A stretch of DNA of 64,000 nucleotides, from NCBI GenBank assembly GCA_011109175.1, contig RDEW01000068.1:145900-209899 (forward strand), read 5' to 3'. Made by a program: the position numbers and the translations under genes. The notes under the pieces were generated by a model that was given only the letters and a program-made list of their open reading frames with translations, did not search any database and was not told where the DNA came from. Below, one piece after another: positions 1 through 64,000 of this stretch (positions are counted from its first letter, which is position 1; each line of letters starts with the position of its first letter). Origin of the DNA: Dicyema japonicum. Lineage: Eukaryota > Dicyemida > Rhombozoa > Dicyemidae.

Positions 1-60
1 CTAGCCAACTCCTCTCTATTTATAATTTTTCCTCTGCGATCCGATTTTGTTTAGCAGGGT

Positions 61-540
61 CAGTGATCTTTACTATGTAATTGCGCCCGGACGGGGGAAC
101 TCTCTTCTTTTATCAGGGAAAATACTTGATTTGGGATGGGCCTTGCACCAATACTTTTTCCCAGTAAAGACTTGCTGGTTCCGCGCTGAAAGTGGGGAAG
201 CTGCTCGGACTTTCGAGAATTTCAAGATAAAAAATACGACAGCATCTCCACCAGACCCGTTTCTTCGAGACAAGCGGAGTCTTTCTGCCCAAAAAGGTAT
301 CTTTTCTAAGATCGCTTGAGTCAATGATATCGAAAGTGAGTAATCTACGTCGGGAAACCGAATGGCTGTTCCAAAGGATTTCTCTGGCAGTTGTCAGGGA
401 AACAGCCATTCCACCTATCAGCTGGATTATTTTGATTGTCTTTTACGTAATAAATTGTTTTTGTTTTCTTTACTATATTATTAATAAAAATAAGGTCATA
501 CAGCGGCCTGATTGACCTATTTACCACAAAATTAAATTTC
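61..540 (-). CDS. Unrecognised gene, left-arm copy
   Basis: I do not recognise this protein. Long overlapping open stretches on the minus strand (345-542, 113-409, 73-324) are duplicated in the right arm, and the breaks between them look like short introns. A candidate intron is at about 213-240, GT to AG, 28 nt. One open frame reads DVDYSLSISLTQ followed by AILEKIPFWAERLRL. The exon structure is not settled because alternative splices give different frames. It lies downstream of the epimerase gene on the same strand. The right copy has lost one G in the corresponding GGTGG stretch near 58856. Confidence 0.35.
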
Positions 541-788
541 ACTACAAGTTTCTCTCTCCGTTGAAACTTTACTTAAGAATGAAAACGAACTAACCCCAAC
601 CCTAGTCTGTAGCATCAAGGTCAAGCACTGTAACGTTTATTTTAGTGTAACGACTTTAATTTTACCATATTGGCTACTTATCGGGTATGAAAATTTATAC
701 AAATGGGTATAGTAAGTCTAGCTTTGGATGTGATCCCTAGAGGTTTCTAAAATAGTCACGTTGTTAGGTAATAACCATTAGTTAGTAT

Positions 789-1259
789 TTATTGTTCTTC
801 TAACTCAATGAGCACTCCATGGCAGTCCTTTGGGTGAATGAACATTATTCGTTTCCCGTGAGCGCCGATTGTGGGAGTTGGGGAAAGTGTCCTAATGTTG
901 TTTTCCCTTAACCTTTCGATCAATTCATCCAAGGCGGGCACCTTTGTTGAATAAACAGACTACTTCTAGACATATGTGGTGGATTCCTTCGTTCTGCTTC
1001 TTCAAAAATTTCAAAATTGGACTTTTCTCCCCAAAGGGAGCGATAAACTAAGAATAATCAATTGACTAACTTCAATTTTGGTGTTATTCAGGTTCATAAA
1101 AGAAACCGTCACTCCTTGAGAAGGCAGTGACTAAGAATTACCACTAACCTACTTCTGGATTTGAAGGTTTTAGGTTCAAGATGTCCTTAAAACTCTCCCA
1201 ATATTTTGAATGGCCGGAATTGCCACAGCAATGTGATTTATTTTGGTTATTTGATACAT
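789..1259 (-). CDS. MCEE: Methylmalonyl-CoA epimerase, left copy (one frameshift)
   Basis: It converts (2R)- and (2S)-methylmalonyl-CoA in mitochondrial propionate metabolism; the fold is the vicinal-oxygen-chelate (glyoxalase) type. After removal of three short introns (1131-1152, 942-963 and 1048-1070; 22, 22 and 23 nt) the frame reads INHIAVAIPA, QGVTVSFMNLNNTKIE, GIHHICLEV, IGAHGKRIMFIHPKDC and GVLIELEEQ. These carry the two metal-binding His residues (NHIAV, HHICLE) and the C-terminal Glu (IELEE) known from the family. Length is about 130 residues, close to mature animal epimerases; a mitochondrial leader is not evident. One base is missing in the A-run at 1189-1192, so the frame breaks after IGRV. 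The right copy has that base but is broken elsewhere. Confidence 0.87.
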
Positions 1260-1384
1260 TTCCGTGATTATTTAAATTATTAATTTTAAATATTCATATT
1301 TTGATATTTATTAAAATATAACTAAACTTTATTTAGCCAACAGAAAAAGTTAATATTTAATCCTCAAGCAGGTTTACTTTAACA

Positions 1385-1600
1385 ATGAGAACAAACCATC
1401 ATTCAGAGGAAGACCTAGAGTCACTCTACCCGTGGCTCTGAACAAGGATCTTAATGGGATTAGAAGAAATCTTAAATCTGCAGAAGACCTAGAAGATCTA
1501 AGGACAGATGCGCAAAGCAGAGGGCGATGGAGACGCCTAGTGAAGCAGATTGTGACACGTGTGGTACAAACGGGACCTTAGTTAATATAACGTTCTTTGG
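1385..1600 (+). mobile_element. LINE 3' ORF fragment (RTE-like)
   Basis: The frame reads PSFRGRPRVTLPVALNKDL and continues with GRWRRLVKQIV. It is the C-terminal tail of the same LINE family found complete in both arms, where the equivalent is KPFRGRPRSTLPT. The element is 5'-truncated. Only its first roughly 45 bases survive in the right arm (57669-57714), which helps orient the 12-kb difference between the arms. Confidence 0.6.
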
Positions 1601-2080
1601 TTATGTGAAAGTGCTTTTTAATAATAATAATAACCATGTCAGCAAACTGATTAATTCCCAATTCATAGAAAATATTTCCTTGTTTTGCGAGTTCTAACCA
1701 TAATATGATTTGTCTAAAGTAAAAATTAATTTAACTGTATTTTTCTATAAAATTATTCCATTTGATATCATAGTGGAGTCAACTTCGCCAAGTAAGGATC
1801 GTTCGTATGAAATCCGTTTAATAACGAGAATAAGCAAATATTCAACTTAAACTGAGTGATTTATACACATGCATTTCCGAGAGAACACCTTGGACTTATT
1901 GCGATTGATGCAATCACAGTAATTTTCAAGTATTCAATTAACATGAATACAATTCCAACTATCTGTAATCCTTAAGCCTGGGAAGCTTAAGGACAATCCT
2001 GCATCATTTCAATCAATCTCTTAACTATGCACCTCATCAAAATTATTGGAAAAATTGATTCTTAATTTTATAACCCCGTC
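1601..2080. other. AT-rich intergenic stretch
   Basis: I see no gene, intron-split exon series or repeat family member here. The sequence is AT-rich with a short run of AAT repeats at about 1621-1632. Confidence 0.5.
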
Positions 2081-3416
2081 CCTTCCTTTTTCGTCCTCAT
2101 AACATGGATTCAGAAGGGGTCATTCAACTTCTACTCACCTAGCTTCCTTCAACCAATTTATCATTGAAGGCTTTAGCACAAATCCTTGTAACCTCAAAAT
2201 AGTCGTTTGCTCTATCGATTTACAAAAGGCCTTCGATTCTGTCTCAAGAAAATCCTAACCCGGAAATTGTTTGCCCTCCCCGTCAACCCCAATATAAAAC
2301 TTTGGCTTGTTAACTTCATAAATGGAAGAAGGGCCCGGATATACATGGATGGGACCAAATCAGTTTCAAGATTACTACCCAATGGTGTCCCACAAGGTTT
2401 CCCTTCATCACCCGCCTTATTTAACTTATACATGTCCGATTTACCATAACCCGATAATAAAGACGATTTTCTCTTATCATATGCTGATGACCTATTAATC
2501 GGATCCCTCGATCAAGATATCCCAAAGGCATCAGAAAGACTATAAGAATACTTTCACAAGATTCAAATTTGGCTAAATTAATTTGGCTAAATTTTGTCGG
2601 GCAAAAGTGGCTTAGGTTCGGGTTCGATTCTTGCTGCTGTTCACCTGGTGGAAAGTTCCACGCATCTACGATGCGAAAAGGCTTGACAAGTGACGCCGTC
2701 ATCAGTAGAGATTCACTGCGGAACTGGATAGTCAAAAGAACACACACCCAAGAAAAAGAAAAAACAAAGAAGTGAAGAGCATTCCTTGGTTCTACGATTA
2801 GTTACAATAACTGTTCGTTACTTAAATAAAGTGTGTGTTCTGCACGAGCTAAACCCTAGGCATCTTACGTGCTTATGGCAACGTGGTAGTGCTTACTCAA
2901 ATATAACCGGCTTGATATATCTACTAAAAAATCTTCGTCCTTATTTACCTCAGACAAACGACTTGGACAAATGACAGTGATATATTTATCAACCAGACAA
3001 AAATACCTTTCACGAAAAAACTTAAAATCTTGGGATCACTTTCGACACACACATATTCTTTTCACCTCACGTCGACGGCGTCTCTGGAAGCTGTTCAAAA
3101 AAGCTAGGGATAATCAAAACTATTTTCGGTGGCATTAAAACCTTTTTCCCAGCTTCGAAATTGTTGTACAAACGATTCGTTGAGCCATCTATCAGCTATG
3201 TTTGTACGTCATGGGGAATCAATTTGTCCTGGACGAACAAACAAGTAATCCGCGACATTCAGGCTTTAACAGCCTCTACTATTAGTAATCCCGGGAAACT
3301 AGAAAAACTAATCTTCTCATCACTTGAAGACCTTATCCTACAAAATATAAGGGATTTGCTACCCTGTGCAGACAGTGCAACTCTCAACAACACACAGCAA
3401 CGACGTGTCTTATGAG
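2080..3416 (+). mobile_element. CR1/Jockey-like LINE reverse transcriptase, split by a SINE
   Basis: Reverse-transcriptase motifs are readable in order: a motif A-like IDLQKAFDSVSRK (near 2210-2250), GVPQGFPSSPALFNLYMSDL (2380-2447), and the catalytic YADD (LLSYADDLLIGS, near 2475-2510). The frame then runs into a SINE (2590-2845). RT-like sequence resumes at about 2960 (KLKILGITFDTH) and continues in the open frame at 3161-3415 (KLLYKRFVEPSISYVCTSWG). Stops and frameshifts show it is dead. No endonuclease domain is visible, so it is 5'-truncated. Confidence 0.75.
2590..2845 (+). mobile_element. tRNA-derived SINE (family 1), inserted in a LINE
   Basis: A Pol III B-box-like GGTTCGATTCTTG sits at about 2623-2635. 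The body that follows (CACCTGGTGGAAAGTTCCAC, then GACGCCGTCATCAGT) is shared with copies at 34965-35280 and 57478-57668. The A box is degraded. It interrupts the reverse-transcriptase frame of the surrounding LINE, so it is the younger insertion. Confidence 0.7.
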
Positions 3417-3564
3417 AAGGATATACATCACCCTTCTTTAATTCCTATTCCTCAAACCACCTTGCCCACAGAAAATTTGTGTTGGATCCCAGAAGGCGCA
3501 CGAAGAGAAAATGAGAAATCTGATTGAGGCCTTCGAAATCACTTAATTATTTATTATTATGTAT

Positions 3565-3850
3565 TAACCCCGGATACGCCGAGAAAGAAGTTGAAGTAAA
3601 CAACTAATTAAGTGTATCCAGTTTCCACTTCTACAGAAACAGAGTCCATCCGGAATCAGAATAAAGGGTAAGACGTCCATTACATGCAGTTGTGGAAATC
3701 CCTCCAGTGGAGTGGGGGAGAGCAAATAATTCTTTTTCGTGCCGGCCTGGCACTGGGCGCCACTCTAATAGGAAGAGAGAGGAGGAACAGACATGCAAGC
3801 AGAAAACTTCAACCAATTAACCACGCAGACCACATGGCGCCACCACACTT
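3565..3850 (-). mobile_element. SINE-like repeat (family 2)
   Basis: A roughly 300-bp repeat recurs at 4805-5160, 9305-9620, 60925-61100 and as fragments at 11125-11240 and 37085-37150. In its sense orientation the 3' end reads TTCTCGGTGTATCCGGGGTT followed by AATAA repeats. That tail resembles the 3' end of the LINE at 3960-4475 (TTCTCGGTGTTCCCGGGGTT), suggesting it borrows that LINE's machinery. Here the copy lies in reverse. Confidence 0.75.
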
Positions 3851-3959
3851 AATTAATTTAGCAATTAAATTAACTATTAGTGTTCTTGGGTTAATAATAA
3901 TATAACTAACTCACTCGAAGAGAAATGGAGACACACAAAGAAACTTGACTCCTTATTAG

Positions 3960-4475
3960 GACACACAAAGAAACTTGCGCCCTTGTTCGGAGGACCACGA
4001 GGAACATGGACTTTTCCGTTTCTACCCTCTACCAACAAACAATCGCGCCTGCCATTGAGTATGCCTCCGTTGCATGGAGATTCGGGCTATCGGAGTCTAT
4101 GGTCCAAAGAATCAATTCGATATACCGGAAAACAATCAGTATGATTTTCCCACGTAATGGACCAACAGTCGACCCACTACTCATGGAAGCTAAGATCCGT
4201 AGTCGTGGCTCCGGATTTCTTCGCGTCTGTGAGGAAGATGGAAATCCGCTTCGCCTGATCCTTCCCATGGCAGAGAAAACCGATTGGATAAGAAATTCCC
4301 CTCCCCAATCGGATTCCTCTGCAAGACCGAGAGAAGGCTCTTCCGGAAAGTAGTGGGGACGATTGAAGATCACAGACGTCGAATGGCACAATTGATTGCG
4401 AGGACTGGGATCACCTAACTGTTTGACTCTTTTGTCTTTCTTTCTCGGTGTTCCCGGGGTTAGTAAAATAAAAAA
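3960..4475 (+). mobile_element. CR1/Jockey-like LINE, 3' end
   Basis: The open frame from 4006 reads TLYQQTIAPAIEYASVAW, a region downstream of the RT core in Jockey/CR1 elements. After a frameshift it ends RRRMAQLIARTGIT and stop. The following 3' UTR contains the GGGATCAC signature shared by many LINE tails in this window and ends in an A/T-rich tail of AAATAAA repeats at 4465-4490. Confidence 0.7.
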
Positions 4476-4479
4476 TAAA

Positions 4480-4730
4480 ATAAATAAATTAGGAGATAGT
4501 GAAGATGTCATATGGAGAAAAACCATGGCAAACGCGGCATTACACAGGCTGAAAAACCTATGGCTAAAACGGAAAGGGAATAACATAAAACAAAGGATAA
4601 TGTTATACGACACCTTTATCAAACCAATCTTCCTATACAACTCTGGCACCTGGCGCACCTCAAAAGAGGAATTGGAGAGGCTACACTTGTTTTACAAAAA
4701 TCTAAGAATGAAGTGATGTCCGCGACGGTA
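4480..4730 (+). mobile_element. LINE fragment (RTE-like)
   Basis: The frame reads NKLGDSEDVIWRKTMANAAL, later LYDTFIKPIFLYNSGTWRTS. This matches the post-RT segment of the arm LINEs (RRKTLANAAM, then NAFVNPILLYNAGTW) at moderate divergence. It abuts the 3' end of the preceding LINE and is cut off near 4730 shortly before the next family-2 SINE. Confidence 0.65.
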
Positions 4731-4804
4731 GGACGTCAACAAAAATGGAAGATTGCGGACTAATTATCCACCTCTCTTCGGAAGCGGAAGCCTGAAATTT
4801 ATTT

Positions 4805-5160
4805 ATTAACCCCGGATACACCGAGAAAGAAGTTAAAGTGTATCCCAGATTCCACTTACAGTAACTATTAAGTGTATCCGGATTCCACTTTACAGAAACA
4901 GAGTTCATCCTGAATCAACATAATGTGTAAAAGACGTCCATACTTGCAGTTGTGGAAACCCCTCCAGTTAAAATGGGAGAGAGCAAATGATCCTTTTTTC
5001 GTGCAGGCTGGCACTGGGCGCCACCTTGACAGGTGGATCACATGACGCCACTCTAATAGGAAGAGAAAAGGAACAGCCGAACAAACAAAAACTTCAACCA
5101 ATTAGCACGAGGCAACCACGTGGTACCACGCGGTTACATCACTATATCAAGCCTGCAATA
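4805..5160 (-). mobile_element. SINE-like repeat (family 2)
   Basis: A second full-length copy of the repeat described at 3565-3850, again in reverse, with the conserved ATCCACTT and GGCACTGGGCGCCAC blocks. A short internal duplication of the TATCC...TTCCACTT segment is present at its left end (4825-4890). Confidence 0.72.
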
Positions 5161-5718
5161 GAATATTAGAAAGTTGACTTTGTAGACACGTTCTCCATTG
5201 GGTTCCTTTCTTGGTGTGATAATTATTATTTGCCACGGGTTAACAAGGCTTGCATGAGAACACTATGAACCAATGAAAGTGTGAAACTAGTAACAGATTT
5301 TTCCATAGGTCCTCCAGACGCGGAGGCTCTAGATAGAAAAAAGACCCATTACTGACGACTAAATGTGCCGTTATCTCTTAAACAAAGTAGCATTTCTTAC
5401 AAATAGTGTTTTTATTAAGTAACTTAAACCTCAAGGAAGAATAGAAGCTGTAGCTTATGCTGACGATTTTGACTATATCTCGGAAGACAAGGAATCCGTC
5501 ACGATGTCGTTCCGAGGGCGTTCCAGAATATCGAACAGAACTGTGTACGGAAGGATGAAGTGTTTTTCAGTTAGTTGCTACCTTCTAGAACTTTTTTTTG
5601 AAAATAATTGCTCAGAAAATTACTCTTTCTTTGGTTCATTCATCAAGTTTTTTCAGAGTAGTTTGCAATTTGTTCATAAAATAAATAATATGGACAAATA
5701 ATAACCAAACATGCAACG
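5161..5718 (+). mobile_element. Small LINE RT fragment in otherwise empty DNA
   Basis: At about 5435-5530 the frame reads GRIEAVAYADDFDYISEDKE, the motif C region of the RTE-like LINE family (YADDVDFVSRD in the arm copies). The rest of 5161-5718 shows no gene or repeat that I can recognise. Confidence 0.5.
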
Positions 5719-8700
5719 TGTTTTTGATTCGGTGGCGTTAAACTCTGTCGAGTTGGCAAAAATGTTGAAAGGAAAAAAGGAGAAGGGTCACTTGCGTTAC
5801 CTGATAATATGAATGTAATTCTTGCCATATCCGAGATCGTTGTGGGTGATGACCCAAAAGAATGGTCGAGGCAGGTAGTCCTGCAGGTACGTAGCAGGCT
5901 ATCTCGAATGCCCTGGAATGGTTGGCCATACTTGGCGGAGCTCTGCAGTGGCAGATTCAGTACTGCTATATATGTGAGTGAACTCAAGAAGATGGCTGTA
6001 GGCATAGAGGGTACTGGTCTAAAGGGGCGGGGACCAGGTGACCACAACTGTCAAAGAGAGCACGAGCACCAGAGCTGTGATACGTTGCAACTCAAGCATG
6101 TTTATGAGGTCTTCGCGCGGAATCTCGCTGCAGCGGCAGATGTCCCACTTGAGGACCGTAGATTTACCTGCAAGATTCCTCATTGTAAGGTTAACGGTGT
6201 AGTGTTAACCTGCATCAATAAGGCTGTGGCTTATGCGGTGGAGGCTAAGCCAGTAGGGTCACTGGGTGACATCTCCCTAGTGCTGTATGCAGCACAGATC
6301 ACCTATGAGGAATTGACGGACAAGCCCAGACCACCCAGTAAATGGAGGGAGCAGATCTGTGCCAAGATTGCTTGGAGACAGACTGAGCTGGAGGGGCACA
6401 TAAGTAGTGTGGCGAGAGGGGTTAGAGGAAAAGCACCGGCTATAGTAAAGTGGCTAATTAGTAAACTCCGTGTTCTAAAATGGGACCTTAAAGAGTTGAG
6501 GAGGGCAAAGGTGGAGTTAGAGGGGGCAATATTGGTGTACAAGAGGAAACTCTATACACATGAAAGTCGGTGTAAGAGAAAACGAGAAAATAATCTGTTT
6601 GAGTTTAATCGCAGATTGTTTTACCGTCGCCTACACGAAAATGGCCATAGTGTATGTTCCCAGCAGGACGCAGAAATGTGTTCCACATGGGGTAGTATGT
6701 GGGAGGCTAAACCACGCAGAGGAAATGCGTGGAATGTCCCGTACAGAGCCGCTCCTTTCTTGGCGGAATCTTGCGGAATTTTCGATTTTCGAAAAAAATT
6801 TGAAACGGTAGTGAGACATCTCCCTGATTGGAAGACGACCGGGGTCGATAAAGTTTATAATTTCTTTATCAAAAGATGCACTTCATTACACGAGTCTATG
6901 TGTCGTGTATTACAGAAAAGCATCACTAACCCGGAAACGATTCCTGATTGGGCATGCACAGGGACAACTTATTTGATCCCAAAGCTGGACAACCCCCAGT
7001 CTGCTGCAGATTATCGACCGATAACCTGCATGCCAACCCTGTATAAGCTGATGACCAAATTGGTGGCTAATGAGGTCAGGAGCTTTGTAGACGCAAATGG
7101 GATTCTCTCCGAGAATCAGTTGGGACTGTGCGAAATTGTCAGGGGGCAAAAGAGCAGGCTTTGATCAACAAATGCCTTTCTGTGTCTCACGGAAACTCAC
7201 TTTTGTCTATGTGGGTGGATGTGAAGAAGGCTTACGATTCAGTTGATCATTCTTACCTTGTCGAGTGCCTACACAGTCTGTGTATGCCTGTGTGGTTCAT
7301 CAGCTTTGTAGTGGCTGTGATGAATAGGTGGAGTATTCATCTGAACTATAATAGGCACCGGATAGGCGAGGTAAAACTCAAGAGGGGGATCCTTCAGGGG
7401 GATAGCATGTCTCCGCTACTCTTTGTTCTCTGTTTGGAGCCATTGAGTCGCCGCCTCAATGACCGGTTTGAGCAAATACCAGTTCATTGTGAAGGGGTCT
7501 GTTTCAGTACAAATCACCTTCTTTTTATCGATGACTGAAGATGTATGCTCGAACAGCCGAGGAGCTCTACTCCATGGGGGTCTGTGCCAGGGAATTCTTT
7601 GAGAGTATAGGGCTAGATTTGAATTATTCAAAGTCTGCGACTAACACGCAAGTATGTAGCGAGTTAGTAAGAGTCCTAGAGGAACACGAAGGATATAAGT
7701 ATCTGGGTGTTACCGAATCTCCAAAGTCCCTTATAATGCCTGAGACAAAGCGACAAATTACTGAAGGCATCCGTAAAAGAGCAGCGTTATTGTGTAAGAC
7801 GTCTCTAAATGCAAGGAATTTGTTCCTAGCATTAAATGAGTATGCTGTCTCGCTGCTAAACTACTACATAGGTGTTGTGGAGTTTGAGCCCAAAGAGTAT
7901 GATGAGATGGATGTTATGATCCGTGGAGTACTCAGAGAGAACCATGTCCATGTGTTGGCAGCCAATAAGGAGAGACTATATTTACCCCGTGATAAATTCG
8001 GCCGTGGACTGTGTGGAGTAGTCCAACTAAGTGAGCGTATCCTAATGCGAATGCACGACACCCTGATAGCTGGGTCAAGTGTGTCTGCTAGGAAGCACGC
8101 CATAATAACGACCGAGAAAACACGGGCAACCCACCTAGGCACTATCAGACCTTTTTTGTCTGCTAAGTATGGTGTTGATGATGGTGGGCTAGTAAATGTG
8201 AAGGCGTTGATCGAATTACAATATAATAATTTGATGGAAAAGATCAACTTAAAAAGCCTTCATAAGGTCCTCTTCAGAGCATTGGACAACCCACATGTCG
8301 ACCTTAAGTCGTCGACAATATGGCTAAAATACGGTGACAACTCACCTCGATCGGAGGCGCTGTACACGTATATGCAAGACCGCAATATTTTTTGGGGTCG
8401 ATCAACAAATACATGTCCCCACTGTAAGTCAAGGAGCATGTCGGTTGATCATTTAGCCACTCGATGTGGATCCATGCTTTGCCACGACTATGTGTGCAGG
8501 CATAACGAAGTAGTAAGGAGTCTTCATCTTCTACTATGCAATAAGTATTCGCCACACCAGAAAGTTGCGGACTCATAAGGTGCAATTTGCAGTAGAAAAC
8601 ACCAGGGTCCAAATTAAGGTAGACAGTGTTATCCGTACCTCGGTGCTAGTCAAGCACAATAAACCGGACATTTTGGTACACGATAAGGAGTCTGGCCAAG

Positions 8701-9150
8701 TCCTTATCATAGAGGTTGGCATCACGTCTCAAGACCGTTTGCAGACTGTGGAGGTGGAGAAAAAAAGGAAGTATGACTTTCTTGCAAACGAGATGGGGCA
8801 GATGCTTGGTTGCAAGGTCCTCGTTATTCCTATAGTAATGACGTGGGAAGGAATTGCAACAAAGTACCACAAGGGTTATCTGAAGCAGTTGGGGGTAGAT
8901 AGGAAGCTCCAGGCCTATCTACAGTCCACTGTGTTAAAGCGGACCCTAGAGAGCTTGACACTGGAGTATAGGAGGCAGAGCCCTGAGATGCCATATGGGC
9001 AGAGGGTTCAATTTGACAATGCGCTCTCGGAGTTGTTTCAGCAACCAGAATCGAACCTGCCTGAGGAGGCTGGCGAACAGGCAGGCGAGGAAGGTTGTTG
9101 ATTAATAAATATATTAACTTTTTTATTGTTTGTTAAATTAAACGGATTGG
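5719..9150 (+). mobile_element. R2-like non-LTR retrotransposon with restriction-like endonuclease
   Basis: A nearly complete element of the type whose endonuclease lies after the RT. The first 1.1 kb is an N-terminal domain with basic, helical stretches. RT motifs follow: GVDKVYNFFIKRC, LIPKLDNPQSAADYRPITC, motif A WVDVKKAYDSVD, LQGDSMSPLLFVLCLEPLS and motif C LLFIDD. Downstream is a CCHC motif (CPHC...H...C, about 8415-8470) and the PD-(D/E)XK-like nuclease core KPDILVHDKESGQVLIIEVG (8661-8720). The coding region ends at 9099-9101 with a very short 3' UTR. Three single-base frameshifts (about 7120-7126, 7532-7537, 8559-8566) break it; otherwise it has no internal stops. No 28S rRNA target flanks it. 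3' fragments of the family recur at 36656-36800 and elsewhere. Confidence 0.88.
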
Positions 9151-9304
9151 ACGAATAATAAACCAAAATTAAAATAATATTTATTGAATATTTTAATAAA
9201 ACATTTAAATAAAAAATATACAGAATTAATTAAAATGATCGGCATAATTTTTGTTGTTACACTATATTGTTTAATTCTTTTATTTCATCTAAAATTCAAA
9301 AATT

Positions 9305-9620
9305 TAGCCGCATGGCGCCATGTGGTGCTGTGTGGTTAATTGGTTCAAGTTTTCTGCTTGCTTGTCTGTCCTTTTTCTCTCTTCCTAATAGTGTGGCGTC
9401 ATGTGATCCACCTGTCTAGGTGACGTCCAGTGCCAGGCCGGCACGAAAAAGGATCATTTGCTCTTCCCCACTCCACTGGAGGGTTTCCACAACTGCTTGT
9501 AATGGACGTCTTTTACCTTTATGTTGATTCCGGATGGAGTCTGTTCTGTAGAAGTGGAAACTGGACACACTTAATTAGTTTTTACTTTAACTTTTTCTCG
9601 GTGTATCCGGGGTTAATAAA
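9305..9620 (+). mobile_element. SINE-like repeat (family 2), sense copy
   Basis: This is the best sense-orientation copy, from GCCGCATGGCGCCATGTGG at its head to GGTGTATCCGGGGTTAATAA at its tail. The head contains TGTGGTTAATTGGTTCAAG, which faintly resembles Pol III A and B boxes, but I cannot name the parental RNA. It lies just upstream of the cathepsin-like gene, which lacks a visible start, and may have displaced its 5' end. Confidence 0.72.
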
Positions 9621-9721
9621 TAATAATCTAAAATTCAATTCAAATACGAATCATTCAATCAATTTTTTGATTATTATGAAATCAAATGGAATACTTTTAT
9701 AAAAAAATACAGTTAAATTAG

Positions 9722-10740
9722 TTTTCACTTTAGACAAATCGTATTCTGGTTTAGAACTTAAGGTTAGAAAGGCCATTTTTACTGAAAATTTAAGATTTAT
9801 CGACAACCACAATTTACTCGCAAAACAAGGAAATTTTTTGTATGAATTGGGAATTAATCAGTTTGCTGACATGGTTATCTCATAAAATAATTTTGTAGAC
9901 AAGGAGAGAAATATTCAAACCCAGCAAATTCAATTTATATAATAATTATAATTCTTATGGTAAATTGGAAAATGAATTAATTGGTGATTACACTATCCAT
10001 GAGAAAAAATATCCTTCATCTTTAATTGGGTAAATAGAAACTGTGTGACTGATATAAAATCCCAAGGATATAAATGTGGCTCATGCTATGCATTTGGCGC
10101 AGTTAACGAATGTTTAATAGATTTAGTTGGCTACATTGGAGTCACATTTTGCAATCAAACACAATAAACTTATATCAATGAGCGAACAAAATATGGTTGA
10201 TTGTGCGAGTGATTACGGATGCACTGGTGGATCACAAATTATGGTGTATCATTACATTCAAATAAACGGTGGAATTAATTCTGAAAAACGGTATCCATAT
10301 ATTGCCAAAGTAATTTCGACAGATAATTAATTATATAGGTTAGAAAATGCAAATATAGAGGTCAACCAGATATTAAATTTAATTTGACTACATATAAAAT
10401 ATTTAAAGGTAATGAAAAAATGCTTTTGCGTACGCTTGTAGATGTTGGTCCTGTTTCTGTTAATGTTCAGGTTTCTTTAAGCTTTGATCGCTATTTTATA
10501 GGTAAAAATATAATGAAACGTTTTAGGAATATTCCATTACAAATATTGTATAAATGAGTATCATTTGCATACAATTTCTGTTGTGGGTTATGGAATTTTA
10601 AAAGGGGGAAAGTATTGGCTCATTAAAAAATTCATGGGGTAAAACATGGGGAATATTTGGCTATATGAAAATGGTACGTGGGAAGGATAATTGTGGCTTA
10701 CCCTATAATCGAATAATTTTATCGTTATATTTGATAACTT
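9722..10740 (+). pseudogene. Cathepsin L-like cysteine protease, decayed or frameshifted
   Basis: The propeptide shows an ERFNIN/I29-type region (RKAIFTENLRFIDNHN, then ELGINQFADM). The mature domain shows the catalytic Cys motif CGSCYAFGA, LATLESHFAIKHNKLISMSE, CASDYGCTGGS, a His region (HLHTISVVGYG) and a KYWLIK...SWGKTWG block. Four introns of 25-29 nt are needed: 9874-9898, 10102-10126, 10310-10338 and 10502-10526. Two one-base lesions break the frame: a missing T near 10020 before NWVNRNC and an extra A in the run at 10625-10630 before the catalytic Asn block. No signal peptide or start is visible because the SINE at 9305-9620 sits just upstream. If the homopolymer lesions are sequencing errors, most of a protease would be readable. 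Confidence 0.85.
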
Positions 10741-11124
10741 TTGGTTTTAAGAGAATTAAATTTTTATTTATTTTTTTTATTAAAATAATTTTTTTAACAA
10801 TTAAACAAATGTCAGTTGAGGAAGCCTGCTGCGTGGATTGCGAACGAGTTCCCTCGGAGTATGGCTATTCCAATCTTTTGTCTTAGCCATAACCCTTCTC
10901 GTTGATCCCTTTTTTTTAATAATTATGTTATCTCATCAATTTTAATTTATTAGTAAAACCGGACCCTTCTGGCTGGACGTAACGTTTAAAGAGGCGAGTC
11001 CTCGAGATTGGGTCCGAACTTATTTGAATATTGATTGAAATTAACGCCGTCCTGATGAGGCATTGGGATTGAAACCGTCAATGATAAGATTTTTTAAATT
11101 AATAATGTTGTTTTTGAATCTTTT
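10741..11124. other. No recognisable gene
   Basis: An AT-rich stretch after the protease, with one short open frame (10810-10884, cysteine-rich, SVEEACCVDCERVPSEYG) that I cannot assign. It could be a last exon of the protease gene or chance. Confidence 0.4.
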
Positions 11125-11240
11125 GTTTCGCCGCGTTGCGCCATGCGATGCTACGTAGCTGTTTTTTAATCTGTTCCTCCTGTTCTACCTATTAGAGTGG
11201 CTTCATGTAATTCAGTTGTCAGGTAACGCCCAGTGCCAAG
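11125..11240 (+). mobile_element. SINE-like repeat (family 2), head fragment
   Basis: It matches the head of the copy at 9305-9430 (CGCCATG..., ATTAGAGTGGC, GCCCAGTGCCA) and stops abruptly where LINE-derived sequence begins. Confidence 0.6.
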
Positions 11241-11740
11241 CTACTATATGGCAAGAAGAAATTTCGAATGCTAGCCGCAAGATTATCGACATTTCACCCA
11301 TTACCTTGGGGTTGATCAAAGAAAGGAATTTCATATCCAACAATTTGATTTTGGGAGAGTATAATGAGAAAATTGTTATAAGTGACTTTCCTGTAGAAAC
11401 TTCATTTGATATGAGCCAATGTTCCAACATACCAATATAACTTTGGAGTTTCATCCCTGCCTTCTCAAGGTCGACGTTTGGGTTTTCCAATGCTCTGAAG
11501 AGGACCTTATGTAAGTTTTTTAAGATCACCATCATCAACACCATACTTAGCAGACAAAAAAGGTCTGATAGTGCCCAAGTGAGTTGCCCATGTTTTCTCT
11601 GTCAACTCACCTAGGCAGTTGATTTATATATGTCATGCATTCGCATAAAGATGCACTCACTTAGTTGGAATATTCCGCATAGTTGAGAGATAGCAGAGGT
11701 GTACTCTCAATCAGAAACCTTAATTCCGTGTTTGTGCTCA
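11240..11740 (-). mobile_element. R2-like fragment fused to another LINE fragment
   Basis: On the minus strand the segment 11460-11545 reads NLHKVLFRALENPNVDL, matching SLHKVLFRALDNPHVDL of the R2-like element, with further diverged matches to about 11740. The adjoining part (11240-11455) reads SLINPKVMGEMSIILRLAFE and matches a LINE piece at 31190-31260 (ALIDPKVVGEMS). The junction at about 11455 is therefore chimeric. Confidence 0.65.
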
Positions 11741-12110
11741 ATTAGCATGCTTTGGAGAGTAATTGTATTTTCATTAATATTTGTAAATATTTACTGACCA
11801 GTAATTGGTCAATTTGTCGGAAGGTTCAACTGGTGACGCAGCTCTGACACACTTAATATTTTCCTCATTATAACCTCTCGTACCCTTCTTAGTGGACTAG
11901 GAAGAAATCGGAAGTCGAAGAGGTTATTCTCATGTGCTTATATAATTATCTTTATAATAAATATCCAAGACCAATCGACTCCATTAGAGACAATTTGTCC
12001 AAGAATTTATTAAAATTATGTTTTTCGTCATAAATTCGTCCCAAAATTACTCGTGCAATTAGATTTGTCGTCATATTTTAATTTAAATATAAAATTTACA
12101 ATTAAAAATA
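11741..12110. other. Upstream region of the CAP gene, nothing recognised
   Basis: AT-rich sequence with no repeat match that I can see. It presumably contains the promoter of the gene starting at 12111, but no defined element stands out. Confidence 0.4.
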
Positions 12111-12853
12111 ATGTTTTTAATATTTTTAGTGTTTTTGAGAAATGTAAAATTACTGTAATTCAAAGGGACAATCAATCTCCGAGGAGGATAAGCAGGCGTT
12201 TATTGACGCCCACAACAAATTTCGGAGACAAGTCAATCCCCCAGCAGCAAACATGAAGAAAATGGTAGAGATTTTAAGTGAAGGAAGGAATGGAACGAAG
12301 AATTAGAAGCACTAGCCACAGAATCCAGCAAAACATGCATTTACAAACACAGACATAAAGGGGAGAATATGGCTTATTCCACCTGTAGAAGTGCTCTGAT
12401 TATTATTTAAGGGTCTGAAACTCCCGAGGAAGTAATACAAAGGTTTTACAACGAATACAAATACTACTCACATGGCAATTCAAAATGTTCACACGTATGT
12501 GCCCACTACACGCAGGTTTACTCATTCGTGACCTAAGGTCGCCTGGGCGAATAGCGACAGTTTCGCTTGCAACACTCATTTTTGCGAGAATTTGCTTGTT
12601 AATAGTAGATACTTAAAGAGTTATGTGACCTTCTGTAATTACGCCCCAATGTTTGCTGTTTACGCAATTTAGTGGGAATACTGGGGGAAAGCCTTATATA
12701 GCAGGAACACCTTGTAGCATGTGCGATCAGGAAACCCCTAAGTGTGACGATAAACTATGCACGAGTAATATTGCGTACGGTAAGACGATTGACGACACAG
12801 ATAGTAGAGAAGTGGGGGATCTGAATAATGTGCCGAGTTATTGTTTGTTTTAA
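12111..12853 (+). CDS. Secreted CAP/SCP-family protein, intact, six ultrashort introns
   Basis: A CAP-superfamily protein (cysteine-rich secretory type) of 201 residues after removal of introns at 12144-12165, 12265-12287, 12385-12411, 12516-12537, 12651-12672 and 12780-12800 (21-27 nt). The N-terminus MFLIFLVFL is a signal peptide. Domain motifs follow in order: FIDAHNKFRRQVNPPAANM, EWNEELEALA, HKGENMAY, the CAP1 motif CAHYTQVAW, the CAP2 motif YVTFCNYAP and a Cys-rich hinge (GTPCSMC...KCDDKLC). Without the introns the frame breaks repeatedly; with them every family motif falls in phase. The last intron is the least certain because it contains no stop. The gene occurs only in the 12-kb block missing from the right arm. 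Function beyond secretion cannot be told. Confidence 0.92.
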
Positions 12854-12984
12854 TTTAAGAACTTACAAGCGGAGTTATTACTTTAGCCGGTCTCACATAT
12901 CCACTACTTGGTTATTAACAGTTCACTAATATTTACTAAAACTAATTCTTAAAGATTTTATTTATTCAGGTGGACTATTGCGAT

Positions 12985-13510
12985 TGGGTATGATTCACAC
13001 TCTCCACTTAGCTGGTGACAGTGGGCAGCCTCGAGGGACTCCATTTGGAAAGTAGCGAGATCTTGATTTGATGTTGTTGCGTCTTCCATTGAAGAAGTTT
13101 CTAAGCCAAAGTTTCATGTTCGGATGGATGTTGGTTTCAAATATTTTCTAGGGACTGAGTCGAACGCTTTTGTGATGTCCACGGATATAAGTACTGTCTT
13201 CAGATGGGGTTTGTGATAGTTAAATCCTTCCGAGGTGTGTTGTGGTCGAATGGTTACCCCGGAATCCGTGCTGGGTCGAAGGTATTGAAATTGAGTCTTG
13301 TACTTTTTCCAGAACAAGCCTTTCAAGGATCCTTGAGACCGAACTCAGAATAGATATTGGGCGGTAGGAAGATGGTTCATTTATTGGTTAGGTTTTCGAA
13401 TAGGTTTGATTAGAGACTTCTTCCATATTTCAGGAATTGTGTTAATGGATAGGTTGAATATATAGACTAATAGTTCAGGGTTCGATGGCCTAGGTGCTTC
13501 AGTTCACATG
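12985..13510 (-). mobile_element. CR1/Jockey-like LINE RT fragment
   Basis: On the minus strand the frame reads FNLSINTIPEIWKKS, then GLFWKKYKTQFQYL and the motif A VLISVDITKAFDSVPRKYL (near 13150-13210). Several stops and frameshifts interrupt it. It is the same subfamily as the plus-strand fragment at 35395-35980 (VDITKAFDSVSRKLL). Confidence 0.7.
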
Positions 13511-13556
13511 TGGTTATGTTGTCTGGCGAAATAGTAATAAAGATAATAAACCTGCT

Positions 13557-13730
13557 AGTTTGATATGTTTCTTAGACGATCTATGTGATTCAATAAAAAT
13601 TGCTTTTTTGCAGTTACAGATGTCCCACATTTCTTTGTGAATTGGTAGAAAATTCATCATGATATTTTCTAAAACAGACTCAATCTTTTCAATTTCATTC
13701 TTGATTGAACGCGGCAACACAGTGAATGAT
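13557..13730 (-). other. Short conserved open frame of unknown origin
   Basis: The frame LPRSIKNEIEKIESVLENI continues to HRSSKKHIKL and is shared by both arms (right copy 57247-57405). It is charged and probably helical, has no recognisable family motif and is cut exactly at the arm break. It could be a remnant of a gene truncated by the rearrangement. Confidence 0.25.
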
Positions 13731-13859
13731 GATAATGGATCCCACGCTAGTATTTTATTTAAAAACTAGAAAAATTAAAAAATAAAAATCAATAAAAATT
13801 TTGACTTTATTTTAAATTGAAATTTATTTCCAAAGACCACAGTTAAAGACAAAAACAAA

Positions 13860-14130
13860 AAATTATGTGATCCCGGCGAATTTCAATAGGACTCTCAGCT
13901 TGGCCCGGTGATCTTTCCTCGATCCAACACAAGCATGTAGTGGATCTAAAAAACTGGAATCGTTCTTATTCGCACCTCCTCCATTTCTGAACATAAAACT
14001 AAGTCTGGAAGATGTTGTTTGCAAAAATAATTTAAAAAAAATACTGGAATCACAACCACCAACACTTTGATTGTATGTTGTCCAGAAAATCTCCCGAAAG
14101 TGGATCCTGGCCCAACCACATTTCAAGCGG
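13860..14130 (-). mobile_element. LINE 3' end, left-arm copy
   Basis: The minus-strand frame ends CVGSRKDHRAKLRVLLKFAG then IT and stop, the C-terminal signature shared with the LINE tails at 20945-21085 and 49966-50062. The right copy is 56860-57105. Confidence 0.65.
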
Positions 14131-14796
14131 AGTATTGGAGACGTTTCTTTACGACGACTTGATTCATTTCAGAAAGAAGAGCAGTCATGCTAATTAATCA
14201 AAAAATCATGAGTGTTCTTAATTTTTGTTCTTTTTTGCTTGGATATGAGTCTCCGAGACGTTCCTTAGTGATGAATCAGTGATGACGTGGTCAATCTATA
14301 TTTTTTGCGCAAAAACTTAGCACTTTTCTCTATTTTCTAATTTATTGGCTTTCTCAGGTAAAATCCTTACTCTCTTAGTGATTAATGGGTCCAAGTACAT
14401 GAATACTGCCCCCGTAGATATAACTTTTTGTTACAACCAGGAAGATCTGTTAGAACTTTGACTTAATAGTCTTCATGAAATCACAGATTATGGACTGCTT
14501 CTGATAATTTCCCCCACGACCATCAGGTTTATCCCCATCTCTTACCAAACGATAGGTAGTAGGTTGAGGAATACGAGATTATTGAACCTCCATAATAAAA
14601 GATCATTTGCTTGAACCGAATTGTTGGAGACCCTTTCAAGGAATGATCCAGTAAAATGGAAAAGAGCAAATAGTCGACACTAAGGGACTCTAGAGTCAAG
14701 TGAACAAGGAACTCAACAAAGACTGAGAACCTATAAAGCTAATAAGTTGCCCAGTATCTCTGAACTATTATTAAATCCGTTAAATGCTAATTAATG
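14131..14796. other. Intergenic stretch with a small repeat piece
   Basis: No gene is visible. A 50-bp piece at about 14625-14680 (CAAGGAATGATCCAGTAAAA) resembles the central part of SINE family 2 and recurs at 17145-17190. The right-arm equivalent is 56174-56860. Confidence 0.4.
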
Positions 14797-17041
14797 TCAC
14801 ATCGCAAAAAGAGTATATTTTTGTAGGATTTGATTCTTTTCATCCACAAAAAAAATAGCATACAATTTAGTTCCAGTGATAATAAAAATAATGACGGATC
14901 CGTGGACGGTAAGGATAAGATAATCAATAAAGATCCCATAAATCGCGTCTGACTTGCCAAGACTGGGGAGATACATCACCCAAATCCCGAGAATAATAGC
15001 AACCCCAGCAATAATGGCCTTCACCTCGTTGTAGTTTTTGCTGCTCTTTCGCTTCAAGTAAGCAATATAGATGATGACAAAAAGGGGGAGAAATGTTATG
15101 ACGATGAGAAGCCAATAATTCAAATTACTTTTAAGACATAGGGGGTACTTATGCTTGACGAAGGTTTCAGTTTTGATATAATACTTCGTTCTCCCAGTGA
15201 AGGTGATTCCAAAGTAAAATATAGCCTGTATAGTTAAATATGGGACAAACGTGCAGGAAGATTAAAATGGCTGTGATAATAAAAGTAAATTTGGAGTCCT
15301 TTTTGAATACTCGGCTTTTCTCCTCATCAGTAAGGATCCTTACTAACATTTTGTTCCTGTAGATTTTCACAATTCTTACGAGAATCGACAAGTAAATAAT
15401 GGAGACTGAGAGATTGGGGAGGAAGTAATAAATCTGAGGTATTACAGCACAACATACCCAACATATTTTATTAGAGAGGAATGTGAACGTAAACACACCG
15501 GAAAAGTAGATCATGAATTTGGAGATAAAAAGGTTTACGTGGATGGACAGGTCAGTGTACACGAATAGCTTTGATTTTGACTTGGAAATGAAGATAATCA
15601 CGAATATAAAGATGACAATAAAGTCGGCCGTCATTATGTAAAAAATCGTTAGCTTAGAATTATTTGTAAGAATGTAGGTCGTAAAGTTAATTGTCCGACA
15701 CCTGAAAGTTACTACCAAAAAACTACGAATTTAAGAAATCTTTAGCAGGGATCATGTCATAAGGACATTTTTGGCATTTTTTCTCTGTTTCATTCACAAA
15801 TGAATTCTCTTCACATTTTATGCACCTAACGCATATGCTTGTCTCGATTACTTTCGCATGACCATACGGGCATTCCAAGCTATTTTTGGTTGAATCTACA
15901 TCCCCCATTATTTTTTTAACCCATGTTTTATCCGTGGATGATAATTCGTAGTGGATTAGATTTCCTAATGGGTCTGTTTGAGGGAAAATTATTATTTGTG
16001 AAATTTGTATTTTTCCATATTCCGTGAATGTTAGAGGAGGGTTTGTTATATTTGTTCCCTTTAGCATCTCCTGCATTATATTATCACACTGACTTTCTAT
16101 TTTTACTAAAACGAGTAACCCCCAGAACATCGTGTGAGAGCATTATTTGCAATGGAGATTGCTGCAATCAACATGATGCCTCTGTTGCCTTCCATGAATT
16201 TATCAATTCGAGGGAGTTGATGTGAAAGTCCAATATTGATGAAATTGTGGGATATTATGTACAGATTGGGGACTTTTCGAAAAGTCGACGTATTGAAGAC
16301 ATTTGTGGGGACAGCAATTATAATTCCCTTCGTATTGGCATTTACATAAGAATTTATATAAGGGGAGACATCCTCACGAATAAGGATAATAATTTCGTCA
16401 TCATTCAAATCCAAAGAAGATGGGTCTTTTGCTACGCACACTCCTTTTTTATTTAATTTTTTGACGAAATTTTCGACTTCTTTATCTCCATCAGTGAACA
16501 GTACGACTCTATTTTTTTTAGTTTTGTGGTAAATTTGACTGATGGTTTCTGCCAATTCGTCCGTAAATACGAAGAACGATAACTTGACTGTGAGTTGGGG
16601 ATCTTCAGATTCATTATCGAAAGAGTTCTGGTATTTAATTTCCTTTATCTCGATGCTCTTGTTTTTATACTCAATTCTGACTTTGCTTGGTTCTTTTACT
16701 ATACATTTTTTGATTTTAAATATATCCTGACTCCTCGATTTTACTGTTTGAAGGAGGTGCTTATTAATATAGTCTTCGATTTCTGATCTGATCTTCTCTC
16801 CCTCGCAATTCAACAGTACCTCTACGTTGATGCCAAATTTGTAAGCTTTTATAACATCATCAAGAAATATTTTCAATGAGGTTGTAGTATTTTTATCATA
16901 TTTTCCGTAGTGATGAATTTGAATTTGTATATTGCCACCTCCTACCATTAATCGGCACTTTTCGTCTTTGAGTCTGATGAATCGTACGCATTTTTCCCTT
17001 TGTCCACTCAGTTGTATAAAACATGCAACCACCCAGAACAT
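14797..17041 (-). CDS. Class C (metabotropic-type) GPCR, left copy, intact
   Basis: A 721-residue receptor encoded in four exons with introns at 16106-16128, 15702-15726 and 15154-15184 (23, 25 and 31 nt). It begins with a signal-like MFWVVACFIQLSG. About 290 residues of divergent extracellular domain follow, which I cannot assign confidently to the Venus-flytrap fold. Next comes the class C cysteine-rich segment (CPYGHAKV, CVRCIKCEEN, CQKCPYDM) at about residues 380-425. Seven hydrophobic segments follow; the TM5-TM6 loop has NYNEVKAIIAGVAIILGIW, matching the class C NEAK motif. The ligand is unknown. It differs from the right copy by nine residues and no indels, in contrast to the neighbouring genes. 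Confidence 0.85.
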
Positions 17042-17124
17042 TTTGTCTTTTACGCAAGTAGCATTAATTATGGACTCATTTCAATATACTACCGTACATT
17101 AATTAATTTTCATAACTCACAAGC

Positions 17125-17200
17125 AGATAGACCAGTACTCCCTCCAAGGAATGATCCAGTGAAATGGAGGATAACAAATGATCCTTACTGGTATCATCTT
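17125..17200. repeat. SINE family 2-related fragment
   Basis: CCTCCAAGGAATGATCCAGT followed by GAAATGGAGG and AACAAATGATCC resembles the middle of SINE family 2 (CTCCAGTGGAGT, then GCAAATGATCC). It lies just upstream of the GPCR and is conserved in the right arm at about 53770-53845. Confidence 0.45.
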
Positions 17201-17309
17201 GGCCCTGAGACAAATTAACCACCAATTTAGTGTTTTGACCCCCATTGAAGAGGAATATCCCGTTATCCAGAAGAATACAATACAAATTAAAGATAAATAT
17301 AAAAACATT

Positions 17310-17645
17310 TAAAAAAAATGTACAACATCTGGATAAGAAAGAGACATGTATCACTGAAACTTCGTGTCAGACTATACGACACGTTTATCAAGCCAATACT
17401 GATATACAATTCCGGAACATTGGGAACCTCAAAAATCGATTTAGAGAGGCTAGATACTTTCCACAGAAGCCAACTGCGCATACTGACTAAATCTTCTGGC
17501 CAAGAAAAATCTCAAACTAGAAACTATGTGCTCTATGTAAATCTACACCAATTAGTATGAACGTTATTCTATCGAGATGGCAACTATTTGGACATATTCT
17601 TAGAGTGGACCCGACTACGCCGTGTAACAGAATAATTGAATAAAT
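17310..17645 (+). mobile_element. RTE-like LINE fragment, left-arm copy
   Basis: The frame 17318-17560 reads RVRLYDTFIKPILIYNSGTL, then LERLDTFHRSQLRILT, matching the post-RT segment of the arm LINEs. It is 5'-truncated. The mirrored copy is at 53330-53665. Confidence 0.65.
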
Positions 17646-17667
17646 TTACTATAACCTGCTTGATTCA

Positions 17668-17905
17668 AACTACGACGCCTATCCAATTATATTATGAATT
17701 TTATCTAACACATGAAGGTTAGACCTATAACATTATTATTCAATAAGTGCCGATTAGTATAACGATTTGAATTCAAATGAATATTATAATTTAATAGTGA
17801 CTATATGCCAATATAATATAACCAATGCATGAACTACGACGCCTATACAATTATATTATGAATTTTATCTACTAGATGAAGCTTAGACCTATAACATTAT
17901 TATCG
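17668..17905. repeat. Spaced direct repeat, about 75 bp
   Basis: The unit CTACGACGCCTAT...ATTATATTATGAATTTT...TTAGACCTATAACATT occurs at 17668-17743 and again at 17831-17904. The right arm carries related but rearranged units at about 53060-53310, so the array has changed since the duplication. Confidence 0.6.
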
Positions 17906-18158
17906 TTTATCCTCTCGCTATCGGAATTTCAGCAAAGAATCAGTTGAAAAGTATCGGGGGCAGAGGTAAATATAATTGTTACCAAGGTAGATCGTCCACT
18001 CCGGCTCTAAAAAAGTTAGCCAGCTAGAGTGAATGAAGTTGCTAGGGTGATTAGATTGTAGTTAAAATAGTCACTCGTAGTTAAGATGGAAGAGAGTGGG
18101 AAACTTAGTAAATCTACAACACATAATAGAGCCTGAACCAAACAAAAAAGTCACAAAA

Positions 18159-18873
18159 TCAACTGAGCATCTTTCTCCTCTGTTTCAGCATGTGGTTGTA
18201 AAGCGGGGGAAAGTCTGAAATGAAAAAAAAGAATACAAGGAATGTACGACAACATCAACAAGGCAATCACATAGTCAAATGTTACTTCAAAGTTGGCTGC
18301 ATTAGGCATAGTGAGTCCCCACCCACGTGCGTACTGTATAGTATTATAAAGAAGGAGTAGCTCACACTAGCATTATAAGCACAAGTACAGTCACTCCGAT
18401 TGGATACAAAACTATAAAGAAGGAGTATCTACACCACAAGAGAATCAAGGAAGACAACATCAGCAAGTTTATGGTGTACAACAGATAACGGATCACCTCG
18501 GAAAGTGACCATGCCATCAGTAGTGACTGTACAAGAAGATTATTTGGCCACGTGGGAACTGACTTGACAGTTACCCACCAAATAAAGAGACGGGAGGACA
18601 CTTGTAAAGTTGTAATAGAAGGACTAGATTTGACCAATCTGCTGTATGAGTGGAGTATCTGCAATAATTAAGTAGACTTACCTCCATAATGGCTAGGGTT
18701 TGGAATATTGAGACCGAATCTGAGAATTGTCTAGTTGTCGTAGTATTAACAAACGAGTAAAGTGTGGAATACAGAATATAAGACCACCTATAATACAGTA
18801 ATGTGGATAACCCTATGAACTGAGAAATGTTATAAAATAATAGATAAAAGTGACCCAACAAGGAATGTCCCAT
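18159..18873 (-). CDS. HACD: Very-long-chain 3-hydroxyacyl-CoA dehydratase, left copy, intact
   Basis: It dehydrates (3R)-3-hydroxyacyl-CoA in the ER fatty-acid elongation cycle. Three introns (18659-18681, 18367-18388, 18215-18236; 23, 22 and 22 nt) are removed to give 215 residues. Family blocks are FYLLFYNISQ, IFQTLAIMEILHS, LQVSSRLFIWW, MAWSLSEVIRYLLYT, WCRYSFFIVLYPIGVT then CELLLLY, SYIPYFPPLYNHMLKQRRKM. The catalytic Tyr and Glu are seven residues apart (YPIGVTCE); the Glu is present only if the 22-nt intron at 18367-18388 is spliced. Multiple hydrophobic segments fit the family's ER membrane topology. The right copy has two one-base deletions. Confidence 0.9.
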
Positions 18874-19189
18874 TTTGAAAATAATATTATGTTTTTTATA
18901 TAAATATTTATTATTTTTGCTGTCAGTTATTATTAATCTTTTAAAATAATGGACACCATCCTTAATTTATAAGAATTTAATACTAATAATAATAATAATC
19001 ACCCGATTATACGCTCGATATGTGTTTGTGTAAACATTGGGTAAAGATGAGATCTCTGCTGGAGAGTGTCGGGATTGCATGTTTAATGATACTTTGGTCT
19101 TTAGAATTTTCATTCATTCCGTCTCCGAGTCTGCGGGATAAGTAGGTCAGTCATATTAGGTCAGTCAATTAGAATTTTTGAACATTTCT

Positions 19190-19285
19190 CAGTTTGCAGG
19201 AATAGAGGAAACAAGGCATGGACACCAGGATCACTTAATTGAACGATAACTCTTATCTTCTTATGGTTTTGTGGTTAATAAATTA
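19190..19285 (+). mobile_element. LINE 3' end, left-arm copy
   Basis: GGACACCAGGATCACTTAAT followed by GAACGATAACTCTTATC and an AATAAATTAG tail matches the 3' end of the spacer LINE (32090-32165, reverse) and the right-arm copy at 51695-51790. Confidence 0.55.
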
Positions 19286-19439
19286 GTAGCAGTTTAATTC
19301 TCAGCTGTTCTCCTAAATACAATTGAAGGAAACGTTTTTCCTTACAATTTAATTAACTGTAAGACAATGAAGTCATCATACGGATGTCCCCCTTATATGG
19401 TCATCCTCAGCAGAGTCAATACATGCTTCCTCGACGACA

Positions 19440-20930
19440 CAGAAGAATGGCAACCTATTTTATGGTCGTCCTTAATTTTATCGCCACACTAGATCCATTG
19501 GATAATATTTATGGAGTATTCGCTTTTGGCCGTTGCGTTTCGTCGCAAAAAGGGTGAAGATTTCGTTCTCGTCGAGCATTTTTGTTTGAGTTATTTCTCC
19601 TTCGTTAGCAAGTTCTTCTAATTTTCTTCAAAACAGAACCTTGCATATCTTCATTAGCAAATGAATCACATTTAATTGCCCCTGTCTTTTTGAAACAATT
19701 TTTATTGTGTCTTCTCTTACTTCATTCCGTGCGTGAGGTACCTGGATCCAATGATTGAAGATGAGCAGTTGTGTTTTTTGGAAGGAATAAAATTTCAATT
19801 TTCAAAAAATTTGGTTAAAACGTGGCTTGGAGCATTGAAAAAAATTTCAATTTCATCCATGAGTAGCAATACGTCAGGGTCAACTTCTTTAACATAATCA
19901 TGTTTGTCTATTCAAATTTCATACTCTGTTAGCTTCCCCATGAAGAACTTTTAGTTTAAGATTATATCTTCCCTTAAATCTATGAGCCTTTACTAAATTC
20001 AAGATCATTGGCTTTACATTAAATACCTTGCTTTTGAAATGATGATATCCTCAGACCATTGATTGCATCCATTCATCAAGTGAATTATCAACTTGGTGAT
20101 GCTTTCCACTTGGCTGTCTTGACATTTAATCGTATTTTCACAGTTTTCCCATTTTTCACAGTCTTTAATACTTTCTGATATTGTAGAAATTCCCAAATAA
20201 AGAAAATTAGTCATATTTTTTAATTCGACTTCTATGCACTGACATTCTTTCGCCGCCTTCTTCATCCTTTATTGTAAACATCACACTTTCGCATGATTCA
20301 ACTATTGTATTTTTGGTAGAGATTTGATCGTGCAATGGAAACCTTCTTTATTTTGATTACCGCCATTATCTTGTCGCATAATAACTTTGTAAATTTTGAT
20401 TTTGGGAAACTATAGAGCCTTTCACGGCCAAATGATTCAAATTATGAGTCTGATTGTCATTAATACAGAAATCTCATTCATTTTATCTTCAATTCACACT
20501 CTTCAATGGGAAGAACCGTAATTTTGATTTCCCACCTACATTTAAACGTCAAACTCCTCAAACGTGATATTCTTCGAAAGGGATCGCAAGAATATGCGCA
20601 TTCCAAGACAGGTTTGAGCTTCAAATCAACAAATTCTCTCAATAAATTCTCTTAGCTGAGCACGCATGTCTTTGTTGGTTGATTCGAGGAAAGCTGACAG
20701 TGAGTCAATGGCAATTGTGCTATTTTCCAAAGTTAAGTAGACGAAATATTGCAGTGAGTGATATCTTCCTAGACAAAAGCACATCTTTAGTCAGAAATGA
20801 CTCCGAACCGGTATAGATGATCTTGTTTTCCTGAATGTTAGGTCTAATCACGGTTTCCCATCAAACGTCTCAGGAACGGTCTTATTCATTTGATAGTTCA
20901 TTATTTCTTGAATCTCTTGAAAGAGTGACA
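19440..20930 (-). other. Decayed or unrecognised coding-like region, left-arm copy
   Basis: Minus-strand open stretches such as KNMTNFLYLGISTISESIKD...WENCENTIK (20014-20265) are present in both arms. The longer right version runs 50633-50986. I do not recognise the protein. The frame changes are not consistently explained by short introns, so it may be a decayed gene. Confidence 0.3.
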
Positions 20931-20944
20931 CGGACAATAATCCG

Positions 20945-21085
20945 CTAGTAATAATAACAACAACACCAGAGACCAAGGTTACACAAACTAACTAATCACG
21001 TGATCTCAGCACACTCCAACAAATAACTCAACTTGGCCCGATGCTCCTCTTTTGAGCCCACACAACCACGTATCGGCCGAATGAC
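20945..21085 (-). mobile_element. LINE 3' end (left-arm copy)
   Basis: On the minus strand the frame ends CVGSKEEHRAKLSYLL, then a stop after EIT, followed by TTAGTTAGTTTGTGTAACC and TTGTTGTTATTATTA. Another copy of this 3' UTR is at 34590-34650. Confidence 0.6.
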
Positions 21086-21565
21086 TGGACCTTAGTAGTC
21101 TGGAACTCTTATGTTGACGATTTAATGGTCGCAGCAAGAGACCAGTGTGTTCACACTTTGGATACTCACTTGCAAGGTCCACTTGACAACCTGAGCAGTT
21201 GGCTTATGAGGAACCTACTATATACAAGCCCTGAAAAGTCTTTTACAATGACCTTTACTTCAAATATAGGACTAACAAACTATGACCTTATGTAGTTTTA
21301 ACCAGGTTACTCGGTATCACGTACGACCCATCATAGCATTCAGTAAACATGTTAGCAACGTAATATTCTCCTCCCAACGAAAGCTTAGTAAAGACACTTC
21401 TAGATAGCATCTCCAAAATTCAGAAAAAGTATCTCATACATACAAAAAGTGCGTCGGTTCCAAGAAAGACTGCTGAGAAAGAATGAGACGGGTGCTTAAG
21501 GAGGCCGGGATCACCACGTATTCACCTTTAAGTGAGGTGAATCTTGGTTTTAATTAAATAAATTA
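21086..21565 (+). mobile_element. CR1/Jockey-like LINE 3' part (left-arm copy)
   Basis: The frame reads WNSYVDDLMVAARDQCVHT, with the RT catalytic YVDD, then LDNLSSWLMRN. It decays downstream and ends with the GGGATCAC signature near 21510 and an AT-rich tail. It faces the preceding LINE end tail-to-head. The right copy is 49470-49960. Confidence 0.6.
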
Positions 21566-22173
21566 AAATGACTAAACTCAATTAAATTAAAATTAAACTT
21601 TATTACAAATAAATTTTTAAAATAAAATATATCACGTGTCAGTATTGCCCGCCAAAAAACAATGAATATTTTTTGTAGCACGTGTTGACCTTCAAATTGT
21701 ATGACCTTCCACGTTCAAAACTGTCGCTTTAATGACATGTAATACGTGTTTACATTGCCATACTTCATTATTATGCTTCACTTGTTCACGCACCCATCAA
21801 TTGTATTATCGTTGACTATTGTTATAGCACGCAGTCAACTTTGTTTTCATTAACATTGGCGGTCAATGCAAACAATAACCTATTGATTTTTAGTATGTCT
21901 GTGTCCAACTCGCTATTCATCTGATCACTGATAGCAAAAAGGAAGAGCCAACCTCCTCTACAATTTGCAATGAAATCCGGTCTCACTAATGGCTATAATG
22001 GTTGTCGGTTTGTTTAATTTTGCTTATTTAAGTAGGAAACGAGGCAAGGAGGATAATGTTGACAATTATAACATTATGGTTTTAATAATTGCGATTAAAT
22101 ACCAAAATGGCTTTATTTGCGGTTTGGTTAATCGTAAAGTTAAAATGTACACATCGCAGCAAATTGTGTTTTT
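21566..22173. other. Region upstream of the kinase gene
   Basis: AT-rich sequence, conserved in the right arm (48837-49470). An open frame at 21989-22177 (MAIMVVGLFNFAYLSRKRG) could be a 5' exon of the kinase gene or chance; it has no family motif. Confidence 0.35.
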
Positions 22174-23232
22174 ATGATACGTCTTCCCTCTGATGTTCTT
22201 TTAAGACAGTATCCTACCACCTCTGGGTTTGCAGGTTCTCCCTATTTTAGAAATGAGCTCGATTTCCTCAGATATGTCTACGATATTGACTACGATTCCT
22301 ACTATGACTGTCATGGGATTAATTTTAATGCTGTCAGGCTCAGTGATGGCAAACTGGTCTGTCCTTATTTATAATCCCCAGGTTGTGATCAAAATATCAG
22401 AAATGGGCCCACACACCGTGAGGTTGTCGTTAATGCTTATTTGTAGGGCAATGGTGGCGAGATTCCTATGGAGATTGCCGTTAACATTCATTTGAAGGGA
22501 TCCAGCTTTAAAACCAAAATGCTTGAATTTTTTATATTCAAGGAATATTACATTATCATTATGGAACGTGCCAGACATACAGTTGGCCTCAAAGTCTTCA
22601 TCAGGGCTATTGACTCGCTGGCGGAGGTTGAAGTTTGTTATTTCCAGAAAATGGTGTCAATTTTATTATGCATTGTTTAGATTATTAGAATTATTGCCGA
22701 ACTGAGGGATTATGGGCTTCAACACAGGGGTTAAGTCTTGGGGACTTTAAATTTGACCTTCACAGGGCGACTTTGAAGATATGTGACCTGACAAATGTTA
22801 GGTTTAGCACAGACAGCTTCTTGTACCTCGGTTTGGTCAATTTGACTAATTTGAAGGCGATGGAGTGTACTCTCCCCCGAATGTGCCGATAATATGTCTG
22901 TGGACTACGACTCATTCATGTCCTGGAGTCTTGGGATTATCTTTTACATGCAATTTGTCAAGTCAAAACCCGACGATTTAATGACCGAAATTATTAGTGG
23001 GAACTTTAACCTTAATTTGAGCGAGGAAGCGGCCAAATATATTTCAAAGAGCCTGGCCATTGAACCAAGGAGGAGAATTAGTTTGGATGAGCACGTGAAC
23101 TACGAATGGCTTCACAGCAACTTTTATATATTCAAACAGATCTCCCCAGAAGAGGAATTGTCATACACTAAGTGTGAGAATATGCCAGAGGAGACTTGCT
23201 TTGTCTGTCAGATTCTCGAGGAATTCATTTAA
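22174..23232 (+). pseudogene. PIM-like protein kinase homologue, left copy, frameshifted
   Basis: Same gene as complement 47715-48836. Relative to that intact copy it has lost one G in the GGGGG run near 22727 (between HR and GLSLGD), lost one T near 22880 in the YSPPE motif, and gained one G near 23219 that replaces the last about 24 residues by EEFI. The introns are still recognisable. The last exon (22894-23232) remains open: SVDYDSFMSWSLGIIFYM and AKYISKSLAIEPRRRISLDE. Confidence 0.78.
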
Positions 23233-23239
23233 ACTTTAC

Positions 23240-24180
23240 ATTTTATTATTAGCTTTCAATACATGTGTATTTCACGAAATTGTGCATAATTAGAATGACC
23301 TCAATCGACTCATTCGTTATGATAGCTGACACTGATTCTCCAAAGGGGTTTATTCCTGTCGTCAATTTGTTGTGATTTTAGCACTGTCACAACAGGTTTG
23401 ATATTTAATTGTTTTGTTGACCACTAACTAAACCATACATTTTTGGATTTATTAGGGGACTCGTACATTATTCATCTATTGGAGACCCTATCCTAAACTT
23501 GTAAATAAACAGAGAGATTCGTTTATCAGTGACCGTTATCTTAAACTTATAGATTAGCCGAGGGCAAGGGCGTGCCAAAACTTTCTGCTTCCTGTGCGAG
23601 TGTATGATAATGATGTCCTTATAGATAACCTACAAAATCGTGAAGTAAAGGATCAAGTAAGAGTGAGGTGTTTCATCGTTATATTTATTAAACAATCATG
23701 TGTTTCATCACCTCTGGTGGCGCCAGATATAATCCTAAATTATATCCAAAAAGGACCATTAGTCAACAACCATCCAGAGGAGTTCCTTTGACAGCACTTC
23801 CTTTAAGTTCGAACATGCGAAGACTGCTGAGGGAGGCCAGGATCACCTGAATTTTTTCATTCTGGCTATGACGGTGGTTTTGGTTCAATAACTTTAAATT
23901 CACTAAACAATAAACAAAAAGTCAATGTCCTTGGTGTCAACAACAGTCTGTACCACATCTTCTTTCACCTCACTTGTCAGGAATTTCTTTTAATGCTGAT
24001 CAAATATAATCTTGAAAGGCGCTGATTCACAGCGAGCTGCCATCGATTAAAACCCATGAGCTCTATGTCTAGAGTCTATCATGTCAATGATGATAAACAT
24101 CGAAAAAAGTGAGTATAGCTTAATAACGTGAACTCTATGGCTCGGATCTGCTACCCCATACAGCATGCTGCCCGGGGCGG
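23240..24180. other. Intergenic region with LINE debris and a repeat unit
   Basis: 23455-23560 holds one or two degenerate units of the minisatellite that is expanded in the right arm. 23815-23900 is a LINE 3' end with the GGATCACCTGA signature. An opposite-strand open stretch (KFLTSEVKEDVVQTVVDTKD, about 23915-23985 minus) is conserved in both arms but interrupted by a stop upstream; I cannot name it. Confidence 0.4.
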
Positions 24181-25330
24181 CTGACTCTATTGTTACCTTT
24201 AGGCACTCCCCTGGCAGAGGAACTCACAAAAGACTTGTTTGGAGGTTTCTTGTGTTCTCATTTTCAGCAATTGAGTTTGCGGTTAATCATATTCGCACTT
24301 TTATTTACTATTATTATTTCCAGACTGCATAAAAGATGGGAAGAAATCCTCGCAACACGGAATTTCCTCCTAGTAGCAGTGGTTGTCTCGCGGAATGAGA
24401 CCTAGTCATCTAAAGACCTAACTTTTTTGTCCGTTACAGGACTTTGACTTACGAATTCAATTATTTCACTTATGAACCGAATTCTGTCTGGAGTACAAAA
24501 AATCCCCTTGGACACTTATTGTTCTGTCTTGCAATCGAAAGAATCACCAAACATCCTCGCTCGATCCTCAACCTATATTATCTTGATGATTCGGTTCTCG
24601 GAGAAATTCTAGATACTGTCTTCCAAGAATTCCGACCCTGTCAGAAGCTGGATTGGAATTAAATTGCAGTAAATGCGAAATATACAATTGTGGACTTTCA
24701 GAAAGAAGTATTCACAAGCTGTGTCATTTTTTGCGAATTTATTGGCTGGAAGTATTTTCACAGTTGACGAATGGAGTTTTGGATACTTTTATGGAAGATG
24801 AATGCGTCCATATAGGATCTCATTACGACTCGGATTAAAAGACTGTGTGCCGCATCCATGTCGATGCGGAGATCAGATTGACTGTTTTGGCTTAGACACT
24901 CTCCCATGCAAGAAGAATGCGAGCAGATCTCCCAGACACATGGCCTTAATCAAGTCGTTAGGCAAATTTTGGATGCTGCGGACACTCTTCTCTGCTCGAA
25001 CCAGTCGGCCTTTGCAGGTGTGATGGGAAACGACCCGATGGGATGACCATCTTCCCCTTTGAATGAGGGAAAACCTCTTTATCTGGGACGTCCCTTGCAA
25101 CGACCAAACATTCGTTCCTTACAACCTACATCAGAGTGCCCCTAGAGTGTGTTCTACCACGCTGAGAAGGCCGAGAGGTCCAAACGGGCAAAGTACGTGA
25201 TTCTACTAGAGGATTTTTGTTTCTCCGCTCGCGGTTGAAACGTTTGGTTCACCTGCGACGCTGGAATTCTTGAGTCGTCTAGTATTAAAGTATCCAGGTA
25301 TAAGAGATCATGATTTTAGAGACCAAAGGG
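24181..25330 (+). mobile_element. Degenerate reverse transcriptase (YLDD type), left-arm copy
   Basis: Recognisable blocks are NPLGHLLFCLAIERITKHPR, the catalytic LYYLDDSVLGE, LNCSKCEIYNCGLSE, the Cys/His-rich CRCGDQIDCFGLDTLPCKKN and, with frameshifts, KRPDGMTI and RSRLKRLVHLRRW. This order matches a widespread invertebrate RT-derived protein family whose C-terminal part resembles a nuclease-like domain. Many stops and frameshifts show decay. The mirrored copy at 45540-46680 is broken at other positions. Confidence 0.7.
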
Positions 25331-25690
25331 AAAAAACAAGAAATGAAGTTTTTATACCGCAGACACATGAAAGGCCATAATTGTGTCCAAAAATCCTTTA
25401 ATTATCATCTGAAGGGGAATGAAAGTGGAGTGTTCAGTTATCGAGTGCTTTTTTAATGAGACCACTTTAAATTTTAATTAATGTCATTGACCCAAAACAG
25501 CACTCGGAGGTTGCCAAGACAAGAGAAAAGGTGACCCGTTTTCTAATCGTTAAGAAATCAACTACCAATAGTTTTGTAGTGGCTACGGGACGAACACTAA
25601 GCTACTGTTCCCAAATTTCTTTAATCAGATGTCATCACATTTTTGACTTATTATTATTACTATGACACTTTCACGAAAGTCATAATGTTT
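25331..25690. other. No recognisable gene
   Basis: Sequence shared with the right arm (45170-45535), containing no gene or repeat that I can identify. Confidence 0.4.
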
Positions 25691-28600
25691 ATATGCAACA
25701 CTCAAAGAAACAATATTTATAGTTAGTCTTTTCCATCTTCTTCTGTCGAATGCGAGTGATCTCAATTCGTCCAGGTCGTCCCCAATCTTTAGAATTTTTC
25801 TCACACGATTTAGTCTTTGTTTGAGGTAGTCGGAAGTGTCGATCTAGGTCGTCCGCGGAAGGGTTTGTCGCAACTGTCAAAGTAATCTTCCATCGCTTTG
25901 TTAGCGGGTGCGTCCGGGTTAATTCTTAGTACATGCCCAAATAGCCTCCACCGGGCATCTATCACATCCTTGCTGATGTAAGAACACATACACTTGCTGT
26001 AGATACCAGTGGTTGATATTCTACGTAGCCACTCCAATCCGAGGAAGCTTCTTAGTTGCCTTCTATAGAACGAATCCAGTTTCAATAGTTCGTTGAAGGA
26101 ACTTCCCCATGTCCCAGCGTTGTACAGTATAATCGGTTTCACAAAGTGTTGTAAAGCCTGCATCTGATGTCAATTCCAAGTCCTTTCCTTAGTCATCCTT
26201 CTTCAGTTTAGCCATTGCCGCATTTGCCAGTGTTTTCCTCCTTTACATCTTCATCGTCTCCTAGTAGAGAGCCGAGCTTATTAGTACATCTCCATCATTC
26301 ATGAGTAATATCGTCTTCTCTTTTGATTTCAGTAATTTCAGTTTTGTTTACATTTACGCTAAGAAATCATTTTTCAAGCTCCGCAGGTGAAATTTCTAGC
26401 AGGTGTTGGAGTGCGGTAGGTCCCTGTGATACGAAATCCACATCATCTGCATAAGATGTCTTTATATGTCTCATATATAGCATTTACGAAGATCGCGGAG
26501 AGCAGATTCAAGGTATATGGTGAATAGTAAAGGGGAGTAGAGAATTACCCTGAGGTGTCCCAATCGTTGTTTTGAAACTGCGGCTAGTTGCTCTTCTGTC
26601 TTCACAGATAGTCTTGTGTTCGAAAGTAGTAGTCTGATTATCCTTACTGACGATTCATCCAATATTTGCTCAAACACAGTCATCAGCTTCTGTCTGTTTA
26701 TTGAGTCGAAAGCTCTAAGAGATCTACTCCCAACACGGCCGTTGAATCTTTGGCGCGTTGCGCAGAGCCATTATGGCTCGATACAATGTCTGCCGTAGAC
26801 CTCCCTTCTCGGAACCCACTTTGACTTGCTGGTAGGTATAGATCCGCCACACCCTTTATCCGACTTAGTGCAATGTTTGCCAGCACCTTGCGTATCGAAT
26901 TCAGTTTTCTACTGGTTTTTTTGCTTTGTTCGGTTTTTGTATGGGTATTAATAATCCATTTCCAAGTCCTAGATCGGTATTAGTTTCAAAGATGTCATTT
27001 AGGGTTTTTGCAATTGTGTCGCTAAGTTTTTTTGGCCCATATTTTAGAGCTCAGGGCTTATGTTGTCTGGCCCAACACTCTTGTTGTTCTTCAGTTTATT
27101 TAGCGCTAATTCCACCCCTTCCACTGATGATTTGAATTTTTAGTGCCTTTGGTTTTCCTGGAAAGGGGGAAAGTCCTTATTTTCTGTAGTCAACAGTGTT
27201 TCAATCAATTCTGCTTTTTCTTCCGGATTACCCACGAATTTTCCATCTTTGTCTTTGATGTGAAGGGTGTTTTGTCCTTTCTTTGTCCGCAGCAGCCGCA
27301 AATCCTTGAATTGTCCTTTAGGCATTCCACATCTTTTAATACGTTTTAATAATTTCCCGTGAGTGTTTTCTGTTCATCTTTTTGATTTTCCATTTTAGTT
27401 CCCTTTGTTGGATTTAAGCTCTCTTTTATACTCTCGTCTGACGTGTTTGCCGCTTTTAGCCGTAGCTCTGTGGAGTGCGGAAAAAAGTCAAGCCCGTAAG
27501 CCCATAAGCGGTAAAAAAGACCGGGACACGTGAAGACTGTACTTTGCTCCATTGACATCCACAAAGGTATTGACTCTGCGTCAAGAGGATTCTTACTTGG
27601 AAATTTACCAAAGATCCCTGGAAAGCATAAACTTTGATTAAATAACTTACTTAGGGGTCGGAAGTAAGCGTCTGCATTGGATAGTTAAGATTTATTTCGC
27701 GTCTGCAAAGAGATAGTCAAGATTTATTTCCCCGTCTCCTCCGAATGGTGTTCGCCAAGGATCCCCTTAGTCAAACATTTGAATAGATTTATAAGAGATT
27801 TTCTTGACTCGTTATAGCAATAAGTTTTGCTTCGTTGCACAATTTATCAGTTTTATTTGACTTTCGTCAAATTCGTGATTGTGAGAGATTCCTTCTTTGG
27901 GAAATTCAAAATTGCGCTAAATTTCGAAAATTTATAAGGGAAAAAATTTAAAAAATGGAAAAAAAGTCAAGTATTGAAAAAAATTATTAAAAATTAAAAG
28001 ATGCTAGTAGTATCACAAAAATGCGATATAAACTAAAAAAAGACAACTTGACATTTTTCTGCTTACGGACTTGACTTTTTTTATCTGGCACGTTCGGGTA
28101 ATGATCCAATTGTAGGACGTGATGATTTCGGACTCCAAGGCATATATTGGCCGACTTGGAGATTACCTGCTTTGTTTGATCCCACATAGTTCGTACTGAT
28201 GATTCCGGTGCGGTTTTCTCCATAAGAGTCTCGATTTGTTCGTGAAATTTAGCTTTACAAGTGGGCTTTAACCACATTTTTTCTGTCTGAAAGTATATAT
28301 TGGGCCTTTGTCTCGCCCTCTTCGCGTTTTCAATGTATTTTTCCAGTCAAGTGCTTTTTAACACAAAGCTTTGCAATGACGATCCTGTGGTTGGTGTCAG
28401 TTGTTGTCTTCTGGTAGAAACGTCTATCATTGATCAGGTGTTTATCAGAATTTCGGCAGATAATGTAGTCGATTTGATTATATATTTTCACGGTCTCTCC
28501 GACAGAGTTTTTTCTTTGTCCGTGCCACGTCGTCTTGTTGCGAGCTGAGTGCGTGAAGGCCGTGTTGCACATGAAAAGGCTTTTGCCTCACAGAAGTTCA

Positions 28601-29205
28601 CCAGAGAAGCTCCAGATGCATTTCTCCTTCCGCCCCCGTGTCTTTCAATAGATGATTCTTCGGGCCCCATTCGCATTCCGGCCTTTGCATTCATATCTCC
28701 CGCAACAAAGACAAGGGACGAGGAAGCATTATTAGAGTATGTGCTTGATTGTTTTAAGTAGAATTCCTCGAGCTCACCGGGGTTCTTGATTACTCGTCCA
28801 CAGTGTGGTGCATAGACATTTATGACAGTTAATAGACTCTTGGACGGGCATAGTTCATTTAGTTTGACTTGTAGGACACATATTCGGTCGTTGACTCTAC
28901 AATAGCGATGTAGTTTTTTGAGGTAATCCACGTGTAGGGCAAATCCCATGCCGTAGTGCTTGCATTCAGTTGGGAAGAAAATCAGTCGGTAGTTGTCCCA
29001 TGTCTCATCGCGTCCTTTTTCGATTTTCGTATATTGTAGGCAGCCAATAGATATTTTGTATTTCTCGATATCGTCACAAAGTACTTTCCTTGTCCAATTT
29101 TTCGATATTCCACGTACGTTGAACGTCATTAGCCTGAGTTCTCGATTGTATAATGAGTGTTTTTTAGACATTTTTCTCAACTGTTATTTAATTAAGAAAC
29201 GAGGC
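25690..29205 (-). mobile_element. RTE-like LINE with APE endonuclease, left-arm copy
   Basis: On the minus strand the element starts near 29180 with an AP-endonuclease-type domain: MTFNVRGISKNW, LQYTKIEKGRDETWDNYRLI, VINVYAPHCG, FVAGDMNAKAGM and QIDYIIC. After an inserted 600-bp element comes the RT (QSGFREGRSTADIV near 26800, then the YADD region near 26450) and the tail FYRRQLRSFLGLEWLRRIST...WRLFGHVLRINPDAPANKAM...PFRGRPRSTL. It ends near 25690. Frameshifts and stops show it is inactive. The right-arm copy (42020-45170) is colinear, so this insertion predates the duplication. Confidence 0.82.
27481..28083. mobile_element. MITE-like element inside the LINE, left-arm copy
   Basis: About 600 bp of AT-rich non-coding DNA is bounded by inverted ends: AAAAAAGTCAAGCCCGTAAG at the left and, reversed, AAAAAAAGTCAAGTCCGTAA at the right. 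It sits between the endonuclease and RT parts of the LINE in both arms. No transposase is encoded and I could not define a target-site duplication. A Tc/mariner-like or other non-autonomous DNA transposon is the simplest reading. Confidence 0.6.
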
Positions 29206-29214
29206 ACCACCTCA

Positions 29215-29480
29215 CCAAACGATGCGGATGTAAATTAAATATTTTATGGATAAAGAAAAGCATCAAACTAAGATTCCGTCATACAACTCGTTTGTATACT
29301 TTTAGACAACGCTGGAACTCGAACAAGAAATGTCTACTTGCTTCATGACGGATGAAAACCCTTCTCGTGTAGGAAACCATGAGTTCTGAACTCGTCAAGC
29401 CAAAGTGTGGAACTTTCAACAGTACCTGGATTCGAATTAGCACCCGTTACACTGCGCCACCAGGCGCTAAATCGATAATT
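29215..29480 (-). mobile_element. tRNA-derived SINE (family 3)
   Basis: On the minus strand the head reads CGCCTGGTGGCGCAGTGTAA (A-box-like TGGCGCAGTG) and GCTAATTCGAATCCAGG (B-box-like TTCGAATCC), then GAAAGTTCCACACTTTGGCT, related to SINE family 1. It ends at the 5' end of the arm LINE, that is, at the inner boundary of the inverted duplication. Confidence 0.65.
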
Positions 29481-29629
29481 AAGTTTCTGTGGAGACAAAA
29501 AAATTCGACAAACTTTATTACAAAACCGGATTAGGAAATAGATGTAAAGGCTTTAATTAGTCCGCCTTTGCAACCTGGATACTTCTGACGTCCCCTATCT
29601 CCATTATTTATTTGAGTTCTAGCGTAGGA

Positions 29630-31270
29630 ATCCATTAATAAATGTGTTCCACAATTTGCTTCACTGGGGCAAGAATCCCGTCTTTTTCAGTGCTCAGGAC
29701 GTCTCGTAGTATTCTGCCAGAAGCTAACTTTATGGCTGATCTTATAGACTTCTCCAGTAGTGATAATATTCTATCCTTCTTCGTGGATAGGTACCACGCT
29801 TTGTAACAATACAATGGCTTCGATAGAATTATCTTCGTGAAAATGAAAAGGAAGGTCTCCGTAATGATGACCAGCTTACGTGTGCAGAGGAGCGCTTGCA
29901 GCGCCTTTTTCCTCATCAGCCTGACGTCCTCCAGAAATGAGCCTTCCTGATCGACTGTTACACCCAGGTAGCGGAGCGAACTAACTCTTGGAATTCCTAG
30001 TGTATAAGGCTAACAGCTGATTTTCATAAAGTTTGACTTCTATGTTAAAAGTATCATCCCTCTCCGGATACGCCAGTTTTGCACTCGTTCAATAAACATC
30101 ATGTTCTCTCGGAGAGTCATCCTCCCAGACATATACATGATTAGAATGTCGTCCGCGTATATTAACAGTTTCGAGTTTAGGTCCGACGGAGTTGGGAAGT
30201 CTGATAGAAATATGTTGAACAACAGGAAGCTCAGGACAGAAACCTGCGGAACTCCTCTTAGTAAGACATCTCTGGATATATTTCCTCCGATGCGCACTTG
30301 GGAAGTCCGTCCCGTTAGGAAGTCCCTTAGTCTGGATAGGAGGACTTCATGGTACACGCAATCGAAGCCCTTAAATAAATCCAAGCATACCATGTTTACT
30401 TGTCTCCTGAATCTCGCTCCAAATGCATTTGATGGATGCAATCTGTGCAAGACTTTCTCGGGTCTGAAGTCCCATTGTTTCGCGAAAAGGAAATCGCTCT
30501 CATATTTGCCGACTCAGCCTTTTTAAGATAATTCACTCAATAATATTGGATACCGAGCATATGAGGCTGATCGGCCTATAGTTGAGAGGGTCTCTCCTTG
30601 ACTTTCCTGGTTTTAGTATCATCTTACTACAGAGTTTTCCATCGTTTTGTGTTGATACTTGCGTTGAAAAGGTTTTTCAATACTAGGAGTAATATCTCCG
30701 GTCCTTCTTTGTACATTCTCATATTGATGTGGTCGAAGCCCGAGCATTTGTTTTGCATGTTCTCGTTGCTTCAATTACTTCCTCGAGGGTGATATCTTCT
30801 CAACATCCTTGAGGTCGTTTAATGAGTAACTACACAGTCATAATGATTTATTCATATGTCTCTGTGCTTCCAATATCAATGGGTACTCCTTGGATTTGAT
30901 CCAATTGTCTTTTAACGATTGCCGAGGTTTCTCCTGCAGAGTGCGAGCCCCCATCAGGGTTGCTTAAGATGATCTTCCTTTCAAAGTACTTCTGCCCAGT
31001 TATTCTTTTGTAGATTTCCAGAAGAAAAGATCTTTAGCATCCAACATGGTTGCCTCGACCCTCCATCTCCTGCTCCAGAGCCAATCTTGTTCCCTCTTCG
31101 ATGGCTCTTTTGGTTATCTTTAGCCGATCGGTGAAAGACATTCAGTCCATCCGGTCAACATATATTCTTAGCTTAGTTCTCAGTCGATTTCTTGCTTTGA
31201 TCGACCCCAAGGTAGTGGGTGAAATGTCGATACTTTTCTTGCGGCTTGCATTCGTGAATTTCTTAGCATA
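29630..31270 (-). mobile_element. CR1/Jockey-like LINE, decayed
   Basis: On the minus strand, in order: a linker region (FERKIILSNPDGGSHSAGE), NMRMYKEGPEILLLVLKNLF, RT motif A (NMVCLDLFKGFDCVYHEVLL), GVPQVSVLSFLLFNIFLSD, catalytic YADD (KLLIYADDILIMYMS) and the post-RT region KPLYCYKAWYLSTKKDRIL. Multiple stops and frameshifts are present. Confidence 0.72.
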
Positions 31271-31501
31271 TTATTTCAAATATGTCTTTATGACGTTTGT
31301 GAGATTGGTCTATATTATCGATTTCAATCATTGACACGGATCCTCCGTCCACCTATGTCTTATAGAGAGCCAGTGGAGGGATTACAGAGCGTTGAATGGT
31401 GTAGGAGGACAAAATACTACTCTCTCTTCTACATGGCATCATAAACTCTTCAGATCTCGTCGTACTCTATTTTGACCCCACCCCAGATCCCTCTGAATAT
31501 C

Positions 31502-32055
31502 TTTAATGTTAAGGACCAGGTTGTTCATAACTAGTGACTATGCACTGTACAAGGATGAGTCCATTATTGAAATCGGGAAGCAAATACATCGAAATCTTTC
31601 TAGACGAGAGAAATACGTCCTTCCAGTACTCAAAGACTTTCTTTTTATTATCATCGGGGATGAGGTCCATTTTATGAATCATACAGAAGATTTTTGCGGT
31701 ACGGGAGAACTCTATCAGACACTGAATGCAGGTATAAAATATCTCCATATCAGAGCTTAAGCCATTGATGGTGGCATCAAAGACGTAGATGAGCACGTGG
31801 TCATTTATAAGCAGTTCTCGCCGATGGGAGTAAAATTACTGTTCCATGAACGTGTCTTGTCCCCAAAAATCTCACAGTCTAAGTGTCAGATTATCCTGAA
31901 AGTAAAAGAGTGTGTACTCCACCTTAACTATCATAAAAATAAAACTACAAACATATGGTTGCTAATCTGGTGGTGTCCAGTGGGAAAGTATTTGAGAAAA
32001 TAATTCCGCGCATGCTTGTTTTACCAGCACAACTGCGTCCCATTATTAGAAGCTG
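31502..32055 (-). pseudogene. RRAGA: RagA-type GTPase pseudogene
   Basis: RagA GTPases act with RagC at the lysosome in amino-acid signalling to TORC1. The minus-strand frame, with a 25-nt intron at 31928-31952, reads LLIMGRSCAGKTSMRGIIFS (P-loop GxxxxGKTS), WGQDTFMEQ (switch II region), HVLIYVFDA and IFCMIHKMDLIPDD (G4 motif HKMD). Two in-frame stops fall at conserved residues: TGA at 31872-31874 where the family has the Trp of LWD, and TAA at 31836-31838 where it has the Tyr of ENYF. The 5' side is cut by the LINE at 32090-34580 inserted just upstream on the same strand, and no C-terminal roadblock domain is recognisable. Confidence 0.85.
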
Positions 32056-32089
32056 TTGACTAAGCAAATTAATTACTCTGTCTTTGGGT

Positions 32090-34580
32090 CTGTATTTATT
32101 TTATTAACAAAGAAATCACGAGAAAGAGAATAAAAGTTATCGTCTAATTAAATGATCCCAGTGTCCATACCAGTCCTTTTCCTGCGGTTAGTTTTGGAGT
32201 CCTGGATTAATCTCCACATCGGGGAAGGTTTCTTCTCATATCTCGGGCAGGCGTCCAAATATAGTTTGATGTGTAGTCTGATGGGATGGTTAGGGGACTT
32301 TGCCATCTTGAGGAATTCCCACTGATGTTCCGTAAAGTAGTCCATGATTGGGAGACGTTTAGTGTTCTCCGCAGTAACCAAATGGACGTCTTTTTCAACG
32401 ATCTCAATAGAATCCAGAGACATCGATTTTGTAAAACCTCCAGCTTGCTCTGTGTCGATATTGATAAGGAGGCAATCCATGCAGCACAAGCGTACGCGAT
32501 ACTAGGTAGAACAAATTGTTTGTATAGAAGTCTAAAGATAGACGGGAAGATACTGGAGAGTGAGTGAAAGCCTTGAGAATTCCGATTTTCTTTTGGATCC
32601 TCGTGGTTACTAAGTCCACTTGATGGGTAAACGTGAGTAGGGGATCCAGAATGACTTCAAGGATTGAAAAAGTCTTCTTAATGGGAAGCAAGGGGTCATA
32701 CAATGCTATTCGTGGTGTTGCCAGTAATTCTTTTCGTGCTGAGGTAAACGTCATTACATGTGACTTTCCAGATGAATATATTCAGACGGTTCTTCAGGAA
32801 CCAAAGACCCATCAGGTTTAGTACGGACCGTGTCGCCTCCTCGATTCTTCGATGTTTAACTGCAACCACTAGATCATCTGCATACAATAAAAGAATTTTG
32901 TTTTTGGTGGTTGGGAATGGGAGGTCACCGAGGAACATGTTGAAGAGCAATGGTGATAACGGTGATTCTTTTAGAACTCCATTTGAAAGTTATCGCGTTT
33001 TTGATTTTTGGTTGTTAGCCACCACATTCGACCGTTGATGAAGATAGCCAACCATGATTTGGGGTAGATCGACGTCGTAAAAATTTTGCTGTAAGGATCT
33101 TCCGGGATGCTGCATCCACTAAGACCAGCACGGTTCTCTCGTGTGGATTTGGGGTATTCTTCCATATTGACGGAATTTTGTTCTCGTTTATTGAGAGGTT
33201 GAAAATTTGTGTTATTGCGGCCGTCGCGGAAAAACCCAGGTGTTTCAGTTCGAGAATGGAGATGTCATCTGAACCGCGGGATGACGAGTTATTAATTTTC
33301 CTGATTACAGAGTGCACCATTTAAAGGTTGAAGAAAGTCATGTTGGGATATTTATTCCTTCAACCATTGCCAGAACGAACATCCGGGTCTTTTGAATATG
33401 GTTTATGACTAATAAGTACTTCATAATGTCATTGGGATTTGGACATGGCTCTCGATGTCTTATTAAATGTGGACAACACTTCTTGAGCCTCCATACCGAT
33501 TTCCATAATACAGTGGGAGAAGTATTGTTTGTGGCTTTTCTGAGCAAGGGTTCCCAACGTTCTTTGTTGTGTTTTGTGATGTTCCGTGTGATTTCTTTAT
33601 TCAGCTTTGATATCCTTTCAGTTACGTCCACTGATTGTCTTTCGAAATTCTTAGTTTATTTTTCGTTTGGATTAGATCTCGCGTTTCAGCATCAATTGGG
33701 TGTGATGGACGTTGAGGACGACCCATCGGAATGTATCTTCTGCGAGCTCGGAATATAATCTCGTTGAGGTATTTGACAGCAAAGTGTTCATTAACTTATG
33801 TTTATGTGGAATCCTCATGAAGATCCGGTTATGGTCGGTATTTAAGTCCTATATAACATCCCACAAAATGACAGCCGCAAGAGAAGGAGCGGCAAAAGAA
33901 ATGTCGGGTGAGGTAGGGGATTCGCCTTGACGGGAAGGAGTCCTTGTGTGTTTACTTGAATTGTTGAGAATGATCATGTCGTCATAACTGTCGGATATGA
34001 GAGCTCCCCGTTGATCAGTTGTTGGTCAGCATACCATTGAGAACTCTTCCCATTTAGGTCACCGCCAATTAGCGTGTTTTCCAACCTGGTGAATCTCTTG
34101 AGTTCGGGCTGTAGCCGCTAGGGCATGACGGTGGAGAGGGTTTTGTACATATTGACAACTGTCAATCGGAGAGAGGGTAGGCATATTCTCAGAATTACGT
34201 GAGGGGTCCGGGATGTCGTCCGAAATATTTCTGGTCATTATATGTTTCATGATTAGCGTAATAAGGCCTCCTCCCTTTCCATTACCTCTGTCTCGTCTGA
34301 CAACGGATTATCCCGAAAAGTTGGGGGTAGGTCGCCGTGGGTTAAGTTTCGTCTCTTGGAGAAGAGCTATATCCATTGAGTGTTTTATGAGAAAGCGTTG
34401 TAGTTCGGCAATTTTTGTTCGGGTACCATTGATGTTAATTTGTAATATGACTAGATCTGGTCCAGTATTTTCCTCGACATCTCCACAGAAAAGGAGTAGG
34501 TTTCGACACTATCAGCGCATCCACTGTTGCGGAATAGGGAGTTTGCAACTCCTTTCCAACACTTCAAATTAGCTAAGTCA
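32090..34580 (-). mobile_element. CR1/Jockey-like LINE with endonuclease and RT
   Basis: On the minus strand the element starts near 34580 with an APE endonuclease region: VILQININGTRTKIAELQRF, MDIALLQETKLNPRR, VVRRDRGNGKGGGLITL. A linker (KERWEPLLRKATNNTSPTVL) is followed by RT blocks INNSSSRGSDDISILELKHL, MLFNMFLGDLPFP, ILLLYADDLVVAVK and a C-terminal part. The 3' end has the GGGATCATTTAAT signature and an AATAAAATAAATACAG tail at 32090-32165. Frameshifts and stops make it inactive. It has truncated the RagA gene. Confidence 0.78.
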
Positions 34581-34584
34581 ACGG

Positions 34585-34964
34585 GTCTGTATTCAATAAC
34601 AATAATAACACCAGAGACCACGGTTACACAAACTAACTAATCAAGATAGTTTGTTTAGTAGAATATCAGATTTTATAAATGCTCTGGTTACTTGTAGAGC
34701 CCACTCATCATTTTTGGAACATTGGTCAATGTGTGTTTGGTGAGATTCGGTCAGAAAATCTACAAAAAATAATAGTTATTTCGCAAAACTCATTGAATTT
34801 TGATGTTTTTTGTGAATTTACAAAATGCCTTTTCTCGCTTTTTATATTACAAAAAGAGTCGACAATATAGTGCACCATCCTCAAGAATCATAAATTCTTT
34901 AGGATAATCCTTTACAATGGCCTATACTTTAATTTGGTACGATTTTGCTATCTTAGGCATTTTT
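34585..34964. other. LINE 3' UTR scrap and unassigned sequence
   Basis: 34590-34650 matches the reversed 3' UTR of the LINE at 20945-21085 (ACCAGAGACCACGGTTACAC). The remainder to 34964 has no gene or repeat that I recognise. Confidence 0.4.
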
Positions 34965-35280
34965 AAAGCCTTTTCACGAGAGCCATAGTATTTATAGCTC
35001 CGCATAGGAGACACACACTTTATTTAAGTAAAGAACAGTTAATTTTAACTAATCATAGAACCAAGGAATGATCTTCATTTTTTTTTTTTTCTTGTGTGAG
35101 TGTCCTTTCTAGACAATCCAGTTCCGAGTGATTATTCACTGATGACGGCGTCACTCGTCAAACCCTTTTGCATCGTAGATACGTGGAACCTTCCACCAGG
35201 TGAACTGCAGCGAGATTCGAACCCGTAACCTAAGTTACTTTAGCCCGACACCTAACCACTAAGCCGCCCGGCCTCTTAGG
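34965..35280 (-). mobile_element. tRNA-derived SINE (family 1), best copy
   Basis: On the minus strand the tRNA-like head is intact: GGGCGGCTTAGTGGTTAGG (A box) at about 35255-35275 and GGGTTCGAATCTC (B box) at about 35212-35224. The body GTTCACCTGGTGGAAGGTTC continues to GACGAGTGACGCCGTCATCA and ends with AAATAAAGTGTGTGTCTCC and a further roughly 50 bp. It is not a functional tRNA because the clover-leaf 3' half is missing. Confidence 0.78.
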
Positions 35281-35394
35281 CATGTCAACCAAAAATAGTA
35301 GCAAAATATATTATTAATAGTTAATTTAAAAAAATAACAAATTAAATCAAAAATTATAAGGTTAAAATTATTTTAACTCCCCCCCCAAAAAAAA

Positions 35395-35980
35395 CCACAT
35401 CAGAGGACAGAACTTATATCAGTGGACATCACAAAAGCGTTCGACTCAGTTTCTAGGAAACTCCTTACAAAAAAAATTTGAAACCAACATCCATCCGAAC
35501 TTGAAACTTTGGCTTGGAAACTTCCTAAATGGAAGACGAGCACAAGTACTTTGCAACATCAAATCAAGATCTCGCTACTTTCCAAATGGAGTCCCTAAGA
35601 CTCCCCATTGTCATCCCAACTCTTCAACCTCTACATAAAAGACATGCCACAAACATGTAATGAGAACTGGCTAATACCTTCATCTGTTAAGTGTAAGTAA
35701 CTAACTAAAACCACATATCATTCTTGCCTCCAATGACAGAAGCATTCAATCAGCGACTCAGTCCGCTCAACAAATGCTTGACAAGCTGGAACTATGGCTC
35801 TCGAAAAGGAGGCTCGACACATCGCAACAAAGTCCTCTGTCATGCTGTTTACCACTTACAAAGACACCTGTGTCAAACCAGAAATCCCTATGAAAAATGA
35901 GACTATTCCTATTAACAAAACATCAAAGATTCTAGTAGTCACCTTTGATCAGGGTCTCTTCTATCCGATATGTTGATAAC
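35395..35980 (+). mobile_element. CR1/Jockey-like LINE RT fragment
   Basis: Reads ISVDITKAFDSVSRKLLTKK (motif A), WKLPKWKTSTS in a shifted frame, SQLFNLYIKDMPQTCN, then SATQSAQQMLDKLELWLSKR. It belongs to the same subfamily as 12985-13510. Stops and frameshifts are present and there is no endonuclease. Confidence 0.65.
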
Positions 35981-36274
35981 AAATATTGGCCAGTTTGTCA
36001 TGAATTACCGATTTCATTAGCTCTATCAAGTAGTTTTCGTCAGTGCTGAGGACATTATTCATTTCTACCTTTAGCTTTTCTTGTCTTTTCAGCTGCCCTC
36101 TGAAGATACACTAATGTTTACCTATTTTTTACTAAAATATCATTAATATGTAATTGTGTTTTTGATAAATTAGCTATAATGTGGTGATAATGTCCTTGAT
36201 TTCTTTTGTACTTTATTGTCATTATCATAATTGATTACTATAAAGTGATATTCTTTCGCTAATTTCTTGACAGA

Positions 36275-36730
36275 ATGGCTTTGCAATTTGTAATGAGTGA
36301 CAGAAATAAGAGAAAACTTTCTGAGAATGGATATATTTACCTTTTTGAAAAATGTAATGCCCAAGTCACATTTTGGAAATGTGAATGCTATTACAAAATT
36401 AAATGTAAAGCCAGAGTACACACCAAGGGGGACATCATTGTTAAAAGAGTCAATGAACACAATCATGCTGGTGATGCTGCATACGTTGAATGTAAGAGAA
36501 TTACTCATGAGATAAAAAGAAGAGCTCTTGAATCACAAAAAAACGCCCACCTTATTACAACCGAAGTGTGTGTTGGTTTGCCAGAGGAGGTTTCTGCCCG
36601 ACTACCTGAAGCTTCTTTAATTAAAAGGAATATTAGGAACTCAAGAAATTTAAAAGATCGTGGGCAGAGGGCTCAATTGGACAAGGCACTCTCGGAGTTG
36701 TTTCAGCAACCAGAATCGGACCTGCCTTAG
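36275..36730 (+). CDS. FLYWCH-finger protein fused to an R2-like tail
   Basis: Residues 1-65 form a FLYWCH zinc finger: KRKLSENGYIYLFEKC, FWKCECYYKIKCKARVHTKG and the closing NEHNHAGDA supply Cys, Cys, His, His. The linker (HEIKRRALESQKNAHLI, then ASLIKRNIRNSRN) resembles the segment that follows FLYWCH in animal Mutator-like transposases. From about residue 128 (36656) the frame continues into RGQRAQLDKALSELFQQ, which is the extreme C-terminus of the R2-like element. The 151-residue product is therefore a truncated FLYWCH protein, possibly of MULE origin, with a transposon-donated end. Whether it is expressed is unknown. Confidence 0.7.
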   Translation: MALQFVMSDRNKRKLSENGYIYLFEKCNAQVTFWKCECYYKIKCKARVHTKGDIIVKRVNEHNHAGDAAYVECKRITHEIKRRALESQKNAHLITTEVCVGLPEEVSARLPEASLIKRNIRNSRNLKDRGQRAQLDKALSELFQQPESDLP

Positions 36731-36800
36731 GAGACTGGGGAACAAGCAAGAGAAGAAGGTTGTTGATTATTAAATATTAACTTTTTATTGTTTGTTAAAT
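36656..36800 (+). mobile_element. R2-like element, 5'-truncated 3' end
   Basis: It matches 8993-9137 of the full element (GCTCTCGGAGTTGTTTCAGC region corresponding at 36690-36710) including the short 3' UTR TTGTTGATTA...TTTTTATTGTTTGTTAAAT. It begins inside the FLYWCH open frame and keeps it open for 25 codons. Confidence 0.8.
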
Positions 36801-37780
36801 AAAGTGAAGTAATTTTCTGATAAAAATAAATAATAAATGAGAAGGGTATACATCACCCCTCTCAAATTCCTATTCCACAAATCATCGTCTACAGAGTAGT
36901 TGCGGTGGATCCGAGAAGGCGCACAAGGAGAGGATGAGAAATCCTACTGAGGCTTTCGAGATCACTTAATTAATTTATTAAATTAACTATTGGATTTCTT
37001 GGGTTAAAAAAAACCCCTCCCACATACATTGGGTTGACGAGTGACGCCGTATCAGTGTTTCATCCTATAAAATCCTCACAAAAAAATAATTGAGAACTGG
37101 ATACACTTAATTAGGTGTTGACTTCTTACTTGGTGTATCTGGGGTTAATAATAATTGGGAATCATCAGGACTACCAATGACTCTATGGGGCTTGTGCAAG
37201 TGCCCAACACTCTCAGCTGGACAGTCGACCTCGTACATATCTGTTTGGTGTAACTAACAAAAACCACTTCGCAAATCTTTGAAACAGAGAGCTTTAATGT
37301 GGGTCACCTGTTCGTGAAAAAACATACTTAGCGAACTGATCCAACCTCTCTCCCCTACCAATCGACTACCAAATAGTCGGCTTGTTGTGAATACGGGAAG
37401 ATCACTAAGCTACTGTTCCTAGATTTATTTTACTTAAAATAGCGTACCATCCTCAAAAATGTCATTATCCTAGTATTTATTAATTTTATATGCCACCTCT
37501 ATAATAATTTACTAGTGATGTCCCCCAAAATACAAAGTTTGCCCTTTGTGTCGATCGAATAAATCATTGTCATGAGATATAAAGTTTCGGAATACCGGAT
37601 ACACTAGACTTTGTGTTCGAATCTCTGCTGACAAAAAATAGTAGCTTCGACATGACCACATTTAGAAGCAAAAAGGATATTATGAACAGTCAAATATGGT
37701 CATAAACATGGTGACAAATAGGGAGGTCCCCGTCGTAGATAACCTCAGACTTGTGCTTTAATCTTTAATAATGCAACTGC
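36801..37780. other. Repeat scraps, no gene recognised
   Basis: 37035-37075 carries a piece of SINE family 1 (TTGACGAGTGACGCCGTATC) and 37085-37150 a tail of family 2 (TGGTGTATCTGGGGTTAATA). The segment 37150-37780 shows nothing that I can assign. Confidence 0.45.
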
Positions 37781-38320
37781 CTACATAAATACGGTCGGAT
37801 CTATTGGAGGGAAGAATACATCACAGTCATAATGACGGGCAATTACTGTCAAATATATCCTGCCCACGTGGAGTTGGATGAGAGAATCCTACAATAACCA
37901 CATTAATACTTCATACACTCGCTGTCCCCCAATACAGTATATTTCATGCACATTAGGCATTTCCTGGAGGGAAAAGTAAGCATTGGTGAGGGAGTTGAAT
38001 AATAGCACGTGGTTTTCAGTACTGTGAGGAATATCGGCGTTGGGGGAACAGCTTAGAACAGCGTTAACTCTGTTTGGAAGAGGTCGATTCTTTTTGGGGA
38101 TTGATTCCCAAGTTTTCCGTCCCATTATAACAGCGTTTTGCATTCCAAACATAATCTACTTAAAATACCGTCAGGTGCCTCAGATGTCACACTCTTAAAG
38201 TATTTCAGATCTATTCTACTATATTAAAATTTTGATGAACTTGGAAAACCAAGGAATTTTCCCTTTAAATCCTATCCCGTTGTTTAAACACGTGGCAACC
38301 ACCAGACTAACCTGTCTCAT
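37781..38320 (-). CDS. DHFR: Dihydrofolate reductase
   Basis: It reduces dihydrofolate to tetrahydrofolate with NADPH. Start MRQVSLVVATCLNNGIGFKG at 38320. Introns at 38216-38240 (25 nt), 38156-38190 (35 nt) and 37889-37909 (21 nt) give 152 residues in one frame. Motifs: GIGFKGKIPW (substrate loop), DLKYF with the active-site acid, MGRKTWESIP (NADPH-binding), NRPLPNR, CIGGQRVYE (glycine pair) and CDVFFP. The protein stops about 30 residues earlier than typical animal DHFR, so the last strand may lie in an unrecognised downstream exon or be lost. The 35-nt intron is the least certain splice. It is divergent from the next gene, with starts 289 bp apart. Confidence 0.87.
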
Positions 38321-38608
38321 TTAAATGACTAATAGTTATAATTTTTTATTTCAATTAAATAATATTTTTGATATTTTAAAATTCTCTTATTTTAACTGAT
38401 AAAAGTAATTTAAACAAATAGTAAATTCAAGATTCGCCTTTCCATTCCCAGCGGTTATGTGCTCTCAATGTCTTATGTTGCTTATGTTTTCCACGTGACA
38501 ATAATAATTCACACCAACATAATTTGTATAATATTTAAATTTTGTAATTAATAAATTATCATTTTTATAAATAATATTTAAATAATTAATAATTAAAAAG
38601 TTTAGAAC

Positions 38609-39569
38609 ATGGCAGAATTATTAGTAAACTTTGTAAAATAATTTTAAAGACATTCATCTCATTAAACGCATGTAACGAGCTAATAACATTCCCATTGGAC
38701 ACAATCAAAACAAGAATGCAAAGCAAAGTGGGGTACTCACACCCAATATCACTCTCAAAGTTCTACTCAGGCATTTCTCCTTCAATTGTTAACACTCTTA
38801 TTGGAAGTATGTTTTATATCTTCAATCAGCAATGACTCACGTCGCAATGTATGAGGTTTCCCATTCCACCCTTCTGAGCAAGGGATATAGGAAACGTGAC
38901 CCAACAGCTCAGGTTTTGTCCTCAATCTTCGCCTATTCCGTACTTTTATTGCATAATGTGAGACTACGTCCATCTTCCTCTGCCCATTGGAGGTGATCAA
39001 ACAGAACTCCCAGTTTCTGTCCATAAGGTCTACGAAATGTGCCTCGAAAATTTACAATTTACATGTCATCCACAATTTTACTTTTAGGGGATCACTGGCT
39101 TCTACCGAGGACTTATAGCCTTTGTCTATAGAGACATCACGATGGTCTCCGTCCATCTGCTGCTTTCGTATCATCTTCAGGTTGAACTTGTATCAAATTT
39201 AGAATGTCTGGAGCTTCCTTCAAGAGCGAAGAGTTGACAAGAATCAGTCAATCTGCTGTTCTGTTTTTGCCGGTTTGATTATTCTGTGACCTCTTTGTAG
39301 GATTGGTGGGTCTCTTGGTCAGTTCACCACTGGATGTGCTCAAGACCAGAAAAATGTTGATGGTAGTCAGTTTGCAATTATTCCAAGGATGACTGGAGTC
39401 CAAAATATGTAGAGGTCCGTGAAGTTGTTAAGGATTTGAATAAGAGGGGAATTCGTGGGTGTTGCAATCTCTTATGTTTAGATACTTTATTGGTACCTCA
39501 TATCGTGCTGTGATCTTCTTAGCTTATATTATTTCCTATAATTATATTTTCTATGACAAATTGAGTTAA
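38609..39569 (+). CDS. SLC25A26: Mitochondrial S-adenosylmethionine carrier, nine ultrashort introns
   Basis: A mitochondrial inner-membrane carrier that exchanges SAM for S-adenosylhomocysteine in the best-matching family. Nine introns (38624-38649, 38807-38829, 38856-38882, 38940-38962, 39065-39087, 39181-39202, 39273-39300, 39363-39387, 39459-39481; 22-28 nt) leave 246 residues in a single frame. All three carrier signatures appear: FPLDTIKTRMQ, CPLEVIKQNSQ and SPLDVLKTRKM, with repeat-linked GFYRGLIAFVYRD and GYFIGTSYRAVIF...YD. QNSQ and FPLDTIKTR favour the SAM carrier over other SLC25 members. No open frame longer than about 80 codons exists, so ordinary ORF calling misses it. Introns are roughly 23% of the gene. 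Confidence 0.9.
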
Positions 39570-39659
39570 ATTACCGTATTCTTGCAAAAGTACCATTTAA
39601 GCTCGACTTTTTATAACTCGGAAGAAGAGTGATTTGTGCCAGTTCACTGATATTGATAA

Positions 39660-40060
39660 GATCAACTGCTTTATATTAAAAAGTATAGTTAGCCATGTGG
39701 TTATTTGGTCGTACGGCTGAGGTGATCCTTGCACAAAATGTTTGCTTCCATTCATGATAAGTGAAAACCGACTTCTTTTTTCTCGTGAGCAACAACGAGG
39801 TAGCAGAGTCAGTAGAAACCGAAAACCCTAACTTCTGAACTAAAAGGTGTTTAAAGCACAAAGCCCATTTGGAAGGACTAGGAAATCACTATTCCCTCAA
39901 CCCTTGGTAACCACCAGGTCAATTCAATTTCCTTACAACTCAAGCACATTTGTTGCTGCAACCTTACGAGTGTTACACCGATTCTCACAAAACAAGTCAA
40001 CCTCCTCAAATATAAGCATGCAAAACACAATGCACATTTGTGCAAGCATTGATTATCAAT
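39660..40060 (-). CDS. Possible multi-exon gene, unrecognised
   Basis: Minus-strand open pieces include MLAQMCIVFCMLIFEEVDLF, CNTRKVAATNVLE, EIELTWWLPRVEGIVIS and LGFSVSTDSATSLLLTRKKK...TYHEWKQTFCARI (39676-39861). The pieces could be joined by short introns, but I could not find one consistent set, and the plus strand is also open (39847-40062). It lies between the SAM carrier and the bZIP gene in a gene-dense stretch, which is the main argument for it being real. Confidence 0.3.
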
Positions 40061-40125
40061 AAAATCCTAACTACCGTGGTTAGTAATTTAAAACAATAAT
40101 ATTAACAGAACTGTATACAAATATA

Positions 40126-40860
40126 TCATATATCATCATAATATATGTCCAGCAAGTCAGATAACTGCTCAGTGTCCATTTTTATGTCCTCAGGACACTC
40201 TGGTTTCTTAGAAGGGACAGAACACTGCATGCTCTCCATTCTGTGCATATATAACAAATACTCCAACTAATAATAATTAAAGAATTTAACGTTGTCTTTT
40301 TCGCTGGTTAAGTTCAACTCGCAGTCGTTGGGGACAAACTCGTTGTTTCCAAAGAGAACATGCCCAGCGGAAATTTGACGGGAGAGCAAGTAGCTCTGAT
40401 CCTGCATTTTTCTCCAGAGAGTTTTGAGAGCTGCAAGCTGCTCAGTCATCCACTTGTGTTTAACATAAATTATGGCATTCCTGTGTCTCTTCTTTTCACG
40501 GGACTTTCTAGCAGCCTGGAATAAAAAGTAAAATACCTCATTGTTTTTGACACGTTTTTCTCGGTATTCGACGTCGTTAAATGAAAGAGTCCTAACATTT
40601 GGTTTTCTGTTATGCTTGGGTTCATACATTTCACTGTGGTCACCCGGTATAAGTAAGCTGTGCTGGTCCTGGAGTGAGTAGTTGTAGTCTGAAGGCCACA
40701 TTTTAGCAGATTGTAATGAAATGTAGTCGTTAAAGTCACAGTAGAAAGATTCGTCGTTATAAAACGATGCAGGCATGCCAGATTCATCACTTGTTTGGAA
40801 CAACAAATTGTTCAATTCGTCGTACACGTGTCCATCATTCCCAAATCCATTTGGGTCCAT
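40126..40860 (-). CDS. bZIP transcription factor (C/EBP- or PAR-like)
   Basis: A nuclear DNA-binding regulator. Introns at 40516-40536 (21 nt) and 40267-40290 (24 nt) leave 229 residues. The 21-nt intron lies inside the basic region: unspliced it would insert VFYFLFQ, while spliced it gives the canonical VKNNEAARKSREKKRHRNA. A zipper-like helix follows (MTEQLAALKTLWRKM), with imperfect heptads. The N-terminal 90 residues are acidic and aromatic, as in activation domains. The second intron extends the protein beyond a stop at 40267 to an acidic tail (DTEQLSDLLDIYYDDI). That extension rests only on the open frame and GT-AG ends. Confidence 0.8.
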
Positions 40861-41214
40861 TAACCTACGGTAATAATCGAATAAATAATGTTTGTTAAAT
40901 AATATCTGTTACCTTGAAATGATTTTTTTCACTGTGACGCAATTTATAGCTCACCATTATGCAAGAAATTGATTTATTCACGTAAAAATTACACATTCAA
41001 ATTTAAAATATAATTTCAAGATTAATTAAAATATATATTTTTTAATTATAATTCACGTCAGTAGTTTGGCGGGTGTTTGAAATTTTCATTAATATCAGCT
41101 CCAGTTAGCCATGGTTTCCTTGAGGGGACCCGAGTAAATAAACCTTACACACCAATGACCCCCTAATAAACTCAAATTCTCACAAATAAATCAACAATTT
41201 ATTAAAACAGATCA

Positions 41215-41761
41215 TTATCCAAAAAAGTCAATTGATTTTTCGTAAAATTCAATCACGACTTGGGGACATCTGACGTTAGCCACAGAGGCGGGGATCAAGT
41301 CGACTATTACTGACTCACTCTTCCTATAAATGGGGACCACTAGGACAACCACTTCACTAGGAATATTAATATGCCGTCTATTTTCTTTACTCCAATAATC
41401 TTTTCAGGCAAAAGACCCCTGTTGAATCCAAACTCACCCAAAATCCCGTCAGGTCCAATTTTAAGGAACCGCTGAAATAAAAAGAGGTCGAACCTGTTCG
41501 TTATTGGCTAAATTCATATTCCTCTTTATTCGATCCCTCGCTCTGTAGTTCGCACTATTTACCCTCTTTCTCAGTCGTTTTTCAAATTCCTCAATTAATT
41601 TAGGAGAATACAAGTTCGTTTCACATTCCCACGTGTTTTGATCACTGTGGAATATATTGAGAGAACAACCTAGCGTATCCCTTCCATTTGATCAGATAAT
41701 ATGTAGCGCCGTCGAAAACCCCCTTGTCAAGAATACGTTCGACTTCATAAACGTCAGACAT
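41215..41761 (-). CDS. HP1: Heterochromatin protein 1 (chromo and chromoshadow domains)
   Basis: HP1 binds methylated H3K9 and dimerises through its shadow domain. Introns at 41645-41669, 41472-41493 and 41324-41349 (25, 22 and 26 nt) give 157 residues. The chromodomain (residues about 4-53) reads DVYEVERILDKGVFDG, YYLIKWKGYASDQNTWE, with the three aromatic-cage positions Tyr, Trp and Tyr present. The shadow domain (about 95-157) reads LGEFGFNRGLLPEKIIGVKK, IFLVKWKSES and VRCPQVVIEFYEKSIDFFG. The hinge is short and basic (EKRLRKRVNSANYRARDRIK). Slightly shorter than human CBX3. All three introns are needed to keep the frame. Intact, single copy in the spacer. Confidence 0.93.
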
Positions 41762-42014
41762 AAACGTTGAGCAACAAATAAGAAATTTAAATATATTTTC
41801 TATATTTATTTTTTATATCATTAATGAGATTATATATTTAACGCTACTGAAACAATGTTCGTCTACAATGCCAAGACTGACCGATCTATGGGAGCAACAG
41901 ACATCTGCTTCCTAATTAATAGCTGCTGGCCTCCTTAAAGTTAGTGAGGCTGGGGTTACTTAACTAACTAATTAAATGAAAGAATTACTTTTTTTACTTT
42001 AAGTCAAAAATTTC
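41762..42014. other. LINE tail scrap before the right arm
   Basis: 41925-41990 (GGCCTCCTTAAAG, GAGGCTGGGGTTACTTAACT) resembles the GGATCAC-type LINE 3' ends elsewhere. Nothing else is recognisable. Confidence 0.35.
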
Positions 42015-42019
42015 TGGGA

Positions 42020-45000
42020 AGGTGGTGCCTCGTTTTTTCTCTGTATAACGGTTAAGAAAAATGTCTAAAAAACACTCATTATACAATTGAGAACTCAGGC
42101 TAATGACGTTCAACGTACGTGGAATATCGAAAGATTGGACAAAAAAGTACTTTGTGACGATCTCGAGAAATACAAAATATTTATTGGCTGCCTACAAGAG
42201 ACGAAAATCGAAAATGGACGCGATGAAACTACCGACTAATTCTCTCCCCAAGTGAATGTAAGCACTACGGCATGGGATTTGCCTACATGTGGATTACTTT
42301 AAAAAAACTACATCGCTATTGGAGAGTCAACGACCGAATATGTGTCCTATAAGTCAAACTAAATGAACTATGCCCGTCCAAGAGTTTATTAACTGTCATA
42401 AATGTCTATGCACCACACTGTAGACGAGTAATCAAGAACCCCGGTGAGCTCGAGGAATTCTACTCAAAACAATCAAGCACATACTCTAATAATGCTTCCT
42501 CGTCCCTTGTCTTTGTTGCGGAGATATGAATGCAAAGGCCGGAATGCGAAAAAAGCCCGAAAAATCCTCTATTGAAAGACACGGGCGCGGAAGGAGAAAT
42601 GCATCTGGAGCTTCTCTGGTGAACTTCTGCGAGGCAAAAGCCTTTTCATGTGCAAGAAGGCCTTCACGCACTCAGCTCGCACAAGACGACATGGCACGGA
42701 CAAAGAAAAAACTCTGTCGGAGAGACCGTGAATATATATAATCAAATCGACTACATTATCTGCCGAAAGTCTGATAAACACCTGATAAATGATGCACTTC
42801 CTACCAGGGAACAACAACTGACAGCGACCACAGGATCGTCATTGCAAACTTTCTGTAAAAAAGCATCTGACTGGGGAAAATACATTGAAAACGCGAAGAA
42901 GGCGAGACAAAGGCCCAATATATACTTTCAGACAGAAAAAATGTGGTTAAAGCCCACTTGTAGGGCTAAATTTCACGAACAAATCGAGACTTTTATGGAG
43001 AAAACCGCACCGGAATCATCAGTACGAACTATGTGGGATCATACAAAGCAGGTAATCTCCAAGTCGGCCAATATATGCCTTGGAGTCCGAAATCATCACG
43101 TCCTACAATTGGATCACCACCCGAACGTGCCAGATAAAAAAAGTCAAATCCGTAAGCAGAAAAATGTCAAGTTGTCTTTTTTTAGTTTATATCGCATTTT
43201 TCTGATACTACTAGCATCTTTTAATTTTTAATATTTTTTCCAATACTTGACTTTTTTCCATTTTTTAAATTTTTTCCCTTATAAATTTTCGAAATTTAGC
43301 ACAATTTTGATTTTCCCAAAGAAGGAATCTCTCGCAATCACGAATTTGACGAAAGTCAAATAAAACTGATAAATTGTGCAACGAAGCAAAACTTATTGCT
43401 AAAACGAGTCAAGAAAATCTCTTATAAATTTATTCAAATGTTTGACTAAGGGGATCCTTGGCGAACACTATTCGGAGGAGACGGGGAAATAGATCTTGAC
43501 TATTTCTTTGCAGACGCGAAATAAAGCTTAACTATCCAATGCAGACGCTTACCCCTAAGGAAGTTATTTAATCAGAGTTTATGCTTTCCAGGGATCTTTG
43601 GTAAATTTTCAAGTAAGAATCCTCCTTGACACAGAGTTAATACCTTTGTGGATGTCAATGGAGAAAAGTAGAGTCTTCACGTGTCCCGGTCTTTTTTACC
43701 GCTTATGGGCTTACGGGCTTGACTTTTTTTCGCACTCCAGAGAGCTACGGCTAAAAGCGGCAAACACGTCAGACGAGAGTATAGAAAAGAGCTTAAATCC
43801 AACAAAGGTGCAAAAACCCTAAATGACATCTTTGAAACTAACATTGATCTTGGACTTAGAAATGGATTATTAATACCCATACAAAAACCGAACAAAGCAA
43901 AAACCAGTAGAAAATCTGTGCCCGATAATACTTCTGAATTCGATACGCTAGGTGCTGGCAAACATTGCACTAAGTCGGATAAATGGTGTGGCGATCTATA
44001 CCTACCAGCAAGTCAAAGTGGGTTCCGAGAAGGGAGGTCTACGGCAGACATTGTATGGAGCCACAGATGGCGCTGCGCAACGCACCAAAGATTCAAGAGC
44101 GCAACAACCGTGTTGGGAATAGATCTCTCCAGAGCTTTCGACTCAATAAACAGACAGAAACTGATGAATGTGCTTGAGCAAATATTGGATGAATCGTCGG
44201 TTAGGATAATCAGACTACTACTTGCGAACACAAGACTATCTGTGAGGACAGAAGGAGCAACTTCCCGCAGTTTCAAAACAACGATTGGGACACCCCAGGG
44301 TGATTCCCTCTCCCCTTTACTATTCACCATATACCTTGAATCTGCACTCCGCGATCTCCGTAAATGCTATATAGGAGACATAGAAGAGACATCTTATGCG
44401 GATGATGTGGATTTTGTATCACGGGACGACCGCACTCCAACACCTACTAGAAATTGCACCTGCGAAGCTTGAGAAATAATTTCTCAGCGTAAATGTACAC
44501 AAAACTGAAATTACTGAAATCAAAAGAGAAGACGATGTTACTCATGAATGATGGAGATGTACTAATAAGCTCGGCTCTCTACTAGGAGACGATGAAGATG
44601 TAATAAGGAGGAAAACACTGGCAAATGCGGCAATGGCTAAACTGAAGAAAGAAGTAAAGGACTTGGAATTGACATCAGATGCAGGCTTTACAACGCCTTT
44701 GTGAATCCGATTCTACTGTACAACGCTGGGACATGAGGAAGTTCCTTCAACGAACTATTAAAACTGGATTCGTTCCATAGAAGGCAACTAAGAAGCTTAC
44801 TCGGAATGGAGTGGCCACGTAGAATATCAACCACTGGTATCTACAACAAGTGTATGTGTTCTTACATCAGCAAGGATGTGATAGATGCCCGGTGGAGGCT
44901 ATTTGGGCATGTATTAAGAATGAACCCGGACGCACCCGCTAACAAAGCGATGGAAGATTACTTTGACAGTTGCGACAAACCCTTCCGCGGACGACCTAGA

Positions 45001-45170
45001 TCGACACTTCCGACTGCCTAAACAAAGACCTAAATCGTGTGAGAAAAATTCTTAAGACGGGGTCGACCTGGACGAATTGAGATCACTCGCATTCGACAGA
45101 GTAAGATGGAAAAGACTAACTATAAATATTGTTTCTTTGAGTGTTGCATATAAACATTATGACTTTCGTG
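42020..45170 (+). mobile_element. RTE-like LINE with APE endonuclease, right-arm copy
   Basis: Mirrors 25690-29205. The endonuclease region (MTFNVRGISKDW near 42105, GDMNAKAGM near 42525, NQIDYIICRKSDKHLIND near 42740) is followed by an inserted 600-bp element and then the RT, better preserved here: SGFREGRSTADIVWSHRWRC, GIDLSRAFDSIN, IGTPQGDSLSPLLFTIYLES and TSYADDVDFVSRDD (to 44430). The tail ISTTGIYNKCMCSYISKDVI runs to PFRGRPRSTLPTA, and the tail region ends near 45165. Frameshifts between these blocks make it inactive. Confidence 0.82.
43136..43733. mobile_element. MITE-like element inside the LINE, right-arm copy
   Basis: Mirror of 27481-28083 with ends AAAAAAAGTCAAATCCGTAA and, reversed, AAAAAAAGTCAAGCCCGTAA. 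The terminal inverted repeat is about 20 bp with a mismatch. It contains no open frame of note. Confidence 0.6.
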
Positions 45171-45539
45171 AAAGTGTCATAATAATAATAAGTCAAAAAT
45201 GTGATGACATCTGATTAAAGAAATTTGGGAACAGTAGCTTAGTGTTCGTCCCGTAGCCACTACCAAACAAACTATTGGTAGTTGATTTCTTGACGATTAG
45301 AAGACGGGTCACCTTTTCTCTTGTCTTGGCAACCTCCGAGTTCTGCTTTGGGTCATGACATTAATTAAAATTTAAAGTGGTCTCATTAAAAAAGCACTCG
45401 ATAACTGAACACTCCACTTTCATTCCCCTTCAGATGATAATTAAAGGATTTTTGGACACAATTATGGCCTTTTCATGTGTCTGCGGTATAAAAACTTCAT
45501 TTCTTGTTTTTTTCCCTTTGGTCTCTAAAATCATGATCT

Positions 45540-46680
45540 CTTATGCCTGGATACTTTAATATAGACGACTCAAGATTCCAGCGTCGCAGTGAACCAAAAC
45601 GTTTCAACCGCGAGCGGACAAACAAAAAATCCTCTAGTAGAATCACGTACTTTTGCCCGTTTGGACCTCTCGGCCTTTTCAGTGGTGGAAACACACTCCA
45701 GGGGCACTCTCATGTAGGTGGTAAGAGACGAATTTGTCGTTCCAAGGGACGTCCCAGATAAGAGGTTTTCCGCATTCAAAGGGGAGATGGTCATCCCATC
45801 GGGTCGTCTCCCATCACACCTGCAAAGGCTGACTGGTTCGAGCAGAGAAGAGTGTCCGACAGCATCCAAAGTTCGCCTAACGACCTGATTCATGCCATGT
45901 GTCTGGGAGATCTGCTTGCATTCTTTCTGCAGGAGAGAGTGTCTAAGCCAAAACAGTCAATCTGATCTCCGCATCGACATAGATGCGGCACACAGTCTTT
46001 TAATCCGAGTCATAATGAGATCCTATTATAGACGCATTCATCTTCCATAAAAGTACCCAAAACTTCATTCGTCAACTGTGTAAATACTTCCAGCCAATAA
46101 ATTCGCAAAAGATGACACAGCTTGTGAATACTTCTCTTCTGAAAGTCCACAATTGTATATTTCGCATTTACTGCAATTTAATTCCAATCCAGCTTCTGAC
46201 AGGGTCGGAATTATCACGTCAAATTCTTGGAAAACAGTATCTAGAATTTCTCCGAGAACCGAATCATCAAGATAATACAGGTTGAGGATCTAGCGAGGAT
46301 GTTTGGTGATTTTTTTCGATTGCAAGACAGAACAGAACAATAAGTGTCCGGGATTTTTTGTACTCCAGACAGAATTCGGTTCATAAGTGATAATTGAATT
46401 CGTAAGTCAAAGTCCTCTTACGGACAAAGAAGTTAGGTCTTTAGATGACTAGGTCTCATTAACCACTGCTAGTTGGAGGAAATTCCGTGTTGCGAGGATT
46501 TTTTCATTTTGTGCAGTCTGGAAAAATAATAGTAAATAAAAGTGCGAATATGATTAACCGCAAACTCAATTGCTGAAAATAAGAACACAAGAAACCTCCA
46601 AACAAGTCTTTTGTAAGTTCTCTGCCTAAAGGTAACAATAGAGTCAGCCGCCCCGGGCAGCATGCTGTATGGGGTAGCAG
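45540..46680 (-). mobile_element. Degenerate reverse transcriptase (YLDD type), right-arm copy
   Basis: Mirror of 24181-25330. The C-terminal part is more continuous here: GRRPDGMTISPLNAENLLSG, VPLECVSTTEKAERSKRAKV and LAVETFWFTATLES on the minus strand (45570-45893), recalling the VETFG-type nuclease-like C-terminus of this RT-derived family. The RT core (NLYYLDDSVLGEILDT) lies near 46230-46290. Confidence 0.7.
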
Positions 46681-46689
46681 ATCCGAGCC

Positions 46690-47300
46690 ATAGAGTTCAC
46701 GTTATTAAGCTATACTCACTTTTTTCGATGTTTATCATCATTGACATGATAGACTCTAGACATAGAGCGCATGGGTTTTAATCGATGGCAGCTCGCTGTG
46801 AATCAGCGCCTTTCAAGATTATATTTGATCAGCATTAAAAGAAATTCCTGACAAGTGAGGTGAAAGAAGCTGTGGTACAGACTGTTGTTGACACCAAGGA
46901 CATTGACTTTTTGTTTATTGTTCAGTGAATTTAAAGTTATTGAACCAAAACCACCGTCATAGCCAGAATGAAAAAAATCAGGTGATCTTGACCTCCCTCA
47001 ACATTCTCCGCATGCTCGGACTTGAAGGAAGTGACTCCAGAGGAACTCCTCTGGATGGTTGTCGACTAATATTAATTTTAGGATATAATTTAGGATTATA
47101 TCTGGCGCTGCCAGAGATGACATGATTGTTTAATAAATATTACGATGAAACACCTCACTCTTACTTGATCCTTTACTTCACGATTTTGTAGGTTATCTAT
47201 AAGGACATCATTATCATACACTCGCACAGGAAGCAGAAAGCTTTGGCACGCCCTTGCCCTCGGCTAATCTATAAGTTTATGATAACGGTCACTGATAAAC
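46690..47300. other. Intergenic, conserved with left arm
   Basis: Counterpart of 23565-24180. A plus-strand open stretch MAARCESAPFKIIFDQH, stop, then KKFLTSEVKEAVVQTVVDTK is present (46787-46925). It is unassigned, and the same stop is in both copies. Confidence 0.35.
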
Positions 47301-47535
47301 GAATCTCTCTGTTTATTTACAAGTTTAGGATAGGGTCACTGATAAACAAATCTTTACGTGTCCTCCTGTTTATCTGCAATTTTAGGATGAGGGTCTCCAA
47401 TTGATGTATCATTTACGTGTCCCCCCGTTTATTTGCAGTTTAGGATAGGGTCTCCAATAGATGAATGATTTACGTGTCCCCGTTTATTGCAAGTTTAGGA
47501 TAGGGTCTCCAATAGATGAATATAGTGTCAATAGA
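47300..47535. repeat. Expanded minisatellite, unit about 65-70 bp
   Basis: About four units share GTGTCCCCGTTTAT, TTTAGGATAGGGTCTCCAAT and AGATGAATGATTTAC. The left arm at 23455-23560 has only one or two. The expansion (or contraction) happened after the arms separated. Confidence 0.75.
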
Positions 47536-47714
47536 TGCAAATGTCGAGTCCCCTAATAAATCCAAAAATGTATGGTTTAGTTAGTGGTCAACAAAACAAT
47601 TAAATATCAAACCTGTTGTGACAGTGCTAAAATCACAACAAATTGACGACAGGAATAAACCCCTTTGGAGAATCAGTGTCAGCTATCATAACGAATGAGT
47701 CGATTGAGGTCATT

Positions 47715-48836
47715 CTAATTATGCACAATTTCGTGAAATACACATGTATTGAAAGCTAATAATAAAATGTAAAGTTTAAATGAATTCTCGAGAATCTGAC
47801 AGACAAAGCAAGTCTCCTCTGGCATATTCTCACACTTAGTGTATGACAATTCCTCTTCTGGGGAGATCTGTTTGAATATATAAAAGTTGCTGTGAAGCCA
47901 TTCGTAGTTCACGTGCTCATCCAAACTAATTCTCCTCCTTGGTTCAATGGCCAGGCTCTTTGAAATATATTTGGCCGCTTCCTCGCTCAAATTAAGGTTA
48001 AAGTTCCCACTAATAATTTCGGTCATTAAATCGTCGGGTTTTGACTTGACAAATTGCATGTAAAAGATAATCCCAAGACTCCAGGACATGAATGAGTCGT
48101 AGTCCACAGACATATTATCGGCACATTCAGGGGGAGAGTACACTCCATCGCCTTCAAATTAGTCAAATTGACCAAACCGAGGTACAAGAAGCTGTCTGTG
48201 CTAAACCTGACATTTGTGAGGTCACATATCTTCAAAGTCGCCCTGTGAAGGTCAAATTTAAAGTCCCCAAGACTTAACCCCCTGTGTTGAAGCCCATAAT
48301 CCCTCAGTTCGGCAATAATTCTAATAATCTAAACAATGCATAATAAAATTGACACCATTTTCTGGAAATAGCAAACTTCAACCTCCGCCAGCGAGTCAAT
48401 AGCCCTGATGAAGACTTTGAGGCCAACTGTATGTCTGGCACGTTCCATAATGATAATGTAATATTCCTTGAATATGAAAAATTCAAGCATTTTGGTTGTA
48501 AAGCTGGATCCCTTCAAATGAATGTTGACGGCAATCTCCATAGGAATCTCGCCACCATTGCCCTACAAATAAGCATCAACGACAACCTCACGGTGTGTGG
48601 GCCCATTTCTGATAATTTGATCACAACCTGGGGGATTATAAATAAGGACAGACCAGTTTGCCATCACTGAGTCTGACAGCATTAAAATTAATCCCATGAC
48701 AGTCATAGTAGGAATCGTAGTCAATATCGTAGACATATCTGAGGAAATCGAGTTCATTTCTAAAATAGGGAGAGACTGCAAACCCAGAGGTGGTAGGATA
48801 CTGTCTTAAAAGAACATCAGAGGGAAGACGTATCAT
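47715..48836 (-). CDS. PIM-like protein kinase homologue, probable pseudokinase, intact
   Basis: A kinase-fold protein of 337 residues after removing introns at 48628-48653, 48563-48591, 48329-48355 and 48152-48177 (26, 29, 27 and 26 nt). Kept features are VVIK (ATP-binding Lys), GEIPMEIAV (helix C Glu), KICDLTN (DFG-position Asp), GVYSPPEC (PIM-type PPE), FMSWSLGIIFYM and ISKSLAIEPRRRISLDE. Changed features are a glycine loop that is not recognisable (DSYYDCHGINFNAVRLSDG) and HRD replaced by HRG (LQHRGLSLGDFKF), removing the catalytic Asp. I therefore predict little or no phosphotransfer activity. The start at 48836 is the first Met of the open exon; an extra 5' exon (48817-49023) is possible. 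The left copy has three one-base lesions. Confidence 0.77.
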
Positions 48837-49469
48837 AAAAACACAATTTGCTGCGATGTGTACATTTTAACTTTACGACTAACGCCAAACCGCAAATAAA
48901 GCCATTTTGGTATTTAATCGCAATTATTAAAACCATAATGTTATAATTGTCAACATTATCCTCCTTGCCTCGTTTCCTACTTAAATAAGCAAAATTAAAC
49001 AAACCGACAACCATTATAGCCATTAGTGAGACCGGATTTCATTGCAAATTGTAGAGGAGGTTGGCTCTTCCTTTTTGCTATCAGTGATCAGATGAATAGC
49101 GAGTTGGACACAGATATACTAAAAATCAATAAGTTATTGTTTGCATTGACCGCCAATGTTAATGAAAACAAAGTTGACTGCGTGCTATAACAATAGTCAA
49201 CGATAATACAATTGATGGGTGCGTGAACAAGTGAAGCATAATAATGAAGTATGGCAATGTAAACACGTATTACATGTCATTAAAGCGACAGTTTTGAACG
49301 TGGAAGGTCATACAATTTGAAGGTCAACACGTGCTACAAAAAATATTCATTGTTTTTTGGCGGGCAATACTGACACGTGATATATTTTATTTTAAAAATT
49401 TATTTGTAATAAAGTTTAATTTTAATATAATTGAGTTTAGTCATTTTAATTTATTTAATTAAAACCAAG

Positions 49470-49960
49470 ATTCACCTCACTTAAAGGTGAATACGTGGTG
49501 ATCCCGGCCTCCTTAAGCACCCGTCTCATTCTTTCTCAGCAGTCTTTCTTGGAATCGACCCACTTTTTGTATGTATGAGATACTTTTTCTGAATTTTGGA
49601 GATGCTATCTAGAAGTTTCTTTACTAAGCTTTCGTTGGGAGGAGAATATTACGTTGCTAACATGTTTACTGAATGCTATGATGGGTCGTACGTGATACCG
49701 AGTAACCTGGTTAAAACTACATAAGGTCATAGTCTGTTAGTCCTATATTTGAAGTAAAGGTCATTGTAAAAGACTTTTCAGGGCTTGTATATAGTAGGTT
49801 CCTCATAAGCCAACTGCTCAGGTTGTCAAGTGGACCTTGCAAGTGAGTATCCAAAGTGTGAACACACTGGTCTTTTGCTGCGACCATTATATCGTCAACA
49901 TAAGAGTTCCAGACTACTGAGGTACAGTCATTCGGCCGATACGTGGTTGTGTGAGCTCAA
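49470..49960 (-). mobile_element. CR1/Jockey-like LINE 3' part, right-arm copy
   Basis: Mirror of 21086-21565, with the YVDD motif replaced or frameshifted (YVDDIMVAAKDQ frame near 49870-49905 on the minus strand) and the GGGATCAC signature near 49500. Confidence 0.55.
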
Positions 49961-49965
49961 AAGAG

Positions 49966-50062
49966 GAGCATCGGGCCAAGTTGAGTTATTTGTTGGAGTG
50001 TGCTGGGATCACGTGATTAGTTAGTTTGTGTAACCTTGGTCTCTGGTGTTGTTGTTATTATT
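49966..50062 (+). mobile_element. LINE 3' end, right-arm copy
   Basis: Mirror of 20945-21085: HRAKLSYLLECAGIT then stop, followed by TTAGTTAGTTTGTGTAACCT and a TTGTTGTTATTATTA tail. Confidence 0.6.
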
Positions 50063-50064
50063 AC

Positions 50065-51540
50065 TAGCGGATTATTGTCCGTGTCACTCTTTCAAGAGAT
50101 TCAAGAAATAATAAACTATCAAATGAATAAGACCGTTCCTGAGACGTTTGATGGGAAACCGTGATTAGACCTAACATTCAGGAAAACAAGATCATCTATA
50201 CCGGTTCGGAGTCATTTCTGACTAAAGATGTGCTTTTGTCTAGGAAGATATCACTCACTGCAATATTTCGTCTACTTAACTTTGGAAAATAGCACAATTG
50301 CCATTGATTCACTGTCAGCTTTCCTCGAATCAACCAACAAAGACATGCGTGCTCAGCTAAGAGAATTTATTGAGAGAATTTGTTGATTTGAAGCTCAAAC
50401 CTGTCTTGGAATGCGCATATTCTTGCGATCCCTTTCGAAGAATATCACGTTTGAGGAGTTTGACGTTTAAATGTAGGTGGGAAATCAAAAATTACGTTCT
50501 TCCCATTGAAGAGTGTGAATTGAAGATAAAATGAATGAGATTTCTGTATTAATGACAATCAGACTCATAATTTGAATCATTTGGCCGTGAAAGGCTCTAT
50601 AGTTTCCCAAAATCAAAATTTACAAAGTTATTATGCGACAAGATAATGGCGGTAATCAAAATAAAGAAGTTTCCATTGCAGATCAAATCTTACCAAAAAT
50701 ACGAATTGAATCATGCGAAAGTGTGATGTTTACAATAAAGGATGAGGAAGGCGGCGAAAGAATGTCAGTGCATAGAAGTCGAATTAAAAATATGACTAAT
50801 TTTCTTTATTTGGGAATTTCTACAATATCAGAAAGTATTAAAAACCGTGAAAAATGGGAAAACTGTGAAAATACGATTAAATCTCAAGACAGCCAAGTGG
50901 AAAGCATCACCAACTTGATAATTCACTTGCTGAATGGATGCAATCAATGGTCTGAGGATATCATCATTTCAAAAGCAAGTATTTAATGTAAAGCCAATGA
51001 TCTTGAATTTAGTAAAGGCTCATAGATTTAAGGGAAGATATAATCTTAAACTAAAAGTTCTTCATGGGGAAGCTAACAGAGTATGAAATTTGAATAGACA
51101 AACATGATTATGTTAAAAGAAGTTGACCCTGACGTATTGCTACTCATGGATGAAATTGAAATTTTTTTCAATGCTCCAAGCCACGTTTCAACAAAATTTT
51201 TTGAAAATTGAAATTTTATTCCTTCCAAAAAACACAACTGCTCATCTTCAATCATTGGATCCAGGTACCTCACGCAAGGAATGAAGTAAGAGAAGACACA
51301 ATAAAAATTGTTTCAAAAAGACAAGGGCAATTAAATGTGATTCATTTGCTAATGAAGATATGCAAGGTTCTGTTTTGAAGAAAATTAGAAGAACTTGCTA
51401 ACGAGGGAGACATAACTCAAACAAAAATGCTCGACGAGAACGAAATCTTCACCCTTTTTGCGACGAAACGCAACGGCCAAAAGCGAACACTCCATAAATA
51501 TTATTCCAATGGATCTAGTGTGGCGATAAAATTAAGGACG
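50065..51540 (+). other. Decayed or unrecognised coding-like region, right-arm copy
   Basis: Open pieces on the plus strand include ENKIIYTGSESFLTKDVLLS, TLENSTIAIDSLSAFLESTN, RAQLREFIERI and the 117-codon frame 50633-50986. Later EVDPDVLLLMDEIEIFFNAP (51120-51180) resembles a Walker-B-like acidic patch, but no Walker A is visible. I do not assign a family. It could be one large gene with short introns or a pseudogene. Confidence 0.3.
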
Positions 51541-51694
51541 ACCGTAAGAATAGGTCCCATTCTTCTGTGTCGGGATGACCACATAAGGGGGACATCCGTA
51601 TGATGACTTCATTGTCTTACATTAATTGAATTGTAGGGGGAAATGTTTCCTGCAATTGAATTCAGGAGAACAGCTGAGAATAAACTACTGCTAA

Positions 51695-51790
51695 TTTATT
51701 AACCACAAAACCATAAGAAGATAAGAGTTATCGTTCAATTAAGTGATCATGGTGTCCATGCCTTGTTTCCTCTATTCCTGCAAACTGAGA
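51695..51790 (-). mobile_element. LINE 3' end, right-arm copy
   Basis: Mirror of 19190-19285: reversed AAGTGATCATGGTGTCCATG with the AATTTATTAACCAC tail. Confidence 0.5.
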
Positions 51791-52098
51791 AATGTTCAAA
51801 AATTCCAATTGACTGACCTAATATGACTGACCTCCTTATCATGCAGACTCGGAGACGGAATGAATAAAAATTCTAAAGCCCAAGGTATCATTAAACACGC
51901 GATCCTGACACTCTCCAGCAGAGATCTCATCTTTACCCAATGTTTACACAAACACATATCGAGCGTATAATCGAGTGATTATTATTATTATTACTAGATT
52001 CTTATAAATTAGGGATGGTGTCCATTATTTTAAAAAATTAATAATAACCGACAGCAAAAATAATAAATATTTATATAAAAAACATAATATATTTCAAA

Positions 52099-52811
52099 AT
52101 GGACATTCCTTGTTGGGTCACTTTTATCTATTATTTTATAACATTTCTCAGTTCATAGGGTTATCCACATTACTGTATTATAGGTGGTCTTATATTCTGT
52201 ATTCCACACTCTACTCGTTTGTTAATACTACGACAACTAGACAATTCTCAGATTCGGTATCAATATTCCAAACCCTAGCCATTATGGAGGTAAGTCTACT
52301 TAATTATTGCAGATACTCCACTCATACAGCAGATTGGTCAAATCTAGTCCTCTATTACAACCTTACAAGTGTCCTCCCGTCTCTTTATTTGGTGGGTAAC
52401 TGTCAAGTCAGTTCCCACGTGGCCAAATAATCTTCTTGTACAGTCACTACTGATGGCATGGTCACTTTCCGAGGTGATCCGTTATCTGTTGTACACCATA
52501 AACTTGCTGATGTTATCTTCCTTGATTCTCTTGTGGTGTAGATACTCCTTCTTTATAGTTTTGTATCCAATCGGAGTGACTGTACTTGTGCTTATAATGC
52601 TAGTGTGAGCTACTCCTTCTTTATAATACTATACAGTACGCACGTGGGTGGGGACTCACTATGCCTAATGCAGCCAACTTTGAAGTAACATTTGACTATG
52701 TGATTGCCTTGTTGATGTTGTCGTACATTCCTTGTATTCTTTTTTTTCATTTCAGACTTTCCCCCGCTTTACAACCACATGCTGAAACAGAGGAGAAAGA
52801 TGCTCAGTTGA
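52099..52811 (+). pseudogene. HACD: 3-hydroxyacyl-CoA dehydratase, right copy, two one-base deletions
   Basis: Colinear with the intact left copy and with the same introns (52290-52312, 52582-52603, 52734-52755). One G is missing directly after the start codon (ATGGAC here, ATGGGAC on the left, 52101-52102) and one T near 52350 before LQVSSRLF. Either shift destroys the frame. The catalytic block YPIGVT / CELLLLY and the tail YFPPLYNHMLKQRRKM are unchanged, so decay is recent or the indels are sequencing errors. Confidence 0.85.
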
Positions 52812-53039
52812 TTTTGTGACTTTTTTGTTTGGCTCAGGCTCTATTATTGTGTTGTAGATTTACTAAGTTTCCCACTCTCTTCCATCTTAACTACGAGTGA
52901 CTATTTTAACTACAATCTAATCACCCTAGCAACTTCATTCACTCTAGCTGGCTAACTTTTTTAGAGCCGGAGTGGACGATCTACCTTGTAACAATTCTAT
53001 TTACCTCTGCCCCCGATACTTTTCAACTGATTCTTTGCT

Positions 53040-53310
53040 GAAATTCCGATAGCGAGAGGATAAACGATAATAATGTTATTGGTCTAAGCTTCATCTCGCA
53101 GATTAAAACCATAATATAATTGTATAGGCGTCGTAATACATTCATGATTGTGATATAATATTGGCATATAGTCACTATTAAATTTAAATATTCATTAGAA
53201 TTCAAATGATTATACTAATCGGCACTTATTGAATAATAATGTTATTGGTCTAACCTTCATCTCGCAGATAAATTCATAATATAATTGTATAGGCGTCGTA
53301 GTTTGAATCC
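53040..53310. repeat. Rearranged direct repeat, right-arm counterpart
   Basis: Units containing AATAATGTTATTGGTCTAA, CTTCATCTCGCAGAT and TATAATTGTATAGGCGTCGTA occur at about 53069-53140 and 53230-53301. The left counterpart is 17668-17905. Confidence 0.55.
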
Positions 53311-53329
53311 TGCAGGGTATAGTAAATTT

Positions 53330-53665
53330 ATTCAATTATTCTGTTACACGGCGTAGTCGGGTCCACTCTAAGAATATGTCCAAATAGTTGCCATCTCGAT
53401 AGAACAACGTCCATTCTAATTGGTGTAGATTTACATAGAGCACATAGTTTCTCGTTTGAGATTTTTCTTGGCCAGAAGATTCAGTCAGTATGCGCAGTTG
53501 GCTTCTGTGGAAAGTATCTAGCCTCTCTAAATCGTTTTTGAGGTTCCCAATGTTCCGGAATTGTATATCAGTATTGGCTTGATAAACGTGTCGTATAGTC
53601 TGACACGAAGTTTCAGTGATACATGCCTCTTTCTTATCCAGATGTTGTACATTTTTTTTAAATGT
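53330..53665 (-). mobile_element. RTE-like LINE fragment, right-arm copy
   Basis: Mirror of 17310-17645. NDLERLDTFHRSQLRILTES is readable on the minus strand within 53336-53725. Confidence 0.6.
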
Positions 53666-53928
53666 TTTTATATTTATCTTTAATTTGTATTGTATTCTTC
53701 TGGATAACGGGATATTCCTCTTCAATGGGGGTCAAAACACTAAATTGGTGGTTAATTTGTCTCAGGGCCAAGATGATACCAGTAAGGATCATTTGTTATC
53801 CCCCATTTCACTGGATCATTCCTTGGAGGGAGTACTGGTCTATCTGCTTGTGAGTTATGAAAATTAATTAATGTACGGTAGTATATTGAAATGAGTCCAT
53901 AATTAATGCTACTTGCGTAAAAGACAAA

Positions 53929-56173
53929 ATGTTCTGGGTGGTTGCATGTTTTATACAACTGAGTGGACAAAGGGAAAAATGCGTACGATTCATCAGACTC
54001 AAAGACGAAAAGTGCCGATTAATAGTAGGAGGTGGCAATATACAAATTCAAATTCATCACTACGGAAAATATGATAAAAATATTACAACCTCATTGAAAA
54101 TATTTCTTGATGATGTTATAAAAGCTTACAAATTTGGCATCAACGTAGAGGTACTGTTGAATTGCGAGGGAGAGAAGATCAGATCAGAAATCGAAGACTA
54201 TATTAATAAGCACCTCCTTCAAACAGTAAAATCGAGGAGTCAGGATATATTTAAAGTCAAAAAATGTATAGTAAAAGAACCAAACAAAGTCAGAATTGAG
54301 TATAAAAGCAAGAGCATCGAGATAAAGGAAATTAAATACCAGAACTCTTTCGATAATGAATCTGAAGATCCCCAACTCACAGTCAAGTTATCGTTCTTCG
54401 TATTTACGGACGAATTGGCAGAAACCATCAGTCAAATTTACCACAAAACTAAAAAAAATAGAGTCGTACTGTTCACTGATGGAGATAAAGAAGTCGAAAA
54501 TTTCGTCAAAAAATTAAATAAAAAAGGAGTGTGCGTAGCAAAAGACCCATCTTCTTTGGATTTGAATGATGACGAAATTATTATCCTTATTCGTGAGGAT
54601 GTCTCCCCTTATATAAATTCTTATGTAAATGCCAATACGAAGGGAATTATAATTGCTGTCCCCACAAATGTCTTCAATACGTCGACTTTTCGAAAAGTCC
54701 CCAATCTGTACATAATATCCCACAATTTCATCAATGTTGGACTTTCACATCAACTCCCTCGCATTGATAAATTCATGGAAGGCAACAGAGGCATCATGTT
54801 GATTGCAGCAATCTCCATTGCAAATAATGCTCTTATACGATGTTCTGGGGGTTACTCGTTTTAGTAAAAATAGAAAGTCAGTGTGATAATATAATGCAGG
54901 AGATGCTAAAGGGAACAGATATAACAAACCCTCCTCTAACATTCTCGGAATATGGAAAAATACAAATTTCACAAATAATAATTTTCCCTCAAACAGACCC
55001 ATTAGGAAATCTAATCCACTACGAATTATCATCCACGGATAAAACATGGGTTAAAAAAATAATGGGGGATGTAGATTCAACCAAAAATAGCTTGGAATGC
55101 CCGTATGGTCATGCGAAAGTAATCGAGACAAGCATATGCGTTAGGTGCATAAAATGTGAAGAGAATTCATTTGTGAATGAAACAGAGAAAAAATGCCAAA
55201 AATGTCCTTATGACATGATCCCAGCTAAAGATTTCTTAAATTCGTAGTTTTTTGGTGGTAACTTTCAGGTGTCGGACAATTAATTTTACGACCTACATTC
55301 TTACAAATAATTCTAAGCTAACGATTTTTTACATAATGACGGCCGACTTTATCGTCATCTTTATATTCGTGATTATCTTCATTTCCAAGTCAAAATCAAA
55401 GCTATTCGTGTACACTGACCTGTCCATCCACGTAAACCTTTTTATCTCCAAATTCATGATCTACTTTTCCGGTGTGTTTACGTTCACATTCCTCTCTAAT
55501 AAAATATGTTGGGTATGTTGTGCTGTAATACCTCAGATTTATTACTTCCTCCCCAATCTCTCAGTCTCCATTATTTACTTGTCGATTCTCGTAAGAATTG
55601 TGAAAATCTACAGGAACAAAATGTTAGTAAGGATCCTTACTGATGAGGAGAAAAGCCGAGTATTCAAAAAGGACTCCAAATTTACTTTTATTATCACAGC
55701 CATTTTAATCTTCCTGCACGTTTGTCCCATATTTAACTATACAGGCTATATTTTACTTTGGAATCACCTTCACTGGGAGAACGAAGTATTACATCAAAAC
55801 TGAAACCTTCGTCAAGCATAAGTACCCCCTATGTCTTAAAAGTAATTTGAATTATTGGCTTCTCATCGTCATAACATTTCTCCCCCTTTTTGTCATCATC
55901 TATATTGCTTACTTGAAGCGAAAGAGCAGCAAAAACTACAACGAGGTGAAGGCCATTATTGCTGGGGTTGCTATTATTCTCGGGATTTGGGTGATGTATC
56001 TCCCCAGTCTTGGCAAGTCAGACGCGATTTATGGGATCTTTATTGATTATCTTATCCTTACCGTTCACGGATCCGTCATTATTTTTATTATCACTGGAAC
56101 TAAATTGTATGCTATTTTTTTTGTGGATGAAAAAAATCAAATCTTACAAAAATATACTCTTTTTGCGATGTGA
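53929..56173 (+). CDS. Class C (metabotropic-type) GPCR, right copy, intact
   Basis: Exons 53929-54841, 54865-55243, 55269-55785 and 55817-56173 sum to 2166 nt, 721 residues. Intron lengths are 23, 25 and 31 nt, and all three are required to keep the frame. Architecture as in the left copy: signal-like N-terminus, divergent ectodomain, six-Cys class C segment just before the membrane domain, and seven hydrophobic segments (for example FIVIFIFVIIFI, FTFIITAILIFLHV, YWLLIVITFLPLFVIIYIAY). A conserved extracellular Cys is in HKYPLCLKSNLNY. The C-terminal tail is only about 15 residues. The two copies have identical length and nine amino-acid differences. Confidence 0.86.
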
Positions 56174-56859
56174 CATTAATTAGTATTTAACGGATTTAAT
56201 AATAGTTCAGAAATCTTGGCCAACTTATTAGCTTTATAAATTCTCAGTCTTTGTTGAGTTCCTTGTTCACTTAACTCTAGAGTCCCTTAGTGTCGACCAT
56301 TTGCTCTTTTCCATTTTACTGGATCATTCCTTGAAAGGGTCCCAACAATTCGGTTCAAGCAAATGATCTTTTATTATGGAGGTTCAATAATCTCGTATTC
56401 CTCAACCTACTACCTATCGTTTGGTAAGAGATGGGGATAAACCTGATGGTCGTGAGGGAAATTATCAGAAGCAGTCCATAATCTGTGATTTCATTGAAGA
56501 CTATAAAGTCAAAGTTCTAACAGATCTTTCCTGGTTGTAACAAAAAGTTATATCTACGGGGGCAGTATTCATGTACTTGGACCCATTAATCACTAAGAGA
56601 GTAAGGATTTTACCTGAGAAAGCCAATAAATTAGAAAATAGAGAAAAGTGCTAAGTTTTTGCGAAAAAATATAGATTGACCACGTCATCACTGATCCATC
56701 ACTAAGGAACGTCTCGGAGACTCACATCCAAGCAAAAAAGAACAAAAATTAAGAACACTCATGATTTTTTGATTAATTAGCATGACTGCTCTTCTTTCTG
56801 AAATGAATCAAGTCGTCGTAAAGAAACGTCTCCAATACTCCGCTTGGAATGTGGTTGGG
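56174..56859. other. Intergenic, conserved with left arm
   Basis: Counterpart of 14131-14796. It holds a reversed SINE family 2-like scrap at about 56300-56345 and no gene. Confidence 0.4.
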
Positions 56860-57105
56860 CCAGGATCCACTTTCGGAGAAGTTCTTGACAACATACAATC
56901 AAAGTGTTGGTGGTTGTGATTCCAGTATTTTTTAAATTATTTTTGCAAACAACATCTTCCAGACTTAGTTTTAGGTTCAGAAATGGAGGAGGTGCGAATA
57001 AGAACGATTCCAGTTTTTTAGGTCCACTACATGCTTGTGTTGGATCGAGGAAAGATCACCGGGCTAAGCTGAGAGTCCTATTGAAATTCGCCGAGATCAC
57101 ATAAT
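56860..57105 (+). mobile_element. LINE 3' end, right-arm copy
   Basis: Frame ends HACVGSRKDHRAKLRVLLKF, AEIT, stop. Mirror of 13860-14130. Confidence 0.65.
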
Positions 57106-57407
57106 TTTTTGTTTTTGTCTTTTACTGTGGTCTTTGAAAATAAATTTCAATTTCAAATTAAGTCAAAATTTTTATTGATTTTTATTTTTTAATTTTTCTA
57201 GTTTTTAAATAAAATACTAGCGTGGGATCAATTATCATCATTCACTGTGTTGCCGCGTTCAATCAAGAATGAAATTGAAAAGATTGAGTCTGTTTTAGAA
57301 AATATCCTGATGAATTTTCTACCAATTCACAAAGAAATGTGGGACATCTGTAACTGCAAAAAAGCAATTTTTATTGAATCACATAGATCGTCTAAGAAAC
57401 ATATCAA

Positions 57408-57668
57408 ACTCATATTTCATACGAACGATCCTTACATAGCGAAGTTGACTACACTATGATATTTTTTTATTTTTTTTAGCCTTTTCACGAGAGCCATAGT
57501 ATTTTATAGCTCCGCCATAGGCAGGACACACACTTTATTTAAGTAAAGAACAGTTAATTTTAACTAATCGTAGAACCAAGGAATGATCTTCACTTCTTTT
57601 TTTTTTCTTGTGTGAGTGTCCTTTCTAGACAATCCAGTCCGCAGTGAGTATTCACTGATGACGGCGTC
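57408..57668 (-). mobile_element. Junction DNA with truncated SINE (family 1) replacing 12 kb
   Basis: 57408-57477 has no match that I can find in the window. 57478-57668 is the 3' two-thirds of SINE family 1 in reverse, closest to the copy at 34965-35160 (GCCTTTTCACGAGAGCCATA shared). It ends at CACTCGTA and is followed at once by the LINE-tail bases that correspond to 1430 in the left arm. The tRNA-like head is missing. Confidence 0.75.
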
Positions 57669-57842
57669 ACTCGTAGAGTGACTCTAGGTCTTCCTCTGAA
57701 TGACGGTTTGTTCTCATTGTTAAAGTAAACCTGCTTGAGGATTAAATATTAACTTTTTCTGTTGGCTAAATAAAGTTTAGTTATATTTTAATAAATATCA
57801 AAATATGAATATTTAAAATTAATAATTTAAATAATCACGGAA

Positions 57843-58312
57843 ATGTATCAAATAACCAAAATAAATCACATTGCTGTGCAATTCCGGCCATTCAAAATAT
57901 TGGGAGAGTTTTTAAGGACATCTTGAACCTAAAACCTTCAAATCCAGAAGTAGGTTAGTGTAATTCTTAGTCACTGCCTTCTCAAGGAGTGACGGTTTCT
58001 TTTATGAACCTGAATAACACCAAAATTGAAGTTAGTCAATTGATTATTCTTAGTTTATCGCTCCCTTTGGGGAGAAAAGTCAATTTTGAAATTTTTGAAG
58101 AAGCAGAACGAAGGAATCCACCACATATGTCTAGAAGTAGTCTGTTTATTCAACAAAGGTGCCCGCCTTGGATGAATTGATCGAAAGGTTAAGGGAAAAC
58201 AACATTAGGACACTTTCCCCCACTCCCACAATCGGCGCTCACGGGAAACGAATAATGTTTCATTCACCCAAAGGACTGCCATGGAGTGCTCATTGAGTTA
58301 GAAGAACAATAA
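57843..58312 (+). pseudogene. MCEE: Methylmalonyl-CoA epimerase, right copy, several frameshifts
   Basis: Same gene as complement 789-1259. Compared with it, one G is missing at about 57878 (GCTGTGCAATT), one C at about 58081 (AAAGTCAATT), and one T is added at about 58258 (ATGTTTCATT); an intron base also differs. On the other hand the T-run that is short in the left copy is complete here (GTTTTTAAGG). The blocks QGVTVSFMNLNNTKIE, GIHHICLE and IGAHGKRIM are unchanged. Confidence 0.85.
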
Positions 58313-58562
58313 ATACTAACTAATGGTTATTACCTAACAACGTGACTATTTTAGAAACCTCTAGGGATCACATCAAAGCTAGACTTACTATACCCATTTG
58401 TATAAATTTTCATATCGATAAGTAGCCAATATGGTAAAATTAAAGTTGTTACACTAAAATAAACGTTACAGTGCTTGACCTTGATGCTACAGACACTAGG
58501 GTTGGGGTTAGTTCGTTTTCATTCTTAAGTAAAATTTCAACGGAGAGAGAAACTTGTAGTGA

Positions 58563-59040
58563 AATTTAATTTTGTGGTAAATAGGTCAATCAGGCCGCTG
58601 TATGACCTTATTTTTATTATTAATATAGTAAAGAAAACAAAAACAATTTATTACGTAAAAGACAATCAAAATAATCCAGCTGATAGAGTGGAATGGCTGT
58701 TTCCCTGACAACTGCCAGAGAAATCCTTTGGAACAGCCATTCGGTTTCCCGACGTAGATTACTCACTTTCGATATCATTGACTCAAGCGATCTTAGAAAA
58801 GATACCTTTTTGGGCAGAAAGACTCCGCTTGTCTCGAAGAAACGGGTCTGGTGAGATGCTGTCGTATTTTTTATCTTGAAATTCTCGAAAGTCCGAGCAG
58901 CTTCCCCACTTTCAGCGCGGAACCAGCAAGTCTTTACTAGGAAAAAGTATTGGTGCAAGGCCCATCCCAAATCAAGTATTGTCCCTGATAAAAGAAGACA
59001 GTTCCCCGTCCGGCGCAATTACATAGTAAAGATCACTGAC
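58563..59040 (+). CDS. Unrecognised gene, right-arm copy
   Basis: Counterpart of the left gene at 61-540, with one G deleted near 58856 and a few substitutions. It is located just downstream of the epimerase on the same strand. As on the left, a 28-nt GT-AG segment lies inside it (about 58861-58888). No family assignment. Confidence 0.3.
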
Positions 59041-59196
59041 CCTCCTAAACAAAATCGGATCGCAGAGAAAAAATTATAAATTTAAAAAGAGAAGAGTTGG
59101 CTAGTATGGAGCCTTCATTTTAACTTAACAGTAATGGCATTGGACATTAAACCACGTGCCAACATAATATCAAATCGTCAACATAAAAACCGATTT

Positions 59197-60793
59197 TTAA
59201 TTAGAATCAAAATGGTCAAATATACAAGTCAATCTAAAGCAGTCTGAAAATCTGTGCGGATTATAGAGGGGACCTCCATTGTAAATGTCAACAAGCTGTT
59301 GTTTCCTCTCTCCAAAACAGTCAGAGTATCCACCATCCACCAGTAATCGAATAATCTCATACTTGCATTCATTATCTACCAAATAAACCCACCACCTACA
59401 CTCAAATGACCTCCCAATCATCACCCTCACAACATATTCCTGAAAACTAATGTTCTTGGAGAACAAATCAGCCATACCCCCACACAGTCATCAGCGATTT
59501 GATCAGCTTTACTGCAGAAAGCGATGAATCGTCCTCCAAAGAGGAACACTTGTGGCAGAGAAGTAAGCATAGATCTCCATTGGAATTCATTAATTCAAAA
59601 AAACCGTCCAGCATTCTCATTGAAACTTGGCGATAGTCTGACACATCTCCAAAACACGAGACGACCAGAAATTATGGGAATCGGGGGTTTTAAGATAGAG
59701 AGAGAACGATATATCCGCCAGTCTCTTTAGGTGGAAAGACTCACGTTCTTCCAATAATGAGTTGAATATTCGATTATTTCTCAAAATCAGAGAAAATGAA
59801 TCAACTACTGTCAAAGAGAGGAGTTTTGTGGATGATTTTTGTATTATAGTGAGGACATCCTCCACATATTTGGACAAATAGTTCTCCAAAACATCCTGAC
59901 CAGCCACGAGTACAACCGAACACAACTGAATATAGCCCCTTTGTGCCATAGAGTCCATTTCGGCAGAAGAAAGTAGTTCAAACGCACGTGTCAAAGGTTT
60001 GAGGAGTGAAAGCAGTCTCCCTGCCTGTTTTGAGTTCTCAGCGAATCCAAGCAGAAGTAGAATCGTCGCCTGCTGCATAAGATAATCGTTCTTAAGACAG
60101 TCTTTGGCCATAAAACTGAGGAATCCGGACAAATCATCGATCAATGACGAGTCTTCATACGAACATTGGAGTATGAGCTGCTTATTAAAGACACTATACC
60201 TCATAAATTGGCATCCTGATGGCAGGATCAGCTTCAAATGTAATCATTATGGACCTTTCTATCTTTGATAGAACCTTTGTGAGGAACTTTGGCTTGTTTT
60301 CTAAGCTTAAATATTAAAATCAACTGAAAATGGACATTAAAATTGATTGTGTGTGCATGGACAGCTCGTCATCAGCCAAATACAAGAAAAGTATCCTCAG
60401 AATCTCAAAATAATCCTCAACGTCCTCATTGATGTTCTTAGTCTGCCATTATAAAGCTAAGTACCAAATATATGCAGATTTTCTTGCAGGACCTTAAGGG
60501 TAACTCCAGCCCTGTCAAAAGCAACTCCTCTGACCCACGGATTTCATAATCATTAAAAATGTCTACTTCCTCCAGCAAACTATCACAGTAACTTGAAATA
60601 AGACTAGTCTCTACTTTTTATCGTCTTCCTCGAGCTGACAAATACGCTTACAGATGATTATAAACAATTCCAACATTTGTCTGGGAGGAATGGTTTCTAG
60701 TTGATTTCCAATTTTTTTGCTTGAAAACATATTTCTGAAGTTACTGAGAAATTGGTCATCATCTGACTTGATAAGACAATTCAATAAATCCAT
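59197..60793 (-). CDS. PSMD5: Probable 26S proteasome assembly chaperone PSMD5/S5b
   Basis: A helical-repeat protein of about 476-480 residues. Introns are at 60592-60614, 60437-60464, 60306-60335, 60178-60199, 59455-59485 (22-31 nt) and one ending either at 59638 or 59626 (start 59657; 20 or 32 nt, both in frame). The C-terminus resembles PSMD5: FQEYVV, then KYEIIRLLVDGG, CFGERKQQLVDIYNGGPLY and NPH, compare the family's KYELVKAL, FG, YL.EGPYY, P. An internal PAIRMPIYELIL also fits RYRVYELII. S5b binds the proteasome base ATPase Rpt1 during assembly. Overall similarity is weak elsewhere, so another HEAT/ARM protein is possible. All exons join in one frame without internal stops. Confidence 0.65.
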
Positions 60794-60924
60794 ACGTGAG
60801 TTATTTTAAATAATAATTTATTTATGTTGATTTTTATAAATTATTAATAATAATTTATTATTAAAATATTTTTAATTGGTAAATGTCTAAAGAAAATCAA
60901 AACAATGGAACATTCACGATTTAT

Positions 60925-61100
60925 TAATTAACCCCGGATACACCGAGAAAGAAGTTAAAGTAAACTACTAATTAACTGTGTATCCAGATTTCACTTCTAC
61001 AGAAACAGAGTCCATCCGGAATCAACATAAAGGATAAAAGACGTCCATACTTGCAGTTGTGAAACCTTTCCAGTGGAGTTGGGGAGAGCAAATGATCCTG
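60925..61100 (-). mobile_element. SINE-like repeat (family 2), truncated
   Basis: TTAACCCCGGATACACCGAG to GGGGAGAGCAAATGATCC, the tail half of family 2 in reverse, cut at an R2-like fragment. Confidence 0.7.
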
Positions 61101-61104
61101 TTGA

Positions 61105-61430
61105 GAATTCAAAAGTGTTGATAAAGGTGGACACAGTAATCAAAATCTCAGTTTCTGTACAGTACATTAAACCAGATAATGTGCTTTATGACAAATTATC
61201 AGGGTGGTGGGCATTACTTACTGAGAGATTTTGTGAACAATGAAGGTGGGGAGTAAAGTGAAGTAGGTTCTTTTCTCAGACGAATACATCTGTGCAAAGT
61301 TATCCCTTAATGACATGAGATTGTTTCGTTACTAAATTCCAGAGGTACTTGAGACAGTTGGAAGTGGATAGAAATATTTACGCGTACAACCACCAGTCAT
61401 CGAAAGAACCCTTGAAGGCATGTCCCCGAA
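61105..61430 (+). mobile_element. R2-like element fragment
   Basis: ENSKVLIKVDTVIKISVSVQ, YIKPDNVLYDKLSG and YLRQLEVDRNIYAY match the nuclease region and tail of the element at 8590-8925. Stops and frameshifts are present. Confidence 0.65.
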
Positions 61431-61699
61431 GCACTCGTGTGAGTCCTCTTGTGAACCGACAATGCAATAGTAAAGAGTTTACTAAATCCTGACTACGGAC
61501 GGAAGCAAAGGGGATGCTAGAAACCATCAAACTAACAAAGCGGTTTCACCGTCGTGCGAAACCTCTCTCATGTCGTCCAAATGTTCTCACATATTATTTT
61601 ACGTACTTGAGATCAGCATCAAGTATCTCAGAAGTGGGAGTCCACAGAAACGTAGCCCAGTCTCAACGAAGTATTCCTCCATCACTATTCTAGGCAGGT

Positions 61700-63140
61700 A
61701 TTCATTTCCAATCACAATATATGCCCGAAGAGCCAAATAACTGATCTCAAGACTCAAAGGATCTTTGATCAAACAAGCCTTTTTGTCTATTTTCTTTGGT
61801 CAATTCAGTCCGAACAATGCTCTGAGCTGCCTTCGATGAATCGAGTCTATTCGAGCTCTCCAGGTTTTCTCGCTGCCCACGTTGAGTAATTGTACAATAA
61901 ACTGATTTAAGCGTTATATGATCAGAATGATATACTTGATCATTTGTTGTCAATCCAGTTCCTTTTGACTTTGTTATGTGCAGCTGTAGCAAGGGTATTT
62001 CTTCCAACAGTGTACTCATTGTCTCCAAGTAAGGACCCAAGCTTATTGGTATTCCTCCATGGCTCATCTGATCTTCTTTCCATCCTTCTATATTCACTAC
62101 TTATGTTTTGAGAACATTCATTGTTATTAACCATTTATAAAGTTCATTAGGAGTCACTTCCAATATCCGAAGAAGAGCTTATCTATCCCCTGATATTAAG
62201 TCGATGTCTTCAGCATAAGTGGATTCAGCTATATCACCATTAAATTTGCGAAGGTCCCATAGCATCTTCTCCAAGTATGACAAATAACAAAAGAGAGAGT
62301 AAGTCCTCTTGAGGAGTGTCCTGAGTCGTTAATGCCAAACGCAACATTATATGCAGTTTTGGCAATTCGAACTCTCAGCTTTGTGCTGAATAAAAGGACT
62401 CATCATTTCCGCTGAGTTAAAATTCAGAAATCCTTCCATTGTAGTAGACCTCGAAAAACTGTTTCGAAAGTCCTCGGTAAGCATGTGCCAATGATTGTAG
62501 TTGCGTTTTGGTATTTTTAGTTTACAGCTCAGTGTCGTTTGTGGCTCCAAACTATATCCGTCGTTGATCTCCAAGATCTGAATCCGCGATGACTTGATAA
62601 AGATAGTCGTCCACTTGATCTCTGATCATTTTGTATTCTTGTATCTTATATGTATCTTATCTCTGATCATTTTGTATTCTTGTATCGGAATTCCCTATAC
62701 TCCTTTGCGCTAATACAGAGCGTATCCTGTAGAGGGAATTTTGTGGTCACTGTCAGTCCACCGACAAACCTCGAGTAGCACAAAAGAGATGCGACAGAAA
62801 ATCAATCTGATTGGAAATCTTTATCAAAGTTCATATGTCAGTCATATGTCTGCAGCCAGTTTTTTGTGGCTGCATAATGTTGGAACAAAATGTTAAGAGA
62901 AATAAGTTAAAGGCGTAGCAAAAACTGCCAAGACTGTGCTAGGGAAATCCTATTCCCCTTCCATACATTTCCGTTCAAGTAGGATTAATCTGTAGTCTAC
63001 ATGATACTCATCGATTCCTTCTTTGACTTGTCTTGATAGCATCAGATTGATCCTCTGCATTTTTCCAAATAGTGACGTGGTGCCTCTTCAGTCTTTTAGA
63101 CTTCTGCCATTGAGGGTTATATTAATTAACCCGTTAACAT
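61700..63140 (-). mobile_element. RTE-like LINE, heavily decayed
   Basis: On the minus strand: endonuclease remnant NLMLSRQVKEGIDEYHVDYR and LILLERKCM (about 62940-63070), RT remnant GFRSWRSTTDIVWSHK (near 62540-62590), NTNKLGSLLGDNEYTVGRNT and LATAAHNKVKRNW (about 61960-62050). These match the arm LINE blocks TKIEKGRDETWDNYR, GFREGRSTADIVWSH and RRKTLANAAMAKLKK. Confidence 0.6.
62614..62687. repeat. Short tandem duplication
   Basis: TGATCATTTTGTATTCTTGT with flanking CTC and ATC occurs twice, about 42 bp apart. Confidence 0.8.
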
Positions 63141-63403
63141 CCCCCAAGCGTGAATTAGGCACCATGGAGATGGGCTTCACAGCCTCAACCAATAAAGTTG
63201 ACTGCTTATAGCCTTTAACTGATTTTTTAATAAATTCAATTATCTATCCGCACATTAACAGTGTAGTCTCACTCAATTTCCCTTGACGGGGTCACCTTAG
63301 TGTCAAATTCAGTCACTAAAATCGATAAAGGATGACAAGTTTACGCGGAATTAAAACTGTCGAAGTTTCGTTGAGACGTAACTAATATAAACGTAACATC
63401 ACG
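63141..63403. other. Upstream region of the bZIP gene
   Basis: No repeat match recognised; presumably includes the promoter of the gene at 63404, but no defined element stands out. Confidence 0.35.
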
Positions 63404-63716
63404 ATGTTAAGGGATTTATTAATGGATAAGATGAGAGAGAAGAACAGACTGGCGGCAGCCAAGTACAGAAAAAAGATAAGCTCGAGGATTAGGGAACTAG
63501 AACATGTATTAGTGTGACTTATATTAGGAATTGAACAGTAAAAAGATGGAATTATGTAAAAAACTGAAGGATTCTGCGTTTAAAGATTATTTGAAAGCTG
63601 TTCTTGAGGGGAAGGAGAAGATGCCACTTGACAGAGAGACGATCGTTACAATGTCGTACCAAGAGTTTGCGGATTACATGAGGGATTTTTTTGATAAAGC
63701 TTCACGCCTACCTTAA
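63404..63716 (+). CDS. Small bZIP protein
   Basis: 96 residues after removing a 22-nt intron at 63506-63527. The basic region MREKNRLAAAKYRKKISSRI carries the bZIP N-x7-R-type signature (NRLAAAKYR). The intron removal joins RIRELEHE to LNSKKMELCKKLK, making an amphipathic zipper; unspliced, the frame hits TGA after HVLV. A short C-terminal segment follows (DRETIVTMSYQEFADYMRDF). Start at 63404; the Met at 63422 is an alternative. It resembles Fos/ATF-type basic regions but is too short to place in a subfamily. Confidence 0.84.
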
Positions 63717-64000
63717 TTATTTATTCAAGGTCAATGTTCTTTCTGGTTAATTTGGTTCGTTTGGATAACAATTAATGCTAATGACCGTGAGTCATTCAAT
63801 TATAATGACACGTGGTAAATGTAAGTCATTAGGAGGGGGCATTTCTCAATGTCATTCTTAATTTGGTGTTCTTTAAGAGTTCAATACACTCTCCTTATGC
63901 TTTCGTTGCATACAGGTGCGGTATTTTTCGTGGGAGGTTGCTGCAGTCACATAACTGGGAAAATTTTGTAGCGTCTCGATTACTGTGGATTGGAAATCTT
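63717..64000. other. End of window, nothing recognised
   Basis: No gene, repeat or structured element visible after the bZIP stop codon. Confidence 0.4.

Follow-up and report, generated by a model that had tools for sequence, protein, structure and literature searches.

Introduction

Dicyemids are tiny animals that parasitize octopus and squid. Short introns are a published hallmark of the group: their ultrashort introns were described in 2007, in 2008 and again in 2019. Introns of Dicyema acuticephalum were reported at 26.2 ± 1.9 nt (n = 16; Aruga et al. 2007, PMC2222250), and 41 introns of this species were subsequently given as 24.9 nt, with the weakest known donor score (0.5 bits) and no branch-point signature (Irimia and Roy 2008, PMC2483917). 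For Dicyema sp. the median intron is 27 bp and about two thirds of predicted introns are under 30 bp (Zverkov et al. 2019, PMC6543705), and for D. japonicum a mean intron of 38 bp was reported in a genome of 67.5 Mb with 36.7% GC (Lu et al. 2019, PMC6736024). The median intron of the orthonectid Intoshia linei is 57 bp. Outside animals, introns of 20-35 bp are found in Paramecium, and nucleomorph introns are similarly short (PMC2222250).

Results

Ultrashort introns in ten genes of the window

We analyzed a stretch of 64,000 nucleotides (hereafter, the window), which contains a large inverted repeat and for which an initial annotation had proposed introns of 21-35 nt throughout, with a mean of about 25 nt. 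By hand curation we recovered 36 GT-AG introns from ten of the 13 genes concerned (mean 24.7 nt, SD 3.6, median 23.5, range 21-35), which bears out the proposed size. The set comprises eight introns of the SAM carrier, five of cathepsin, four each of PSMD5 and CAP, three each of DHFR, HP1, HACD and the GPCR, two of bZIP-A and one of bZIP-B; the kinase, MCEE and RagA genes lie outside it. In the ten shared genes the initial annotation had counted 39 introns plus one ambiguous; the two tallies diverge at the SAM carrier, CAP, PSMD5 and cathepsin. Curation was by eye with GT-AG imposed, which biases the end statistics of this set, so the statement that all of these introns are GT...AG is no result for the window genes. 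The introns are given below in window coordinates, with the less certain boundaries (DHFR 35 nt, PSMD5 35 nt, HACD 34 nt, bZIP-B 25 nt) marked and a slash for the splice site.

38624..38649, +, SAM-type mitochondrial carrier intron 1, 26 nt
38807..38829, +, SAM-type carrier intron 2, 23 nt
38940..38962, +, SAM-type carrier intron 3, 23 nt
39065..39087, +, SAM-type carrier intron 4, 23 nt
39181..39202, +, SAM-type carrier intron 5, 22 nt
39273..39300, +, SAM-type carrier intron 6, 28 nt
39363..39387, +, SAM-type carrier intron 7, 25 nt
39459..39481, +, SAM-type carrier intron 8, 23 nt
38219..38240, -, DHFR intron 1, 22 nt
38156..38190, -, DHFR intron 2, 35 nt, boundary less certain
37889..37909, -, DHFR intron 3, 21 nt
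41645..41669, -, HP1 intron 1, 25 nt, within the chromodomain WKGY..TW motif
41472..41493, -, HP1 intron 2, 22 nt
41324..41349, -, HP1 intron 3, 26 nt, within the chromoshadow domain
60580..60614, -, PSMD5-like intron, 35 nt, less certain
60443..60464, -, PSMD5-like intron, 22 nt
60301..60324, -, PSMD5-like intron, 24 nt
60178..60199, -, PSMD5-like intron, 22 nt
9712..9733, +, cathepsin intron, 22 nt
9874..9898, +, cathepsin intron, 25 nt, within the propeptide GINQFADM/T motif
10102..10126, +, cathepsin intron, 25 nt, directly 3' of the CGSCYAF motif
10310..10338, +, cathepsin intron, 29 nt
10502..10526, +, cathepsin intron, 25 nt
18659..18681, -, HACD (PTPLA) intron, 23 nt, sole GTRAG donor among the 36
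18334..18367, -, HACD intron, 34 nt, less certain
18215..18236, -, HACD intron, 22 nt
12265..12287, +, CAP-superfamily (CRISP-like) intron, 23 nt
12385..12411, +, CAP intron, 27 nt
12516..12537, +, CAP intron, 22 nt, within the HYTQ/VAW signature
12651..12672, +, CAP intron, 22 nt
40516..40536, -, bZIP-A intron, 21 nt, in frame and stop-free, interrupting the NNE/AARKSR basic region
40267..40290, -, bZIP-A intron, 24 nt
63514..63538, +, bZIP-B intron, 25 nt, boundary less certain
16097..16119, -, class C GPCR intron, 23 nt
15702..15726, -, class C GPCR intron, 25 nt
15226..15250, -, class C GPCR intron, 25 nt

Some splice sites had been said to fall within conserved motifs, and we found this for HP1 (WKGYA/SDQNTW), CAP (HYTQ/VAW) and bZIP (NNE/AARKSR). 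Two results speak against the observation: a plain scan of donor-acceptor spacing across the window gave no peak near 25 nt, and a loosely trained gene finder drifted, keeping only 75 of its 157 introns within 35 nt.

Splicing raises domain scores

When Pfam bit scores of each spliced protein were compared with those of the best single unspliced frame, over stretches of unequal length, all eight domain scores in seven genes were higher after splicing: SAM carrier Mito_carr (93.9 spliced vs 31.8 unspliced), cathepsin Peptidase_C1 (154.3 vs 72.5), HP1 Chromo (69.9 vs 26.9) and Chromo_shadow (68.4 vs 35.8), HACD PTPLA (147.5 vs 93.4), the CAP domain (57.1 vs 26.6), bZIP-A bZIP_2 (36.9 vs 22.6) and DHFR_1 of DHFR (100.1 vs 75.1). 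Three genes were weak. The PSMD5 family match reached 14.1 bits (cut-off 23), bZIP_2 in bZIP-B was under the cut-off both spliced and unspliced (17.7 vs 13.8 bits), and the GPCR scored 33.3 bits for 7tm_3, just under the cut-off of 33.5, and 25.0 spliced vs 23.9 unspliced for NCD3G (cut-off 38.9).

Prp8 provides an unbiased test of intron ends

The Prp8 gene of the same genome contains 36 further introns of 20-26 nt (mean 23.2 nt, SD 1.2). Here, GT-AG gave the best spliced alignment among all 256 end-dinucleotide pairs, 6.6 SD over the expectation for its abundance, and the spliced product is 81% identical to the coral protein over 2197 aligned positions. When a gene finder was run with a length prior that was flat from 12 to 300 nt, it called 35 introns, of which 32 did not exceed 35 nt and 33 lay in Prp8.

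These data bear on whether many of the apparent introns could be sequencing indels or pseudogene lesions, which we regard as very improbable. Frame breaks beyond the introns occur, by our reading, in cathepsin (two), Prp8 (one) and Pax6 (one), and the inverted repeat in the window also speaks for such damage, but the tight lengths (SD 1.2 nt in Prp8), the first rank of GT-AG, the restoration of domains in unrelated genes and the agreement of Pax6 homeodomain intron phases with those of D. acuticephalum argue against it.

The genome is that of a dicyemid

The source had been described as a dicyemid-like animal, a claim that our data support. The best match of Pax6 from this genome (locus L050) is D. 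acuticephalum Pax6 (315 bits; 63% identical residues across 89% of the query), the next protein scoring 53 bits lower (262 bits); aligned at full length, the two Pax6 proteins are 53% identical. The phases of both homeodomain introns (1 and 0) match those published for D. acuticephalum. As this Pax6 is closest to that of D. acuticephalum, we conclude that the genome is dicyemid. Cav2, a class C GPCR-like gene and four PAX-domain loci point to an animal, and the intron lengths fit dicyemids and not Intoshia, since an orthonectid-like median (~57 bp) is found neither in the window nor in Prp8. Although Paramecium (20-35 bp) and a nucleomorph share such introns (PMC2222250), the 53-bit margin and full-length alignment of Pax6, the animal genes and the orthonectid median of 57 bp make it highly unlikely that the genome comes from another short-intron lineage, whether an orthonectid, a ciliate or another protist.

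Donors are nearly empty beyond GT

Relative to intron composition, donor positions +3 to +8 carry ~0 bits per position in Prp8 and at most 0.1 in the window; GTRAG donors number 0/36 and 1/36, respectively, and +5G occurs in 7 of the 36 window donors. Against a uniform background the same columns are somewhat informative (per position, 0.46-0.86 bits for Prp8 and 0.04-0.40 bits for the window) because the introns are A+T-rich. In a test of introns against exonic GT-AG decoys (36 introns and 119 decoys for Prp8, 36 and 112 for the window), the best separators were A+T content (AUC 0.99 in Prp8; 0.80 in the window, where it is a moderate discriminator) and a YAG end (0.72 and 0.74). This A+T richness may be the mere composition of unconstrained introns and not a signal that the spliceosome reads.

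Pairing with U2 separated introns from decoys at chance level in both sets (AUC 0.52 in Prp8, 0.46 in the window); compared with shuffled introns, it was slightly better in Prp8 (z 2.4) and slightly worse in 23 window introns (z -1.6). The CTAAT- or TAAT-like core noted in the initial annotation thus finds no support from the shuffle and decoy tests as a general, U2-complementary branch signal. A weak donor and an absent branch signal are traits of dicyemid introns, and we see both here, with the Prp8 z of 2.4 as one mixed result.

It is conceivable, although we think it unlikely, that U1-donor and U2-branch pairing still governs intron choice, weakly and with the help of other factors. Introns do exceed the decoys in exonic AG before GT (AUC for Prp8 and window, 0.75 and 0.62) and in U1 energy (0.71 and 0.61), as the U2 pairing of Prp8 exceeds its shuffles. 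However, matches to U1 on the intron side stay at chance level in the window (AUC 0.51), and so does U2 pairing in both sets; the intron-side U1 matches reach an AUC of 0.70 in Prp8, a value that A+T richness alone raises. Nor was U1 pairing better than in shuffled introns (z -0.1 in Prp8; z 0.8 for 23 window introns).

Contact regions of U1, U2 and U6 are conventional

The initial annotation had suggested looking for changes in U2AF, SF1, U1 and U2, and this search was largely negative. The major snRNAs U1, U2 and U6 are present, with conventional contact regions in nearly all loci read: the 5' end of U1 is intact, with ACUUACCUGG, at 10 of 11 loci, while GUAGUA is conserved in U2 at 12/12 and ACAGAGA in U6 at 8/8. 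U2 matches were over the cut-off in 22 of 25 cases, and all 11 U1 matches fell under the Rfam gathering score (best 69.0 vs 69.5; 41 of 1105 candidates scored). The proteins sought were U2AF65, SF1 and Prp8. One locus has U2AF65-like exon matches that together span profile positions 168-510 of 510, each under the whole-protein cut-off, and SF1 gave one match over its cut-off.

A major spliceosome remodeled for tiny introns, with altered U1, U2 or U6 or with lost or changed proteins, would accord with the sub-threshold U1 matches among the candidates scored and with the near absence of a donor consensus. We nevertheless consider such remodeling rather improbable, given the intact U1 5' ends, the U6 and U2 counts above and, among the proteins sought, the U2AF65-like and SF1 matches and a Prp8 that is 81% identical to that of coral; changes in further spliceosomal proteins may exist.

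AT-AC introns measure about 50 nt

U12-type introns of other eukaryotes have a ATATCCTT donor, a CCTTAAY branch motif and AT-AC ends. The genome retains U12 RNA (one match, 85.4 bits vs a gathering score of 53), which speaks for a minor spliceosome, and outside the window we found AT-AC introns of 48-53 nt in coding context in the Cav2, GGPP synthase and SMAP1 genes. All four candidate loci have the ATATCCTT donor, a TTCCTTAAY branch motif and AT-AC ends. At L071, L085 and L088 the joined exons match known proteins with no gap at the junction; at the fourth, L082 (PLC), the downstream exon alone matched and the upstream exon is unconfirmed. Placing AC six nucleotides past TTCCTTAAY, a spacing imposed in the search, restores the reading frame in the four examples, with the same reservation for PLC. 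These pattern searches could detect shorter introns and not those much over ~65 nt.

In Cav2 a single exon lies between an AT-AC intron of 53 nt and a GT-AG intron of 24 nt, and SMAP1 has a 23-nt GT-AG intron upstream of its 48-nt AT-AC intron, so that in both genes the AT-AC intron is about twice as long as the adjoining one. The GT-AG gap on the upstream side in GGPP synthase is larger, at 35 or 38 nt. These features somewhat favor two spliceosomes with different length floors, a U2-type one at ~23 nt that is nearly signal-free and a U12-type one whose AT-AC introns are stuck at ~50 nt with near-perfect signals.

Discussion

Sequence and homology together show many short GT-AG introns with a near-empty donor, conventional contact regions in U1, U2 and U6, genes for a U2AF65-like protein, SF1 and Prp8, U12 RNA, and a small number of ~50-nt AT-AC introns. 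With considerable confidence, we interpret the short introns as U2-type spliceosomal introns of the ordinary kind, shrunk in this dicyemid mesozoan to a near-uniform ~20-30 nt. We propose that the major spliceosome reads each as one short unit (intron definition), the likely cues being GT, YAG, a narrow length range and an interior rich in A+T. Extended pairing of U1 with the donor or of U2 with the branch would carry little weight, and the conventional snRNAs would therefore be kept for catalysis and protein contacts, not for site choice. U12-type introns, in contrast, may stay at ~50 nt because they depend on long donor and branch motifs.

For the short introns, our data bear out the published findings in an apparently different dicyemid species, and the added value of this genome is as a test bed: the contact regions of its U1, U2 and U6 are conventional, and ~23-nt introns with near-empty donors are apparently spliced. 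What the spliceosome reads in such introns thus becomes an experimentally sharp question. If the minor spliceosome cannot work below ~50 nt in the same cells, dicyemids would provide a natural gauge of how short an intron each of the two machines can handle. The initial annotation had placed these introns near the physical limit for a spliceosome; this holds only in part, since Aruga et al. (PMC2222250) mention more extreme ones in a nucleomorph.

The narrow length distribution, the phylum and the Pax6 homeodomain intron phases (1 and 0) are shared with D. acuticephalum (PMC2222250); the species differs, with Pax6 53% identical and Prp8 introns slightly shorter (23.2 nt). Relative to Irimia and Roy (PMC2483917), we report 72 introns with near information-free donors and compare them with the genome's own U1, U2 and U6 and with decoys. 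The snRNA and U12 analyses given here were not found in the accessible parts of the 2019 studies (PMC6543705, PMC6736024). Paramecium and the B. natans nucleomorph have introns of similar size, donors that are mostly GT(A) and no branch-point signature (PMC2222250, PMC2483917), although the lineages are unrelated and the likeness is convergent. We found no earlier report of ~50-nt AT-AC introns in dicyemids in the literature open to search, and the term 'dicyem' is absent from the main text of a U12 survey (Where the minor things are, NAR 2023, PMC10639083). The four candidates here measure 48-53 nt, whereas the shortest average in that survey is just under 42 bp, in Blastocystis.

Genes of the window carry ultrashort introns

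The initial annotation had described ultrashort GT-AG introns in 13 genes of the window, which spans positions 145900-209899 (64,000 nt) of contig C156 in a genome of 64.7 Mb and 191 contigs. We re-derived introns in 10 of these 13 genes, leaving out the kinase, MCEE and RagA. Because boundaries were picked by hand with GT-AG obligatory, the evidence from this set lies only in the intron lengths and in the proteins that splicing restores. The 36 introns had a mean length of 24.7 nt (SD 3.6, range 21-35 nt) and a G+C content of 30%, and several junctions fell within signature motifs, as had been reported. Most of the predicted proteins gained Pfam score on splicing, in a comparison with the best single unspliced frame in which the stretches are of unequal length (see table). 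The spliced PSMD5 (14.1 bits), bZIP-B (17.7 bits) and GPCR (7tm_3, 33.3 bits; NCD3G, 25.0 bits) remained under their cut-offs. At the level of sequence, the observation of ultrashort introns is thus confirmed.

Table. Pfam scores in bits, spliced protein versus best single unspliced frame
Mitochondrial carrier: 93.9 versus 31.8
Papain-family protease (cathepsin): 154.3 versus 72.5
Chromodomain (HP1): 69.9 versus 26.9
Chromoshadow (HP1): 68.4 versus 35.8
PTPLA (HACD): 147.5 versus 93.4
CAP: 57.1 versus 26.6
bZIP-A: 36.9 versus 22.6
DHFR: 100.1 versus 75.1

The SAM carrier introns were spliced by hand, and a homologue search with this protein yielded just two proteins, both unnamed and at 32% and 28% identity, and the gene therefore did not serve as a spliced-alignment reference. 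Ab initio intron detection failed: a scan of donor-acceptor spacing across the window gave no 25-nt peak, and a looser gene finder, self-trained from a flat length prior, drifted, ending with 75 of its 157 introns at ≤35 nt. The bZIP-A intron at 40516-40536 (-) is 21 nt long, in frame and free of stops; its retention would lengthen the DNA-binding basic region by seven residues and might act as a regulatory switch. The cathepsin gene, at 9560-10760 (+), contains two frame breaks that no intron explains, and Prp8 and Pax6, both outside the window, have one each; these are residual assembly errors or decay.

GT-AG is the best-scoring intron boundary in Prp8

For an unbiased test, we aligned the Prp8 locus (L049, contig C87) to coral Prp8 (P0004) with our own spliced-alignment program, allowing introns of 10-60 nt and trying all 256 end-dinucleotide pairs in turn. 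With scores taken as sums over two overlapping halves, GT-AG ranked first (9516), followed by TT-AT (9281), against 3750 without introns; once corrected for dinucleotide abundance, GT-AG stood 6.6 SD over expectation. The product shared 81% identity with the coral protein over 2197 aligned positions with one in-frame stop, a figure that rests on the alignment's own intron choices rather than on the curated set. That set comprises 36 introns of 20-26 nt (mean 23.2, SD 1.2), of which 31 are as output by the alignment and five (23, 24, 24, 23 and 22 nt) supersede aligned introns of 14, 38, 49, 170 and 183 nt. The 49-, 170- and 183-nt introns all lay at reference position 1527, where we judge the coral protein to be short of residues. 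The replacements came from gene-finder output, except for the 24-nt intron near residue 1212, which was read by eye out of a longer gap close to a frame break. Starting from open frames of Prp8 and a flat prior of 12-300 nt, this gene finder predicted 35 introns, 33 of them inside Prp8 itself and 32 at ≤35 nt. Sequencing indels, considered as the main cause of the apparent introns, were rejected on the tight Prp8 lengths and the first rank of GT-AG among 256 pairs.

Pax6 places the host among dicyemids

Hand-spliced Pax6 (L050) matched Dicyema acuticephalum Pax6 best (315 bits, 63% identity), with all other matches at ≤262 bits, and we therefore rejected an orthonectid or ciliate host. Spliced alignment spanned the 408-aa protein from end to end, with 53% identity and seven introns, one of which (20 nt, phase 2) offsets a frame break and is untrustworthy. 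The homeodomain contains two introns, in phases 1 and 0, the same phases as in D. acuticephalum (PMC2222250). This closest match, at 53% full-length identity, argues that the host is a dicyemid other than D. acuticephalum, in support of the dicyemid-like animal proposed initially.

Conventional snRNAs accompany introns with little donor signal

Measured against the composition of the introns, each donor position from +3 to +8 carried ~0 bits in Prp8 and ≤0.1 in the window (0.46-0.86 and 0.04-0.40 bits, respectively, against a uniform background). GTRAG donors numbered 0/36 in Prp8 and 1/36 in the window, and +5G donors 1/36 and 7/36. Our snRNA searches scored the best candidates only, making match totals lower bounds. 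Among those scored, U1 retained ACUUACCUGG at 10 of 11 loci (L021-L031); all 11 were under the Rfam gathering score (best 69.0) and diverged from one another beyond the 5' end. GUAGUA was retained at all 12 U2 loci inspected out of at least 25 matches, and ACAGAGA at all eight U6 loci inspected out of at least 10. Remodelling of the snRNAs was rejected, as these contact sequences are conventional in nearly all loci inspected. Of the components in which the initial annotation had suggested looking for changes, SF1 and a U2AF65-like gene were found (exon matches to the latter span profile positions 168-510, each under the whole-protein cut-off), and the U1 and U2 contact regions were largely unaltered. 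Six U2 matches, one of them short (108 bases), lie within ~111 kb of contig C115 (851074-962467). Within the window, searches for Rfam families and for tRNAs found none.

As decoys for each set of 36 introns we took GT-AG pairs inside exons at a spacing of 20-26 nt (119 for Prp8, 112 for the window). AUC values for Prp8 and the window were 0.994 and 0.795 for A+T content, 0.72 and 0.74 for YAG, 0.71 and 0.61 for U1 energy, 0.75 and 0.62 for exonic AG, and 0.52 and 0.46 for U2 pairing. With shuffled introns as the control, U1-donor pairing was at chance level both for Prp8 and for a subset of 23 introns of the window, and U2 pairing gave z values of 2.4 for Prp8 and -1.6 for this subset. From these data we infer a mode of intron definition that would rely on GT, on a high A+T content inside the intron, on YAG and on length, exonic AG playing a small part; the A+T-rich composition may be a consequence rather than a cause of recognition. 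The mismatch between conventional snRNAs and nearly signal-free introns is worth following.

Repeats and other features of the window

13557-29212 and 42020-57410, with 18-1429 and 57673-59081: large inverted repeat
3557-3727, 4797-5104, 9337-9575 and 60919-61099: dispersed repeat of ~170-240 bp
Near 9596 and near 60930: TCTCGGTGTATCCGGGGTTAAT stretch upstream of the cathepsin and PSMD5 genes, respectively
5728-8578, 28488-30513 and 43723-44472: reverse-transcriptase-like open frames, by eye
Near 13.0-13.4, 26.3-26.6 and 35.4-35.7 kb: partial RVT_1 Pfam matches, mostly under cut-off
36275-36730 (+): FLYWCH zinc-finger domain, 49.6 bits

Long blocks of the inverted repeat are 92.6-98.4% identical, and the GPCR and HACD open frames occur in both arms; either a genuine palindrome or two haplotypes joined during assembly could account for it. 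The reverse-transcriptase-like frames and partial RVT_1 matches suggest that the stretch is rich in retroelements. The FLYWCH frame resembles a frame near 9000 at its C-terminal end.

Candidate U12-type introns are about twice as long

A profile search of the genome recovered one U12 RNA (85.4 bits; gathering score, 53). U12-type pattern counts prove nothing by themselves, their excess over controls being unconvincing (41 matches versus 51 in a reversed control; 10 versus 4 and 11 versus 13 in two further counts). Coding context was inspected for 12 of the 41 matches; four had plausible flanking exons by eye and eight had none. In all four candidates, which lie outside the window, the pattern is ATATCCTTTTT...TTCCTTAAY, and ending the intron at the AC six nucleotides past this pattern, a spacing that was imposed, restores the frame.

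Table. Candidate AT-AC introns, with joined exons compared with a solved protein
L071: 53 nt, Cav2-type calcium channel; gapless at the junction
L088: 52 nt, GGPP synthase; gapless at the junction
L085: 48 nt, SMAP1-like ArfGAP; gapless at the junction
L082: 50 nt, phospholipase C; downstream exon only confirmed, the match beginning past the junction

One exon downstream of its AT-AC intron, the Cav2 gene has a GT-AG intron of 24 nt; the SMAP1 gene has one of 23 nt, placed one exon before its AT-AC intron. The GT-AG gap that precedes the AT-AC intron of GGPP synthase can be fitted as 35 or 38 nt, so the contrast in length is weaker there. Two intron kinds of two lengths thus appear to coexist, with putative U12-type AT-AC introns about twice as long as the short GT-AG ones, and their retention together with U12 RNA is a point worth following.

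Comparison with known systems

Ultrashort dicyemid introns are already known, since they were published by Aruga 2007 (D. acuticephalum, 26.2 ± 1.9 nt, n = 16; PMC2222250), Irimia and Roy 2008 (41 D. acuticephalum introns, 24.9 nt, with the weakest known donor and no branch-point signature; PMC2483917), Zverkov 2019 (median 27 bp in Dicyema sp., 57 in an orthonectid; PMC6543705, which cites Ogino 2010) and Lu 2019 (D. japonicum, 67.5-Mb genome, mean intron 38 bp; PMC6736024). In the searchable literature, which leaves out most subscription papers and bioRxiv preprints, dicyemids and the spliceosome were treated together just by Aruga, Zverkov, and Irimia and Roy, and we found no report of minor introns in dicyemids. 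The main text of a pan-eukaryotic minor-intron survey (PMC10639083), which applied a lower limit of 30 nt to intron length, does not contain the string "dicyem"; its shortest minor introns are those of Blastocystis, with a mean just under 42 bp, compared with 48-53 nt for the candidates described here.
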